From positions 1 to 64,000 of the forward strand of contig JALQPE010002968.1 in assembly GCA_030407315.1 (NCBI GenBank): DNA of 64,000 nt, given 5' to 3'. The position numbers and the translations under genes were made by a program. Of the stretch, positions 1-64,000 are shown one piece after another. Position 1 is the first letter of the stretch, and every line of letters starts with the position of its first letter. The notes under the pieces were generated by a model. The model was not told the origin of the DNA, ran no database searches, and saw only the letters and a list, made by a program, of their open reading frames with translations. This DNA is from Asparagopsis taxiformis (lineage: Eukaryota > Rhodophyta > Florideophyceae > Bonnemaisoniales > Bonnemaisoniaceae).

Positions 1-1061
1 CACAGGTCATAAGGGACCAGATGAGAAGAAGCGCAGTTTTTACTGCACTGAATAGAAACCGGGTTGCAGAACAATACCTGAGGAGCGATTTGGACGCAGT
101 TGCGTTCTTGCAATGCGCTAGTATCTTCGACAATACAAAAACGCGTGCAGTGATCTGCAGGGTAATGACGCATGGGGTGGCGCACACGTTTTCACATACG
201 TTCACCGCCGCCCCCGCTGCATGATGCGTTTTGATTGCATCCAACTTGGATAGTTTCGTTCTAATAATCTTGGTTGCATACTGTATCTGAAACGCGTATG
301 CAATGTCGAAAATCTGACGCGCGAAAAACAAGCCGTGCCTCAGCTATCGTTTTCAAGTTAAAATATCTCGTGCCTTGAAATCCGATTTATTTGAACGGAT
401 ACGCAGAGGGACGACGACGACTCGGTATTGGCCCATCTCACACACCTGACATCATGCGGCACCATTCGTGCCAAGTGGCCATGCCATTTGCCATCAGACA
501 TGGTGACGTCATTGGGCGTCACAGCCACGTATGAAACCTTTCACCACGTTATCATCATGAAAGCCTGGCCATAAAAGGGCAGATATTGTGTTCTCGTTGC
601 GTTCATCTTTCTCTTCCGCTATTGGAAAGTAAATTAGAGAAGAAACCTGGGTTTCAAGTTTGACGGGGAGATTCCCCTCGAGGGGTAGACGCACTTGGCA
701 GGATATTTTTATTTCCCGCTTTTCGAAACCGCCCCGATGAGGATTCTTACAGCGAATTGACAGGCGGAACAAGATACTTGAAATTTCTACATCAATCAAG
801 GCTGATCTCAGGTCAGCGATCAGCACCATTCACCGTTGTCGCATTTTATCTTCCATGGATGTTCATTCCATCGAATAGACCCTTCTGTCTGCCTTCACCT
901 TAACGGCGAGCACTGATTCCCCAATCCAGAAGTACAGATGGGCATTGCGCAATATTCTCCCCATGTCATGAAACAAGTGGAATTCTAGGAACATAAATGT
1001 AATCACAATCAATCTTCCACTACACGACGACTGCAACCTGTTTCTCAGTAATCTTAATTTG
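1..1061. other. Upstream intergenic DNA, no supported gene
   Basis: No open frame here resembles a known family or carries a convincing start context. The longest frame (minus strand, 509-829, about 106 codons) has no recognisable motif. The segment ends at the TATA box of the first Cys-rich secreted protein gene. Confidence 0.5.
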
Positions 1062-1068
1062 TATAAAT
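1062..1068 (+). promoter_or_regulatory. TATA box of Cys-rich gene 1
   Basis: TATAAAT lies 64 nt before the start codon at 1126. The paralogue at 56832 has TATAAAC 69 nt before its own start codon, so the two promoters share the same geometry. Confidence 0.6.
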
Positions 1069-1125
1069 GGCGTCGGACTAGAACAGGGACATGTCCCAAC
1101 CAGAAACACAGCCAATCTCAACATC

Positions 1126-1518
1126 ATGAAGTTCACTTTTTTCGTTGCTTCCCTTATACTCTCCGCATCACTCGTCTCCTCCCAACACCGTCTCACAACC
1201 ATCCGACAAATTCGTCCCCGATGCGGTACATGTAACCCGATATGTTTCAGACGTCGCTCAAATGCCGATGCTGCCTGCGCGCCGACCAATAGTTGTCGAT
1301 TGGCTCTCAATTGCTCAGTCCGTCGATGCGTTCGACCAAATGATTCCCGAACCCCATTCGGATTTCAATGTACCGGAACTATACCCCCACCAACTACGCT
1401 GCCACCGGTAACTCTTCTACCCGCCATGACAGCACCGAACACGTGCCCCAACATCTGCACACTGGATGTCAATCTTGTGGTTTCACAATGCTCGCAACCT
1501 GGAAATCAAGCCAGAGGC
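1126..1518 (+). pseudogene. Secreted Cys-rich protein, 5' part of gene split by Copia-1
   Basis: The first 131 codons encode a typical signal peptide (MKFTFFVASLILSASLVSS) followed by an N-terminal Cys-rich domain (CGTCNPICFRRR and CSVRRC) and a Pro/Thr-rich linker (PPPTTLPPVTLLP). A second Cys pair follows before the frame runs into the LTR and stops after one further codon. Skipping the element together with one copy of its GAGGC duplication continues the same frame at 6293 without a stop, giving about 312 residues. The paralogue at 56832-57701 has the same plan: signal peptide, CxxxCFRxR-type domain, S/T/P linker, and a C-terminal CYNxC...CCxxC domain. Function is unknown; a cell-wall or extracellular matrix role is only inference from secretion and the mucin-like linker. 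The gene should be inactive while the element is present. Confidence 0.75.
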
Positions 1519-1630
1519 TAACAAATAACTTTCATATTCAATATGCATTACAGTACACAACCAGTACTTAGATCATCCGCCGTCGCTCCTGCTCAGTAAA
1601 CTGAACTAAGAGACATTGATCCTCTTCACA
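1519..1630 (+). repeat. Copia-1 5' LTR (112 bp)
   Basis: It starts TAACAAATAACTTTC and ends CTTCACA. It reads identically to 6176-6287. It starts TA where Copia-2 and Copia-3 LTRs start TG. Confidence 0.93.
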
Positions 1631-1644
1631 GGTTATGGACCCAG
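1631..1644 (+). promoter_or_regulatory. Copia-1 primer-binding site (half-tRNA type)
   Basis: GGTTATGGACCCAG follows the 5' LTR directly. It matches 13 of 14 bases of the complement of the initiator tRNA-Met anticodon arm (GGTTATGGGCCCAG), the primer site known from Drosophila copia and yeast Ty5. An ATG inside this site (1635) opens a frame that may not be the real gag start. Confidence 0.75.
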
Positions 1645-4600
1645 ACGCACACTGCGAAAGCCCACCCGCCGTCATCCACATTCAGATCACCAATCCCCCT
1701 GACAGCATATCTGCCTTTTCCGGCTCTTTACCATCCGGCGACGACAACTCCCGCCACACTTTACCATCCGGCGACGACAACTCCCGCCACACTTTACCAT
1801 CTGGCGACGACAACTCCCGCCACACTTTACCATCCGGCGACGACAACTCCCGCCACACTTTACCATCCGGCGACGACAACTCCCGCCACACTATACCATC
1901 CGGCGACGACAACTCCCGCCAACTCCCCACTCACCCGACGCCGTCCGTGCCCATTATCTCGCCTGTTCCGATGTCTACCCCTTCGTTCCCTTCCCAACAT
2001 CAGGTCGACATTCCCCTCCTCACCTTCTCCAACTATATCCCTTGGCGAATCAGTATTGAACACCATGCGCGAATGCACAAGGTACTCGACTATCTCCTCC
2101 AAGCTGTACCGAACACTAGCATACCGGAGGAAGCTGCGTTGCATCGTGACAAACACTCACAAGCTCAACTCCTCGTTCTCCCATCCCTGTCCACGGAAGT
2201 CATGGCACTCTTTACGGATGCCGAACTTTCTGGCTCCGTGCACACTCTTTTCTCCAAGATCCACAGTCACCTAACCGCTCGAAATCCGGAACACACTGAT
2301 GACAACCTTCGCGGAAAAGCACAAAGCATCAAATGGGACTCCACGTTCACTGTCTCTGATTACGTGGCGCAACACAACGAAATACGCGCGTTGATGATTC
2401 GTGCTAACTACCCTGATATATCCAATGAACAAACTACCGTAAAATTTCTCCTTGAAGGTCTGGAACACCATCCTGACTGGACAGTGTTTCTACAGACAAT
2501 CGCAACACATAATGCTCTCCATCCTGGCTCCCCCTTATCCAAAGACCACATCGTTGCTATGATGGTCAGGCACGACGAGATCACTAAGCGTACAGCTACT
2601 GTCACGCGCGCAGCACACCACCTTCTCCCTCGCTCCGTACAGCCCCGCCATTCACCTCGCCACCGTACCCGCAAATCACCCTTGCCACGGCGCACTAACC
2701 CGCAAAATCACATCAAACCCCCTCCTGGTCATTCCGGACCATGGTGCACTGTGCACGGCTCCTTCTACCACTCCACCTCCGAATGTCGTTTGCGCAATTC
2801 ATACCTATCTTCCATCTCCCGAAATCCTACAGCCACCAAGAAGATACCCCGGAGCAAGGCCAACCTCTCTACTCCCGTGTACAATGACTCCCCGTATCAG
2901 GATCCAAACACCTCCGATGACGATGAACCAGACGACAACGTACGTTGTGGCACCACTCTCTGTACATCCTATATTTTAGATTCCGGTGCTGACCCGTCGC
3001 ATCTCATCCATCCTGTACCAGGAATGAAAAAATTCTCATCCCGCACGCGCACCGCCGATGGACACACATCTCGTATCACCCACCGTGACAATGTACACAT
3101 TCCTATTGATGACAACGTCCTACTTCCCTCTCATACGGCTATCGTCGGACCAGACCTTCACTCCAACCTCCTTTCAGTTGCCCAAGTGACCAAGTCTCAC
3201 GATGTTGTCTTCCAACATGACAAAGCATACATCACAAGACCGTCATCCCCCCCGTCCCCCAGGAATGTCCTAGCTACTGCCACCAAGGATAAAGGCCTAT
3301 ACATTCTATCCAGCACCGCTTCTCCTCGCAAGTCACTCTCCTTCCACAAGGCACATACTGCACGCACCATCCCCTCCAAATTGGCCATTCGAAAACAACT
3401 ACGCGATGGAATTAAAATGAAACGTCTTTCCTCCACACCCCCTGCTAGACGATCACTCCAGAAATCTGCCCGCTCTCACATTGTCAACAAACCACGACGG
3501 CATCGCAAACGGGATCGCAATGAACGGGTCAGAATCTCCGTACCAAACCCAAAATCAAAGTTCCTTTCTCTTCCATCCTGCGCGACTACCATCACTGGCA
3601 TCTTAAACTGAATCATGCACACCCCACCAAATTCATCATATGGCCAAACACCACCTAGTGCCCAACATGCCGCGATCCCTACTCCATTCCCCTCCTAAAC
3701 TATCTTGTTCAGGTTGTGCAATCGGCAAAATGAAGGCTGCACCATTCCGCCGACATCCACGCTCAGCTCCAGTTGGTTCTCACCTCCATACCGACATATG
3801 CGGTCCCTTCCCTTGCACTTCCCTTGACGGCAACAAATACTTCTCCACCTTTCTTGACGAAGGAAGTCGCTACTTAACCGTTCACTGCAGCCCTACCAAA
3901 TCTGCTGCAGCTTCTTTCATCAAAACCCACATCCATCACACACATCAACACACACCGCACGTCATTCGCCATATCACGTCAGACAATGCTCGGGAATATT
4001 ACTCTTCAGACCTAAAAAGGCTATATGCACAGCTCGACATCAGCACACATCCTTCTATTCCTCACACTCCACAGGAGAACTCTCTGGCAGAACGTATCAA
4101 TCGCACCCTATTAGATGCCACCCGCGCCAGCCTCCTTACTTCTGGTCTTCCTCACTCCCTTTTTGACTATGCACTTCTCAACGCTACTGATGCGTACAAC
4201 CACACCCCCCACACTGCCCATGGGTCACTTCCGGCAGCACTTTGGCTGGGCACCACACCGGACGTCACCACTCTCCTGCCCTTTGGCACTCAAGGTATGT
4301 CCACGATCGTTCGCCCCATCACAAACTCGAGCCCCGAGCCATTCTCATGTACTATCTTGCCCGCCAAGACTATCGGCATTATTTCGTCTTCAATCCACTC
4401 AAGAACACAGTATCTCGATGCCGCGCTGCTGATTTTGCAGAATACCACCCAAGTATGGATCCCACCCGCACCTACTTTGATCCACATGACCCCTCCTCTA
4501 ACACAGCCCACCCAAGTCTTCCCGCCATACACACCGAACCCAGAAACCTCTCCCAAGCGCGCAAAGCACCAGACGCCCATGAATGGGAACTGGCTTGGAA

Positions 4601-6128
4601 TACGGAGATCAACAACTTGGAATCCCGCGGCATCCTCACATACGTCCCACGCACTCAAGTTCCTCCTCAAACCAAAATACTTCCTTTAACCACGGTCTTC
4701 AAGTTGAAGCGCAACAGCGATGGTACTCCCACCAGTCGCAAAGTTCGCTGCACAATACGCGGTGATAAACAAGTCCCAGGCGTTCATTACGATCCGTACA
4801 ATCTCTCCAGCCCCGTCACTCATCGAGACACCATCCGCTCGGCTCTTGCTCTTGCCGCAGCAAACTCCTACCATGCTCTTCATTGGGACATCGAAGCCGC
4901 CTTCTTGCATGAAAAATTCAACGATAACCGCACCATATTCGTACAGCAACCCACTAGGTTTGATGGCTCTCTGCGCCACCCTCACCATGTCGCCCAACTC
5001 ACTGGGAACATGTATGGCAGCAAACAGGCTTGCCGAATTTTCACAGAAGGCCTTGCCACCTTCCTGGAGTCGCATGATTTCCAACGGCTCCATTCTGATC
5101 CCTGCTCATTCATACGTCATGATCCTTCCCGCTCAGAGCTATTTATCCTGCTCATCATAACAGTGGATGACTTCCTGGTCATTTCCAACTCCACTGCACT
5201 CATTTCCCACACCAAATCCACACTTCTTTGCAAATACTCGGTTAAAGACCTCGGCCCTGTGTCTGCCATCCTCGGCTGGAAAGTGACTCAATCTCAGTCG
5301 GGTATCACAATCTCCCAACCAGGATACATCAGTTCCTTGCTTGAAAAATACAGACACACCACTGCCAAACCGTCACCCTCTCCCATAGCTTCCGAGCTCC
5401 TGGCCCCGAACAATCGTGACTCTAAACCCCTCGACACATCCCTGTATGACTATACTGGCCTCATCGGCTCTCTGCGATACCTTGCCGATTGCACTCGCCC
5501 CGATATCTCATACATCGTCGGCTTCCTGGGCCGATACTCACGTTGTCCAACCACACACCACTGGTTAGCTGCCCTTCGCGTGTTACGATATCTACGCGGC
5601 ACATCCGACGTTGGTATCACATACTCCAGGAAATTTACCTCCTCTATTGTGGCCTACTCAGATTCCGATCACGCCTCCTGCCCCACAACACGCCGTTCCA
5701 CGACAGGCAGCCTCATCTTTTACAATGGCGCTCCTGTCTCATGGCAGTCCAAACGTCAACGCACGGTATCGCCGTCTACTCATGCCGCTGAATATGTTGC
5801 AACATTTCATACTACTCAACTACTCCGAACCGTTGCCAACTTTCTCACTGAAATCCAACATCTTCCCCGCACACCTATCCCTCTTTACATCGACAATGCG
5901 GCTGCAATTGCTACTGCCAAAGCGTCATACCCTACTCCTAATGCTCGGCACATTGACGTGAAGTATCACTGGCTCAAAGAACAAGTACACAACGGCCTCA
6001 TTGAGCCTATTCATATTTCCTCGAATGCAAACCCAGCTGATGTCTTAACGAAAACGCTCAAACCGGCGCAGTTCAAACTCAAACTCCCATTACTTCGTCT
6101 CTCAGCGTCCACGGCGCGCGGCGACTAA
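1635..6128 (+). pseudogene. Copia-1 gag-pol polyprotein, three frameshifts
   Basis: By alignment with Copia-2 the gag start is probably the ATG at 1971 (MSTPSFPSQHQ), with the upstream open frame being leader. Seen in order: a gag region; a zinc-knuckle-like CTVHGSFYHSTSEC near 2750; protease LDSGAD near 2980; an integrase with HTDICGP, TSDNARE and PQENSLAERINR; an RT with TVDDF near 5163; and a Copia RNase H ending ARGD at 6128. The frame is broken near 3580, restored near 3630, and broken again near 4293. Each break is explained by one missing or extra base relative to Copia-2. The stop codon TAA is the first triplet of a 15-bp copy of the LTR start. Confidence 0.88.
1727..1923 (+). repeat. 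Copia-1 leader repeats, six 33-bp units
   Basis: Six nearly perfect 33-bp units each contain CCGGCGACG-N6-YCCGCC. GGCG and CGCC can pair as a 4-bp stem. The array falls in frame with the ATG at 1635 and would read LPSGDDNSRHT, but the same motif in Copia-2 recurs every 29 bp upstream of gag, so its conserved role is probably as RNA. Confidence 0.8.
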
Positions 6129-6175
6129 CAAATAACTTTCCTTCCTTTCCGCACCGTGTCCACTTCTCCACAAAT

Positions 6176-6287
6176 TAACAAATAACTTTCATATTCAATA
6201 TGCATTACAGTACACAACCAGTACTTAGATCATCCGCCGTCGCTCCTGCTCAGTAAACTGAACTAAGAGACATTGATCCTCTTCACA
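6176..6287 (+). repeat. Copia-1 3' LTR (112 bp)
   Basis: Identical by eye to 1519-1630, followed directly by the target duplication GAGGC. Confidence 0.93.
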
Positions 6288-6292
6288 GAGGC

Positions 6293-6838
6293 TGCACAAT
6301 TCAGCAATGTGACCTTCCCGGCTCTCAAGGATTAGAATGTGCACAGCCGATTGCGGTCACTTTATCCACCATGGGGGCAGCATCATCAGCGCCGACCGCG
6401 TCGGCTAGTCCATCGATATCTTCAACGCCCTCTGCGACAGCATCCGTGAGCGCTGCTGCAAGCATTTCTGCAACTGTGACTCCGTCACCTTCAGCATCTC
6501 CGTCGATATCGATTTCACCATCTCCGTCCCAAAATTGCGAGCTCACGGCGCAGGGCAGTGCGGGAACAAACATCGTATGTAGGTGCGGATCAGAGAGTTC
6601 ATCGGTGATTATTCCGCTCGCCTCATTACGAATAGCTGTAGCGCCTGCGCTAGTTGTCCCTCCACCACCTGTTCCTACGATTCCCGCGTGCTACAACAAC
6701 TGTCTGAGATCTGGACTGGGCTTACTGTGCAGACCGAGTGCTTTTAGTGGATTTTCGTCCTCTGCCAGGGGGGCAGCGGATGGGTGCTGCACTCAATGCA
6801 GTGGGAGTCTTTCAGGTTTGCTGTGCATTTTCACGTAG
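6293..6838 (+). pseudogene. Secreted Cys-rich protein, 3' part of gene split by Copia-1
   Basis: This is the continuation of the frame interrupted at 1518. After the target duplication it opens with CTIQQCDLPGS, passes through a long Ser/Ala/Thr/Pro linker with SPSASPS-type repeats, and ends in a Cys-rich domain. Key motifs are CRCG near codon 82 of this part, then CYNNC and CCTQC near the end, with stop TAG at 6836-6838. The linker ends in SPSPSQNC, matching TPSQSC in the paralogue. The open frame across both halves shows that the insertion is recent or that the gene was intact until insertion. Confidence 0.75.
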
Positions 6839-7329
6839 TTTTGAGCTGGTGTGCAAACTGTAGTGCTGGAGGGTTGAATAAACGAAACGGCTTTGAAACC
6901 ATGTGTAGTTGCGGTTGTTCATGCGCGTCTTGATATGATTGCTCATCAAAAACTAATACAACTGTGAGTCTGGCCGCGCATATTCCTTGCAGCTTCTCGG
7001 TTTGGATCACTGTCGTATTGTTCAAAGTTGGCGAAGCTGAGCTACGAATGTGACTACAGATTTCAATGCAAAGGCATGGGCACTGCAGAAAATTCATGCA
7101 ACGGGTCCCGACGGGAAAAATTTGATCTACCTGACATGGGACGCACCTTGTCTTCTGATGAATTGTCACGAAGAGACGCATGTACTTACATTTTGAGCAT
7201 CATGGCTGTGGGCTTTCAAACGTGTTGCCTCTACGTCGTCATCGAAAAATTAATGTTCTTCAAAGAACAGCTGTCCTATACCAACCTTCTGTAAAGCAGA
7301 ACATATTTGCTAATTTATCCTATGGTAAT
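6839..7329. other. Intergenic DNA between Cys-rich gene 1 and Gypsy-1
   Basis: No supported gene. A short open frame at 7028-7294 has no recognisable features. The segment ends with TAAT (7326-7329), the left copy of the Gypsy-1 target duplication. Confidence 0.5.
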
Positions 7330-7701
7330 TGTAGACAATCGAGGTTGTGAGATGGAATGTTTACTGCTGATGCCTCTTTTTTTTCTTCATTCTGGGTTTG
7401 TCAAGGGCTCTATTTATACTAAACTGCTTTGATGAGCGGTCGCTATCCACAACCGTTCAGCGTGTAATCGTGGGTAACACTAATGTGTATGATAACCCAG
7501 TTTGATTAGACCCTTGCTCTCAATGATCTACTAACTTGGCCTTCTTAATACGGTTCTCTGTCCGTATGTGTCCTATTATTTGTGCACACACTGTACCGGA
7601 TGCACTACCCTTACTGTTCGTGGGTGGGAAGTGCTATTCGTATTTCAATTCTTGATTGTTATGCCAGCTCATAACACGCAAAGCGTGTAAAGCGTGTTAC
7701 A
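7330..7701 (-). repeat. Gypsy-1 3' LTR (372 bp)
   Basis: In element orientation it starts TGTAACACGC and ends TTGTCTACA. A TATAAATA promoter motif is at 7411-7418 on the minus strand. A short purine-rich tract (GGGGCAG) precedes it. Confidence 0.9.
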
Positions 7702-7734
7702 CTGCCCCAATGGTCTGGAACGTTTTTGTTCCGA

Positions 7735-10700
7735 TCATTAGTTTCTCATACCCACTTGGACACTCGCTTCCTTGACCAATTTGGTCTGTTTTTTGCGATA
7801 TCAAGAACTGTTGCACCATATCCGGTATGTCCTCGTGTAGCTTTAGCAATGGTTCCCATGTATAATCCGCGACATCTGGTAAACCCTGCCATTCTACCTG
7901 AATGAATTTGGAAGTTCATATAGTGCGCAATGCGTGTAGCTTTTCTGCCTCCTCATATGTTGCTTCCGAGTGTTCTGCGTGACGTAGTAGCGCATCTGAA
8001 GCCTCGATATCCTCTGGGCTAGACATATATATCTGCATTCGCGTTGCGTGCACTCGTTCTGTTTTTCCATCCACCAGACCAGTAACTTCATATACCAACG
8101 GATGCAGTATTCTCGTCACTCGCCTTGGACCGGTCCATTTGAAAAGAAGCTTGTGTCCTTTCTCTTGCGGTCTTTTGACGAGAACAAAATCTCCTAGAGT
8201 GAAACTGGGAGTGACAACCTTGGTGTGCTTGTTATGAGCATGTATCTGCCTTGCTCTTTCGGCGCTTACTCTGTCTGATACATTTTTGTGCACGTTTTCG
8301 ATAGCTTTTTGCAGTTCATCCAGATTGGTGATTGTGCCAATTTTGTTGCGAGTTAAATCTCCTCCATGTATGAATCGGAGATCGCCTTGTAGAGAGCTGT
8401 CACGTGTAGGCCTGATGCCTGTCATTACTTGTAGTGGGGTACGACATGTATTGTCTTCGTTCATCCCCAACCTCGCCACCGGTGATTCGTTAAGCACAAC
8501 TTGTACCATATTGATAATTTTTGGCCAGTCCTGTGGCGCTAGTTTCAGCTCAGATAACAATGCGCGTATTGTCCTCAACACCTCACGACAGCATCTTTCG
8601 ACAGTGCCGTTTGCCCACGGACTATAAGCGGTGATAAATTGATGTTTGATACCGCAATCTTCTGCAATGTTTTTCATTACAGCGTTCTTAAATGACTTCC
8701 TTGATCCGATACCCACACTCTCATTTTGGAGAAAGTAGTGATCCAGCGAATAATTTCGGTGGCCACTACTTCAGCGTTGGCGTTTCTAGCGGGACACAGC
8801 CAAGTGTACGATGACAAGTCGTCTTTGATGATTAATGCATACTTTAAGCCTTCCATTCCATGTCCAAGGTACAGGAAGTCGAAGTGTACTACTTCATTCA
8901 GCTTCTGGGCTGAAATTGTACCTGATAAGGGACGAGGAACTCTCTCCCCAGAACGAGAGGTCAGGCAGTGGATGCAAGCTCTGACGAACTCCTTGCAATC
9001 GTCTTCCAGTGTCTTCCAATAGTACTGCTCTTTGAGAATACATTTGGTGGCGTGCGATCCTCTGTGTCCGCTTCTTCCACAATGAGCAATCACCAGAATT
9101 TGGGATTGTAACTCCAGATCTTGTTCAGGGATCCAAACCTTTTCATTCATCGTCCATACTGCCCCTGGGATTTTTTTTGCGTTCTTTGGTACTGATTGTT
9201 CGTGATGTGTTTGGGAGTTACGCACCGCATCGATTGTCGGCCATACAAAATCGTCATCGAAAGGTGATCGGACAATGTCTTTGGGTGTCTCTATGTTTCG
9301 TACCCTGCGTATTGCAGAGCGCTTCCCTCTATAGCCTGCTAGCCAGCGTGTCATTATATCTGGCATGACATTGTTTATGCCAGCAATATGTTCAATAGTG
9401 TAAGCAAACTTGGAGAGATGCAATGCCCATCTCTGCACTTTGGAGACTACGTGTCGTCCCAGTGCTGGCTCCAATGATAGCGGGTTGAACACGAACAGCA
9501 GGTTCTTGTGATCAGTGTACACGTGTATAGGTCTCTCTGTGAGAAGTAGGTAGTCCAGTTTCTTAAAAACTTGCAGTATTGCAAATGCTTCTTTTTCGAA
9601 GGTGGACCAGTTTTTCTCCGCATTTTTAAATTCTGAACTGAGGAAAGCCAAAGGATTGTGTCTTTGGTTCCCAATCTCCTTGTCCAGATCTTTGCTGTCG
9701 CATTGTGTCACTACAGCAGCCCAATGTGTATCCGATGCGTCTGTGAAGACACATGTCTCCTTTGCGTTATCTGGGTGTGACAATGTTACTGCGTTTCGCA
9801 AGCTGTCTTGAATAGATGCGAACGAATCGTCATGCTTTGCTCCCCAAGACAGCTTGTGTAAAGGAATATTTTTGATAGCTCGCTCGCGTTGTACGTCTAC
9901 CTGCTTTTGAATATGCGGCCTCCAATATGTCTCTTAATGGTTGGATGCGTGCTGCGAAGTCTGGAACTGCTTGGGACATCCATTGTATACAGTATACGTA
10001 TTGGGACAGTTCCCCAGCTGTCTGTGGTGTTTGCACATCCTTAAGACCGCTTAACCGTCTCGGGTCGAACTGTATTCCGCTGGCGGATATTATTCGGCCA
10101 CACCAGTGGAGCGTTTTAGAAAATAAGATACTCTTGCGGGCAGATACTTTGAGTCCGTGTTTCCTGCATATTGCTAGGAATTTTTCAAGTCCCTGTAGTA
10201 GTCCTTCTCGTTTGCATGATGTAGAGCGAAGTCATCCAACCATGCTTTAACCATGTGTTGCAGTTCACTAAACAACGGTTGTACACGGCACTGGAAATTA
10301 CTTCCAGAGTTTCGTCCACCTTGTAATGTGCGTAGGGACACCCAGGTCGCTTCTGGGGTCATAAATGCATGAGCTTCCTGTGTATCCTTATCTGCAGGTA
10401 GTTGCCAGTACCCACTTGTAAAGTCAATTGACGCGAATACCGAACTATTTGCCATATCGGAGAATTCGCTGGGAATGTGTGGCATCGGCCATGCCATGGG
10501 CTGTGTACAAGCATTCACAGGCCTCAGATCGAAAGTAATCCTGTATTTGTTCGTTCCAGGTTTGGCCACTAAGAGTGGAGCTGCAGCCCATGCTGAGTTT
10601 GGATATTTCTTAATAAATCCAAACCTCTCCGCCCGGTCCGTGAAAGATTTGATATAGGCGCGTTGAGCTGTTGAGTAGTGTCTCACTTTGGTTTTGACAG

Positions 10701-11480
10701 GTTTGCTGCCCTTCTTGAGCTTAATTCTCATTGGTTCCACTGATGCTGGCGGATCTTGTCCCAACCTGCAGCGTAGCACGTCCTTGTATTCGCTTATAAT
10801 GTGTCGTAATTTTTGTTCTCCTTTCTTAGATATTCCTTCTTTGATGGCAGCCTGTATCATTGTCTCGCAAGCTTCGTTAATTTCTATAGTTGTGTCATTT
10901 CCGAGCTCCATATCATCATCTTCGTCGTCTGTTTCGTCGTCTGCATCTGAATGGAATAGCCCAGTATTAGCATACACGTGTGCGATGGAACCCTTTTCAT
11001 ATTCATCCATTGGGAGTATTGCTCCCACATCTACGTCACCGTTGAACCTCGCGCTTGCTGCCGCAAGCATCTCTTTTGCATCCAGTCCTAGTGCTGCTAG
11101 CAATTGACGGCTCAGTAACTGATCTTTCACGGGCCTTGTAGCCACGTGGAATGTTACGTTCCGTAGGGTTAGAGAAGTTCCATGTCTGATTAGCAATTCG
11201 ATATTTAGAGTTGCTTGCCGGTCGCATTCAACATATATGCGTTTTCCTTGAATGTCTTGCTCAACAGCGAGGTCATACTTGCGCGGGGTTGCAAATTTAT
11301 TGCAAGTTAAACTTGCACCTCGCGCAAGTAGAGTATTGAGGAGTGATGGGCACATTAAATTGATGTCTGATCCTATATCAGGGCATAAAACTCTGGTTTC
11401 CACCCCAGCGAATATAGTTCGCAGAGTTGCACTCTCATCGAGTTTTTCTGGCATTGTTGCCTGTAATTTAGCAACCTTTT
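7735..11480 (-). pseudogene. Gypsy-1 pol: protease, RT, RNase H, integrase, chromodomain
   Basis: Reading the minus strand from 11480: aspartic protease (PDIGSD); RT with FDLRPVNA, SIDFTSGYWQLP and WLDDF; RNase H (FTDASDTHWAAVV); an HHCC zinc-binding integrase (HCGRSGHRG and CIHC); the DDE core (VSDQGSH and WANGTVERC); and a C-terminal chromodomain-like segment with TWEP near 7850. The frame is split into at least four pieces (11517-10174, 10036-9830, 9801-8677, 8716-7916) and again before the chromodomain. The same order without breaks is present in Gypsy-2. The element is inactive. Confidence 0.88.
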
Positions 11481-11514
11481 CGTCTGTGTTCTCGGAAATG
11501 GACGCGGACGTCCA
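11481..11514 (+). repeat. Left terminal inverted repeat of giant transposon
   Basis: It starts CGTCTGTGTT and ends GCGGACGTCCA. 32 of 34 positions match the reverse complement of 53290-53323. Left flank is TTT (11478-11480). Confidence 0.85.
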
Positions 11515-11800
11515 CAACCTCTAGTACACCTAGTATTACTAGGCGGACGTCCATGTTGTCCAGTATTTTTGGATGTCCGCCTAGAACCGGACGTCCATGC
11601 GGTCTAGTACGTCTAGTATTACTAGGACGACATTCATTGTTTCTAGTACCACGGATGTCCTCCTCGGGATGGACTTCCACCATGTCTATGTCCGCCTAGG
11701 ACGGGCGCCGGTTCAGAAATTCAAAAATTTCGACCCCAGAAATTTCTGCCGCCGTGCTCGACATGGATGTCCGCATCCATCACGGCGACCACTCTAATTT
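11515..11800. repeat. Left subterminal region with GGAYGTCC sites
   Basis: It contains several GGACGTCC or GGATGTCC sites and repeats of CTAGTAC and CTAGTATTACTAGG. Matching motifs occur in the 43-bp tandem repeats near the right end. Such subterminal motif clusters are typical transposase-binding regions of CACTA elements. Confidence 0.6.
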
Positions 11801-12986
11801 TCCTTGTCGGTCGACTCCAATTTCGTCTTTAATTTTTTCATCCTCTCGCTCACACCCCCTTCCTGTTGGTGCTCACCTCCTCCGTACTGTACCTCAAACA
11901 CCCCCAATACCACTCTAGCGCGCATTTTCAGCTACCTGTCCCCGCTTCCACGGTGCACACCTCCATTCCATACCTACTTTTCGGCTTTACCGTACAGATT
12001 TCGTATAACCAGTCCTCATACTACCTCAGAATAAGGAAAAACACCCCTAACTCCTCGACCATGCTCTCCCCCATCACCTTTGCAACGTATTGTTCTTCAA
12101 TACCTCTCTCCTCTACCTTCAACCCCTCTCCTTCGCCCTCTCCACAAACTTCCCTGCAGCTTACTCTTCGAAAACCTCTCACTCCCCATCCCGTGCCCGA
12201 CCTGCTCCATCCCCTCCCTCCCTCAGCTGCTCCATGCCCCCCACGCCATCCGCATCTTAGATACCGTATACAGCACCACCACCGGCCCACACTCCCGCTC
12301 CCCCGCCGTCTCCTCAGAAACATCCTCTCTCTGAGCCACATATCAACTTGATAAGGGTTGAACCCCCCACTTCGCACCCTTCCTCCCACTCCCCTCCCTC
12401 CCCAAATACAATAACCCCCTTCTTCTCCATCACATCCCCACTCACCACAGCCAGAACAGACGCCACCCCCTCCCCCTCTTTCTCCTCACTTTCCTAAAAC
12501 CCCCTCCTCTCGGCGCCTTCAACCACAGCCTCCTACGGTCCCACCTAAACACCTCCTCCGCCCTCACTACCCCCAACACCCCGCAGCGTCTCTCTAATCC
12601 CCATAATATGCTCGTCAGCACTCCTCTCCGAATCACATTCCAGTCTAAACCCGCACTCCGTACATTTCCACCTCCCCCTGTACCATCCCAAGATTCCATC
12701 CAACCCCCCCCTACAGAACACATCCTCATACCAAAGAAGAATTTTCTTCTCCCATACATCATCCTTAAAACCTCCATCAGCTCCATGTAAATTTCGATGT
12801 AAATATTTTCTCCACTATGCAATCTCAAACATGTATGAGCGTATGCCTTTCCGCTTTGTCAACCTTGAATATTTGTATTCATGTATTCATAAAATAGGGC
12901 CACCCACATCCCTATCCCGTTCTGCAAGCTTTACAAACCACCAGACGCATACTCCACAACTATACAACAAACACTACTCGCTATTT
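11801..12986. other. Pyrimidine-rich low-complexity DNA, no supported gene
   Basis: Strongly C/T-biased plus strand. Open frames on both strands exist but reflect base composition and show no domain or family resemblance. Confidence 0.5.
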
Positions 12987-13043
12987 CAGACGACGCGGTA
13001 CACAAGTAGCATAGGCTATGCTACTTGTGTACCGCGTTGTCTG
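12987..13043. repeat. 57-bp near-perfect inverted repeat
   Basis: Two 27-bp arms (12987-13013 and 13017-13043) match at 26 positions around a 3-bp spacer GGC. A second short palindrome, GAGACTGAGTCTC, follows at 13043-13055. It could form a cruciform in DNA or a long hairpin in RNA. Confidence 0.85.
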
Positions 13044-13129
13044 AGACTGAGTCTCAACCTTCCGTGACGCCTTCCCTGATGCGTACAAGTGCGAAACACG
13101 TCTAGACGTATATCAGAAGTGAGTGCGGG

Positions 13130-14985
13130 AATTTTCGGCACAGGAGATGCTGGGCCACCAAATTGATTTTTCGGAAATTTTAGAATTTCTGGGCTGGCCA
13201 GCAACGCAATCGAGCTGGACATCCACCGGACGTCCATTTCAGGTTGGTCGTGAGAGAGTGGGGCGGGACCATGATGAAACAAGGACCAAGACCTTTCCCT
13301 GACGTATTGAGCCTGAAATCGACCCTTCGTGAGACGCCATTTTGGCTTACAGTTGGTGCTTATAGAAGCCAGTGATAGCCCCGATCGGGGCGGTGGCCGG
13401 TTCCGGCTTACAGTTGGTGCTTACAGACGCCAGTGATAGCCCCCGATCGGGCCGGCGGTCGGTTCCTGGGGCCGTTGTGGCCAAATTAGACACCCTGATT
13501 AGAATTAAAATTTGGGCTATTCTCAAAAACATGCACATGTGAACATGTTTTTGAGATGGGGGTGTGCCGTACGGCACAATCGACCCGCCCAAATCGTTGA
13601 TTTTTGCAAGATTTTTTTTGCCCGAAATTTAGAATTTCTGGGCTGGCCAGCAATGCATCTGAGCTCGACATCCACCGGACGTCCATTTCAGGTTGGTCGT
13701 GAGACAGTGAGGCGGGACCATGATGGAACAAGGACCAAGACCTGTCCCTGACGTGTTGAGCCTGAAATCGACCCGTCGTGAGACGCCATTTAGCCTTACA
13801 GTTAGTGCTTACAGAAGCCAGTGACAAACCCACTCGGGGCGGCGGCCGGTGCCTGGGGCCGTTCTGGCCAAATTAGACACCTTGATTTGAATTAAAATTT
13901 GGGCTATTCTCAAAAACATGCACATGTGAACATGTTTTTGAGATGGGGGTGTGCCGTACGGCACAATCGACCGCCCAAATCGTTGATTTTTGCAAGATTT
14001 TTTGTGCCCGAAATTGTAGAATTTCTGGGCTGGCCAGCAATGCATCTGAGCTGGACATCCACCGGACGTCCATTTCAGGTTGATCGTGTGCTGCCTACAT
14101 CCACGCATTGCAGTAACTAAGCAGGCGGGATCACTACTAATATAAAGTGCACGGAATATGAGTAACGTGATGGGTGAGTAGTGTTTGTGTTGAGGGAGTA
14201 AGGCGGGACCATTATGAAACACGGAAGAAGATGCGTACCTAGCATAACTTAGGCTTGAAGCCTGGAATCGACCCATCTTTCGGCGCCATTTAGCCTCACA
14301 GTTAGTGCTTACAGAAGCCAGTGATGACCCCGCTCGGGGCGGCGGCTCCGGTTCCTGGGGCCGTTGTGGCCAAATTAGACACCCTGATTTGAATTAAAAT
14401 TTGGCTATTCTCAAAAACATGCACATGTGAACATGTTTTTGAGATGGGGTGTGCCGTACGGCACAATCGACCCGCCCAAATCGTTGATTTTTTACAATTT
14501 TTTTGTGCCCGAAATTTTAGAATTTCTGGGCTGGCCAGCAATGCATCTGAGCTCGACATCCACCGGACGTCCATTTCAGGTTGGTCGTGAGACAGTGAGG
14601 CGGGACCATGATGGAACAAGGACCAAGACCTGTCCCTGGCGTATTGAGCCTGAAATCGACCCGTCGTGAGACGCCATTTAGCCTTACAGTTAGTGCTTAC
14701 AGAAGCCAGTGACAACCCCACTCGGGGCGGCGGCCGGTTCCTGGGGCCGTTGTGGCCAAATTAGACACCCTGATTTGAATTAAAATTTGGGCTATTCTCA
14801 AAAACATGCACATGTGAACATGTTTTTGAGATGGGGGTGTGCCGTACGGCACAATCCACCCGCTGAAATCGATGTTTTTTGCAATATTTTTTTGTGCCCG
14901 AAATTGTAGAATTTCTGGGCTGGCCAGCAATGCATCTGAGCTGGACATCCACCGGACGTCCATTTCAGGTTGATCGTGTATCGTG
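13130..14985 (+). repeat. Array 1 of palindrome-bearing repeat units
   Basis: Four full units plus a partial first one, with a period near 390 bp (one unit is extended to about 500 bp). Each full unit contains the hairpin arms CTCAAAAACATG and CATGTTTTTGAG, then the perfect palindrome GTGCCGTACGGCAC (13564, 13951, 14451, 14839), then GGCTGGCCAGCAA and CCACCGGACGTCC. The stretch 13,880-14,700 is nearly identical to 38,800-39,640. Confidence 0.85.
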
Positions 14986-15341
14986 CACGGCCACACATTA
15001 CCGGAAGCAAGTAGGCGATGAAGCACGTACATACCCAATTGTTCTGCTATTTCTAGCATAGACCATCGAGTCTAGAGATGTGAGGGAATCGTCCTGGAAA
15101 TCATGCTCCAACCCACGAGGGAATGGACAATCTAGTTTGAAAGCATGGAACGGAAGTACATTATACTAGGTTCATAGATTGGAAGTGATAAAGGAGATGA
15201 TTATATTCTCGATAATTGTTTACCAAAGTAGTAGTTGTTAAGCTATCTAGCCGTCGGAAAATTCTTCTTCGTCTTCGTCCTCACTATATTCAGGATCTCC
15301 CGGCAGAATAGGCGTTATCGGCAACTGTGGAGTTGATCTGC
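14986..15341. other. Spacer between array 1 and the dioxygenase gene
   Basis: No gene seen. It would include the 3' untranslated region of the minus-strand gene at 15342-18215. Confidence 0.5.
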
Positions 15342-18215
15342 TCAAGATGAATTCTTCACCCGGTGTGAGGGTTCTCTTCTTGGAGCTTCTGTCGTCTTCA
15401 TCCGCATGATTCCGAGCTGCCCTGTCTTCGGCCTACGATCTTTCTTGACCGGGATGGGAACAACTGTCTTGTGGCGAACATTGACAGGTGCCGGTTGACT
15501 TTGCCTGGCAGACCGGCGCGGAGCATTGGGGATTACTTCTTCTTCGAATCCCAACCGCCTGATGAAACCAAAAGAAACATTGTCGGGAATCGGATACGAC
15601 GCATTCCTGAAATACGTGTGATACCTCGTTGTCGTGTGTGACACAACTCTGTCGACATGCCCTGCCCCGGCATGTTGTACATAGCCGTGACCGATGAAGA
15701 CTGAACGTGGCGGAACGATTACCTTGTTCAGCTTCATCGTCTTGGCGTACATATCTAATTCCAGCGCTTTGGAAAAGACGTACTTGTGGGACCCTGGACA
15801 CACCCAGATAGGGAATGGGTCATCTCCGTTGGCAATAACAAAGTAACCCGGAAGTTGATCTTTGCGGTCGCGAGGAGGAACAGGGAAATCATTGTGTGGG
15901 ACCTGCCGAGGACACCCCTTTCCCGTTATCAAAACCGTCCCCCAGATGCCGGCATGACAAGTTTTTCTCCCGGTAAACCGCACTCCTCCATCCCTATCAG
16001 CCGGACAAGGATTCCCAACCACACATCCAGCAGGGCTCGCCGCGTCACAAACTTGAACCGGTCGATATGCGTCTCATCGTTCTCGGCATAGTCAACCAGG
16101 CAGTGGCGCGTAGACGTAAAGCGAGCCCTCCCGTCATTCCGGTTCTTCTCATCTGTTTCATCGTCCCCCGTATTGACAATGGGACTCCACAGCTGCCGGT
16201 TCCCAGGGTCCTTGTGCACCTCCTCCCCCTCCCACGTTCCCAAAAAGTACCGAAACAATTCCTGGATAGGAATTTCTTCCATGAGACCCAAGTCAAATGG
16301 GAACTTGTCCGACGCATCGAGGTAGCTTACATCCGCGAAATTGTGCATCACCGTATACCCTCGCTCGTTGATTTCCGTTCGGCAATTGTGGAAGTACGCC
16401 ATACCAGTGCCGGCCTCATACGAATCCTTCCAGCTTGTAGACATTCGCGCAACCTGGGCGAAGTCCAGCCTCGAGGGTAGAAACGTCGATGTAGGCTCAC
16501 ACATCGCCTTGGCAGCCATCTTCCACGCTGCGAAAAACATCGGATAGATGGTGTCGATCTCGAAAACAAGATGACGAGCCCGATGTTGTTCCGGAATATG
16601 CAGCCCCTCAAACACAGGGTCCATCGCCACTTGCTTCAAATACCTCACCTCTCTGCCCTCCTCATCGATTTCCACACTCTCCAATAACAACCTGAGCTCA
16701 ATCGGGGGCAGACAACCAACCCTCACCGATGCGATGACGTCCGCGGGACGCTGCGCCAGATGATGCCCTTCAGCTCGGTCTTTGACTTCGAAATCGTCGG
16801 GAAGAGATGGCATCCGGTCGTCGAACAGGAGGTCGTGTTCAGAAGGAGAGTCACGAACGATGTAACCGTCTTCATCGACTTCGACTCCTTCCGGAACAGT
16901 GAGTGTAATTGTCACTTCGCGGACCCCCTTGCTTTCGACTTGGCCCTCGTCTGCACTGTTGTTTTCTTCCTCGTCCGAACGTTATGGACAGATTCTTGGT
17001 TGGAGGGAGTCGCACCAGCACGTTGGTTATCTTGGGGGACAATCTCAACGGCAGAATCGGGGGAACGGGCGGAGTCTTCGTCAACCTCATCACCGGAAGC
17101 AGTGGCTTGTTGTTGATCGGTGGGTTTATCAACAACGGGCTGCTCTTCTTCCCCGGCGGATTGTTGTACCACAACCGGCTCTTCTTCCTCGAGGCGTGTG
17201 CTCCCCGTCGAGCGAAGTCGCTGTGAACGGCGGCGGATGCCATGCGAAGCAGGCTCATGTTCGACATTCCGCTGCTTCTTGTGAGTGAGTCTCACATTGG
17301 CAGCAGAAGGGCGGCGTTTGCGTCGAGCCTTAGTCTTCTTCTTCAATGTCGGATTGAAAAACTCTTTCAAGTTGGTTTCCAAATCCTGTAAACGCGTGGT
17401 TCTCCGTCGCATTCGAACCTCACTGCTCCGGTCGTCCCCTCTATACATTGCAATGGCATTGGTGAGATGCCATTGCAACTCCTTCGGCTGCTTAACCGAC
17501 CCAATTGCCATCTCTGTGCTCAGAATGACTTGCGCATAATACTCTTTGGGCGCCCATACGCAGCGTACAGAGAATTTGCTATTGCAGTCACGCGACGGAC
17601 GTATGTATAGAAGTCGTTCACGTCAAAGCGTCCATCCGGACGTCCACCATGAGCAGGGTTCAAGTACTCCGAAAGACCACGCAAGACGAAGACAAAGTTT
17701 TCTTCCAGCAACTCGCGCACTATCTTGTGGTCCAGGTGCGTTATCCCAATCTCGTTGCGGCGCTCGGAATTGTTCAGCTCACGCAACACTTCGTCGAGAA
17801 CAGGATGCTTCAGCGTTGCTATAGCCAAACGCGTCCACCGCCGGGCCGTGTTCGTTGAATTCATCATCCCCATGAACTGCGCCTCGAACAATGTTCGGAT
17901 GACATCAGACTCACGCAAGTCGCCAGCGTTTTCCACGTTATTTGCAACAGCAATCGTACGGATGAACTGCTGGATGGACGACAAGATTCGAACCAGGGAG
18001 CGCTCCGTCAGTTGCGTCCCAGTCGTATGGTTCGACTCTGCACTCTTGTGGATGATCTCATGAGGCTGAAGATCACTGTTGTCCTTGCGGCGAAGGTAGT
18101 ACACATCCAGAGGCTGAGTAACCCAGCGCAAGCGGTTTGCGTCCTGTGGCAGCTTGGTTCTGTGCATACGGGTGAGGCGCGTGAAGTCATCGGCAATGCT
18201 ATCCCTAGTGGACAT
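15342..18215 (-). pseudogene. 2OG-Fe(II) dioxygenase (PhyH-like) cargo gene, frameshifted
   Basis: Four abutting minus-strand frames (18215-17520, 17511-16912, 16915-15929, 16022-15342) read as one gene of roughly 950 codons with three single-base breaks, near 17550, 16920 and 15943. The last two fall in runs of five G. The N-terminal part is helical and unrecognised. The second piece is basic and disordered with acidic stretches. The third is of unknown fold. The C-terminal piece has the signature of a double-stranded beta-helix dioxygenase: VPHNDFPV (HxD), WVCPGSHKYV, GHGYVQHAGAGH (distal His) and YHTYF with a nearby Arg. A phytanoyl-CoA dioxygenase-like fold fits best; a TET/JBP-type nucleic acid oxidase is not excluded. 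It is either a young pseudogene or affected by homopolymer sequencing errors. Confidence 0.6.
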
Positions 18216-18888
18216 TTGCGAGTGGAGATGGAGGATTGATAGATGATCATAGGAGTCTAATAAATCTTGATGTAGGAGTATTTTAAGAGGATAGCGAAAC
18301 TTTCTAGTGACCTCAGAGAGAGATCCACGTGTCCTCCACTTGTACCCGACTGTCCTCTAGCTGTCATACGCTTGTGCTCCAGTGAACACACTTTTGACCC
18401 CCTTTCATGTCGCTGTATTGAAACAAAAAAAATTTGGAAAAAACAGAGGATCTGGATTTCTCATTTGATTCCATTGGCTCAATTGCGTGAGGAATGTGCC
18501 GTTGGCACGTCGTATTCGAAAGAAATTTATCATAACAGTGACATTTTTTATCATCCGCGACGTGACAGTTAAACATAGTATCGTGACAGTCACAGAGGTG
18601 TGACGATCGGGACGCAATCAGAAATGACGAGACATCATCTCGTTGTTTTGTAACCCGCAGCTTCCCGTAGTTCAGAGTTGTAAATATTTCGTGGAACTCA
18701 TGAATGGGAACACATTCCAGTCATGACCTTATTTCGGGTCGAGAGCCGCATGATGCGTGGGGAAGATGGTACCAACTCAGGGGGGTTTTCAATCTGCTTC
18801 ACGTAAATAATCACCAAACCAGCCCATCAGAAAAAGTAGACTGAACTAGATATGTGAATCGCCATCCATTCATTCGTGAAGGGATTAT
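18216..18888. other. Intergenic DNA, no supported gene
   Basis: About 670 bp without a supported frame. It would hold the promoter of the dioxygenase gene and the 3' end of the tnp2 transposase unit. No clear inverted repeat marking the edge of the tnp2 element could be found. Confidence 0.4.
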
Positions 18889-21800
18889 TCATTTCATTCC
18901 TTGTAACGTTCGGTTGATTCCATCCGGGGAGCACTTCTCCGCGTCCAAAAGCTGATGAATTCTTCTAAAGGGATCCATTATGTAATACCTCTCCTCAAAC
19001 TTTTCTGCGATCACGTGTTGGACAATTCCTTGTCGTGTTCTTGCAATTTTTGGCACAGAATGAATCAAAACCCCAACAATATTGAGCAGAACTGATGGGT
19101 CCTCAACAGTTGGTGAAGAGAACATATTCGATCCCGCGTTCACTCGATACACTTGATCCCACCTTGTCCTCTTCAGCCCTGACACCCAGTCAGCGAGAAT
19201 CAAATCATGTGTAGAGATTCCAGAGGAAAGATGAAACGTATATCTCAAGATGCGAAGGATTCTCCCATAGTACACTGAAATAGAATTATTGTCACCATCA
19301 ACTTTGAACTGCGCAGAAATGAAGTAGTCAGGCCGGATATCACCAGAGCAATGCCGCTTGGACTCCTTCGCGCCGTACTTCTCCCACCCATTTCCGGAAT
19401 GGTTCTCTAAAGAACCAAAGGATAATATCCTGTCTTGTTTTGTTGCTTCATGTGCCTCTGTTGATGTCAGATTAGCCGTTTTCATAATGTATTCACACAA
19501 AAGGCGTCTTAGGTTTAGGTGTGGATGAGAAAGCTCTGAAAGAAAGTGTTCCCCATCTGGGAATAGTAGCTTCCGGTCCTCATCACTTTTCTGTTCCTCA
19601 GGGGCAGTGAAAGGCTCTGAAAAGAAGAGCTTGTAGCTCTCCAGTAGTTTCTCCCCTTCAAATATAGATTCTGCAGCTAGATTGGTTGCATTAAGCCTTT
19701 TCTTGATAAACCCAATGTAGCGCTCTACCCAGAACTGACTGTAGATCACCGGTGGTCCGCATGCTTCAACACAGTCCCTTAGATGCAATATCTGATGAAG
19801 TGTTGATTTGCACAACCCAACTCTCCTTGGATCGTATCCAAAATAATTTTTTTCGAAGTTCTTCAGGAAGGAAATTGCAGATTCATGGAGGCGCCCAACG
19901 TCCTCCTTCGAAAGACTTGCCCGAGAACACAGCTCGACAACGTTGCTGAAGCACCACAATCCATCCATAAGACGGCTCGGTAGGTGTCCTTCCATCAATA
20001 TTGGTGCGTAAATCACTGCAAAATCTTTGCACTGTGTTGCTTTCCACGATGAGTACCACGAGGAATCTAATGGTACAGACCCGAAAGCCCTTTCACAAGT
20101 TCCTGATCCAATGTTCGCGAATTCCTTGTCTATTATTTCCCATTGATGAGCAGAAAGGACAAATTCCGCTGTACTGAAACCCGATCTCTGCATGTGGACA
20201 CTGTCCCCCTTCCATATTGACATTAGATCCTTGATGAGGTTTAGAAATAGGTGCATAGTATCAATAGGGAAAGAAGAAAAACGGAAAAACAGTGTCAAGT
20301 TCCATAACACTTGTCTTCCTCTTAATGCCAGTTTCCACATTGATCTTGCGTTTCTGCGCAGATGTCATGCACGGATTTTCTAACGATTCCCATGTACCAT
20401 TCACGGACTCTTCTGATCTGCAGTCCAAATTTTCGGGATCATAAAGCCGTTCGTATTTCGATCTCTTACCATTGGATACTCTTATCTTCGAAGGGAAGTA
20501 GTAGTGATTTGAACCGCTTAGGCGAAAGCCGACAATCTCGCAGAAGCGACACGGACACTTTCCGTTAGATCCTGTAAGTCCGGCAAGTTTAGCTACTGCT
20601 GGAGAGTCTCCAGTAACCCATAAAACATGCACACGGACCTTTCGTACTGATCCATCCCAGAATTTGATCGGCGTTCCTCCGTTGCGATTGATTTTGGATA
20701 CCTCTTCCAAAAGTGGTTGAAGGAAAGTGTGCAGTAGAACAGGCTCCTTCGGGCCCTTTATGACTCCAAAGGTATAACATTCCACATGAGGAATCTCATC
20801 TGCGGTGGTAGGTTATGGACAAGAGCGACAATTGGCCAACAGTCATATTTCCTGTTTCCATAAGGTTGGAATCCATCACATGATAGGGAAATGAAAATAT
20901 CGTTTTCTATCATGTCATCACCACCTAGAGATGATACAATTTTCTTGAACAACCATCCACTGAAAAAGTCATCAATGTATTCCTCACCATCCGCTGAATT
21001 GGACTTCTTTCTCCTCTCCATGTAATCATATAGTACCTTACATGTGTTTTCATTTTGGACCCAAGCTCGAATTCGAGGTAGAAGAGGGAGATAATCAAAC
21101 GAAGTTATCTCGGAAAATTCATCCCTTTCAAGGCAAACAATGCATCCGCTGAAACTTCCCGGTAACTCCGAAATCATAACTCCACCATCGTTGAATTCGA
21201 TGTCAGCTTTGTTGAGAAGCATGTGTCCTCTACAAGTTAGATAGGAAATCGGGAGGAGATTAGAATACTTTGCCATGTTTCGACGTATCGTTTTCCATGA
21301 CTTGTACGATGAAGAGATATTTTCGAGTACAGTGTCCATCACGGTTGCTGGAAGAGAGAACTTGACACCAAAGTATACCCATTTCTTATTCGAGTCACAC
21401 CAGGATTTGAATCTCACACGGTTAAAGGCTCTTGTAGAGAAATTGTTAGTTTCGTTCTGATGATTTTCTGTCTGTTCCATTTCGAGAACTTCATCTTCTT
21501 GGGATATAGGGATTGTAGTTAACGGATCTTGAACATCTTGCAGTGCACAGCTCGGGTCTGCGAGAAGAGAACTCATCTTTTCAAGCGCTTCTTCGGTGGA
21601 AGACTCAAACATAAAGGAGGAATCAGAATCCCCTTCGAAACTACTAGAACCAGGTCTGCCAAAATCATGACGTTCTGACTCGACATCCGCTTCGTCTCCA
21701 CTGCAACCTACGTCCTCGTATTGTTCCATATGATTTCCGCCGTTGTTTTCGTCATATACATCCGTTTCTATACTGCGTAGCCTCTTTGCCTTCATATTTT

Positions 21801-22002
21801 CGAGCAATCTTTCCTCTTGTAAACGATAGAAGCGATTAGAAACACTCTGAGAAGCAGAAAAGGTATGCCTTGGCCCTCGTGGTAGCTTGGGGAGGCCGAG
21901 AGATGTCCTCTTTCTGTTTGATATCGCACGGTGGCGCTTCATTGTGCTTTTGTCTACGGGTTTTCCCGGGGCCGACAACGACATCCATATTCTGCCAAAC
22001 AC
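18889..22002 (-). pseudogene. tnp2-type (CACTA) transposase with two frameshifts
   Basis: Three minus-strand frames (22002-20758, 20785-20261, 20340-18889) overlap slightly and together read as one transposase of about 1,040 residues. Family hallmarks: ISLSCDGFQPYG and WPIVALVHNLPP (first catalytic Asp region), IKGPKEPVLLHTFLQPLL, VTGDSPAVAKLAGLTG (second Asp region), the zinc-binding GKCPCRFCEIVG, and FPIDTMHLFLNLIKD. The breaks near 20770 and 20290 are single-base shifts, the second in a T run. It differs clearly from the Plavaka-like transposase at 47610-50651 and probably belongs to a separate, nested element. A divergently oriented basic ORF starts about 300 bp away and may be its partner. 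Confidence 0.8.
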
Positions 22003-22310
22003 ACGAATCTGTCCATTTCCGCGTTCCTGTCACAGCGGTGAGTTTCGATGGATGCAAAGAGTTGCAGAATAGTTAGTGCAGACGCAAATCCACTCCGAGC
22101 TATCTACTTTTGAACAGAGATTATGCTTACAGTTTTCCTATGGATATATTCTGTGATCCATCGAAGACAGAAGAGTGAGCAATTGTGATACGAAAAAAGG
22201 GAAAACGGTAAACTGCACCAATGCATCTCCAAGCGAAACAGTTAGATGGAAAAAGTTCAATGCTGCGTTGAGCTTGGTCTATAAAAGCTAGTATCGTCGC
22301 TAGTTGAGGC

Positions 22311-22754
22311 TTGATGGAGTTCAGGGAATGTACCAAGCTTTCCTCATCCGGCATAGGATACTACTTCACAGCAAACCCTGTATCAGCAAAAGACAGTGAA
22401 AATCAAACAACCATAATGCCTGAAAGAAGAGGAAACCTCTTTCCTATTCCACCACCGACTAGGTGCCAAACTGACAGCTTACCTGTTAATGAAAACGGAA
22501 AAGGGAAAGATATCTTTCGATTTGTCAATGTTTCTAAGTATCTGTACGAGTTTATCACGAAGCATAACGCAAAACATGAAGGAGATGAACTTATGACCTA
22601 CCAGACGTTCACTGACGATTGCACACATCGCCAGCGCAATACCAGAGCAAAGAACATCATTGCGTCACTATTGAACAAGAACCTCGTCGATGATTTTGGA
22701 ACCAAGACCTACTGTCAGAGTCTTGCAGAACACCGCGCGAAATGGAAAACTTAA
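22311..22754 (+). CDS. Unrecognised ORF next to tnp2 transposase
   Basis: A 147-codon frame, divergent from the tnp2 transposase. It contains a moderately conserved-looking helical segment (KYLYEFITKHNAKHEGDEL) and a basic tail. It overlaps the next frame by 13 bp, and the two may once have been one protein broken by a frameshift near 22745. By position it could be the second, DNA-binding protein of a CACTA element, but no motif proves this. Confidence 0.4.
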   Translation: MMEFRECTKLSSSGIGYYFTANPVSAKDSENQTTIMPERRGNLFPIPPPTRCQTDSLPVNENGKGKDIFRFVNVSKYLYEFITKHNAKHEGDELMTYQTFTDDCTHRQRNTRAKNIIASLLNKNLVDDFGTKTYCQSLAEHRAKWKT

Positions 22755-23270
22755 TCGAACTTGCCTCTCAAAACACTTCCTTGCATGTATTTTCACAGAC
22801 TGAAAACCACTGGGCAATTAGAAAGCTCATTGAAGAGAGGATGGCAACAAGGAAAAGGTCAGCAGAGGGTGCAAGGAAGAGTGGAAGTAGAGAAAGGTCC
22901 TGTAACATTCAAGGAAGTATAGGAAATGAGTTGAAAAGGGTCTCAAACTGGGAAGGTGGTATCAGATCAGGACGTGTTGCCAAAAAGGATGGTAGAAGTG
23001 CAGAAGTTGGCCGCTTACGTACGTTCGCTTCTAGATCGAGGAATCGGAAGAACTCAAGTTCATTGAAGAAGCCGGAGGAGAGAGTGATCAAAAAATGTAT
23101 CAGAAAGAAACATTATCAGAATTACAAGGATAGTGATTCCTCTGAGTCTGCGAATACTTCAAGAACCGGCAGCTCATCTTCTGGAAGCGGATATGGAAGT
23201 GAAAAGAGTGAGGAAATATCCGCGAAACCTCTCAAGAGACCTAGAAGTCCTGAGAAGCGTTCTCAAAAGC
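22742..23270 (+). pseudogene. Basic Ser-rich protein, 5' part, split by Gypsy-2
   Basis: The frame encodes a Lys/Arg/Ser-rich protein (many KR and SS runs, nuclear-like) and meets a stop two codons after entering the Gypsy-2 LTR. When the element and one AAAGC duplication are skipped, the frame continues at 28536 and ends at 28634-28636, giving about 209 residues. No family was recognised. Confidence 0.55.
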
Positions 23271-23527
23271 TGTAGACAATGTGCAATACTGAGAAATGTC
23301 TCATCCTCCCACTCTAAAATATCGAGTATAATTACGTGTACTGCGGATCATTAGGACACGTAATTGCTCTCCTTTGATAATTAGTACAGAAGATAGAAAG
23401 CAAAGGATTACATTCACTATATAAAGCCCTTCCTCTACGTCCCTTTGGGATCGGAGGTACCGGACTCCTTACCGACATCTGCACTGCACAACTTCTCAGG
23501 GATAGCTTGACCGCCTACTGGACTACA
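23271..23527 (+). repeat. Gypsy-2 5' LTR (257 bp)
   Basis: TGTAGACAATG...GGACTACA. It contains TATATAAAG at 23418-23426. It shares the first nine bases (TGTAGACAA) with the reverse-read end of the Gypsy-1 LTR. Confidence 0.95.
23418..23426 (+). promoter_or_regulatory. TATA box in Gypsy-2 5' LTR
   Basis: TATATAAAG inside the LTR, repeated at the same position in the 3' LTR. It is the likely core promoter of the genomic RNA. Confidence 0.65.
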
Positions 23528-23610
23528 GATATATCTCTCGTCCGGCCGGAAGATACGGTAGTCAGCTTCAGGCTTCCTGGAAAGCGCAGTTCTATTGTCA
23601 AGTTTTCGAT

Positions 23611-26600
23611 ATGGTGACGACAAGGAGTGCTGCAACCAAGGATCCGGTCATTTTTCAGCCAATCAGCCACCCCATACTAACCTCTGTCGATCCCGCAGAA
23701 GCGGCAAAATTCAGAAGAGACAGGGAACATTATGAACTAGAAATTGAACAAAAAGAGAAAGATGGAGCACCATTGGTTCCAGCAACGTACCGTGTGTCCA
23801 TTTGTCCCCAGCTGTTACGATCGGTTCATCGTTTGGGATACTTCGATACGATTGCTCCGAATGTATCAGTCGAAAACTTATCAGAAATGCATCTAGAAGA
23901 ATGGATCAAGGAATTAGCTGATACAGTGGATGGGGCGGAGCCAGACCCAGACCTCATTCATTCAGCCTTAGCTGGATTGAGAACGAATACGAAAATAACT
24001 GATCCACGCGCTCGAATCATGCAATTAGCAATAGATTTTGACACAAGACTGGAGGAGAAAGGACTATCAAAGTTTATACAAGCAAACACTGCAAAGGCAA
24101 CTGAGCTCTTGACAGAGAAGTTATATCCGCCAATACTGAAGAGCAAAGTCAAACATGCTCTGGAGTATATGACAGAAACGAAAAACGACTGGAAAAAATT
24201 TGTACACTACGTTTGTACACAAGCTGAGCATATACAGAAAGGATCTTCAGCTGGTAATGGAAATACAACAGGGGGTTCTAAACTAAGGTCTTCGCAAAAT
24301 GCGACAACAAATAACGGATATATGAAAGGGGAAACTAAACCGTTCAATTCCAAAACGCAAATGCGCCCAAAATGTCTTAATCCAGACTGTACAGAACGCC
24401 ACCTGCTCAGATACTGCCGGAATACTTCTGTTGAAAAGAAAAGGGAACTTCATCAGAAGTTCCAAGACGAAAAAGCAAGAAAAGGATCATCTGGAAGCAT
24501 TTATGCAGTGAAGGGTGGCACAATGTCAGTGCCTTCTCTAGAGAGGAACGATAATTCTACAAACTTTGTTGCTACCTTTGCAGACAAAGTACAAAGTATT
24601 ATCTGTACGGACATAGGTTCTGATATCAACTTGCTCTGTCCCTCCTTGTTTAAGTCTATTGAAAGACTCGGAAACGATACATTGAAGGTAGAAATATTAT
24701 CTACCCCAATTAAGTTCGATCTTGCTGTGCAGCAGGACTCCTCCGGAAATCGCATATATGTCGAGTGTGATCGCAAGGTTAAGATTAATATCAAGCTGCA
24801 TGTACGCCACGGATCTTCACTCACTCTACGGAATGTTACATGGTACGTGGCATTGAAGCCCTTACAACAGCAGCTGCTGGGTAGGAAATGCCTCGAGGCG
24901 CTGGGAATGGATGCCAAGCAGATTTTGACTGCGGCATGTGAACGACACTGCGGTAATGTGGATATATCCGAGCTTGTTGACGAAGATAACCCTAATAACT
25001 CGTATGGTTCTGTCAAGAAGCTGGGTAATTCATGCGGTTTTTTTCATTCTACAGGCCCTGAAGCAGACTACGAAAGCAGTGAGGACCTTCCATTACTGGA
25101 GCTAGGCATTGACACATCACAAGAGATCGATACAGCACTCAACATGATGGTGCAAGATGCAAAAATTGCTGGTTTATCGGACGTGAAACGATTGAAGAAC
25201 CTGTTACTGCAGTACAAAGACGTGTTCAGATGTAGATTGGGGAATGACCCTCCAGCTATGCTGGAGCCAATGAAAATCGTACTGAAGGCCGGTGCTGTAC
25301 CTTTCAGGGCTAAGCCAAGAAGGTATTCTATAGAGCAAAGAATGTTCATCATTAATTTCATCCGACAGGCCGAAGAATTCGGTTTTGTTCGGAAAAACCC
25401 ACATGCACAATGGGTCTCAGCACCATTGCTCGTGGCGAAAGCAGGACCTTCCAAGTTCCGAATAACTTTCGATCTGCGAGCTATAAATGCGGCTACAGTA
25501 CCAATGACGTGGCCGATGCCACACATAGAGAGTGAATTGGCTGACATGAATGGATGCTCCGTGTTCGCCATAATTGACTTTGTTAGTGGATATTGGCAAT
25601 TGCCATTGGAAGGAGGAAGCCAGGAATATCACAGCATACTAACCCCGATAGGAATTTATTCCTCTACTCGAACTCTACAGGGAGGCAGAAACGGTGTAGC
25701 CAACTTCCAGGCAACAGTTGTACCCTGTTTTGATTCGTTATCAAGCCATCTCAAGGCTTGGCTGGATGATTTCTTAATACATACTCACTCGGAGAGAGAA
25801 CACTTGGATGTATTGGAAGCATTTTTTAAGATCTGCCGTCAATACAGGCTTAAAATTTCTGCCAAAAAGTCTACCCTATACGCAACTAAGGTCAAATGGT
25901 GTGGCAGAATCATAGACAATGAGGGTGTAAAGTTCGACCCGAGCAGGATTTCGGGGCTAGCTGATATGGAACAGCCAGTTACTGCTGGTGAGCTGTGTGA
26001 ATTCATACATTGTATGCAGTGGATGGCATGCTCAGTACCTGCATTCGCGGAGCGCATTGAACCATTGCGAAAGATACTTGAGAAAGCTTTTCAAAGAACA
26101 GGACAGCGTACTCACCGTTCCGTACGCAATATGGCATTATCTACACTCTCTTGGGGGCCAAAGGAGAACAACTCTTTCCTAGAACTTCAAGAGAGCTTAA
26201 GAAATGCTGTTAAATTGGCACACATACGGGACGATATGGAGGTTTGTATTTACACGGATGCATCTGATCAGCATTGGGCTGCTGTGGTTACACAATGTGC
26301 TTTAGAGGACTTAGACAAAGACTTGACTGAGCAGAAGCACCAGCCACTCGCTTTTATGAGCTCCACCTTCAAAGGAGCGGAAATGAACTGGTCTACGTTC
26401 GAAAAGGAGGCATTTGCCATATACCAGACTTTCCAGAAGCTGGATTACATGTTTGCATCACGAATAACTCATGTGTACACTGACCATCGTAATCTACTGT
26501 TCATCTTCAATCCATGCTCTCTGGAACCTGCCCTCGGAAGACATGTGGTATCAAAGGTACAAAGATGGGCCCTTTACCTTTCAAGTTTCCAATACACTAT

Positions 26601-28251
26601 TGAGCACGTCTCGGGAAACAAAAACGTGTTTGCAGACATACTTACGAGATGGCTCAAAGGATACCGGAGGAACACAGCCCGAACATCTGTTAAAGCGGTC
26701 AGATCTATTGTACAGGCTACACAAATGATGGGAAGTCCATTATCCCGAGATTTCGACTGGCCAGATAAGGAAAAGGTGAAAGAAGTACAGCTCAAACATA
26801 GCTGTACTCAAAACAAGATAGGTTTTACTTATCAAGATGGAATGTTATATAAGGATGGAAAGATTTGGATTCCAAGCGAAGCAGCAGAATTGCAAATGCA
26901 AATACTAGTTGCTGGTCATTGTGGACTAAAAGGGCATCGAGGTATCGATGCTACGTGGCACAGTATTATGAAGGAGTTTGTATGGTCTGGAATTAGAAAG
27001 GATGTGGAGATTTTTGTACGCAAGTGCCTGCATTGCATTTCTTCCCGTGCAGGAGACAAAATACCTCGGCCTCTCGCCAGCACAGCGCACGCAGCCCGTC
27101 CCAATCAGATGCTACACTTTGATTATCTCTATATGGGGCCAGGTATAGAAGGCTACAAATACGTTCTTGTCCTAAGTGATGACTTTTCATCGTACAAGTG
27201 GCTCTGCCCCTCTCAACGGGCAGATGCAAAACATACAGCTAAATCTATACGGCAGTGGATTGATGTATTCTCATGTATGGATGTGTGGACTTCGGATCAG
27301 GGCTCTCACTTTCGCAATGAGACCATGAAGCTGCTTGCTAATGAACATGATATACGACATCATTTCACAACTACGTATACGCCATGGGCGAACGGTACTG
27401 TGGAAAGGGTCAACCGTGAGATATTAAGAGCCGTGAAGGCGCTTTTGTCTGAATTACGGCTAGCACCTAGTGATTGGCCTACTTGCATACCGATGGTTCA
27501 AAGAGTATTGAATGAATCTCCTCTTAGTAGGCTTGGAAGAAACCCAGAAGGCATTTATCGATGTCCTCTAGAGGTAATGACGGCTCTAAAGCCCAATATC
27601 AACGTGTTGTTGAGCTCAGACTGTGAAAATATTAAGGCACTGTCTTTTGATAGAGCCAAACAAGTTATTTTGATGGGTCAGCTACAGGAAACTACAGATC
27701 AGATGCACAAGGATGTGGAAATTCTCGTCAGTGCAAGGAGGGAAAAAGAGATTGCAGCACACAACAAAAAGGTTAACCTCATTCAGCCCAATTTCTGTGT
27801 AGGTGACTTTGTACTAGTGCGAAAGGCACGCAACTCTGGTCATAAGCTAGCTTACAAATGGCAAGGGCCAAAGAGAATCAGTGACATAGTGAGTCCTCTG
27901 GTTTACGAAGTAACCAGTCTCATATCTGATGAGAAGGAGAAAGTACACGCTTCCAGACTGCACTACTATCATAGCCAATTGGTTGGTGCAGAAGTATCAA
28001 AGGATCTACTGAGCTATGCAACCCACACGGAGGCTCATTACGAAATCATAGAGCGTATTCTGGATATTAAGATCGATCGAGGTGTCTTCTGGCTCAAGAT
28101 AGAATGGGAAGGCCTTCCGGACGCTGATGATATAACGTGGGAACTTATGCTACAAATATTTGAAGACGCACCAGAGACAGTCTTGGCCTTTCTGCAACAT
28201 TGCAAAAAGAAAATTGCCAAGAAGGCCATATGCACATTATCCTCTAAATGA
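23611..28251 (+). CDS. Gypsy-2 gag-pol polyprotein (1,546 aa) with chromodomain
   Basis: One frame covers the whole life cycle. Gag comes first, with a zinc knuckle CLNPDCTERHLLRYC near residue 255. The aspartic protease motif TDIGSD is near 333. RT has FDLRAINAA near 621 and WLDDF near 717. RNase H starts at YTDASDQHW near 881. The integrase has an HHCC finger (HCGLKGHRG...CLHC near 1104-1150), a DDE core (FDYLYMG, SDQGSH near 1228, GTVERVNRE near 1264) and a GPY-like VGDFVLVRKARNSG. A chromodomain-like end (residues 1477-1535, IEWEGLPD and ITWELM) is followed by a Lys-rich tail. The start is the first ATG after the LTR, 83 nt downstream. Chromodomains usually direct integration to marked chromatin. 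No tRNA primer site is obvious after the LTR. Confidence 0.93.
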   Translation: MVTTRSAATKDPVIFQPISHPILTSVDPAEAAKFRRDREHYELEIEQKEKDGAPLVPATYRVSICPQLLRSVHRLGYFDTIAPNVSVENLSEMHLEEWIKELADTVDGAEPDPDLIHSALAGLRTNTKITDPRARIMQLAIDFDTRLEEKGLSKFIQANTAKATELLTEKLYPPILKSKVKHALEYMTETKNDWKKFVHYVCTQAEHIQKGSSAGNGNTTGGSKLRSSQNATTNNGYMKGETKPFNSKTQMRPKCLNPDCTERHLLRYCRNTSVEKKRELHQKFQDEKARKGSSGSIYAVKGGTMSVPSLERNDNSTNFVATFADKVQSIICTDIGSDINLLCPSLFKSIERLGNDTLKVEILSTPIKFDLAVQQDSSGNRIYVECDRKVKINIKLHVRHGSSLTLRNVTWYVALKPLQQQLLGRKCLEALGMDAKQILTAACERHCGNVDISELVDEDNPNNSYGSVKKLGNSCGFFHSTGPEADYESSEDLPLLELGIDTSQEIDTALNMMVQDAKIAGLSDVKRLKNLLLQYKDVFRCRLGNDPPAMLEPMKIVLKAGAVPFRAKPRRYSIEQRMFIINFIRQAEEFGFVRKNPHAQWVSAPLLVAKAGPSKFRITFDLRAINAATVPMTWPMPHIESELADMNGCSVFAIIDFVSGYWQLPLEGGSQEYHSILTPIGIYSSTRTLQGGRNGVANFQATVVPCFDSLSSHLKAWLDDFLIHTHSEREHLDVLEAFFKICRQYRLKISAKKSTLYATKVKWCGRIIDNEGVKFDPSRISGLADMEQPVTAGELCEFIHCMQWMACSVPAFAERIEPLRKILEKAFQRTGQRTHRSVRNMALSTLSWGPKENNSFLELQESLRNAVKLAHIRDDMEVCIYTDASDQHWAAVVTQCALEDLDKDLTEQKHQPLAFMSSTFKGAEMNWSTFEKEAFAIYQTFQKLDYMFASRITHVYTDHRNLLFIFNPCSLEPALGRHVVSKVQRWALYLSSFQYTIEHVSGNKNVFADILTRWLKGYRRNTARTSVKAVRSIVQATQMMGSPLSRDFDWPDKEKVKEVQLKHSCTQNKIGFTYQDGMLYKDGKIWIPSEAAELQMQILVAGHCGLKGHRGIDATWHSIMKEFVWSGIRKDVEIFVRKCLHCISSRAGDKIPRPLASTAHAARPNQMLHFDYLYMGPGIEGYKYVLVLSDDFSSYKWLCPSQRADAKHTAKSIRQWIDVFSCMDVWTSDQGSHFRNETMKLLANEHDIRHHFTTTYTPWANGTVERVNREILRAVKALLSELRLAPSDWPTCIPMVQRVLNESPLSRLGRNPEGIYRCPLEVMTALKPNINVLLSSDCENIKALSFDRAKQVILMGQLQETTDQMHKDVEILVSARREKEIAAHNKKVNLIQPNFCVGDFVLVRKARNSGHKLAYKWQGPKRISDIVSPLVYEVTSLISDEKEKVHASRLHYYHSQLVGAEVSKDLLSYATHTEAHYEIIERILDIKIDRGVFWLKIEWEGLPDADDITWELMLQIFEDAPETVLAFLQHCKKKIAKKAICTLSSK

Positions 28252-28273
28252 CTGATACACAGTCATGGGGCGC

Positions 28274-28530
28274 TGTAGACAATGTGCAATACTGAGAAAT
28301 GTCTCATCCTCCCACTCTAAAATATCGAGTATAATTACGTGTACTGCGGATCATTAGGACACGTAATTGCTCTCCTTTGATAATTAGTACAGAAGATAGA
28401 AAGCAAAGGATTACATTCACTATATAAAGCCCTTCCTCTACGTCCCTTTGGGATCGGAGGTACCGGACTCCTTACCGACATCTGCACTGCACAACTTCTC
28501 AGGGATAGCTTGACCGCCTACTGGACTACA
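28274..28530 (+). repeat. Gypsy-2 3' LTR (257 bp)
   Basis: Identical by eye to 23271-23527, followed by the AAAGC duplication. Only a short GGGGCGC purine tract precedes it. Confidence 0.95.
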
Positions 28531-28535
28531 AAAGC

Positions 28536-28636
28536 ATGCAAAAGGAATCAAGAGGAAAACTTACAGGACCAAAGTGAGAAGGGACAACCACAGGAAAGAA
28601 GCGAGCGAGGGTGATCTAGCCGATCAATCGGATTGA
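28536..28636 (+). pseudogene. Basic Ser-rich protein, 3' part, split by Gypsy-2
   Basis: Thirty-three more codons in the frame interrupted at 23270, continuing the basic composition (KRKTYRTKVRRDNHRK) to a TGA stop. That the frame stays open across the insertion supports both the gene call and the exact element boundaries. Confidence 0.55.
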
Positions 28637-29030
28637 AAAGTAAGATAGTTAGCTTACCTGAGTAGATCCAATTGTTCTTCAATTGAATGTGATGCATTAA
28701 AGGATATGCGAGCGGACTCGACAAGTGTGACTTCTCCATCTATCTCTCCCTCAAGCACAGGCTGAAAATGCAAACCTTCCACTCTAGATTATTCCGACTG
28801 CTTTTCCCGGAGAGTGCAAAGAGAGAATGCATAGCTTTAGCCGTTCCACACAATCACCATATGTGAATCTTGTACCGTTGCTGTGGTCTTCTGGTTATAC
28901 GCAGAATGGACAGCTGTTGGGAAGTACACCAAATTGCGATGGCGGGAATATTTTTGACGATTTAATTAAAATAGATTATAACATTTAGTTCCAGCTAAAA
29001 TTGTAAAATTTTCCAAAATGCGCTTTTCTA
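28637..29030. other. Intergenic DNA, no supported gene
   Basis: Nothing recognised downstream of the split basic ORF up to the hairpin at 29040. Confidence 0.45.
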
Positions 29031-29034
29031 CATG

Positions 29035-29222
29035 AAAAACTACCGGCATTAAGCCGGTAGTGAAGCTAGAGCTACTTTCGCATTCGATTTCGCCCTGGAC
29101 AATGAACCCCATCTTTGTGACGACCATTCCACTCCTCTGCAAGTAGTCCACGCCCAGATTCGAACCCGCTGCCCCACGGTCATCCCAGAGATTTTTACCG
29201 GCTTGGCTATTCAACCACACGG
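29035..29222 (-). ncRNA. Candidate Pol III transcript, tRNA-derived
   Basis: On the minus strand there is an A-box-like TAGCCAAGCCGG (29209-29198), then a B-box-like GGTTCGAATCT (29166-29156) about 43 nt later, as in a tRNA. Further downstream come a perfect 8-bp hairpin (CTACCGGC/GCCGGTAG, 29060-29040) and a TTTTT terminator (29039-29035). The sequence before the A box does not pair with the sequence after the B box as an acceptor stem should, so this is not a functional tRNA. A SINE or a tRNA-derived noncoding RNA fits better. Confidence 0.35.
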
Positions 29223-29499
29223 AGGGTCGTGGGCACATGGGGCCTAGAACGTAATATCAATTGGGAACAATCAATCTAGCCAAATGGGCTTCATTTTGAT
29301 AGAACTATCTATCTCTTAGTTCTTTATAATCGAATAGTTCGCAAAGACAGATGCTTTATCATTACGTGTCCGAAACGTGACTTCGTTTCAATTTCCACCG
29401 AGCGCCGAGTCGGAGACATGAACGCTCAACCTTTCCTGCTCACACTCACTTTATCCCAGTCCCTAGGAGCTAAAGAGCCCCCTCTTACTCCGCTCCGTC

Positions 29500-30402
29500 G
29501 ATTAAATGATGCTTCCAGTGGCACCTCTGACCATTAATGGCTTTGACCAGATGTGTCCTCCAGCGTTAGATTTACTAGCAAGTCTAAATTTGCAGATGAC
29601 TTCAACAAGCCCTCGTTTTCCCTTGGTAGTTGCTTTCCAGGCGAAGCGTATACTGCTGGCACACTTTCGGAAGATGTTGCCGAGTGTCAAGCTTTTTCAA
29701 AAATCTCAGTGGTTCCGATTATCCCTTGTTGTACCCTACGATGCAGAGACAAATTCTGGGTACCTTGCTCGACGACGCAAAAGACTTTCGTCGAAACTTT
29801 TTCAGTATCGACAGTACCACAGATAATTGGGACAAGTTCCATCTGCAACGTTTGCGAAAATTTTTCGTGGACGAAGCCTTTTCAGATTACAGTACAGATG
29901 GTCGATTGCTCAATAGCAGAGTTCCAAACTTGCTTGCTATTTCGAAAAGTGTTCCATTCAAGAGCATCATAGGATCCACATGGATGATCGTCTCGCATGG
30001 TTTTGTACAATATTCCGTTGATTCCGATCTTTCACGTCAATTTATTGTCACCTTGGGGCTCCTACGAGCCTGTGATGACCATTATTTCATTACACTCGCC
30101 TACAAAAGTCCGCGCTTCAAGCCCACAATGATTGGAGGCTATTTGAGAAAAGACTTCTGGCATCATGAAGGCTGCGATCTAGCTCGCATCCGTTGGTCTT
30201 GGAAGAAAAGCGGCCTGATGGCAATAACCGTTTTCGGAAATGCTCGACTACAGTTTCAGTTTTCATGCAAGAAAATTTGCGCAAACCGATTAGCAACTAA
30301 TGGATATTATTGACGAGCTTGCAAGCGACCCCGAGAGACAGAAGCGTGTTCAAACTCAAATCAATGCCATGCTGAAAGAGTCTGGACCGGATTCGAGATA
30401 AG
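29500..30402 (+). pseudogene. GT14 (Core-2/I-branching type) glycosyltransferase remnant
   Basis: The main frame (29630-30313) contains the family hallmark NLSGSDYPLLYPTMQ, then RNFFSID, GSTWMIVSHGFVQYS (the GSxWxxLSR-like block) and the downstream ACDDHYFITLAYKSPRF block, in the right order for a Core-2/I-branching enzyme. The N-terminal nucleotide-binding part is truncated and out of frame. A plausible C-terminus (DELASDPERQKRVQTQ) continues in another frame after a stop. Family members are Golgi membrane enzymes adding branch sugars. No signal anchor remains here. It lies in a stretch of decayed host genes inside the giant transposon. Confidence 0.65.
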
Positions 30403-30791
30403 GAAGGTTATTTGTCCCATTTTGAAAAGCTTATTTAACTGTGACTGCTGTTGTAGAAAATTAATGGATGCCGGGCAATGCTCACGACTGGAATGAATAT
30501 ATATGGACGAAGACAGGGGTGAGCCAATATAATTTGTTGCAAATGTCTACCATCTTGTGTTGCAAGTCCCAAACTGATGGTTCCTGTGATAGTTGTATGA
30601 ATTTGTAGAAACAGAATGGACTAGGAAAGTTCCTGACCCATTTCATGTTCGCATCCCTTGTAAATGTTTTGTTCGCTGCTGTAGTAAAATCGATCGCATT
30701 CATTGCACACTGCTAGCTAACTTCAGCCAAGTCGGTAGACCATGGAGCATCATAGACATTGAACTATTTCAAGCAGAATAATGTGCTTTCG

Positions 30792-31445
30792 TCACGCAAT
30801 TTGATCGCTCGCTGTGAGGCAACGATACAATGCCATCAATTTTTCAGTACCGAGTGATTTCAACGTTCGCTGATTTCTTTCCAAGATCCCGTCCGTTCGC
30901 CCTTCCTCGACATACATATCTGCCATAGGTGCTCTCAACAAATTAATGATAGCGTGCGGAGGGCGTTTGACGAAATTGATTGCATCATGATAGTTCTCTG
31001 CATTTCCCCATTGATGGAAGGGATGAAAGCACACGAGCATGAATTCATCGACAAGATTGTCGTCCTGTTCAACATAGCTCTCGAGATCAAACGACAGGGC
31101 ATGGAACCTATAAAAGTCACCGACGGCAAATTTGGGCAGCACAATAAGTGTTGTCTATACGCTCTCTGCAGAGGATTTAAGCAGGAAATTAATCTCGGAT
31201 AATACTGTTCTAAACACACCGGAATCATAGTCTGCTTGCGGAATGGACACTTGGAACGTGTTTTCGTTTAGAACAGCCTCTGCAAACGGACGGGCAGAGA
31301 TTCAACCCGCACACTAAGACGCGAGCCCATGCAATTGTGCGCGCTTCAACCGATATTGAGCTTTCGATCGCGTCGATGCAGCATCGTGCTGGATGATTTG
31401 TGGATGTGAGCGGTGCACAGGGTCGCAGGGGACATCTGTTGTGGT
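30792..31445 (-). pseudogene. DUF1415 family protein remnant
   Basis: On the minus strand: VCGLNLCP near 31300 (family N-terminal motif), a frame change into FAEAVLNENTFQVSI, an in-frame TAG near 31155, then LIVLPKFAVGDF, CFHPFHQW, DAINFVKRPPHAIINLLR and ILERNQRTLKSLG. This order and spacing match DUF1415 proteins of bacteria and algae, whose biochemical role is unknown. One frameshift and one stop make it a pseudogene. Confidence 0.65.
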
Positions 31446-31861
31446 AGAAAGACATTGGGGATTTGTTAGAAGAAAACCGACGTGGTGAGTGGTTCGGGTG
31501 CATGTACGCTGAATTATCTTCATAGCTAAAGAGTTGGCGTAACTCTCTAATATCATCAAACAGTCGATGGTGCCTTGTAATCTTTCAGCATGATGAACTT
31601 CGAAATCTAAGATGGCAGGAGAACATTTATGCCATTCAAACCTACATGTTCTGAATTAATCACATTTCCACCTTTATGTCACGTCACGTTTATCATATCC
31701 CGTAAGTGCCTTCAGCTTTTTGAATTTGAAATGTCGCGCTCAATACAAATCGAATTTTCGTTTCAATATCTCCCGACCAAGTTTGCAGAGAACTCAACTC
31801 ACTACTCCTTCACGAGACCGTCAAGTCGATTCCTACCCAAGCTCGAGTACGACGGCACAAC

Positions 31862-34800
31862 ATGGAAGCATCCTGCGACTGGCTTCTGAAAACGCCCGAA
31901 CAGGCCGACTTGTCTTTATTGCGAACTGTGCTCGCGAAACACCGCGCTCAGGATGACACGTTTGATTTACTAGAGCTATCCTCTTTCATGCCGGAGAGAA
32001 AAATTTCGCAGTTCTCCCAGTTCCTTCGCAAAACACTCACACAGGCTAGTGAGAACATCAGCGACGTTCTCGAGGAGGAACATGCGCAGCATATATATGC
32101 GATATCGCAATTATACACGCAGTCTCAGATATCTTTTGGCTCATCGTGCAGAACAGCGTTACAATCATCTCCCCATCGGTACGAGACGTTGTGGTCGATC
32201 TAAACGCTATCCTCCTCGCGTTGCCAGAGGGTCAGGCGCAGAATCAGGTCGCCAAAATATGCGAGTGGCTCTTCCATTCCGGCGACGATGCACAGCGTGA
32301 ACTTGTCGTCCCTCAGACTATGCTCTACTTGCTTCTGATCAGCTTCGGAGACGAGAGCATGTTTGTGCGCAAGGACGATACCAAGCCTGTCAGACCCGGC
32401 GGCACTACGGCAGATGTGAAGAGAGTTTACAAAATGCGTGATGCTTTGAATATGTTTGAGCTGTCTCAAGATGTGCCCGATACAGATACTATTTGAACCT
32501 TGCTTTTGTGTCGTGCCACTTCCGCAATTTATCTCTGTCTTGAAGATGGTCAAAAATTTCTCGCTCACTTTCTCACTTTGAAGATATTCAAGAAGCCTTC
32601 TTCAATGCACTCCTCAACCAACTCGCTTTCATTCGAAAATCTCGCGCTGATTTCTTTGGCAGAGTCTTCCTGCTCGAGTGGAAACTGGAAAATTCGCAGT
32701 CCATTTCCCGAATGTTTAGGACTATTACTGAGAAAGCACTTTTTCTGGCACAGAACCGTTTGCATCAAACTTGAGAATAGTCTTGTCAGCTTGTCATGTC
32801 AACAAGCGTACCAAGGGTGTAGATGAGCTTTTGGATCAAAACATATGTACCAATCTTATTCAAAAAATTCTGATGGTCACCAACCCGTTTGTGCGCCGCA
32901 ATGCCGTCATCATCTTGGCCGAGGCTTTTCTAATTCACACCCCGAGCGCGTTGATGGAAGAAATCGAGAAAGCTATAGCATTCCAATGCGTCAAATTCCT
33001 TGATTTGCTTCATGACCCCTCTCCAATCGTCCGCCGTGCAACAGTCCAGGGCGTTTGTGGTGTAATCGGTCTTTTATGGGAGCTCGTACCTCTTGCTACT
33101 GCTAAAAAGATGGTCCAGCTCATTACGACAAAGTCGGCATTCGATTCCTCTTCAGCTCAAGTGCGTATTTCTGTCTTTGAGGGCATCAAATCCCTACTGG
33201 ACAACCATTTCACACACAGCCATTTAGCAGTGGCCTTGTCCAGATTGGGCAGTCTCATTGATGACAATATTGAGAGAGTTCGAATTGTTCTTCTTGACCT
33301 TCCGGTGGTATTGAAAGCACAGAGAATAGTATCAATGCGGTGTTTTGATGCGGTCCCTGTGAAAGATCTTCTCCGGCGCCTTCCGAATGAATCTCCACCA
33401 GTCGCCTCGAGAATAATGAATCTCATCCTGTCCTCATATTTTCCGCAGGATAGAACAGGTAAGACCACTGAATATATTTCTGCAAACCAAGTACGGTCAT
33501 GCTATTCCATGCTGGAGAATAGTAACGAGGCCTGCCGATATTTCTACAGGAGTTTGAATCTCTATGAGTCTCCAGGACCGATTTGAGAATTTGCACTGAG
33601 ATTGTCTGCCATAGCAATTGAGGCACCACTCATCACTTCTTCCACTGGGAAACGATCGAAACAGCGAAAGCGAGAACGTCGTAAAGCATCTGGCCGAGGA
33701 CAGGGAAAAAGACCAAGGAATAGGTTGAATGACGAAAATGAAGAGCCTCCGGATGTCAACATTCCTCGAAACAGAGATGACCTAGATTCGCAGGACAAAA
33801 ATCACTTGACACCCCAGATGATATCGATGTCGCCAAGCGTGCAAAAATCAGCAAATGCAGAACCCAACACCTATGTTGAGGAGATTTTTGCTGGTGAAGC
33901 TTTGAAACCACTGTTGATTCCTCAGGGAAACAACCCTCAATCCCGTGCAGCATGTTGGAGAATCGCCAGCTGCGTATCTCCAGGCAAGGTGAAGCCAATC
34001 AACACATTCTGGCGCGAACAGCTTGATTCAGCTCTTGATTGGCATGAACGCGAAGGGAAAGCAATAAAATATCAAGCAAGCGTGGTGACGTCACTTATTT
34101 TCTGTGGTGTGCGGTGGAATAAGATATCCGAACTTGGGGCGGCATTCTCAAGATGAGCTGATGGTGCAGTTTCAGGCCACCTCGCTCCACGACTGAGCGC
34201 AAAGTCAAGAAAAACAACAAGGAAGTATGGTCGCAGAAAGAATACCGCGACATCAGATTCACAGAAAATTGACTCGAGAGCCTCCGGGTTTGAAGCTAGG
34301 GCTACTCTGTTAAGGGCATTTCGTTCAGCGGCGTTAGAGCTCACCGAAAATTTGGAGTTGAGGGAAGAGTTTTCCGATTCTTGGCAATGTCTTCTCAGAA
34401 GTCTGGCTAAGCTATGAAGGATTTCCCCAGCGGTGCAGTGCAACTCGTGAGTGAAATTTGAAGAGGGTGTCTAGGTGCCATTGACTATGTGCTGGATGAT
34501 TTTGATACCAGTGGTGGTACAAGAGATCTCCCTGGCTCTGCATTACTGCTGTAATGCTCAACGGCGGTATGGCGACTAGTTTTGTGTGCGACAAGCGATA
34601 CATCTCCTAACGCAGAGTTGTTGGGAGAACTTCAAGAAATGTTGAAATGGTGTAGTGGTGTATCACTACTTGAACGAGCATCAAAGGTTGATGAATCATT
34701 ACTGTATGCATTATCCAGGGTATAAGTTGCCCAATACGCAGATGGTATCCGACCTGGATACATCACCAGACCCGATCTGCTTTGTGTCGAATCGTTAGTG

Positions 34801-35518
34801 AAAAGGGTTTCAGATTATTCACGTAGTTCAGATGCGCACAAAATGACGCGTCCTATAGCGGAATTTCTGCGATTGGCATTTCAACTGCAAGAACAATACG
34901 TATTCAAGACATCGGCAAACGATGAGGAACAGGATAGCTCCGACCGTCTTGCCCATGAGAAAACCGTGACTTGGTGCTGAGCACATCGTGTAGAATGATG
35001 AGTTCCTGTAAGGTTGCACAGAACAAACTAACAGGTCAGCCTGCAAATCTTGATATACTTGGAGAGTTTTTGAGTGATGTGCTCATTTCATTCTGTGTTC
35101 TGGGCAGTAACGAAACCTTTCGGAATACGATAAGGGGAACCATGCCGAGCTACCCTACGTCAGTAGACGCGTCAGAAAATAATTTCTTTGCCTCAGTGAT
35201 TTGCAACATTTTAAGGAATCCGGTTATAATGGGCCTACGTGGCGGAAAAACATGTCGCTTGCCTCTGAAGTTTTCGAGGAAGTTGTGACTTGGATGAAAA
35301 ACGATGCGGCCAAAACAGACTTCCAACAATCCCTGGCTAACCTGTCATGCTTCTTTACCAACTGTATTTTCACATGCTACGAAGACAATGGGGCTCCACA
35401 GCCATCCGCCGTTGAATTTTTTGTGACCATGGAAACAATATTCTCTGTTGAATTTGACAAGACAGAGAAAGCGTTCACGGTCACCGAAAGGAACAGAAAG
35501 ATTCTGCAGCGGATTTAG
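31862..35518 (+). pseudogene. NCAPG2: Condensin II subunit G2 (NCAPG2-like), heavily frameshifted
   Basis: The N-terminus is MEASCDWLLKTPEQADLSLL. SVTIISPSVRDVVVDLN, VPQTMLYLLLISFGDESMF and DVKRVYKMRDALNMF follow, each typical of the Condensin2nSMC region. After an in-frame stop at 32494 and more frame changes near 32570 and 32765 comes the HEAT-repeat core (33.0-33.5 kb): VDELLDQNI, NPFVRRNAVIILAEAF, DPSPIVRRATVQGVCGVIG and LIDDNIERVRIVLLDL. A Lys/Arg-rich disordered insertion follows (33.6-34.15 kb). Degraded C-terminal pieces reach 35518. The intact protein would be a kleisin-associated HEAT subunit in chromosome condensation. At least six lesions exclude function. Some breaks could hide small introns, but none shows clear splice sites. 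Confidence 0.75.
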
Positions 35519-35884
35519 GCTTCGATCCAGCTCAAGAAGAGGGGGAAGAAGAGACAAACGAACAGTCGCAACCTGCAACCTACATCAGAAGAGAACTAGC
35601 ATTGGCAGTATGAAGCTCTGCATCTCTAAACGTTGTAAAAATTGAAGTTGGCTATTCCTCGCCAAAATTCCTCCAGATGATACTATACAGCCACGATTAT
35701 GTCCAACATCAGCTCACAACCAGAACCTACATCAGTATTCGTCGACCAGACAGCGAGTCCATGTCACCCGGTGAAATCGGTGCAACATCCATGCTTTCGT
35801 CCGCACCTGGCGCAGCATAGCCCTGGTACCTTCGTAGCACTTTGAACGCCATGAGCGCCACAGCCAGAAAAACAGCGATGGAAA

Positions 35885-35961
35885 TGTTGGGATATTCATA
35901 TAACCAGGCGACATGCCAACTCTAGTGTCTGCGCAGGCACAACATTCTTTATAGTCTAACA
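35885..35961 (+). repeat. TRIM left LTR (77 bp)
   Basis: It starts TGTTGGGATATTC and ends GTCTAACA. The last 70 or so bases are nearly identical to 36247-36316. Confidence 0.85.
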
Positions 35962-36188
35962 GGTTATGGGCCGTTATCGCTAACCGGACTGCGTGAGTTC
36001 GATTCTCACAAGCACCGCTGCATCATAATTTATTCAACACGGCGACGCAACTACCGCCAATCACATCACAGCGACGACAAATCCCGCTACGACAAGTCAA
36101 CAAGACTCTTATCTATTCAAGACAGGCTCCAACGCCTCAGGCTACTACGCCTCCTACCGCTTCACCGCTTGCCCAGGGAGCGGGGGCG

Positions 36189-36316
36189 TGTTGGGATATT
36201 CATATCCCTCATCTCCTCCCTGGCCAATCGGCTCCGCTCCGTTGGGATATCCATATAACCAGGCGACATGCCAACTCTAGTGTCTGCGCAGGCACAACAT
36301 TCTTTATAGTCTAACA
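36189..36316 (+). repeat. TRIM right LTR with internal duplication (128 bp)
   Basis: It begins TGTTGGGATATTCATAT right after the purine tract, then carries about 33 extra bases, then restarts as CGTTGGGATATCC (36240) and runs to GTCTAACA. The left LTR lacks the extra segment, so the ends differ in length. Confidence 0.7.
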
Positions 36317-36629
36317 GGAAATGCCTTGAAAAAGAACAGTTTGGAAAGGAATATCTGTTTTCGTCTGAGATTAGACCTACATTGCCAGTGTCAAGATTCT
36401 TCTTTCTCACTAGAAACGTCCTTGTTACGGAGGCGAACCTACGCATACCGGTCATGCATTCCCGTCGAGTGGCAAGCGGGCCCGGGACAGTGCGGTTGTC
36501 TGTCAATGCTTAATATTGTGAAATTGGACAGTAGTAGTCATCAAATCCCGGAAGTATTACTGCAGCTCCGAAACATTCTACAAGCACTGTGAGCTTACCG
36601 TCACTGGCTTCGTGCAATTCCCTCATCAC

Positions 36630-37245
36630 GGTGGACTTTTACGGGGGATATAAGCCTTTAAAGACGCCCATCGCGGACAGAGCGACTTAAAGCATTGTGT
36701 CATGCGCAGAATACAGCACAACTTGAAACTTTTCGGGGGTTCTTGTGGGAGCACGCCCTTGTCATGTATATTAGTAAGAGCCATGAGCTCTTTGATGTCA
36801 TTGAGGAGGCCCGAGCGTAAACGATTAACCTCTTTACCGTCGTTTCCATACTTCCGAAGCCAATTGGACAAGTTTCTGGCGTGGGACAATAATTCGGGAG
36901 TGGCACACTTTTGCAAGGGAACTCCGTGCGCAGAATGTACATTCCAGGTACCAGATAGATCGGATAGGTCGAATAGATTAAACACGTCCTTACTACCCGT
37001 AACCCTTTTGACCGCATTTAAAACGGCTGCATTTTGGGGATTCACTTCGCGGAATCGTGCAGAGGCTCTTTTCTCGGTCACGAGAGCGTCATGACTTGGA
37101 CAGTGTATGTCTGTAATAAGCATGTCTTCCATCTCTGTTGATGTCTTATGAACGGGAATGATCTGAATACGATGCGGTAAGCCAAACTCCATTTCGGTGG
37201 GGGCATCATGACCAATATGCTCGCCAACGTCGGGGAAACTTGCTA
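36630..37245 (-). pseudogene. Histidine acid phosphatase remnant
   Basis: The minus-strand frame has IQIIPVHKTSTEMEDML and HCPSHDALV, then DVFNLFDLSDLSGTWNVHSAHGVPL, and LNDIKELM, matching the middle of histidine acid phosphatases (IPVH...CP...L block, then the YD.L...HG.PL block). In another frame near 36700 lies YSAHDTM, the catalytic His-Asp motif, followed by a stop. The N-terminal RHG motif is missing. The gene is truncated and frameshifted. Confidence 0.65.
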
Positions 37246-37353
37246 TGCTCTTTAAATCTTACAAATATCCTCCATTTACTATTCTGAAAAAAAAGTTCTA
37301 TGTAATCTCTCTGTATCATCTATGAGACCTCCTCATATCATCCCAAAAAATCA

Positions 37354-38442
37354 TCAGTGCTCCTTGAATCCTCGTTTTGAACCCATTCGACTCCATACAT
37401 ACTCCTTATATCGTCTAGTTCGCTTGCTGTTGTCCACTAGGGTATGCATAGCATTGAGACGATGCAGTCCGTCGATCACGGTCACGTTCGCATTGGCATG
37501 GAATTTGCCATTCTGGAACAGACGCGTGTCGGCGGGCAGATGCGTGTTCTGCGACCTCAGCACCGTCACAGTGATACGCGAAGAGCTCACATACCCCACA
37601 GCCAACATATTGTTGCGCAGGTCCTCCACGTGGTCTTCTTTCACATCCCGAAGGGTCACGGCCGGTTCCACTAGCTGCCTCACCAGCACAGTCGCTCCTT
37701 CTCCGACGTAATCCGACGTCACAAACTTGGGCACCGTAATTTGCGTCCCCTGCTGCTCACGAATGCTTTCCGCCACCTCCGGTTCGTCGTCCACTTCGGT
37801 TACGTCCTGCGTAGTAGCTTCGGTGACGTTGGAGCGAGCAGGGTGCTTCGTGCCTCCACTGGAGGGTCTTGCAGAGCGAGCAGGGCGCTTCGTGCCTCCC
37901 GAAACCGGAGTGGAGCGTGCTGGATGCTTCGTACCCCCCGAACCAGTGATTTCGCCTGCCGGACCGGTACTGGGCATCCGTCCCGAGCTGGCCTGGTTCG
38001 TCGCTGCGTTGAAGTTTGACGCTGCAGCAGGGGTACGAATGTCGCTAGGGCCATCCTCCGCAGCGGGGCGCATCATCCGAGTATCCCAAGGGTAAAATGC
38101 CGCGGCGTATGCTCCACCCATCGTCTCTGGCGGTCCCTCGGCGCCATCAAACATGTACGGGAACGGGAGGTCCTTGAACTTGTCCTTAGTCGCAATGTTG
38201 CGCACGACGATATAGTCCGCCTCGTCGGTTTCCGGCAGCTGGTGGTTGTGCAGCGTGTGCGGAAGGCCAACATCGCCACCAGCAGTGCTCACCGAAGCCG
38301 TCCCAATATGCACAGCCGCACCGTCCACGTCCGCAAACAAATTGACATCGACGCCGCGCTTGAGTCCGCGCGACTCCGCTGACGCGCTCACTTGATCGCC
38401 GCAAACCGTTGAAAACAAACTGCTGAAATGCGTATCCGCCAT
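37354..38442 (-). CDS. ParB-like domain protein, cargo of giant transposon
   Basis: 362 codons from the ATG at 38442 (MADTHFSSLF). An in-frame upstream ATG at 38562 would add 40 residues of unlikely sequence. The N-terminal 120 residues are unrecognised. A disordered middle carries three near-repeats of GGTKHPARS. The C-terminal third fits a ParB/sulfiredoxin-like domain: VRQLVEPAVTLRDVKEDHV, then LRNNMLAVGYV, then VTVIDGLHRLNAMHTL, the last being the DGxHRLxA signature. No helix-turn-helix follows, so specific DNA binding is uncertain. Such domains in phage and mobile-element proteins often accompany DNA methylases. It is divergent from the methyltransferase-SET gene across a repeat-rich 2.9-kb intergenic region. 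Confidence 0.65.
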   Translation of the reverse strand: MADTHFSSLFSTVCGDQVSASAESRGLKRGVDVNLFADVDGAAVHIGTASVSTAGGDVGLPHTLHNHQLPETDEADYIVVRNIATKDKFKDLPFPYMFDGAEGPPETMGGAYAAAFYPWDTRMMRPAAEDGPSDIRTPAAASNFNAATNQASSGRMPSTGPAGEITGSGGTKHPARSTPVSGGTKRPARSARPSSGGTKHPARSNVTEATTQDVTEVDDEPEVAESIREQQGTQITVPKFVTSDYVGEGATVLVRQLVEPAVTLRDVKEDHVEDLRNNMLAVGYVSSSRITVTVLRSQNTHLPADTRLFQNGKFHANANVTVIDGLHRLNAMHTLVDNSKRTRRYKEYVWSRMGSKRGFKEH

Positions 38443-38787
38443 GATTGTTGAGTTGGAAAGTAAAAGAGATGGTTGACGTTGACGTATTCGAGTGATGTGG
38501 ATGGTAGGTTTCACGTTGCTTGAAGAATGGTCGTGAACGCCAATCGCTGGAAATAATAACACAATACAACCGAAATTTTGTTAGGTACACACCTATCGTG
38601 ACCGCTGGAATGCAAGACAGGCAATCGAGATGTGAGTGTCCGTTCGGAACGGGCCCGAGTCGGGCTCTCGAAACCTGACGAGGTGGCGTGAAGCAGGCAG
38701 TGTCCTTGATGTGTAATGTGTTAAAATTACAGCTGTCAAGCTAGGCGGCTTTTGGGGCGGCTGCGAGCACCCCCTTATCCGGGGAAC

Positions 38788-39848
38788 ACCCTGATTTGAG
38801 TTAAAATTTGGGCTATTCTCAAAAACATGCACATGTGAACATGTTTTTGAGATGGGGGTGTGCCGTACGGCACAATCGACCGCCCAAATCGTTGATTTTT
38901 GCAAGATTTTTTCTGCCCGAAATTTTAGAATTTCTGGGCTGGCCAGCAGTGCATCTGAGCTGGACATCCACCGGACGTCCATTTCAGGTTGATCGTGTGC
39001 TGCCTACATCCACGCATTGCAGCAACTAAACAGGCGGGTTCACTACTAATATAAAGTGCACGGAATATGAGTAACGTGATGGGTGAGTAGTGTTTGTGTT
39101 GAGGGAGTAAGGCGGGACCATTATGAAACACGGAAGAAGATGCGTACCTAGCATAACTTAGGCTTGAAGCCTGGAATCGACCCATCTTTCGGCGCCATTT
39201 AGCCTCACAGTTAGTGCTTACAGAAGCCAGTGATGACCCCGCTCGGGGCGGCGGCTCCGGTTCCTGGGGCCGTTGTGGCCAAATTAGACACCCTGATTTG
39301 AATTAAAATTTGGGCTATTCTCAAAAACATGCACATGTGAACATGTTTTTGAGATGGGGGTGTGCCGTACGGCACAATCGACCCGCCCAAATCGTTGATT
39401 TTTTACAATTTTTTTGTGCCCGAAATTTTAGAATTTCTGGGCTGGCCAGCAATGCATCTGAGCTCGACATCCACCGGACGTCCATTTCAGGTTGGTCGTG
39501 AGACAGTGAGGCGGGACCATGATGGAACAAGGACCAAGACCTGTCCCTGGCGTATTGAGCCTGAAATCGACCCGTCGTGAGACGCCATTTAGCCTTACAG
39601 TTAGTGCTTACAGAAGCCAGTGACAACCCCACTCGGGGCGGCGGCCGGTGCCTGGGGCCGTTCTGGCCAAATTAGACACCTTGATTTGAATTAAAATTTG
39701 GGCTATTCTCAAAAACATGCACATGTGAACATGTTTTTGAGATGGGGGTGTGCCGTACGGCACTTTCGACCGCCTAAATCGATAAAATTTTGCAATTTTT
39801 TTCCTGCCCGAAATTCTAGAAGTTCTGGGCTGGCCAGTAATGCATTAG
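38788..39848 (+). repeat. Array 2 of palindrome-bearing repeat units
   Basis: Three units in the same orientation as array 1, with GTGCCGTACGGCAC at 38860, 39362 and 39750. The stretch up to about 39640 is almost identical to 13,880-14,700. The array begins about 346 bp upstream of the ParB-like start codon. Confidence 0.85.
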
Positions 39849-40875
39849 CTATCTCCTCTAAACCGATTCTAACAAGCAGAAAGAATCCTCTCCTTCATGA
39901 CGATGCTCTCCATCGTCTTTTCGAAGCCATTTCCGTACGAAAAATAATCGAAAAACATATTTGACTCTAACCTAACAGCTATCGCGAGCACCGTACTCAG
40001 CTATATTTCCTCTGTAATTTCCTTCCTCCAACCAATCAATAGCCGCTTGGTCACAGGCTTAAAAGCCTTCCACTATCTGTCCTATCCATCGAAGACCCTC
40101 GGAGGGTTCGATCCAGGCCTTGATCACCCATGATGGGTGTGCAACCCGAGAAAATGAAAATGGAACATATTGCGACAGGGACGAGATATCATTCCATGAA
40201 AGAGAACTTCTCTTTCGTTTACTTTTTTCTAACAAGATTCTAAACGTCTACAAACCCTATGTCGTCCGTCCGTTTTCATCCCGGAGAGATGTGGATGTGA
40301 GGTAACACGCAGTGGTGATGTTGTGTTGATTCCCACAGACGGAGGTGGAGGAGGTGGCTACGGAGGAAGCCTGGAGAACTTGTCCGGTACTGACATCTCA
40401 CATGTTGCCATTAACGGAGGTGGTGGAGGAGGCTATGGTGCAAGCCTGGAGAACATGTGACTCACATCTCGCAGATGTCAGTACCCATGGATGAGAAGAA
40501 AAGCATGTTGAGGTGCGGTTCGGATATTCGATCCATTAACGGAGGTGGTGGAGGAGGCTATGGTGGAAGCGTGGAGAAGAATAGAGTAGTCCTATACCCA
40601 TGGATCACAAGAAGACGTTGTTGGGCTCCTTTTCGAAGCCCATTCGTCTCTTGAATAAATTTAGCACCCAAATCATATACGATTGCCGAGTTGACACCCC
40701 GTATGTCTCGTTGGTAGAAATAGCAGGGGTTCCACCACTCAGCTGGCGGGAAGTAGTTACTGATTATATGAGATATGGCTTAGCTCCCGCCAAAACCGAT
40801 AGCTCTGGGCTCAGGTTCTCCAAATGTGGTTATACGAATGTGTTCTGACAATGCTAGAAGACGAATATCTGCATC
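39849..40875. other. Intergenic DNA with three Gly-rich coding-like repeats
   Basis: Around 40338-40590 a 45-50-bp block occurs three times and reads GGGGGGYGGSLEN in the plus strand. The copies are separated by unrelated sequence and stop codons. It may be a relic of a Gly-rich protein gene. No intact frame remains. Confidence 0.4.
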
Positions 40876-41060
40876 CTGATTTGAATTAAAATTTGGGCTA
40901 TTCTCAAAAACATGCACATGTGAACATGTTTTTGAGATGGGGGTGTGCCGTACGGCACAATCGACCGCCGAAATCGATGTTTTTTGCAATATTTTTTCTG
41001 GTCTGGCCAGCAATGCATCTGAGCTGGACATCCCCATGTCCAGTGGCCGTCCGGATGTCG
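40876..41060 (+). repeat. Single palindrome-bearing unit upstream of MTase-SET gene
   Basis: One truncated unit with the hairpin arms and GTGCCGTACGGCAC at 40945-40958. It ends in GGACATCC about 320 bp before the start codon at 41384. Confidence 0.85.
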
Positions 41061-41383
41061 CTCACCTGGTAAGCGTGATGCACCTGTGACAACCTATGTG
41101 ACTGCAGTCACAGCCGCCATGGCGGCCGTGCAGTACAACCCTCAAAGACAGGGAATCACAATCTTTTTAAAATTTTTGTCTACCACGTATCCGTCACAAC
41201 TTATTACCTACACCGGTTACGGGTTTCAAGACCTTTCCAGTGCTGTGTACCCGTATACTCTGTTCCGTTCGATATCAACCAGTGTTCCTCACGAAAGAGT
41301 GCAAACGTCACGAGATACGTCGTCAAATTTGACTGTCTCGCCGAGCGGTCGCCATCCTGTACCGAATTTCCACTCATTCCATT

Positions 41384-44300
41384 ATGACGAATAAGCGCAG
41401 GCGCAACAGCAATCCGATCGTTGACGACGCAACCGTGCCAATTCTGCGCGAACCCGCTAGCCCTTGGGAGGATTCTAGTGACATGGGTACACGTCGAAAC
41501 GTAGGTCGCGCCGCCCGCGAAACTACTCTCGCTGGCAAAGACTTCCTCCGCCTCTTGCTGGATTTGTTCGCCCACTCAAGTTTCGCAGACTTGACGGACA
41601 AGCCGGGAGGTTTCACATACGCGGACCTTGGCGCTTGGGTTGCGCAGGGCACAGAAGAACAATTTCTGGCGCTGCAAGGTCGACTCAGCATGGCCTTCAG
41701 CGGTCGTTCGAAGAATGCTGGAGTCGAGGCGGATGTTGCCGAAATCGTCATGGCAGAGATGAACGTTGAGCGAGCCAAGCAGATTGTTCGTCTGGCATTA
41801 CCGATTGCCGAGTTTTCAAGACAGGATGAGCGTATCGGGCAATGGGTTGAGCACTGCATCCTTTCTGGGATCGTGCCGCAGACCTTCCTTATTGGATGTA
41901 ACATGCTTCCTTCGCCACTACAGGCGCCGCAGCGCGGGGAACCAAGCGCCTTCGTTCTTGCTCCACCGGAAACGTTCGAGGTATTGATGTATTTCCAAGC
42001 GTTGTCTATCATCCGAAATCACAACAAGAACCTGCCGCGTCGCCGAATAGGCGACGCGGCCGAGGAGGGGAACGAAGCCGCACGCGTCCCAGCCCATCGG
42101 AAAAGCACTAATCGAGCTTGTTACGTGGTTCAAGTTTTATACCATGCTTGGACCGATGTGGCCTTCGCCGCAAAGTTTTCCAGCTTCGAAGAGTTGATGG
42201 CGCCGTACATCATTTTCGACAGCAGTGAGCATTGGTTTGACGTGCTCGATGAAGGTCTATTCGCACCGATAGAGCAGAAGCTAGATCTCTACCACGACAA
42301 AGCTCCCCTATCTCATCCTGATGGATATGGTGGAAAAGTAGAGACAAGAACCAGTGCGCAGCACAGTGTATTTAGGGACCTTGTGAGGAAGTTCTTCGAC
42401 CGGTTGCAGTTTCTTATCGTCAACCCGGACCTGTACACCTGGCCGGAGTCCGACCGCTGGGGGGCGCTGGAAATATACTTGTCAAGCGGAAATCCGGACA
42501 AGCTGCCAGCGTACTTTGACACCCTCGACGAAGACGTTATGGCTGTCCTCCGCCCGGCACCACAAGCCGCGGACGCAGAAAAGGTCCCCAAGCCGGTTGA
42601 TGACACTCCCACTCGTCGCAACACAGGAGGGAGAGGTTTGGTTCCGTCGACAAGACACACAACCAGGCTTCAACTTGGACCTGGGAGGACCAGTCTTACT
42701 GCCCAAGGGCCGTCTCCCCCGTCACCGTCACCCCATGCGACAGAAGAGCAGGAAAGTGAAGGGCAGGCTCTCGCAAAGGACTTTCTTTCGAAAATGAGTC
42801 AGTATTGCCGGGTGTATGACGTCCCTTTCGAAGATTTGGTCAGTGCCGACGAGAGCCGAGAACACGTGCCCATCACGGGCAACGTTCAGCTCATTCTGAC
42901 AGATCCGCCCTACAATGTTCGTCGTAAGAGGAACGATTCCAACTCTTCGTACGACAGGCTAACTGCAGAAGATATGCAGGCTAGCATCGAAGTGTTTGAC
43001 GAGCTGTTGCGCCCCGGTGGCCACGGCATCGTGTTCTGCTCCGTTTTGCAGTTCTACGAATGGTTCCATTACTTGGAAACGTACAAAGGACCGCAGTCAG
43101 AAGGCCCAACCGATGCTGCTGCCAGTGATGACGGGTCGGATGAAGAAGAGGTTACGTCCATGAATTCGGACTCCGAAGCATCGCAGCACAGTGGCGAAGA
43201 AAGTGCGGATGAGGAGGAGGAGGAGGACGAGGAGGAGGAGGACGTCGTTCGGAATTCAGTTTTCTTCGTTGACGAGGTACCTCTGTTGTTTGTCCGACTA
43301 CCTGGGCACCTCTATCAAATGCCGGGGCGGAAGAGGTACCAACGCATGAACATGGCAGAGGTCGCTATCCACTTCTGGAAGCGAGGTGTTCCGTTCAAGA
43401 CTGGAAGCGAGATGGTGGCCTATAGGAACCACGGATACATGGACGGCACGTACCCGGCGTGGTGCAACGTCACCATCAATATGCCCGCCATCGATTCGAA
43501 TGAGATGGTGTGGCGAACAAGGAGCACAACCGGTGCTACGGTCAGAGTTCGTGCAGAGCAGAAGAGCGTCGCTCTCATGATGGAGTTGATCAGCCAGCAT
43601 TCACAGCCTGGTGATATTGTTGTCGATCCATTCTCTGGCACTTTCGCAACGGGAAAAGCAGCTATGAGCTTGCCTGAGCACCGTGTTTTCGTTGGCAGTG
43701 ACATGGACAAATTGTGTGTGGCACGATCGCTTCCAAAGCTGTGTGCAGTCATGTCACGTGTAATTCTTTCAAACAACACTGACATGAGGGTCACGACAGA
43801 AGCGAAACAGAGTGCTGAGAAGTTCTTGGCGTCCCCCTCTGTCACGATGCGTACGCAGAGGGAACGCAGGATCATCGAACCCCCACCTGGCCTTCCCCTG
43901 TACCAGAGGTTCCCGAAATATATTCGGCAGTACCTCTGGCAGCTGTGCCCAGAGTCGATTGCGTCGCACGAGCACATGGAAAAACCGGTACATTATTGGC
44001 CACCTTCCCTGCGCCGCTGGTTGCAAACTGAAAACCCTCGCGTGATGCGGGCACACGATTGTGTTGCGAAAAAATTGAGCGTTCGACCATCGCTGATTAA
44101 GCATCCAAATGCAGGAAGAGGGCTCTTCGCTGAACAGACATTTAATGTTGGCGACGAAGTATGTGCATACTACGGAACTGTTGTGTACTCTGATATGAGC
44201 AAGGAGTCGATGAGGTTCGCGTACGGAGAGGGTCACATGGCGATAACGAAGGAAACATTCTTGATGTATGCCATCAAGCTGTATGCAACAGCGGAGGACG

Positions 44301-44587
44301 ACGAAAACATCGAGCATCCAATTTGGATTGTTCCGGCTCCGTTCTGTTCGGCGCAGTTCATCAACGACCCGCGGTATTTGCGAGGTGAGGACACTCCGGC
44401 GGAAGACACCAGGCGGATGGCCAACGTCGAGTTTGTCGAGAACTACAGCAGCGGTTCGACGGGGAAGAAGCTCAAGGCGAAGGACCTAGAAAATCCGAAG
44501 ATCATTGTAGTACGTGCAATCCGCGATATCCGTCCGGGGCAGGAGCTCTACGTTCATTATGGGACAGCGTTTAGAGCATGGAATTAG
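41384..44587 (+). CDS. Beta-class amino DNA methyltransferase fused to SET domain
   Basis: 1,067 residues in one frame. The first 500 are helical and unrecognised, with a Thr/Arg/Pro-rich linker near 400-450. The methyltransferase has the catalytic motif LTDPPYN (507-510), a LLRPGGHGIVFCS block, a long acidic insertion (about 585-622) and the AdoMet motif VVDPFSGTFATGKAA (748 onward). DPPY before DPFSGT is the beta-class order of N6-adenine/N4-cytosine enzymes. The C-terminal SET domain starts at GRGLFAEQTFNVGDEV (911) and has QFINDPR, ANVEF, and IRPGQELYVHYG near the end. Known families would predict DNA methylation plus protein lysine methylation; both activities in one mobile-element protein are inferred. 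No zinc-rich pre-SET or post-SET is visible. All key motifs look intact. Confidence 0.8.
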   Translation: MTNKRRRNSNPIVDDATVPILREPASPWEDSSDMGTRRNVGRAARETTLAGKDFLRLLLDLFAHSSFADLTDKPGGFTYADLGAWVAQGTEEQFLALQGRLSMAFSGRSKNAGVEADVAEIVMAEMNVERAKQIVRLALPIAEFSRQDERIGQWVEHCILSGIVPQTFLIGCNMLPSPLQAPQRGEPSAFVLAPPETFEVLMYFQALSIIRNHNKNLPRRRIGDAAEEGNEAARVPAHRKSTNRACYVVQVLYHAWTDVAFAAKFSSFEELMAPYIIFDSSEHWFDVLDEGLFAPIEQKLDLYHDKAPLSHPDGYGGKVETRTSAQHSVFRDLVRKFFDRLQFLIVNPDLYTWPESDRWGALEIYLSSGNPDKLPAYFDTLDEDVMAVLRPAPQAADAEKVPKPVDDTPTRRNTGGRGLVPSTRHTTRLQLGPGRTSLTAQGPSPPSPSPHATEEQESEGQALAKDFLSKMSQYCRVYDVPFEDLVSADESREHVPITGNVQLILTDPPYNVRRKRNDSNSSYDRLTAEDMQASIEVFDELLRPGGHGIVFCSVLQFYEWFHYLETYKGPQSEGPTDAAASDDGSDEEEVTSMNSDSEASQHSGEESADEEEEEDEEEEDVVRNSVFFVDEVPLLFVRLPGHLYQMPGRKRYQRMNMAEVAIHFWKRGVPFKTGSEMVAYRNHGYMDGTYPAWCNVTINMPAIDSNEMVWRTRSTTGATVRVRAEQKSVALMMELISQHSQPGDIVVDPFSGTFATGKAAMSLPEHRVFVGSDMDKLCVARSLPKLCAVMSRVILSNNTDMRVTTEAKQSAEKFLASPSVTMRTQRERRIIEPPPGLPLYQRFPKYIRQYLWQLCPESIASHEHMEKPVHYWPPSLRRWLQTENPRVMRAHDCVAKKLSVRPSLIKHPNAGRGLFAEQTFNVGDEVCAYYGTVVYSDMSKESMRFAYGEGHMAITKETFLMYAIKLYATAEDDENIEHPIWIVPAPFCSAQFINDPRYLRGEDTPAEDTRRMANVEFVENYSSGSTGKKLKAKDLENPKIIVVRAIRDIRPGQELYVHYGTAFRAWN

Positions 44588-44811
44588 GGTCACGAAAGAT
44601 GTTTTCATTTCGACTACAAATAAAGCTACGTTCCAGAGTTGAAGTATATCATATAATGCAGCATGTCCAGCCACCATTACTCCAGGGTGAAACCTATTGA
44701 GCAGTACTCGCCTGTCAAAAACCAATCGTTCACACTCTAGATGCACTTCGTCCGAGCAGTGAACCTGACTGCTTGGATGCTGTTATGCGTGCAGATGCAA
44801 AATACACGACC
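44588..44811. other. Short spacer after MTase-SET gene
   Basis: It includes AATAAA-like ACAAATAAAG at 44619, a possible polyadenylation signal about 30 nt after the stop codon. Nothing else is seen. Confidence 0.4.
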
Positions 44812-45017
44812 AAGTTGAAATGGACGCCCGGTGGATGTCCAGCTCAGTTGCATTGCTGTCCGGCCCAGAAATTCTACAATTCAGGGCAGAAAAAAATATT
44901 GCAAAAAACATCGATTTGGGCGGTCGAAAGTGCCGTACGGCACACCCCCATCTCAAAAACATGTTCACATGTGCATGTTTTTGAGAATAGCCCAAATTTT
45001 AATTCAAATCAGGACGT
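44812..45017 (-). repeat. Inverted palindrome-bearing unit upstream of coiled-coil gene
   Basis: The same unit in reverse orientation, with GTGCCGTACGGCAC at 44930-44943 and both hairpin arms intact. It ends about 230 bp before the start codon at 45247. Confidence 0.85.
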
Positions 45018-45246
45018 CTTCCGGACATAGGGGTGCTCGCGGCCTAGCTCTACAGCTGTAATTGTACCTCATTAAATACTGTTGATGACTGCCTACCGTA
45101 TACAATCTGGGCTGTTGGCGTATTATCCGGTACTTGACCTGACCTGAACGTTCATCGCAGACCGTTGTGGTTACCGACACTATACAGCAATCTTTTTTGT
45201 ATCTCGTGCAACTCAATCGTTCCATCGCTTCCGGGAAAGCTTCATT

Positions 45247-47532
45247 ATGCCGCCGCGTATTGCGAAGAAAGCTCCAAAGCCTCCGGGCCTCCAGAAAACC
45301 CGGTCAGCAGCTGCTGTATCGAGTGCCCGACAATCCCGTGCGAAGAAGCGGTCTGGGCCTACCGGCAGCATTGAACCGCGGTCCGGTAGTCGCAAGACGG
45401 ACCGGCGCAGAACTGGGGATCCGCAGCGAGAAAGTGAGGAAGGAGGAACGGCGCGGAGAGAGATGGGGCTTGACCGAGGCAAGCGTGCTCGCAGGGACAG
45501 TGAACATCATGATGATGACATGATAGTGGCTCAAAACATGTTGGAATTGCGGCAGAGTGCTATGGCAAAGGTAGTTCCTCCCGGGTTGGCAGATGCGGAG
45601 GTGCTGCAGACGGAGTCCCAGCCGGGGGTTCCCGAGACACTGGAGGCTGTGACCCCCACTGCGCCAACTATGCCGAGTACATCAGCCCCAGCAGGTAATG
45701 CAGTCAGGGACCCGAGGATAGCGGCAAGGGATGTTGTTTCTGAGCAACGTTCACAGGATGCCAACTATCATCGGCGGTCAGGTGGTACTGAGGGGAGAGA
45801 GCAGCCGGAGTGCGGGCCTCGTCACAACAGACTGTCATTGGTGCCAAATATGCGCGTAACGCCCCCGCGACGTCAGGCTATTGGCGATGGAGGACATCAT
45901 AATCCCGATAGCGTGCGAGATGGGGGGACGGTGAGGGCAGAGAGGTTGCATCCGCCGGAATCCATCGATTTAATGGCGAGTCGCATCAATGCGCAGAAGA
46001 AGAAGATCGCGGAGCTGGAAAAAAAAGTGTTTAGCCAGGACATAGCAAACAAGGCGCTCACCACGGAGATAGTTGCGTTGGAGGCTAAGGTGAAGACTCT
46101 GCAGGCGGAAAATGCCAGCCTTACTGCAATTGCGAGAACAGGTAGAATCAGTGATCACGGTGGCGGTAAGTCGAAAATACAGAAAGCCATTCCTGTGAAA
46201 TACCTTGGAGTTCTTAGGGCGGTTGAGGAAAACCTGACAAAGTGGTGCAAGAACGAGACTATGGAGCTGGACCCTATAGCGGAACAAACGCAGAGACGTT
46301 GGACTGGACGTACCATCGAGGTAGAGCCGGTAGAAGGGGCACTTTGGAGCGAAAACGGTGTAGGATATATTGCTACCCCTCCGGGCTATATCATCAAGAA
46401 TCTGCAGTGGTATACACCTTCGTACAGAGACGAGAGTGATCTGCTGAATGACTTGGTGCGACACGTACTGCGTCAAAGTCCGTGGTGTGATGTGTTTTCC
46501 GATGAGGAGCAGCGTGTGTGCTGTCAAGAGGCTGTGGCGGGGAGCAAGGAATTGAAAGTGAAGGTGACGCAGAAACTGTCCGACGTGATGAGTGCACGGA
46601 AGCGTAATGCGAGGGACAGATTGTTCGGTTCGCTGGGGTACACGAAATTAATGTCTAGATGCACGATGCTGACGACGCGAGCTGAGATGGACGAGCGAGA
46701 GGATCAAAAGCGCGAAGCGTCTGAGAAGCTTTTGAAACGGGAAAGCAACGGTGATTTGGATATGGGGAGGTGGCGAACGGCACCGTTCTCAGAGCTGCGA
46801 TACAGCAAAGGCATGGTTCCTGACAGCTTCGAAATGGAAGTGAATGGTGATGCATGGTTTAACAACCGAGTAGCTGTGAATGTGCTGGACATCTTCAGGG
46901 GTTATTCGATACGACCAGAACAAGTAATGGACATAGAGACGAGCATACTAACGCTGGCGCGCCTGGATGCTTGGCTAGTGACTACTGTGGAGTGTTTGGA
47001 TGAACCGAAGGGGAAAGGAGGTGCACGGCAGAAGGAGTTTACAAGGCGGTACAGTCAATATGTGGGGGTAGCTTTTCAGCAATTAGTTGGTATGGTGGTG
47101 TACTGCATGTCTTGTCTCCAAGGCTCGCAAGCAAGGGAAGAAACGGACGTTGTCGAGAGCGAACAGCGGACTAGTGCACAGTCACGGCATGTGTTTGCAA
47201 GCCGTACTGTGACGAGAGAGGCTGTTGAAGTGTGGCAAAGCGGAGAGGGGTCTGGAATTGTTCATGTCGTTGATGATGTAAACCGCTGCTCATCACTTGT
47301 TCTAGTGTCCGAGGATTGGATTCAATCGCATATTACGTCAAACCTCGGTGCTGTAATGGATTGTGTGATTGCGCAAGGACTAATTGGCGCAGAACTTTTC
47401 GTCGTTGACCCATATGCTGGACACCTGAGTGCAAACCTGAATGTCGAAATCAATGCCCCACAGTATGGGGGCATGGAGCGGCGCCATGCAGCCACTGCTG
47501 ATAACGGTTTTGGCGTAATGGAGGATGGTTGA
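45247..47532 (+). CDS. Basic coiled-coil protein, likely accessory transposon protein
   Basis: 761 residues, uninterrupted. A Lys/Arg-rich N-terminus (MPPRIAKKAPKPPG; several nuclear-localisation-like clusters) and a disordered stretch precede a coiled coil at about residues 243-297 (KKKIAELEKKVF and VKTLQAENASL). The C-terminal 450 residues look globular, with conserved-looking aromatic segments (YIIKNLQWYTPSY and WFNNRVAVNVLDIFRGYS). No family was recognised. It converges tail-to-tail with the Plavaka-like transposase (77 bp between stops), as expected for the two-gene layout of many CACTA elements, where the second product binds subterminal repeats. That role is inference. Confidence 0.65.
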   Translation: MPPRIAKKAPKPPGLQKTRSAAAVSSARQSRAKKRSGPTGSIEPRSGSRKTDRRRTGDPQRESEEGGTARREMGLDRGKRARRDSEHHDDDMIVAQNMLELRQSAMAKVVPPGLADAEVLQTESQPGVPETLEAVTPTAPTMPSTSAPAGNAVRDPRIAARDVVSEQRSQDANYHRRSGGTEGREQPECGPRHNRLSLVPNMRVTPPRRQAIGDGGHHNPDSVRDGGTVRAERLHPPESIDLMASRINAQKKKIAELEKKVFSQDIANKALTTEIVALEAKVKTLQAENASLTAIARTGRISDHGGGKSKIQKAIPVKYLGVLRAVEENLTKWCKNETMELDPIAEQTQRRWTGRTIEVEPVEGALWSENGVGYIATPPGYIIKNLQWYTPSYRDESDLLNDLVRHVLRQSPWCDVFSDEEQRVCCQEAVAGSKELKVKVTQKLSDVMSARKRNARDRLFGSLGYTKLMSRCTMLTTRAEMDEREDQKREASEKLLKRESNGDLDMGRWRTAPFSELRYSKGMVPDSFEMEVNGDAWFNNRVAVNVLDIFRGYSIRPEQVMDIETSILTLARLDAWLVTTVECLDEPKGKGGARQKEFTRRYSQYVGVAFQQLVGMVVYCMSCLQGSQAREETDVVESEQRTSAQSRHVFASRTVTREAVEVWQSGEGSGIVHVVDDVNRCSSLVLVSEDWIQSHITSNLGAVMDCVIAQGLIGAELFVVDPYAGHLSANLNVEINAPQYGGMERRHAATADNGFGVMEDG

Positions 47533-47609
47533 AATTAGTGCAGTAAATGTGACGTTGACTAGAAGGTTTATCATGTAGTACATTATCAATAGAGTGCTGC
47601 GATTTAGAT

Positions 47610-50600
47610 TTATTCTTCTTCATTATCATCTGTGAATTGGTAATCAGTGTTGGTGTAGAAGCGGTTGAGATAGAAACGGTGGTCCGACCAGTGCATTTGT
47701 TTCGTAAATGGCTTGACTGGAAAGTTACTTCGTACGATGTGCACGGTGCCAGATATAGTAGATGCAGGAATGAGGTCAAACCAAGGACCACCTGCACTGT
47801 GGGATGCAGTGTCATTGCTGTCAACGGATCCGTTGTCCGGGTCCCATGTGGACCACTTTAAACAAATGCACCCAAGTGATTTTTCCACAGCGGTTTTTGG
47901 GGCAAAGCAGGTCATATACTGAACGAAAGCGAGTTCTACAGGTTGAAACAGGTTTGGAGACTGCAGGCGTACCAGTGCCAGGACGCGCCCTACCCATATG
48001 GTTCTGTAGTCATCGGCAGTTCCGGAGATGACGACAAAGGAGTACTGCGATCTCTTTGCGGGGCCGAACGATGAAGTTGCAAAGACGCGCTGCTGCTTGT
48101 GCCTCGACACGTTTGTGGGGCGAAGCATGCCACTGTGCGGGTCAAAGTCGTCGGCATCTGGGACGTACCCTCCCATGACGTAGGCGGACTTTACCACGGT
48201 GACGGAAATGTCCATGTCATGTATTGGAGGGCCTTCTGCCGTGGCGCGCAGTCTAGCGAGGGTGAGGAACGCTTGTGCAGCTGTGTCACCGAGTTGCTGG
48301 AATAGCGTTATGGTGCCAGACGGGAACGAGGAGTTGTGCAGAGGCAAAAGAGTGGCAGGATCGGGCTGTCCGTCGATATCTGCAACGAGGAGGGTTGCAT
48401 CGGGCAGCAGGGAGGCAAAGTCGTGCAGTGCAACGGTGAATCCGTCGCGAACGAGTACTGCACCGTCTGTGGGCGATATCATGCGTGGGTTTCCCAATGT
48501 GTTCGATGGGGTGTGACCAGTTGGAGTGGCCAAGGAGAATTCCATGTGGCGAATAGTCTCTTCCATGGCTGTGGAGCGCCTTCGAGAGGTTTTCCTATAA
48601 CTCTGTTTGAACAGAAGATGCGAGTGTTCGTAGGGGCCTGCATCAATGTGTTCCAGGGCGCCATATCTCTGCAAGTCACCGGGAAGATGGTCTAGAAGAT
48701 GGAACTTGAAAGTTTTGAGACCTGTGGTGTGGAATGGGCCGAGGGTGGAGAGCATTGATTGTTTGAAATAGGAAATGGAGTTCTGGAGGCTTTCTAGTTC
48801 GGCGGCAGTCCAGTGCTTGATGCGACCGCGTTTCATGACCCATGCGACGAGGTCAGAGTATTGCGTGCAGATGGAAGTGAGGGGGGCTGTATCTACTTCG
48901 TCACAGCATGTGTCAATGAATGCTGCGATGAAAGGGAACACCATGTCGACATGGTGATAGTCTTTGGCTGCGAGCATGCCGCGTATGCCGTCCTCCGTGA
49001 AGAGGCCGTTCAAATTGGTGCCCTTCTCACCCTTGGAGAAGTCGACATGAAGACCGGTGATGTAGTAGTCGCGTTCGATAGCGGACAGAATGCTGTTTGA
49101 GCCGGCGAGGATGGATTTTTTCACCTTCTTGAAGGTGCGAGGTGTCCCGGAATGGGAGGCAGTGGTGGTGGTGAGGTCTGGGGAGCTGAGGCGGTGGACA
49201 ATGCACTGTTTGATGAGCTTTGAGATGCCGAGGTGGAGATTGTGCAGAGGCTCGAAGGAGAAAATGTTGTAGGGGTCTAGGGGACTGTTGGTGGGTAAAA
49301 GAGCGGTCGATTCGAGGACAGAGTGTTGTTCGAGGAGGGAGAGAGCTTCGAGCGGAGCAGTTGTATGCTCCTGAGCGCTCTCTTGGCGTGCAGAGCGTGT
49401 ATCATCGAGGGAGCGGGGCTGGTGTGGCGCGGTGGATTCAAGTTGAGTGGCGGGGATGTAGCAGCGGTGGCAGGGATGTGTGGTGGTAGTGCTGTTGCGA
49501 GTGCATGACAGCTCTTTGGCCTCTGGAAAGTCGCAGCAATAATTGGCTAGGATGGGAAAGCATTGGCGGGCAGTTGCAGTGGAGTCTGTGCAGGGGAACC
49601 CGGAAGAGAACGCGGTGGATAGGGACGAAAACACTTTTTCGAGTGCTTTATGAAGAATATCAATTTTGCGAGCGCGACTAGCAGAACTAGAGGTTGTCGG
49701 CATTTCATCACCGAACAAGGCGTTGGACGAAGGGTTAACAATGTACGGAAGATACCCGACGATGGTGAGGCCGGTACGGATGCAGTGGCGACGGAGGGGG
49801 GCGGAGAAGTTGAGCAGTGTGACGTGTATGGGGTATGCGACGATTGCGGAGCTCTTGAGGCTTGTGCTGCTCTTGTCGGAGTACACTTGGAGGAGGCCGG
49901 CAAAGGAGGAAGCGGTGGGATCATTTTCCTCTGCCCATACGACCTGTGGATCTTCCGAGAGCTGCACGCGCTGTCTAGTAACCTGGTGCAGCGTTTTCGC
50001 GAATTCTGTGTGTAGGGGATGAGAAAATATTGCGGTGCCGTCTGGGGCGGTCTGTGGGGAGGGGTGGAAGAGAGTATTTTGGTCGTTAGCCAGTGCTAAC
50101 TGCCTGCGGAGCATGTCGACTGGGTCGCGGAGGTACAGCTGTGCCGAGTACTTACCAGTTTTGTCTGGAATGATGTGGCTCTTGTAACCTTCGGTGCGGA
50201 AATGTGTTTCGACCATGGAAGCGGTAACGTGGCGACATTCTTCTACGGTGCGAACGGCGCTGTTGAACTTTTCTAGGGAGAATGCGGGGTCTTGTAGGAT
50301 GGTGATGACTTCGCTCACGCGGCCAGCGCCGGCCTTGTACTCGAGGGTTGTGAGACTGGCGGCGAGGGATTGCACGAGGAGGTCTGCGCGGGAGGGGGTT
50401 GAGGTTGGTGGCAGTGAAGCGTCACAGGGTGAGTCGCTGGAGGAAGCACGACCAGATTCTGGGTCTGGGGAGCTGGGTTGCGGGGAATCATGGTCGCCGT
50501 TTCGAGCAGGCTCATGGGTGACGGCAGGGACACGAGCGTTGTTGAAATGTTGGGGAGAGGGGTTGAAACGGTAGCGACACGTTCGCTCATGCAGCGCGAG

Positions 50601-50651
50601 CGCATAAGCATCTACGCAGTAGTAGAAGCACCCTTCATACTTGCATTCCAT
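47610..50651 (-). CDS. Plavaka-like CACTA transposase (1,013 aa)
   Basis: A full-length frame. The N-terminal zinc-finger-like CKYEGCFYYC...HERTC opens the protein, as in Plavaka proteins. Then come VYSDKSSTS near residue 258 (first catalytic Asp), AYPIHVTLLNFSAPLRR, VGYLPYI, a PCHRCYIP metal-binding motif after FPILANYCCDFPEAKE, FSFEPLHNLHLG near 464, and the C-terminal HLLDHLPGDLQRYG and GPYEHSHLLFKQSYRKTS near 650-680. These blocks in this order are characteristic of the family. It is the only intact transposase between the 34-bp inverted repeats, so it is the likely mover of the giant element. It lies 2.6 kb from the right end. Confidence 0.85.
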   Translation of the reverse strand: MECKYEGCFYYCVDAYALALHERTCRYRFNPSPQHFNNARVPAVTHEPARNGDHDSPQPSSPDPESGRASSSDSPCDASLPPTSTPSRADLLVQSLAASLTTLEYKAGAGRVSEVITILQDPAFSLEKFNSAVRTVEECRHVTASMVETHFRTEGYKSHIIPDKTGKYSAQLYLRDPVDMLRRQLALANDQNTLFHPSPQTAPDGTAIFSHPLHTEFAKTLHQVTRQRVQLSEDPQVVWAEENDPTASSFAGLLQVYSDKSSTSLKSSAIVAYPIHVTLLNFSAPLRRHCIRTGLTIVGYLPYIVNPSSNALFGDEMPTTSSSASRARKIDILHKALEKVFSSLSTAFSSGFPCTDSTATARQCFPILANYCCDFPEAKELSCTRNSTTTTHPCHRCYIPATQLESTAPHQPRSLDDTRSARQESAQEHTTAPLEALSLLEQHSVLESTALLPTNSPLDPYNIFSFEPLHNLHLGISKLIKQCIVHRLSSPDLTTTTASHSGTPRTFKKVKKSILAGSNSILSAIERDYYITGLHVDFSKGEKGTNLNGLFTEDGIRGMLAAKDYHHVDMVFPFIAAFIDTCCDEVDTAPLTSICTQYSDLVAWVMKRGRIKHWTAAELESLQNSISYFKQSMLSTLGPFHTTGLKTFKFHLLDHLPGDLQRYGALEHIDAGPYEHSHLLFKQSYRKTSRRRSTAMEETIRHMEFSLATPTGHTPSNTLGNPRMISPTDGAVLVRDGFTVALHDFASLLPDATLLVADIDGQPDPATLLPLHNSSFPSGTITLFQQLGDTAAQAFLTLARLRATAEGPPIHDMDISVTVVKSAYVMGGYVPDADDFDPHSGMLRPTNVSRHKQQRVFATSSFGPAKRSQYSFVVISGTADDYRTIWVGRVLALVRLQSPNLFQPVELAFVQYMTCFAPKTAVEKSLGCICLKWSTWDPDNGSVDSNDTASHSAGGPWFDLIPASTISGTVHIVRSNFPVKPFTKQMHWSDHRFYLNRFYTNTDYQFTDDNEEE

Positions 50652-51264
50652 GTCGAGTTTTGACGCAAAAGGGAGGATTGCGAGCTGAACAGGGGAGACT
50701 GTGCCGTCCAGATGCGACCAATTTTATTTTGTGGTGCTTTCGAGACTTGGAATGTAACGTGTTCGTTCGTAGTTTTGTGGGTAGTAGTTTTGTGCTCACT
50801 CCAGCTGACATCCCAACGGTGGAATTTAACCGAGAGTTCAATCATTTCCAACTGTTACATCACATTGCGTGCTGGCAACGTGTGCATGGAAGGACGAACG
50901 ACTGCCCTGGGACATGAATTTTCAATTAATTCATTTGTAATAATAAACTTTTTTATTTCCGAACTTCGTGGAATCTGAATGTGCTTTACAGCGGATATGC
51001 CACGGATCATGTAAGGAAAGCAAATGGATTCTCATATATATGATTATATGTTTATATTCGTTGTTCTCGATCCGGATCTCATTGTTCGGGGAATCAGAGA
51101 CCATGGCTTGGGCCATACTCAATCTCACTGCCGGCGATGATTTCGAGTATGCACAGCAAGACTTAAGCGGACGCTGAAAGCTGTCCGGTCGACGCCGCAG
51201 GCTCCACTCCGCCCTCATCACCGACTGAGATTCTTTGACCGCCTTTGCTTTGTTTAGTGTAGAG
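50652..51264. other. Upstream region of Plavaka-like transposase, no gene
   Basis: Presumed promoter region of the minus-strand transposase. No long frame or recognised motif. Confidence 0.4.
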
Positions 51265-52330
51265 GATGGACGAAGGTACGTGCGCGAATCTTGAGGGTAT
51301 GCATTGAGGGAAGCGTGGGTTTTGAGTCTGACTATTTCCGTTGATGCGATATTTTTCATGGGAAGCCTGTTGACTGATGGTGTGTATTGAGCGGAGGATG
51401 GAAGAGAGGTACGTGAAGTTTTGAAAGTATGCTGTGAGGGAAGGTTGGTTTTGAGTCTGACTGTTGTGGTTGATTCCGATGTTGTGTAGATGATGCAGGA
51501 ATGTTGATGACGGAAGGTAAGTTTCATTGAGTGCCAAGATGTGCTTTGCGAAGATATGGACTGCTGACTATGATTATTATTCATTGCAAGGTTTTTGGAT
51601 CATGGTTTGTATTGTGTGTAGGATGGATGAGAGGTACATTTGCGAGTTCTCAGGGTATGTAGCGAGGGAAACGTTGGTTTTCAATCTGACTGTTGCGATT
51701 GAATCCGATGTTGCGTAGGTGATGGAGGAATAGTGATGACGGAAGGTAAGTCACATTGGGCGCCCAGACCGGTTGTGCGAAGATGCGGAATGCTGACTAC
51801 TTTTCTTGGCTACACGATTACGTGATTTATGGTTTTTATTGTGTGCAGGATGGAACAGGTAAGGTAAGTGTGCGAGTTTTGAAAGTAAGCAGCGAGGGAA
51901 GGTTGGTTTTGAGTCTGACTATTTCCGTTGATGCGATATTTTTCCATTGGAAGCCTATTGAGTCATGGTGTGTATTGTGTGGAGCGAAGGTAAGTGTGCG
52001 AGTTTTGAAAGTAAGCAGCGAGGGAAGGTTGGTTTTGGGTCTGACTGTTGTGGTTGATTCCGATGTTGTGTAGATGGTGCAGGAATGTTGATGACAGAAG
52101 GTAAGTTTCACTGAGCACCAAGACTTGTTTTGCGAAGATATGGACTGCTGACTTTGATTATTCATTGCAAGGTTTTTGGATCATGGTTTGTATTTTGTGT
52201 AGGATGGATGATTCAGTCATCCTCTCGGAGAGGTAAGTAAGGGAGTTTCTAGGATATCTGTCGTGGTAAGCGTTGCTTTTGAATCTGACTGTTGGGGTTG
52301 ATGTTTTGTATGTGATGCAGGAGTGGTGAA
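51265..52330 (+). repeat. Degenerate tandem array with splice-site-like motifs
   Basis: The segment GAGGGAAGGTTGGTTTTGAG recurs (51315 degenerate, 51437, 51665, 51895, 52020). Two alternating modules occur: a TGTGTAG or TGCAG followed by 9-18 bases and GGTAAGT, and a TGTGTAGGATGGATGAGAGGTA. On the plus strand each short block is therefore bracketed by acceptor-like and donor-like signals. It lies in the right subterminal region of the giant transposon. Confidence 0.7.
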
Positions 52331-52676
52331 GCAGGAACGGCAGGACTGAAGGAGAGTGAAGAAGGGATGTAGGAAGATGGGGAATGAAGCTGTGAGGTGT
52401 TTCTGGTATGTGTATATTTTGGGGCATACGATAGAAGTGAGAGTGCGTTTCAAGTGGTGTAAGATTTTGCTGACAATGTTCATGTTTGATGTCTTGATGA
52501 TTTAATGGGCTGGGGTGGTGTCGAGGAAAGCGGGGATGGTATTGGGAAGGAGCGTATTTTTTGTAATCTAGGTCGTGAGGGTTCTTGAAGTATGTGCGGA
52601 TGGTGGTGCATGGCGTTCGGATGGTAGGGAGAACGTGATAGTGAGGGAGATGGGTGATCGACGATATGCTGACAGG

Positions 52677-52815
52677 TATTTTGTATTCTGGCTGGATACG
52701 TATTTCGTATTCTGGCTGGATACATATTCCGTATTCTGGCTGGATACGTATTTCCTATTCTAACCGGGTATTTATTTCCTATTCTGACCAGATATGTATT
52801 CCCTATTCTAGAGAG
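52677..52815. repeat. 24-bp tandem repeats (about six units)
   Basis: Units of the form TACGTATTTCGTATTCTGG-CTGGA, becoming degenerate to the right. They are part of the repeat-built right end of the giant transposon. Confidence 0.85.
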
Positions 52816-52932
52816 ACGTATTGTATACGAGCAGTTTCCTAAATGAGAGAATAAAATACGGTCCGATATGGGCCCTGAATTTACCATCCGCTGTAATTTC
52901 TTCCCTCCCGGTTTTCGCTGATATATTGTATA

Positions 52933-53190
52933 CTGGATGTCGGGTCCTAGTATTCCGCCATATGTACTAGAGAAAGTGGATGTCGGGTCCTAGTATTCCG
53001 CCATATGTACTAGAGAAAGTGGATGTCGGGTCCTAGTATTCCGCCATATGTACTAGAGAAAGTGGATGTCGGGTCCTAGTATTCCGCCATATGTACTAGA
53101 GAAAGTGGATGTCGGGTCCTAGTATTCCGCCATATGTACTAGAGAAAGTGGATGTCGGGCCCTAGTATTCCGCCATATGTACTAGAGAAA
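52933..53190. repeat. 43-bp tandem repeats (six units)
   Basis: Six nearly identical units contain GGATGTCGGGTCCTAG, CGCCATATG and TACTAGAGAAA. The GGATGTC and CTAGTA elements echo motifs at the left end of the giant transposon, as expected for transposase-binding subterminal repeats. Confidence 0.9.
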
Positions 53191-53289
53191 GTGGACGTCC
53201 GCATCCAAAAAATTTTTATTTTTTTTGGACGCGGACGTTCATTTGTTCTAGTAAATCTCGGGGCCGACTAGGACCCGTACTAGAGAGAC

Positions 53290-53323
53290 TGGACGTCCGC
53301 GTCCACTTCCGAAAACACAGACG
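53290..53323 (-). repeat. Right terminal inverted repeat of giant transposon
   Basis: On the minus strand it starts CGTCTGTGTT and ends GCGGACGTCCA. It is followed on the plus strand by TTT (53324-53326). A few bases further in, both ends share CTCTAGTAC. Confidence 0.85.
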
Positions 53324-54229
53324 TTTAGACTCTGAAACCGCCTTCTTTGCGTTAAGTTTAGCATACAGCTCTTTCTTCAGTTCTGCTGAAGTGTTGGTGC
53401 AGTACCGGAGTAAATGCTTTTCTGTACATGCAGGATTGAGACAGGGTGGTTTTGTTTCATTGCCTCCTTCGCCGTGTTCTTTGGTGGCGTAGACATTTTT
53501 CTTCGGCCTATAAACGCTCTTGTTACCATTAGTATTGTGCTTATGATTGTGTTGTACGTTCGATATGGCCTTTCGAGAGCTCGCTGCACCTTTCTCAATA
53601 TGCTCTGCTTGCTTTGCTACATAGCGTAAGAATGTTTTCCAGTCTGTTTGCAGCGCTGGAATGTAGTTAAAATCGTTCTTGATTTGTGCTTTGAGAGCCG
53701 GAGGATATAGATGATTTGACAATAGGAACGTTGCCATTTTTGGGTTTTGGTCTTTGAATGTACCATATCCTGTACTTTCCATACGTTTGTCAAACTCCAC
53801 AGCAAGTTGGAAGACACGGGCTTTTGGACTCCGTATTTTTGTGTCCATGCGCATGCCTACTAGGCATGACTCTATCACAGCCGAATCCGGCTCTTCTGGT
53901 GTTGCTGCATTCGCAATGTTTGTGATAACTTGTTTGACATGTTCTTCAGTGATATCTTCCATGCTATCAGCTCCTTCCACATCGTCGAAGTAGCCAAAAG
54001 AGAACATAGATCGTAGTAGCTCCGGATCCACTGATATGAGATAAGAAGCAGGCACCATGTTGGTACCATCTTTCGCCTTCTCGGCGATTTCAAGCTCGTA
54101 CCTTTCGCGTTCCTTCTGGAACGAAACTGCATCTGCTGGGTCCACACTATCCAAAATTGGATAGTTGATTGGTTGGAATATGGCCGGTTCCCTTTGCTTC
54201 TTGGTGGCATCTTGCCTGGATTCGGGCAA
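53324..54229 (-). pseudogene. Gypsy-1 gag, truncated by giant transposon
   Basis: Starts MPESRQDATKKQREP and aligns along its length with the gag part of Gypsy-2: AIFQPINYPILDSVDPADA, then YELEIAEKAKDG, and a zinc knuckle CLNPACTEKHLLRYC. After SESK the frame runs into the inverted repeat and continues as unrelated sequence to 53216. With a 2-bp duplication the gag frame would run directly into the protease frame at 11480; with 3 bp it would shift. Confidence 0.88.
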
Positions 54230-54285
54230 CTTCAGTATTCACTCCACAATTCTCGAAGCTCTCGCGCGAGTAGTACAGAAATTTC

Positions 54286-54658
54286 TGTAGACAATCGAGG
54301 TTGTGAGATGGAATGTTTACTGCTGATGCCTCTTTTTTTTCTTCATTCTGGGTTTGTCAAGGGCTCTATTTATACTAAACTGCTTTGATGAGCGGTCGCT
54401 ATCCACAAACCGTTCAGCGTGTAATCGTGGGTAACACTAATGTGTATGATAACCCAGTTTGATTAGACCCTTGCTCTCAATGATCTACTAACTTGGCCTT
54501 CTTAATACGGTTCTCTGTCCGTATGTGTCCTATTATTTGTGCACACACTGTACCGGATGCACTACCCTTACTATTCGTGGGTGGCAAGTGCTATTCGTAT
54601 TTCAATTCTTGATTGTTATGCCAGCTCATAACACGCAAAGCGTGTAAAGCGTGTTACA
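54286..54658 (-). repeat. Gypsy-1 5' LTR (373 bp)
   Basis: One extra A and two substitutions relative to 7330-7701. TATAAATA on the minus strand at 54374-54367. Confidence 0.9.
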
Positions 54659-54662
54659 TAAT

Positions 54663-55180
54663 GCATTTAGGGAAGAATGAAATCTGAGGATATGAACTGT
54701 CTAATATTGAAGGCTACATAAACTACCCGATCGCTCCTCCAATAGGAACGAGTAATGTACTAGATGATATCCCTGAAAGAAAGGGGTCATAATTCATTTT
54801 GCGTGTTGCATATTGCGTCGCTGTTACAGCACGCTGATTGTGACTCACAATCAGTGGGGAGGGTCAGACGAATCATACACGTGTTGAAAGGTGGCCGGAA
54901 ATCCCATGACGGTTGATGCGATTCGTACACGTGAAGGATTTCTGCCGCAGTTCGACATCGTTTTTGGGCCACAAGTTTCTGTAAGCACACTTGTCACTTG
55001 TCAAAATGACTGCACCACGCAAATCTCCCCCTCAAATCTGATTCTGCCGTAACTCTGTTTATTGTTCTCTCAACCTACCTCCTATTTATCCTTCGGCCGT
55101 GCGCTTCCGCCGCCGTCCTTCTATTGACATGTTGTCATGCCATCGTATGCTGTGCTGCTGGCTCAGCAAGCGTAGTGGCA
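54663..55180. other. Intergenic DNA right of Gypsy-1
   Basis: No supported gene. Host DNA continuous with 6839-7329 before Gypsy-1 inserted. Confidence 0.45.
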
Positions 55181-55189
55181 AAATGGAAG

Positions 55190-55740
55190 GGCTGGAGCGC
55201 ATACGATTCGAATATTCATAATATATACAGGCCCACCATACCAGCCAATCATCACTCATTGAGATGTTCCTGTTTGCTGGTGAGCTTCAAGCGCCGCTGT
55301 ATCGTGCGGTGGCATCTGTTCCTTTCGCATTCTCATATCTTGTCTCTTGTACCTGGCGAGATACCCGCCTCCCCAAGTACCCTGGCACGACGAATATATC
55401 TCCCCATCATTGCAGGCTTTGTTCATCCAGAAGGACCCGGTGGAATGCGCTGTGATTTCCTTGGTCCTCTTCCAGCTTTTGCAATAGTACCAGTAATCGT
55501 GACCACAACCCGCCGCGTCTGGAGAGTTCTTCATTTCTCAACCAACAGTTGTCATAGCTAAAATGACTGCAACAGCGCCTGCTGTTGCCGCCTCCGTTAC
55601 CTCATTTTTTAACTCTGGCGTAACAACGATTGCACCAGAGCTGCTTGTGCAGAGTCTGCACTGCAGACGGTATCGTTTCCGGATTGTGCAACTTCTTTTT
55701 CGTTTGGTGCTACCATACCATCTGCATAAGTACAAAGAGT
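55190..55740 (+). pseudogene. Decayed copy of the Cys-rich secreted protein gene
   Basis: A frame segment reads GPGGMRCDFLGPLPAF, matching TGTRCDFLGPPPGF of the intact paralogue at 56832-57701. It is preceded by a CSCLLVSFKRRC-like stretch resembling the CxxxCFRxR domain. After a stop, PTVVIAKMTATAPAVAAS in another frame matches the linker start of the paralogue. No intact frame, signal peptide or C-terminal domain remains. It shows that the family once had at least three tandem members here. Confidence 0.6.
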
Positions 55741-56762
55741 ACGTTTGTAAAGTCAGTGGAGCTATTTTCTTGGCTCTGAATAACTATCTTTGATTGAGAC
55801 CGAAACAATCCATGCGATGAGGAAACTGGTCGGTCATTACAGGACGACCAATTTAGAGTACTGTTCAGTCCTTGTCTACGGTAAAACAAAGCCCAGAAAA
55901 ATTTTTCCATGTAATTTCATCGTGTCGGAGCTGCCTTGTCGAGCAAGACCCTCGAGCAATGTCATAGCATGGCGTCAGGTGACAATCGTATTATACTGCG
56001 TTCGATTTTTTTCTGTTGCATAATCCAATTCCGCCCAGAACCTCTTCTGCCAGCTCCTCAGTATCACAGACTCTTTGGGATTCTCATTCCTCAATAGCAA
56101 CAACAAGCAATATTCCGAATTGCGTCAGTACCTCTAGACTGTTCGATCTTTTGCAAGGCACCGACTCCTTAATTCACAAATCCAGCACCGGTCGACAGAG
56201 CGTGACATTGACCGATAATATAACAGTCCCTTATCGAAAGGCCTCGCATCATGTTGATGTTGGGGTCAATAGTCATTTCAGCTGCCAAATCAAGGCAATG
56301 CTCTCACGAGACACAAATTATTTGATGTATTGCGAGTGCAATTGAACTAGGAACGATGTTGACCATTCATACAAAAATTACACTTCACATTTCTTGGCAA
56401 GGATTAGGGATGAACCAAAAACCTTGACGCGAGACGTTGTAATACAGCTTGAAATCTGATGGATACAACTCTTCTGTGTACGAAAGCCAGACATGGACTG
56501 GATTCAGCAGTGTCAAAGCACTTCAATTTTGGACAGGGGGCGCCCACATGATATGGCATCATGTGTAACGATGTTGTGACAGCACTTCCAATGCCACCTG
56601 ATGTTACAAAAATCAATTCTGCAGCAATCCATAGCTTTCGGAAATGTCATCTGTCACCAGCCTTGCTGTTACCATCAAACCTGTCCATGGACTTACGGTT
56701 GTTTTCCCGAAGCTTAGCCCCGGAAGCTAATACGGTTGATGCATCTAGTCAAAGCGAAAGCA
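55741..56762. other. Intergenic DNA upstream of Cys-rich gene 2
   Basis: No supported gene. A Ser/Thr-rich short frame at 56016-56345 may be further debris of the Cys-rich family, but it cannot be shown. Confidence 0.4.
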
Positions 56763-56769
56763 TATAAAC
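56763..56769 (+). promoter_or_regulatory. TATA box of Cys-rich gene 2
   Basis: TATAAAC, 69 nt before the start codon at 56832, in the same layout as gene 1. Confidence 0.6.
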
Positions 56770-56831
56770 ACTCCAAAGCGGGCCACGAACACTTCGCAAA
56801 CCAACGTTCCTCACGCATAGATCTCCAAGTC

Positions 56832-57701
56832 ATGAAGTCGTCCTGCCTAGCGTTCATTGTAGCTTTATGTTTCGCCGTGGTCCTGCCGCAGGCAGTACAA
56901 GGGACAGAAAAAGTTTCGGAAAGTTCCACCAAGAAGTTTCCTTCCGTCTCTGAGCGTCAAGTTCGAGTATTCGGGTGTACAGGTCTCTGTTTCCGTAATA
57001 GATTCCGAGCCATTCGACAGTGTGCCCCACTCCGACGCATTGGCGGCTTTTGTAACGTTGTTCCTTGTATCCGCGCTGATGGTAGAACTGGAACGCGGTG
57101 TGACTTCCTTGGTCCGCCTCCAGGTTTCCCGACTACCCCTACAACTTTACCGCCTACGGTTACATCACCGGTCATCATTGTAGCACCCACAGTCACAGCT
57201 GCAGCAACGCCCTCACCGTCTGCTACACCGACGGCTAGCACAACTGTGACGGCTACACCATCTGTATCACCATCTGTGTCTGTAACTCCATCAGTGACCC
57301 CAACTTCTTCGGTTACTCCAACTCCATCCCAGTCTTGCTCTTTTGCCCTCACAGGTCCTGTCGGTGGAACAGCTATCAACGGTCTATGTACTTGTGGAAC
57401 TTCAACAGCCTCAGTGACGGTGTTGGCCACTGTCTCCAACAATGGTGCAAGTTTGCCGCCGTTTTCAATGACGGCAGCAGAAGCCATGGTTCAAATGGAA
57501 GCAGTGAACTGCTACAACGGCTGTGTGAATGATTTATTCGGATTGGCCTGTGATCCTGGTAGCTTTGCCACTTTCTCAGCTGATGCAGCAGCGGTTGTCA
57601 GTTCTTGCTGTAACCGGTGTCGAAATACCTCTGGAGCGGCTCCTGGTAATGGCAATGGTGTCTCGCTCGTAACAAACCAGTGTTTCCTTGTGGGGCCTTA
57701 G
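56832..57701 (+). CDS. Secreted Cys-rich protein with Ser/Thr/Pro linker
   Basis: 289 residues from the ATG at 56832. An upstream in-frame ATG (56736) overlaps the TATA box and is rejected. A signal peptide (MKSSCLAFIVALCFAVVL, cleavage after about residue 23) leads to domain 1 (CTGLCFRNRF, CAPL, CNVVPC, RCDFLGPPPGF). A long linker of Ser/Thr/Pro/Val repeats (TPSVSPSVSVTPS) follows, then a C-terminal domain with SCSF, CTCG, CYNGC, CDPG and CCNRC. Extracellular, probably O-glycosylated; function unknown. It is the intact paralogue of the gene split by Copia-1, and the two share domain plan and promoter spacing. No intron is needed. Confidence 0.8.
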   Translation: MKSSCLAFIVALCFAVVLPQAVQGTEKVSESSTKKFPSVSERQVRVFGCTGLCFRNRFRAIRQCAPLRRIGGFCNVVPCIRADGRTGTRCDFLGPPPGFPTTPTTLPPTVTSPVIIVAPTVTAAATPSPSATPTASTTVTATPSVSPSVSVTPSVTPTSSVTPTPSQSCSFALTGPVGGTAINGLCTCGTSTASVTVLATVSNNGASLPPFSMTAAEAMVQMEAVNCYNGCVNDLFGLACDPGSFATFSADAAAVVSSCCNRCRNTSGAAPGNGNGVSLVTNQCFLVGP

Positions 57702-58844
57702 ACATGGCTAAGATTGAAGAGGAAGATATGGTTTACATGAGTAGCGAGGCCAATCATTGGTAATGAAATAATTTTTTCGGCATCCTCAAAGTAGATTCTT
57801 CATTCAGCTCAAGAATAGGTTGTTGAAAACCAAAATCTCACAATGCTAGAAGTGAATAAACGCTTGAATAGATATGTGAAATGGGCGTATCTCATCATGT
57901 AAGTTGAATCTAGAAGTGGCCATAGACGAAAAATGGCCATAATGAGTCAACAAAGGAAATGAATTCCATTGTCGCATTGGTGAGATCGTTTCATCTTTGG
58001 GAGAAAGCTGGTTGAATACGAAGCGGCGACTACAAAAGGTTGTGATTGAACTGGTTCTGCGCGATATTTTTGCTCCAATTCTGTATCTATAGGTACCTCA
58101 GTGCTGAAAAGAAAGATAGCAGGGATACGCCACATAACTTTTCAACATGTCATGTCTTTCGAGCACATGGGCTTGTATTATTCTTCCTTGAATGAATTCT
58201 TACAATGCACAAACTCCCAAGTCGACGGAATACACATTGCGCTATGCAGATAGTGAATGATAGGCTTTTCCAGATAGATTAGTCCAGGTTTTGTTACCTC
58301 ACGTTGATGCAACTGCGATTTCAAATCATCTTGGAACAATATGTCATGGAAGTGATATCATGACTGTGAATTCTTGAAAAGAGAGTTTCCGTGAAGCATG
58401 GCAAGCATTTTTGTCGAATAAAGTTTCCGTAATGTACAGAGGTGCTTCCATCATTGGAGAAAAAACAATAGACTTCATAACAGATATTTCTTGATTAGTC
58501 TCCAGGAATATGAATTCATCCAGTATTGCATGCCCAGCGCTTTGAGGTGGCGGATCTATTCTTCATTTGGCTTCAATAGACCTTTTGTATTGCGCAATGT
58601 AGTAGATAGACCGCCCTGTTTTGACAGAATTCAAGTCTTCAGAGTACCCTTGAGAATGGCTTCGAAAAGATGATATCGATGGATTGGGTGCAGAAGATTC
58701 TCGAAGACCAAGGAATAGATGGTACCGGAACAAAACTCATTCTGTACATCACTAGTTCACAGTGTACCGTGAAATAACGACAAAATTGACAGTAGAATAA
58801 GATGTCAACGCGATGTATGCACGATGGGCCCGTCAAAATACTGA
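57702..58844. other. Intergenic DNA, no supported gene
   Basis: About 1.1 kb without a convincing frame or RNA gene, ending at the Copia-2 target duplication. Confidence 0.5.
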
Positions 58845-58849
58845 AAATT

Positions 58850-58965
58850 TGACGAATAACTATACACATTACACCACTTTACAGTACCTCACAAGTATTT
58901 ATTGACGCTCGTCGTCCTGCCACGAGCTACAAGTAAAAGGGACTAAGCACATCATTTCTTTCACA
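58850..58965 (+). repeat. Copia-2 5' LTR (116 bp)
   Basis: TGACGAATAACTATAC...TTTCACA, identical by eye to 63458-63573. Confidence 0.93.
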
Positions 58966-58979
58966 GGTTATCGGCCCAG
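58966..58979 (+). promoter_or_regulatory. Copia-2 primer-binding site (half-tRNA type)
   Basis: GGTTATCGGCCCAG directly after the LTR, one mismatch to the complement of the initiator tRNA-Met anticodon arm. Confidence 0.75.
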
Positions 58980-59050
58980 CTACGCTTCATCCTTACCTCC
59001 AAGTCCCCCCCTCCTCCAGCCAGGTGACGCAACAATCCCACCCCCCGATC

Positions 59051-59158
59051 CCGGCGACGTTAAATCCCGCCTATCCAATCCGGCGACGCTCCATTCCGCC
59101 GACAAATTCCGGCGACGTTAAATCCCGCCCATTGATCCCGGCGACGACACTTTCCGCC
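59051..59158 (+). repeat. Copia-2 leader hairpin repeats (four, every 29 bp)
   Basis: CCGGCGACG-N6-YCCGCC begins at 59051, 59080, 59109 and 59138, exactly 29 bp apart. The period is not a multiple of three and lies before gag, so the motif is not coding. GGCG and CGCC can pair in each copy. Confidence 0.85.
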
Positions 59159-59232
59159 TATCACACTTTCTTTTTTCTACCTATCCACCCATTCAAAAGA
59201 CCCTGCCCTTGTTTTCGCTGCCAGAACAAACC

Positions 59233-60183
59233 ATGGATCCCATTCCAGCTCAACACGAACCCTCTACATCGATCCAATACCAAGTTGAGATACCTACCCT
59301 TTCAACAACCAATTACGTTGCATGGAAACTAACTGTCGAACACGTTGCGAATTCTCAATCATTACTCTTCTACCTCTACAACGCTGTTCCCACTTCAGAG
59401 TCACAACAGGTCACCAACACCCATATAGCCAAACACAATCAGGCTCAACTTCTGGTTATACCTTCTCTTTCTTCTGAAGTTACTGCCAATTTCACAGATC
59501 AAGAACTCCACGGCCCAATCCACACCCTGTACGCCAAGTTAAGAGACATACTTACGGCCCAAAAACCAGAACACAACCCATTGCACCTTCGGCGTCAAGC
59601 CCAGAGCATCAAATGGCACACAAACATGTCTGTCACCGACTACATTGACCAGCACAACTCCTTACGACAGCTCATGATCCGTGCAAATTATCCCGGTATC
59701 GCGGACGAACAAACTACAATCCGCTTTCTCCTCGAGGGAATCGAAACGCATCCCGATTGGACAATCTTGCTTCAGGCCATAAACAGCCACACAGAGCTCA
59801 ACCCTTCAAAACCTCTTACACTCAACCAGTTGGTGTCAATGATGATCAGCCACGACAGTATCAACAAGCGTGTGATCACGACCTCTCCCACCCGTCTGTT
59901 ACCTATGACCCGCTCTAATCCTCGTACCTCTTATCGAAGACTCCCCCCCCCAACACCAATCAAAACCACCCTCTCAAAAATATGGGTTCGCATAAGAAAC
60001 ACAATGTGCAACCACCCCCAGGATACTTCGGAATTTGGTGTTCCTGGCATGGAAGCCCACACCACTCCACGGATGCTTGTCGAGCCCGAAGAGTACAAAC
60101 TACTCGCCGCAACCTGCCGCCAAACCGCAAGCCAAACTTTAACAATGCCGCTGCAGCAGAACTTCCCAACCTTGATCATTTGA
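59233..60183 (+). CDS. Copia-2 gag
   Basis: The ATG at 59233 (MDPIPAQHEP) follows the leader repeats and matches the gag starts of Copia-1 (1971) and Copia-3 (63938). The region is typical Copia gag (DUF4219/UBN2-like: YVAWKLTVEHV, IPSLSSEVTANF, IKWHTNMSVTDYI and TTIRFLLEGI). The frame leaves homology to Copia-1 at the C9 run (59943-59951). The zinc-knuckle-like motif CSWHGSPHHSTDAC is found in the pol frame, so full gag needs either slippage or one base more or less in the C run. Confidence 0.8.
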   Translation: MDPIPAQHEPSTSIQYQVEIPTLSTTNYVAWKLTVEHVANSQSLLFYLYNAVPTSESQQVTNTHIAKHNQAQLLVIPSLSSEVTANFTDQELHGPIHTLYAKLRDILTAQKPEHNPLHLRRQAQSIKWHTNMSVTDYIDQHNSLRQLMIRANYPGIADEQTTIRFLLEGIETHPDWTILLQAINSHTELNPSKPLTLNQLVSMMISHDSINKRVITTSPTRLLPMTRSNPRTSYRRLPPPTPIKTTLSKIWVRIRNTMCNHPQDTSEFGVPGMEAHTTPRMLVEPEEYKLLAATCRQTASQTLTMPLQQNFPTLII

Positions 60184-63100
60184 ATGAATGCCCTTCACCG
60201 CAAAATTACCAACCAATTCATACCGATCCCAATCTCATTCTCTCCGACAATTCCGACTCTGTACGTCCTCAAGAGAACGCTTCATTCCTCCTCGATTCAG
60301 GCGCTAACCCTACACATCTTGCTCACCCTCTCCCAGGAATGAAACCCTCATCCTCTTATACCACAACAGCTAATGGCGAACATTCTCCATCCACACACCG
60401 AGACACGATCTGCATCCCCCTTCCCAACAAACACAGTCTACCTTCACACACTGCTGTCGTAGTACCCACCCTACACACCAACCTACTATCAGTAGGACAG
60501 ATCACTAAAACCCATGATGTTTTGTTTCAGGACAAGTATGCATTCATTACAACGAAATCCCCACCACCTCCTCCACATTCCATACTTGCAACAATACCCA
60601 AAGGCCGAAATGGCTTATACACCACTCACTTACCCATTAACGCAGCTGCTGCGTATGCTGCGCGCACTATACCACCCAAACGCTCTAAAGCTCAAAACCC
60701 TAAACGTGCCAAGACAAACCTCCCCTCCCCTAATCCACCTCGCATACCACATACACCCATGGTCAAAAAGAGCCGTCTTCACTCCTCCAAAATACATCAG
60801 ATCGACCGAAAATTGAATCCAAAGAGAAAACCTTCCCTCCGTAGCCGTCCGCTACCAAAAATTCGCGTTCCACTTCCCAGCACCATCAGAGACTACTATC
60901 ATTGGCATCTCAAAATGAACCACGCTCACCCAACAAAAATCCACCACATGGCTAAACAAAACCTGGTAGACAACATGCCAGCCTCCCTCCGACGCACTCC
61001 ACCAAAATTCACTTGTTCTGGATGCGCGTTGGGCAAAACTGCGGCTGCTCCTTTTCGCAGACATCCGCGCATGGACGCTATCGGAACACACCTTCACACA
61101 GATATCTGCGGTCCAATGCCAACCCCTTCCTTTGAGGGTAACCGCTACTTCATCACTTTCTTAGATCAAGGCAGTCGTTACCTTACTGTCCATTGTGCAC
61201 CATCCAAAGCAGCTGCAGGAGCCAAACTCGCTGACCACATTCTCTTCACTCATGCCACAACTCCACACCGCATCAGACACCTTACTTCTGACAATGCAAA
61301 AGAGTTCTACACTCAAAGACTCAATAACCTTTACACCTCCGAACACATCGACACCCATCCCAGCATTCCTCATACTCCACAAGAAAATGCGCTTGCCGAA
61401 CGCATCAATCGTTCGATTCTAAACACTGCCCGAGCCACCCTTCTCGCATCTGGACTACCATTGGAATTATGGGACTTCGCTGTACTCTCCGCAACAGATG
61501 TCCATAACCACACACCCCACAACGCAACCCAACAACTTCCAGCCGCTCTATGGTTCGCCGTCAAACCAAACGTTATCACTCTCCTTCCTTTCGGTACAAC
61601 AGGCTATGTCCACAACCCAGCTCCCCTCTCGAAACTACAGCCGCGGGCCACTCTACTTCACTACATTGGTCGCTGCGATGCACGTCACTACTACACATAT
61701 GATCCTACAACGCACAAAACAGGTCGCTGCCGTATGGCTGACTTTAAACCATACCATCCAACCACTGATCCCGTCCGAGTTATTTCATCTTCAGCCCACA
61801 CAGCAGTTTCTCTCGCTACCGAGCCCAAAACTCTCTCAGAAGCACGCGCTGCTCCTGATGCCCAAGAATGGTCAATAGCATGGAATAAGGAACTTGACAG
61901 CCTTGAAAAACGAGGCACACTTACTTTCATCCACAAATCCAAACTTCCCCCAGGAGCCCGCCTGCTACCCGTCACTACCGTTCTCAAATTGAAACGAGAC
62001 AGTGACGGAAATCCCATTCTTCGCAAGGCACGTTGCACCGTACGCGGTGATCGCCAGATACCCGATGTACATTTCGATCCAAATGATATCTCTAGCCCCG
62101 TTGCCAACCGTGACGCCATTCGCTCCGCTCTTGCTATGGCCGCTGCCCATGGCTTTTCCACCTTCCACTGGGATCTGGAGTCCGCTTTTCTCCATGAGCG
62201 ATTCACTGAAGACCGCCAGATTTACCTCCACCAGCCTACACGCTTTGACGGTTCACAAAAATATCCCGACCATGTCGCAAGGCTTACGGGAAATATGTAT
62301 GGCTGCAAGCAGGCCTGCAAAATATTTACCGAGGGTCTAGCCACATTCCTCCTGCAAAACAACTTCACCCGCCTCCCATCCGATTCCAGTTCGTTCATCC
62401 AATACCACCCTACTGAAAAGTCACTCTTCATACTCCTCGTCATTACGGTTGACGACTTCCTTGTCATTACCAATCACATCCCTCTCGCCAACAAGGTCAA
62501 ACAAACCTTGCGATCTAAATACTCCCTCAAAGACCTTGGGCAAGTGAGCCACATTCTTGGCTGGAAGGTTGACCATTCTTCTTCAGGAATTACAATTTCA
62601 CAGCCTGGCTACATTTCCTCACTGCTTGATCGCTTCCAGCTCTCCAATGCAAAAACGTTCACCTCCCCGATTGCAACTGAGCTTCTAGTCCCGTCTTCCA
62701 CGTCCAACACACTCCTGGACACATCTAAGTTTGACTACAAAAGCTTAATCGGATCTCTGCGCTACTTAGCGGATTCAACCCGCCCTGATATCTCCTTTAT
62801 AGTGAGCTACCTTGGTCGAGTCGCACACAATCCGACTTCCCACGACTGGAAAGCGGCCATCCGCGTCCTTCGTTACCTCAAAACCTCCATTACGTCCGGC
62901 ATTCACTATTCTCGCCGCTTCACGTCATCCCTTGAAGCCTTTTCAGACTCAGACTATGCATCTTGCCCCACTACAAGACGTTCCACTACTGGTTCCATTA
63001 TCTTTTACAATGGTTCCCCAATCGCCTGGCAGTCCCGTCGACAACGCTGCGTCTCACCTTCTACTTTTACTGCAGAATACATTGCAGCCTTTCACACCAC

Positions 63101-63413
63101 GCAGCTCCTCAAGACCACAGCTAATTTTTTTGCCGACGTTGGTATCCGTGTATCCGAACCCATTCCCCTGCACATTGATAATGCCGCTGCCATCACTGCT
63201 GCTACATCGAAATTCCCAACCCCCAAAACCCGTCATGTGGATGTTAAATACCACTGGGTTCGCGAACAAGTTACTAACGGCCTTATTTCTCCCACTCATA
63301 TTCCGTCTGACCGTAATCCTGCAGACCTCCTTACAAAAGCGCTCAAGCCTGCGCAATTTACTTCCAAACTGCCCCTCCTTCGCCTATCAGTGCCCTCGCC
63401 ACGCGGCGACTGA
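59952..63413 (+). CDS. Copia-2 pol: protease, integrase, RT, RNase H
   Basis: Open from just after the C9 run. Residue numbers count from the first in-frame ATG (59982). The gag knuckle IWCSWHGSPHHSTDAC comes first, then protease LLDSGAN near 102, a GAG-pre-integrase HHCC finger with WHLKMNHAHPTKIHHM and CSGCALGK, integrase HTDICGPM (372), TSDNAKEF (436) and PQENALAERINR (467), RT with HWDLESAFLHERF and TVDDFLVI (822), and RNase H with SDSDYASCPTTRRST (989), HIDNAAA and DVKYHWVREQV. The end is PRGD with stop TGA at 63411, which is also the first triplet of a 14-bp copy of the LTR start. All catalytic motifs are present. Confidence 0.88.
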   Translation, partial: NTNQNHPLKNMGSHKKHNVQPPPGYFGIWCSWHGSPHHSTDACRARRVQTTRRNLPPNRKPNFNNAAAAELPNLDHLNECPSPQNYQPIHTDPNLILSDNSDSVRPQENASFLLDSGANPTHLAHPLPGMKPSSSYTTTANGEHSPSTHRDTICIPLPNKHSLPSHTAVVVPTLHTNLLSVGQITKTHDVLFQDKYAFITTKSPPPPPHSILATIPKGRNGLYTTHLPINAAAAYAARTIPPKRSKAQNPKRAKTNLPSPNPPRIPHTPMVKKSRLHSSKIHQIDRKLNPKRKPSLRSRPLPKIRVPLPSTIRDYYHWHLKMNHAHPTKIHHMAKQNLVDNMPASLRRTPPKFTCSGCALGKTAAAPFRRHPRMDAIGTHLHTDICGPMPTPSFEGNRYFITFLDQGSRYLTVHCAPSKAAAGAKLADHILFTHATTPHRIRHLTSDNAKEFYTQRLNNLYTSEHIDTHPSIPHTPQENALAERINRSILNTARATLLASGLPLELWDFAVLSATDVHNHTPHNATQQLPAALWFAVKPNVITLLPFGTTGYVHNPAPLSKLQPRATLLHYIGRCDARHYYTYDPTTHKTGRCRMADFKPYHPTTDPVRVISSSAHTAVSLATEPKTLSEARAAPDAQEWSIAWNKELDSLEKRGTLTFIHKSKLPPGARLLPVTTVLKLKRDSDGNPILRKARCTVRGDRQIPDVHFDPNDISSPVANRDAIRSALAMAAAHGFSTFHWDLESAFLHERFTEDRQIYLHQPTRFDGSQKYPDHVARLTGNMYGCKQACKIFTEGLATFLLQNNFTRLPSDSSSFIQYHPTEKSLFILLVITVDDFLVITNHIPLANKVKQTLRSKYSLKDLGQVSHILGWKVDHSSSGITISQPGYISSLLDRFQLSNAKTFTSPIATELLVPSSTSNTLLDTSKFDYKSLIGSLRYLADSTRPDISFIVSYLGRVAHNPTSHDWKAAIRVLRYLKTSITSGIHYSRRFTSSLEAFSDSDYASCPTTRRSTTGSIIFYNGSPIAWQSRRQRCVSPSTFTAEYIAAFHTTQLLKTTANFFADVGIRVSEPIPLHIDNAAAITAATSKFPTPKTRHVDVKYHWVREQVTNGLISPTHIPSDRNPADLLTKALKPAQFTSKLPLLRLSVPSPRGD

Positions 63414-63457
63414 CGAATAACTATTCCTTAACGCGCCGAGCCCACTGCTAGCCGTCT

Positions 63458-63573
63458 TGACGAATAACTATACACATTACACCACTTTACAGTACCTCAC
63501 AAGTATTTATTGACGCTCGTCGTCCTGCCACGAGCTACAAGTAAAAGGGACTAAGCACATCATTTCTTTCACA
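63458..63573 (+). repeat. Copia-2 3' LTR (116 bp)
   Basis: Identical by eye to the 5' LTR. No polypurine tract directly precedes it. Confidence 0.93.
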
Positions 63574-63578
63574 AAATT

Positions 63579-63685
63579 TGACGAATAACTTATACTTTAC
63601 AGCACTACTTACAGTAGATACTCAGTACTTAACCGTACGGCGACGACCTCTCAAGAAAAATAAAGGGTAGACCATTTGTCTCACA
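63579..63685 (+). repeat. Copia-3 5' LTR (107 bp)
   Basis: Starts TGACGAATAACTTATAC and ends GTCTCACA. Related to, but clearly different from, the Copia-2 LTR beyond the first 13 bases. Confidence 0.8.
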
Positions 63686-63699
63686 GGTTATGTGCCCAA
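63686..63699 (+). promoter_or_regulatory. Copia-3 primer-binding site (half-tRNA type)
   Basis: GGTTATGTGCCCAA directly after the LTR, two mismatches to the initiator tRNA-Met anticodon-arm complement. Confidence 0.6.
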
Positions 63700-63937
63700 A
63701 CGCTCACCACTGCAAACCTCCATCCATCCACTCCACCGATCCACAATCAGCCCACGCTGCCATCTTCGCCTAAGATCATTACTCGAAAAGTGTGATCCAC
63801 CTCTCCTTTGCCACGGCGACACGCTGTCTATACTCGAAAAGTCAGACACCGGCACATCAGTTGTTAACTCAGAAACAACTTTCACATCACAGCTCCAAAA
63901 GCTTGATAACATCAACGTGACCATACTCACACTCATC

Positions 63938-64000
63938 ATGGATAACAACATCCACAATTCCCAGTTACCTGTCCCGATCCAGCATCAATTCGAAATACCG
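63938..64000 (+). CDS. Copia-3 gag, N-terminal fragment
   Basis: Starts MDNNIHNSQLPVPIQHQFEIP, resembling the QHEPSTSIQYQVEIP start region of Copia-2 gag. Truncated by the window end. Confidence 0.7.
   Translation, partial: MDNNIHNSQLPVPIQHQFEIP

Follow-up and report, generated by a model that had tools for sequence, protein, structure and literature searches.

A Plavaka-clade DNA transposon with a predicted DNA methyltransferase-SET gene in a probable four-level nest of mobile elements

Overview of the nested block

The block at positions 11,481 to 53,323 of the window (the whole 64,000-nucleotide stretch analyzed here) is most probably the interior of a four-level nest, in which the retrotransposon Gypsy-1 contains a 22.6-kb Plavaka-clade element, this element contains a 19.2-kb CACTA/tnp2 element, and the latter contains a second retrotransposon, Gypsy-2, and a 430-bp repeat. 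We give this reading a probability of about 0.88. Judged by its sequence, the Plavaka-clade element appears to encode a transposase, a predicted DPPY methyltransferase-SET protein, a 1,364-aa orphan, and a protein resembling a coiled coil. The nest would have been built by insertion of the 22.6-kb Plavaka-clade element, a TIR-flanked cut-and-paste DNA transposon, into a Gypsy retrotransposon; by later insertion of the CACTA/tnp2 transposon into the Plavaka-clade element; and by insertion of Gypsy-2 and the 430-bp MITE-like repeat into the CACTA/tnp2 element.

Gypsy-1 and the Plavaka insertion site

Both halves of Gypsy-1 lie on the minus strand. The left half (7330-11480) includes an LTR (7330-7701) and RVT_1 and is bordered by the TSD TAAT (7326-7329), and the right half (53324-54658) ends with an LTR (54286-54658) followed by TAAT (54659-54662). 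The matching TSD and the LTRs, which are 99.2% identical over 373 columns, bear out the proposal of the initial annotation that the two halves are one insertion. In contig C1929, a match to the right flank ends 10 bases outside the LTR, and the sequence preceding this match resembles, by eye, neither Gypsy nor the left flank.

The stretch around the insertion site is held by 12 other Gypsy copies, five of which were read (C1812, C468, C1714, C1859, and C2807). The first three are uninterrupted copies, in which the site reads CCTTTTTAGAC, versus CCTTTT|TTTAGAC in the window. The Plavaka TSD in the window is therefore TT (11479-11480 and 53324-53325): the flanking T's of the formerly proposed TTT are real, but only two of them are duplicated. 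Of the remaining two copies, C1859 has an apparent excision scar and C2807 has the Plavaka-clade element.

Ends and copies of the Plavaka-clade element

The left (11481-18202) and right (37443-53323) parts of the element carry the previously noted 34-bp inverted ends (11481-11514 and 53290-53323), and their 32 matches of 34 were confirmed. Genome-wide counts refer to a draft assembly of 141.49 Mb in 3,156 contigs. The genome was searched for further copies of the ends, and the 42-bp left terminus has 1,143 exact occurrences, versus none for the reversed-pattern control; thus the inverted ends are not a chance arrangement. The left terminus starts at the same base next to different flanks in all seven other fetched left-end loci, and the right terminus is followed by flanking sequence in 30 of 30 fetched right-end loci (the window included, and all chosen by match). 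The termini read CGTCTG..CAGACG. Insertion of the element yields a 2-bp target duplication, such as TT in the window, AT at C1833:179891, and TT at C2426; one of the four copies with both ends read, C1833:61027-79068, lacks a matching duplication (AT/TT).

Near the right end there are 6.2 copies of a 43-bp subterminal tandem repeat (52934-53199). Another repeat family, with units of about 200-390 bp, occupies 13109-15017 and 38755-41040, is found inverted at 44742-45044, and brackets the methyltransferase gene. Most likely, the DDE transposase that the element encodes mobilizes it by acting on its 34-bp ends and its subterminal repeats.

The inner CACTA/tnp2 element

In the initial annotation, positions 11481-53323 were considered a single 41.8-kb transposon. 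When fetched stretches of four other contigs were compared using matches of at least 300 bp, position 18202 was found to be joined directly to 37443 at six of six junctions (two each in C1833 and C2525, one each in C535 and C2426), and these junctions share the 3 bp TAT. The Plavaka-clade element is thus 22.6 kb long, and the other 19.2 kb are an unrelated CACTA/tnp2 insertion.

The inner element (18203-37442; 19,240 bp) has a 12-bp TIR, CCCTAGTGGACA, and the TSD TAT (18200-18202 and 37443-37445). It occurs with both ends at three other places (TSDs ACA, GAG, and TTC) and with one end at a fourth, so that, the window included, a perfect 3-bp TSD was found in four of four copies with both ends read. 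Without its own inserts the element would measure about 13.5 kb, and the three other complete copies have 13.1-13.5 kb. Pieces of tnp2 (Transposase_21) lie in three overlapping frames on the minus strand (18889-22029; PF02992, E 4.4e-7 for the best piece). Transposase_21, the 3-bp TSD, and the short TIR are shared with CACTA/EnSpm, whereas the ends are CCCTAGTG..CACTAGGG rather than CAC..GTG; hence it is by transposase and TSD only that we class it as a putative CACTA element.

Its inserts are Gypsy-2 (23271-28530, plus strand), with 100% identical 257-bp LTRs, the TSD AAAGC, and an open polyprotein frame of 1,581 aa, and the 430-bp MITE-like repeat (35887-36316) with the 7-bp TSD GGAAATG, which none of four further CACTA copies used for comparison (C609, C582, C345, and C2846) contains. 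The element also contains, on the plus strand, a Core-2/I-branching-like fragment (29630-30313; PF02485, E 1.2e-4, 22.2 bits with a cut-off of 23.4) and a condensin-II-like/HEAT fragment (32732-33586; PF12422, E 5.9e-9). To our knowledge, condensin-II-like and Core-2-like proteins are lacking or rare in fungi. In addition, the genome has 10 matches to light-harvesting proteins (PF00504). A fungal host, at first presumed because of the Plavaka transposase, was therefore rejected, and the host is probably a red alga.

A misassembly of repeats might be suspected in a draft of so many contigs, where the Plavaka-clade element is highly repetitive and its copies in C535 and C2807 reach the contig end. 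It is nevertheless very improbable, because the duplications match on both sides of every nested unit (TAAT, TT, TAT, AAAGC, and GGAAATG), the left Gypsy/Plavaka junction is found again in contig C2807, and junctions of these types are present in further contigs. A single cargo-bearing CACTA-clade transposon of 41.8 kb, whose outer termini are indeed real and correctly oriented, can practically be dismissed, because 18203-37442 is absent from the six junctions, is bounded by termini and a TSD of its own, and is also inserted elsewhere. What holds of that proposal is the cargo: the Plavaka-clade transposon inside one Gypsy does carry extra genes. One inverted-repeat pair 42 kb apart can hide a nest.

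Genes of the Plavaka-clade element

The Plavaka-like transposase was correctly described as intact: its 1,037-aa frame (47610-50723, minus strand) is open and matches PF18759 with E 2e-24 (86.9 bits, cut-off 26.3). It contains D283, D398, C418-x2-C421, H675-x3-H679, and E699, that is, the CMCT-clade motif order D, D, C(2)C, H(3-4)H, E. All 12 rows of the alignment have D283 and C418/C421, 11 of the 12 have D398, and H675/H679 and E699 are present in all 10 rows extending that far. The published description served to pick out which acidic residues are presumed catalytic. At least 11 homologs at E 0.001 were found among about 8,000 candidates, with identities of 98, 41, and 29-33%, and dN/dS was 0.32 in one pair with four synonymous changes.

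A 1,084-aa frame, counted from stop to stop (41333-44587, plus strand), is a fusion of an N6_N4 DNA methyltransferase and a SET domain. The methyltransferase part (PF01555, E 3.1e-15) has DPPY at residue 524 and DPFSGTF at 765. As DPPY precedes motif I, the protein belongs to the permuted, beta class of N6_N4_Mtase and is a predicted bacterial-type N6A methyltransferase; its closest solved relatives are DpnA (E 4e-8) and, more weakly, CcrM. SET domains usually carry an NH pair in the cofactor/catalytic motif; in the SET part of the fusion (PF00856, E 1e-6) this position reads FINDP. A 42-mer over the methyltransferase motif has 101 exact copies in the genome (0 for the reversed control), a count that misses mismatched copies. 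An estimate of about 1,000 methyltransferase copies, based on first-look counts of 1,041 and 1,072, was withdrawn in favor of this exact count. At least one homolog at E 0.001, with 99% identity, was found among about 8,000 candidates. The adjacent 794-aa frame (45148-47532, plus strand) has weak coiled-coil-type matches only. The copy at C1833:179891-200782 has interruptions, possibly due to read errors, in three frames: the 1,364-aa ORF and those for the methyltransferase and the coiled-coil-like protein.

The 1,364-aa ORF, on the minus strand, is split in the window by the CACTA insertion. Its C-terminal part (15342-18202, where several frames are found) has dioxygenase-like motifs, and its N-terminal part (37443-38580) a ParB-like motif, all recognized by eye; the HND..H..R-like motifs are what we take to be the dioxygenase (TET/JBP) pattern. 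Searches of Pfam, PDB, and homologs yielded no TET/JBP domain, family, solved structure, or homolog: the best E-values for the pieces were 0.098 (Pfam), 0.2 (PHROGs), and 0.25 (PDB), and none of about 8,000 candidates was a homolog at E 0.001. AlphaFold models of the dioxygenase-like region are of low confidence (pLDDT 31.8 and 32.6). In three pairs with 10-12 synonymous changes, dN/dS was 0.36-0.51; codons with more than one change (0-11 per pair) were excluded from all dN/dS counts. A second C2525 copy of the ORF is also broken, possibly by read errors.

We tentatively suggest that the transposon writes its own chromatin code, with one protein placing a bacterial-style mark on adenine in DNA and a methyl mark on histones and the second, dioxygenase/ParB-like, editing or reading the marks. 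Both proteins would be made and would act on chromatin at the copies of the element, escaping silencing or timing transposition. If so, chromatin marking would keep the copies active or time their jumps, and the kit would have spread to at least 100 places in one seaweed genome, with more than 1,000 related copies parasitizing or sharing it. It is also possible, at similarly modest odds, that the element merely carries the methyltransferase-SET gene and the 1,364-aa gene as passengers, which would play no part in its life: exact left termini far outnumber exact methyltransferase-motif 42-mers (1,143 versus only 101), and the methyltransferase gene is missing from two of the three complete copies read outside the window. 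Against passengers, the 1,084-aa frame is open and retains DPPY and motif I; of 40 copies scored among 1,041 candidates, 37 tie with the window over 501 bp and three are one step lower; and the 1,364-aa ORF has dN/dS below 1 and is open in three of the five copies compared, two of these without the transposase.

A candidate excision scar

Contig C1859 is allelic to the window, matching 6286-7345 at 100% and reading across the empty site of a neighboring copia; its interpretation as a plain Gypsy variant was dropped after this allele test. At the exact Plavaka site, where it reads CCTTTT-C-AAAAGGTTGCTAAA-G-TTTAGAC, it has 16 additional bases, which appear to be an excision footprint of the Plavaka-clade element. 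The 14 inner bases match the reverse complement of the left flank exactly, the C and G are the outermost bases of the element, and the TT duplication is kept. On leaving, the element would thus drop a scar of terminal bases and filler copied from the flank. Local palindromic slippage or another small insertion could be proposed instead, as palindromes can form by template switching and C1859 is the sole example of a scar. We consider it improbable: the 16 bp sit at the exact insertion base with the duplicated TT, start with the first base of the element and end with its last, and C2807 and C2839, having the same left flank, contain the Plavaka-clade element there. The Gypsy LTR of C1859 also holds an inverted right terminus of the same Plavaka-clade family.

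Comparison with known elements

According to Kojima 2025 (PMC12730594), Plavaka elements of the CMCT clade have a PF18759 transposase, a 2- or 3-bp TSD, and TIRs with the termini TGT..ACA (PlavakaA) or CATCA..TGATG (PlavakaB), and some carry a chromatin-type gene, TET/JBP. Our element shares with them this type of transposase, including the residues D, D, C(2)C, H(3)H, and E, the 2-bp TSD, and the TIRs. In contrast, its CGTCTG..CAGACG ends fit neither terminal class published there, it carries a DNA-methyltransferase-SET gene, it is 20.9-22.6 kb long, and its host is not fungal, having light-harvesting genes. The captain of Starships (tyrosine recombinase, DUF3435) was absent from 20 frames of the block and two copies of the 1,364-aa ORF.

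Retrotransposons of dinoflagellates and charophytes, as described in de Mendoza 2018 (PMC5890265), similarly carry their own DNA methyltransferase (DNMT) and occur in many copies, but the enzyme there is of the C5-cytosine type, whereas here an N6_N4-type DPPY-SET protein is encoded by a cut-and-paste DNA transposon. The bdelloid rotifer N4CMT is likewise a permuted bacterial N6_N4 methyltransferase fused to a chromatin domain in a eukaryote; according to PMC8885841, it belongs to the genes of the host, has SPPY, and is fused to a chromodomain, unlike the transposon gene with DPPY and SET described here. A SET gene is also carried by the Phytophthora HarbingerS/MuDR DNA transposons cited in PMC12730594; these belong to other transposase superfamilies, and the passage citing them names no DNA-methyltransferase fusion.

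Thus, transposons carrying cytosine-methylating or TET genes are already in print, and a cut-and-paste element with a DPPY-type methyltransferase-SET fusion was not found in the literature searched, which covers only a minority of subscription journals. The abundance of near-identical copies, together with an allele in which an excision seems to be recorded, makes self-marking by the transposon directly testable. Finally, genes named 'site-specific' and 'adenine-specific DNA-methyltransferase' are mentioned near the bromoform locus of Asparagopsis taxiformis in a figure legend of PMC12115072, and if this species is the host, these may be copies of such elements.

Structure of the nest

The initial annotation read window positions 11481-53323 as a single 41.8-kb, cargo-bearing transposon of the CACTA clade inside one Gypsy element. 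Its account of the surrounding Gypsy holds: both minus-strand halves of this element, Gypsy-1 (7330-11480 and 53324-54658), and their TAAT duplications lie where it placed them, and the LTRs are 99.2% alike over 373 columns. The 34-bp inverted ends (32/34 matching) and the Plavaka-like transposase were likewise found, but the block is not one element. Position 18202 runs straight into 37443 at all six comparable junctions elsewhere (two each on C1833 and C2525, one each on C535 and C2426; C-numbers denote other contigs of the assembly, and L-numbers loci taken from them), and TAT, double in the window, is single at the five junctions whose bases were read. This comparison covered 164 kb in 18 stretches of four other contigs, with matches of at least 300 bp. 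The block thus comprises a 22.6-kb element (11481-18202 and 37443-53323) and, within it, a CACTA/tnp2 element (18203-37442).

The outer ends mark a genuine family of mobile elements. Exact copies of the 42-bp left terminus number 1,143 (574 forward, 569 reverse; reversed-pattern control, 0), and at all seven other left-end loci fetched the terminus lies at the same base with differing flanks. At all 30 right-end loci fetched, the window's own included and all chosen by their match, the terminus is followed by flank, certain flanks being common to several loci.

The 19,240-bp inner stretch starts with CCCTAGTGGACA, ends with its inverse, and encodes a tnp2/Transposase_21 transposase. Copies with both ends were found in C609 (ACA/ACA flanks, ~13.5 kb), C582 (GAG/GAG, ~13.5 kb), and C345 (TTC/TTC, 13.1 kb); in C2846, one end was read. 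Gypsy-2 (23271-28530, TSD AAAGC, LTRs identical) is missing from the first three, judging by match spacing, and the 430-bp repeat (35887-36316) with its 7-bp duplication is missing from all four. The inner element also carries condensin-II-like and Core-2-like fragments, both within a ~7.35-kb stretch common at ~100% to C609, C582, and C2846. Parts of the span holding the condensin-II-like and Core-2/I-branching-like fragments (29630-33586) also occur in C101, C292, C2019, and C3064, mostly at 86-94% identity; these are host genes or else further elements that have captured such sequences.

Genes and copies of the Plavaka-clade element

Three frames run from stop to stop: an N6_N4 methyltransferase-SET frame (1,084 aa), a coiled-coil-like frame (794 aa), and the transposase (1,037 aa). 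In an alignment with 11 unnamed relatives, the transposase retains D283, D398, C(2)C, H(3)H, and E699, an order matching one given for Plavaka/EnSpm in section 3.1.5 of PMC12730594. Judged by this protein, the element is of the Plavaka clade, but neither of the published Plavaka terminal classes fits its termini. The motif CTAGTA occurs five times in each terminal 300 bp versus three times in the other 22.0 kb, and the right end bears a 43-bp tandem array.

A 1,364-aa ORF, split in the window by the CACTA insertion, is open in C2525, C1833:64364-68455, and C2426 (there 1,389 aa) and broken in C1833:179891-200782 and a second C2525 copy. Domain libraries, PDB, and homolog searches gave no match for this protein, in which we see by eye what we take to be dioxygenase motifs (HND, PGSH, QHAG, R) and a ParB-like DGLHRL.

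One complete copy, C1833:179891-200782 (20.9 kb), has the methyltransferase and transposase. Two others, C1833:61027-79068 (18.0 kb) and C2426:94555-111453 (16.9 kb), keep the 1,364-aa ORF, lack the other genes, and contain a 4.8-kb segment that includes inverted repeats of 1 kb. This segment (L050, C1833:69870-74685; L039-L040, C2426; L056, C2525) is found in copies without transposase; its repeats measure 1,018 bp at 99.8%, and its bulk is reversed in C2525, as if flipped. An exact methyltransferase 42-mer occurs 101 times. Hand comparison of the listed matches, for left ends the first places listed only, placed the left end and methyltransferase motif together on at least 13 other contigs. 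Eleven of the 13 (C18, C52, C93, C164, C878, C967, C1567, C1813, C2237, C2426, C2805) agree with expectation in both order and strand, at a spacing of 9.2-15.3 kb; C81 and C88 do not. At C535:234855-262757 (L052-L054), one family copy is nested in another. Three right termini with identical flank recur at a 5,316-bp period in C1776 (13668, 18984, 24300; L014-L016), suggesting either tandem amplification including the element's end or an assembly fault.

Insertion site and a probable excision scar

Twelve Gypsy copies besides the window's have the site-adjacent stretch, and five were read. Three (C1812, C468, C1714) are uninterrupted and read CCTTTTTAGAC versus CCTTTT-element-TTTAGAC in the window, which indicates a 2-bp duplication. 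C1859, which matches window 6286-7345 at 100% and reads across an empty site where the window has its neighbouring copia element, is an allele of the locus. At the element's site it has CCTTTT-C-AAAAGGTTGCTAAA-G-TTTAGAC: the duplicated TT is retained, C and G are the element's first and last bases, and the 14 bases of AAAAGGTTGCTAAA repeat the left flank exactly in reverse-complement form. Hairpin or fold-back repair scars are known from DDE transposons, and we infer that the C1859 sequence has the form of such an excision scar. In this allele, an inverted right terminus of the family lies in the Gypsy LTR ~1.3 kb away, consistent with a local hop, perhaps of the same copy. The left flank recurs at 99% in C2807, where the element's left end occupies the identical site, and C3008 has this flank as well; the locus is therefore present in more than two contigs, and the sample may hold more than two haplotypes.

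Predicted functions

The transposase, methyltransferase, and SET domain are established family members in open frames; dN/dS is below 1, on small counts, for the transposase and the 1,364-aa ORF, and the element is widespread, with one excision-like scar seen. Cut-and-paste movement driven by the transposase is our main reading, with a probability of about 0.93. The predicted methyltransferase is somewhat more likely active than inactive, and its DPPY motif suggests an N6-adenine target by analogy with the motif usage in PMC8885841. The predicted SET domain is somewhat less likely active than inactive. The usual SET motif contains an NH pair, from which FINDP departs here, making histone methylation less sure. 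An anti-silencing or timing role may exist, with a likelihood similar to that of SET activity.

Transposons with TET and SET genes (PMC12730594) or cytosine methyltransferase genes (PMC5890265) have been described, as has a rotifer gene fusing a bacterial N6_N4 methyltransferase to a chromatin domain (PMC8885841); the latter is a host gene, whereas the fusion here is transposon-borne. A transposon with the N6_N4 methyltransferase-SET combination was not found in the literature searched, which leaves out most subscription journals.

Neighbouring sequences and host genome

Copia-type retroelements at 1519-6288 and 58849-63573 have terminal repeats of 113 and 117 bp, each pair identical. The former is absent from the allelic C1859 and is therefore probably a recent insertion; it interrupts the first of the secreted-looking, Cys-containing, Thr/Ser/Pro-rich ORFs flanking the nest (1003-1518, 6289-6838, 56718-57701), which gave no Pfam match at E 0.01. 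The right flank (54669-57396) recurs in C1929 at 99%, preceded there (L068, 28500-28560) by sequence unlike both Gypsy and the left flank.

A fungal host, first assumed, was ruled out by ten genomic matches to light-harvesting PF00504, all above cut-off, and by the long, intronless transposon frames; the host is likely a red alga. For an A. taxiformis assembly, PMC12115072 gives 142.472 Mb, 3,308 contigs, and 33.48% DNA transposons, and its figure of the bromoform-locus contig labels two DNA-methyltransferase genes.
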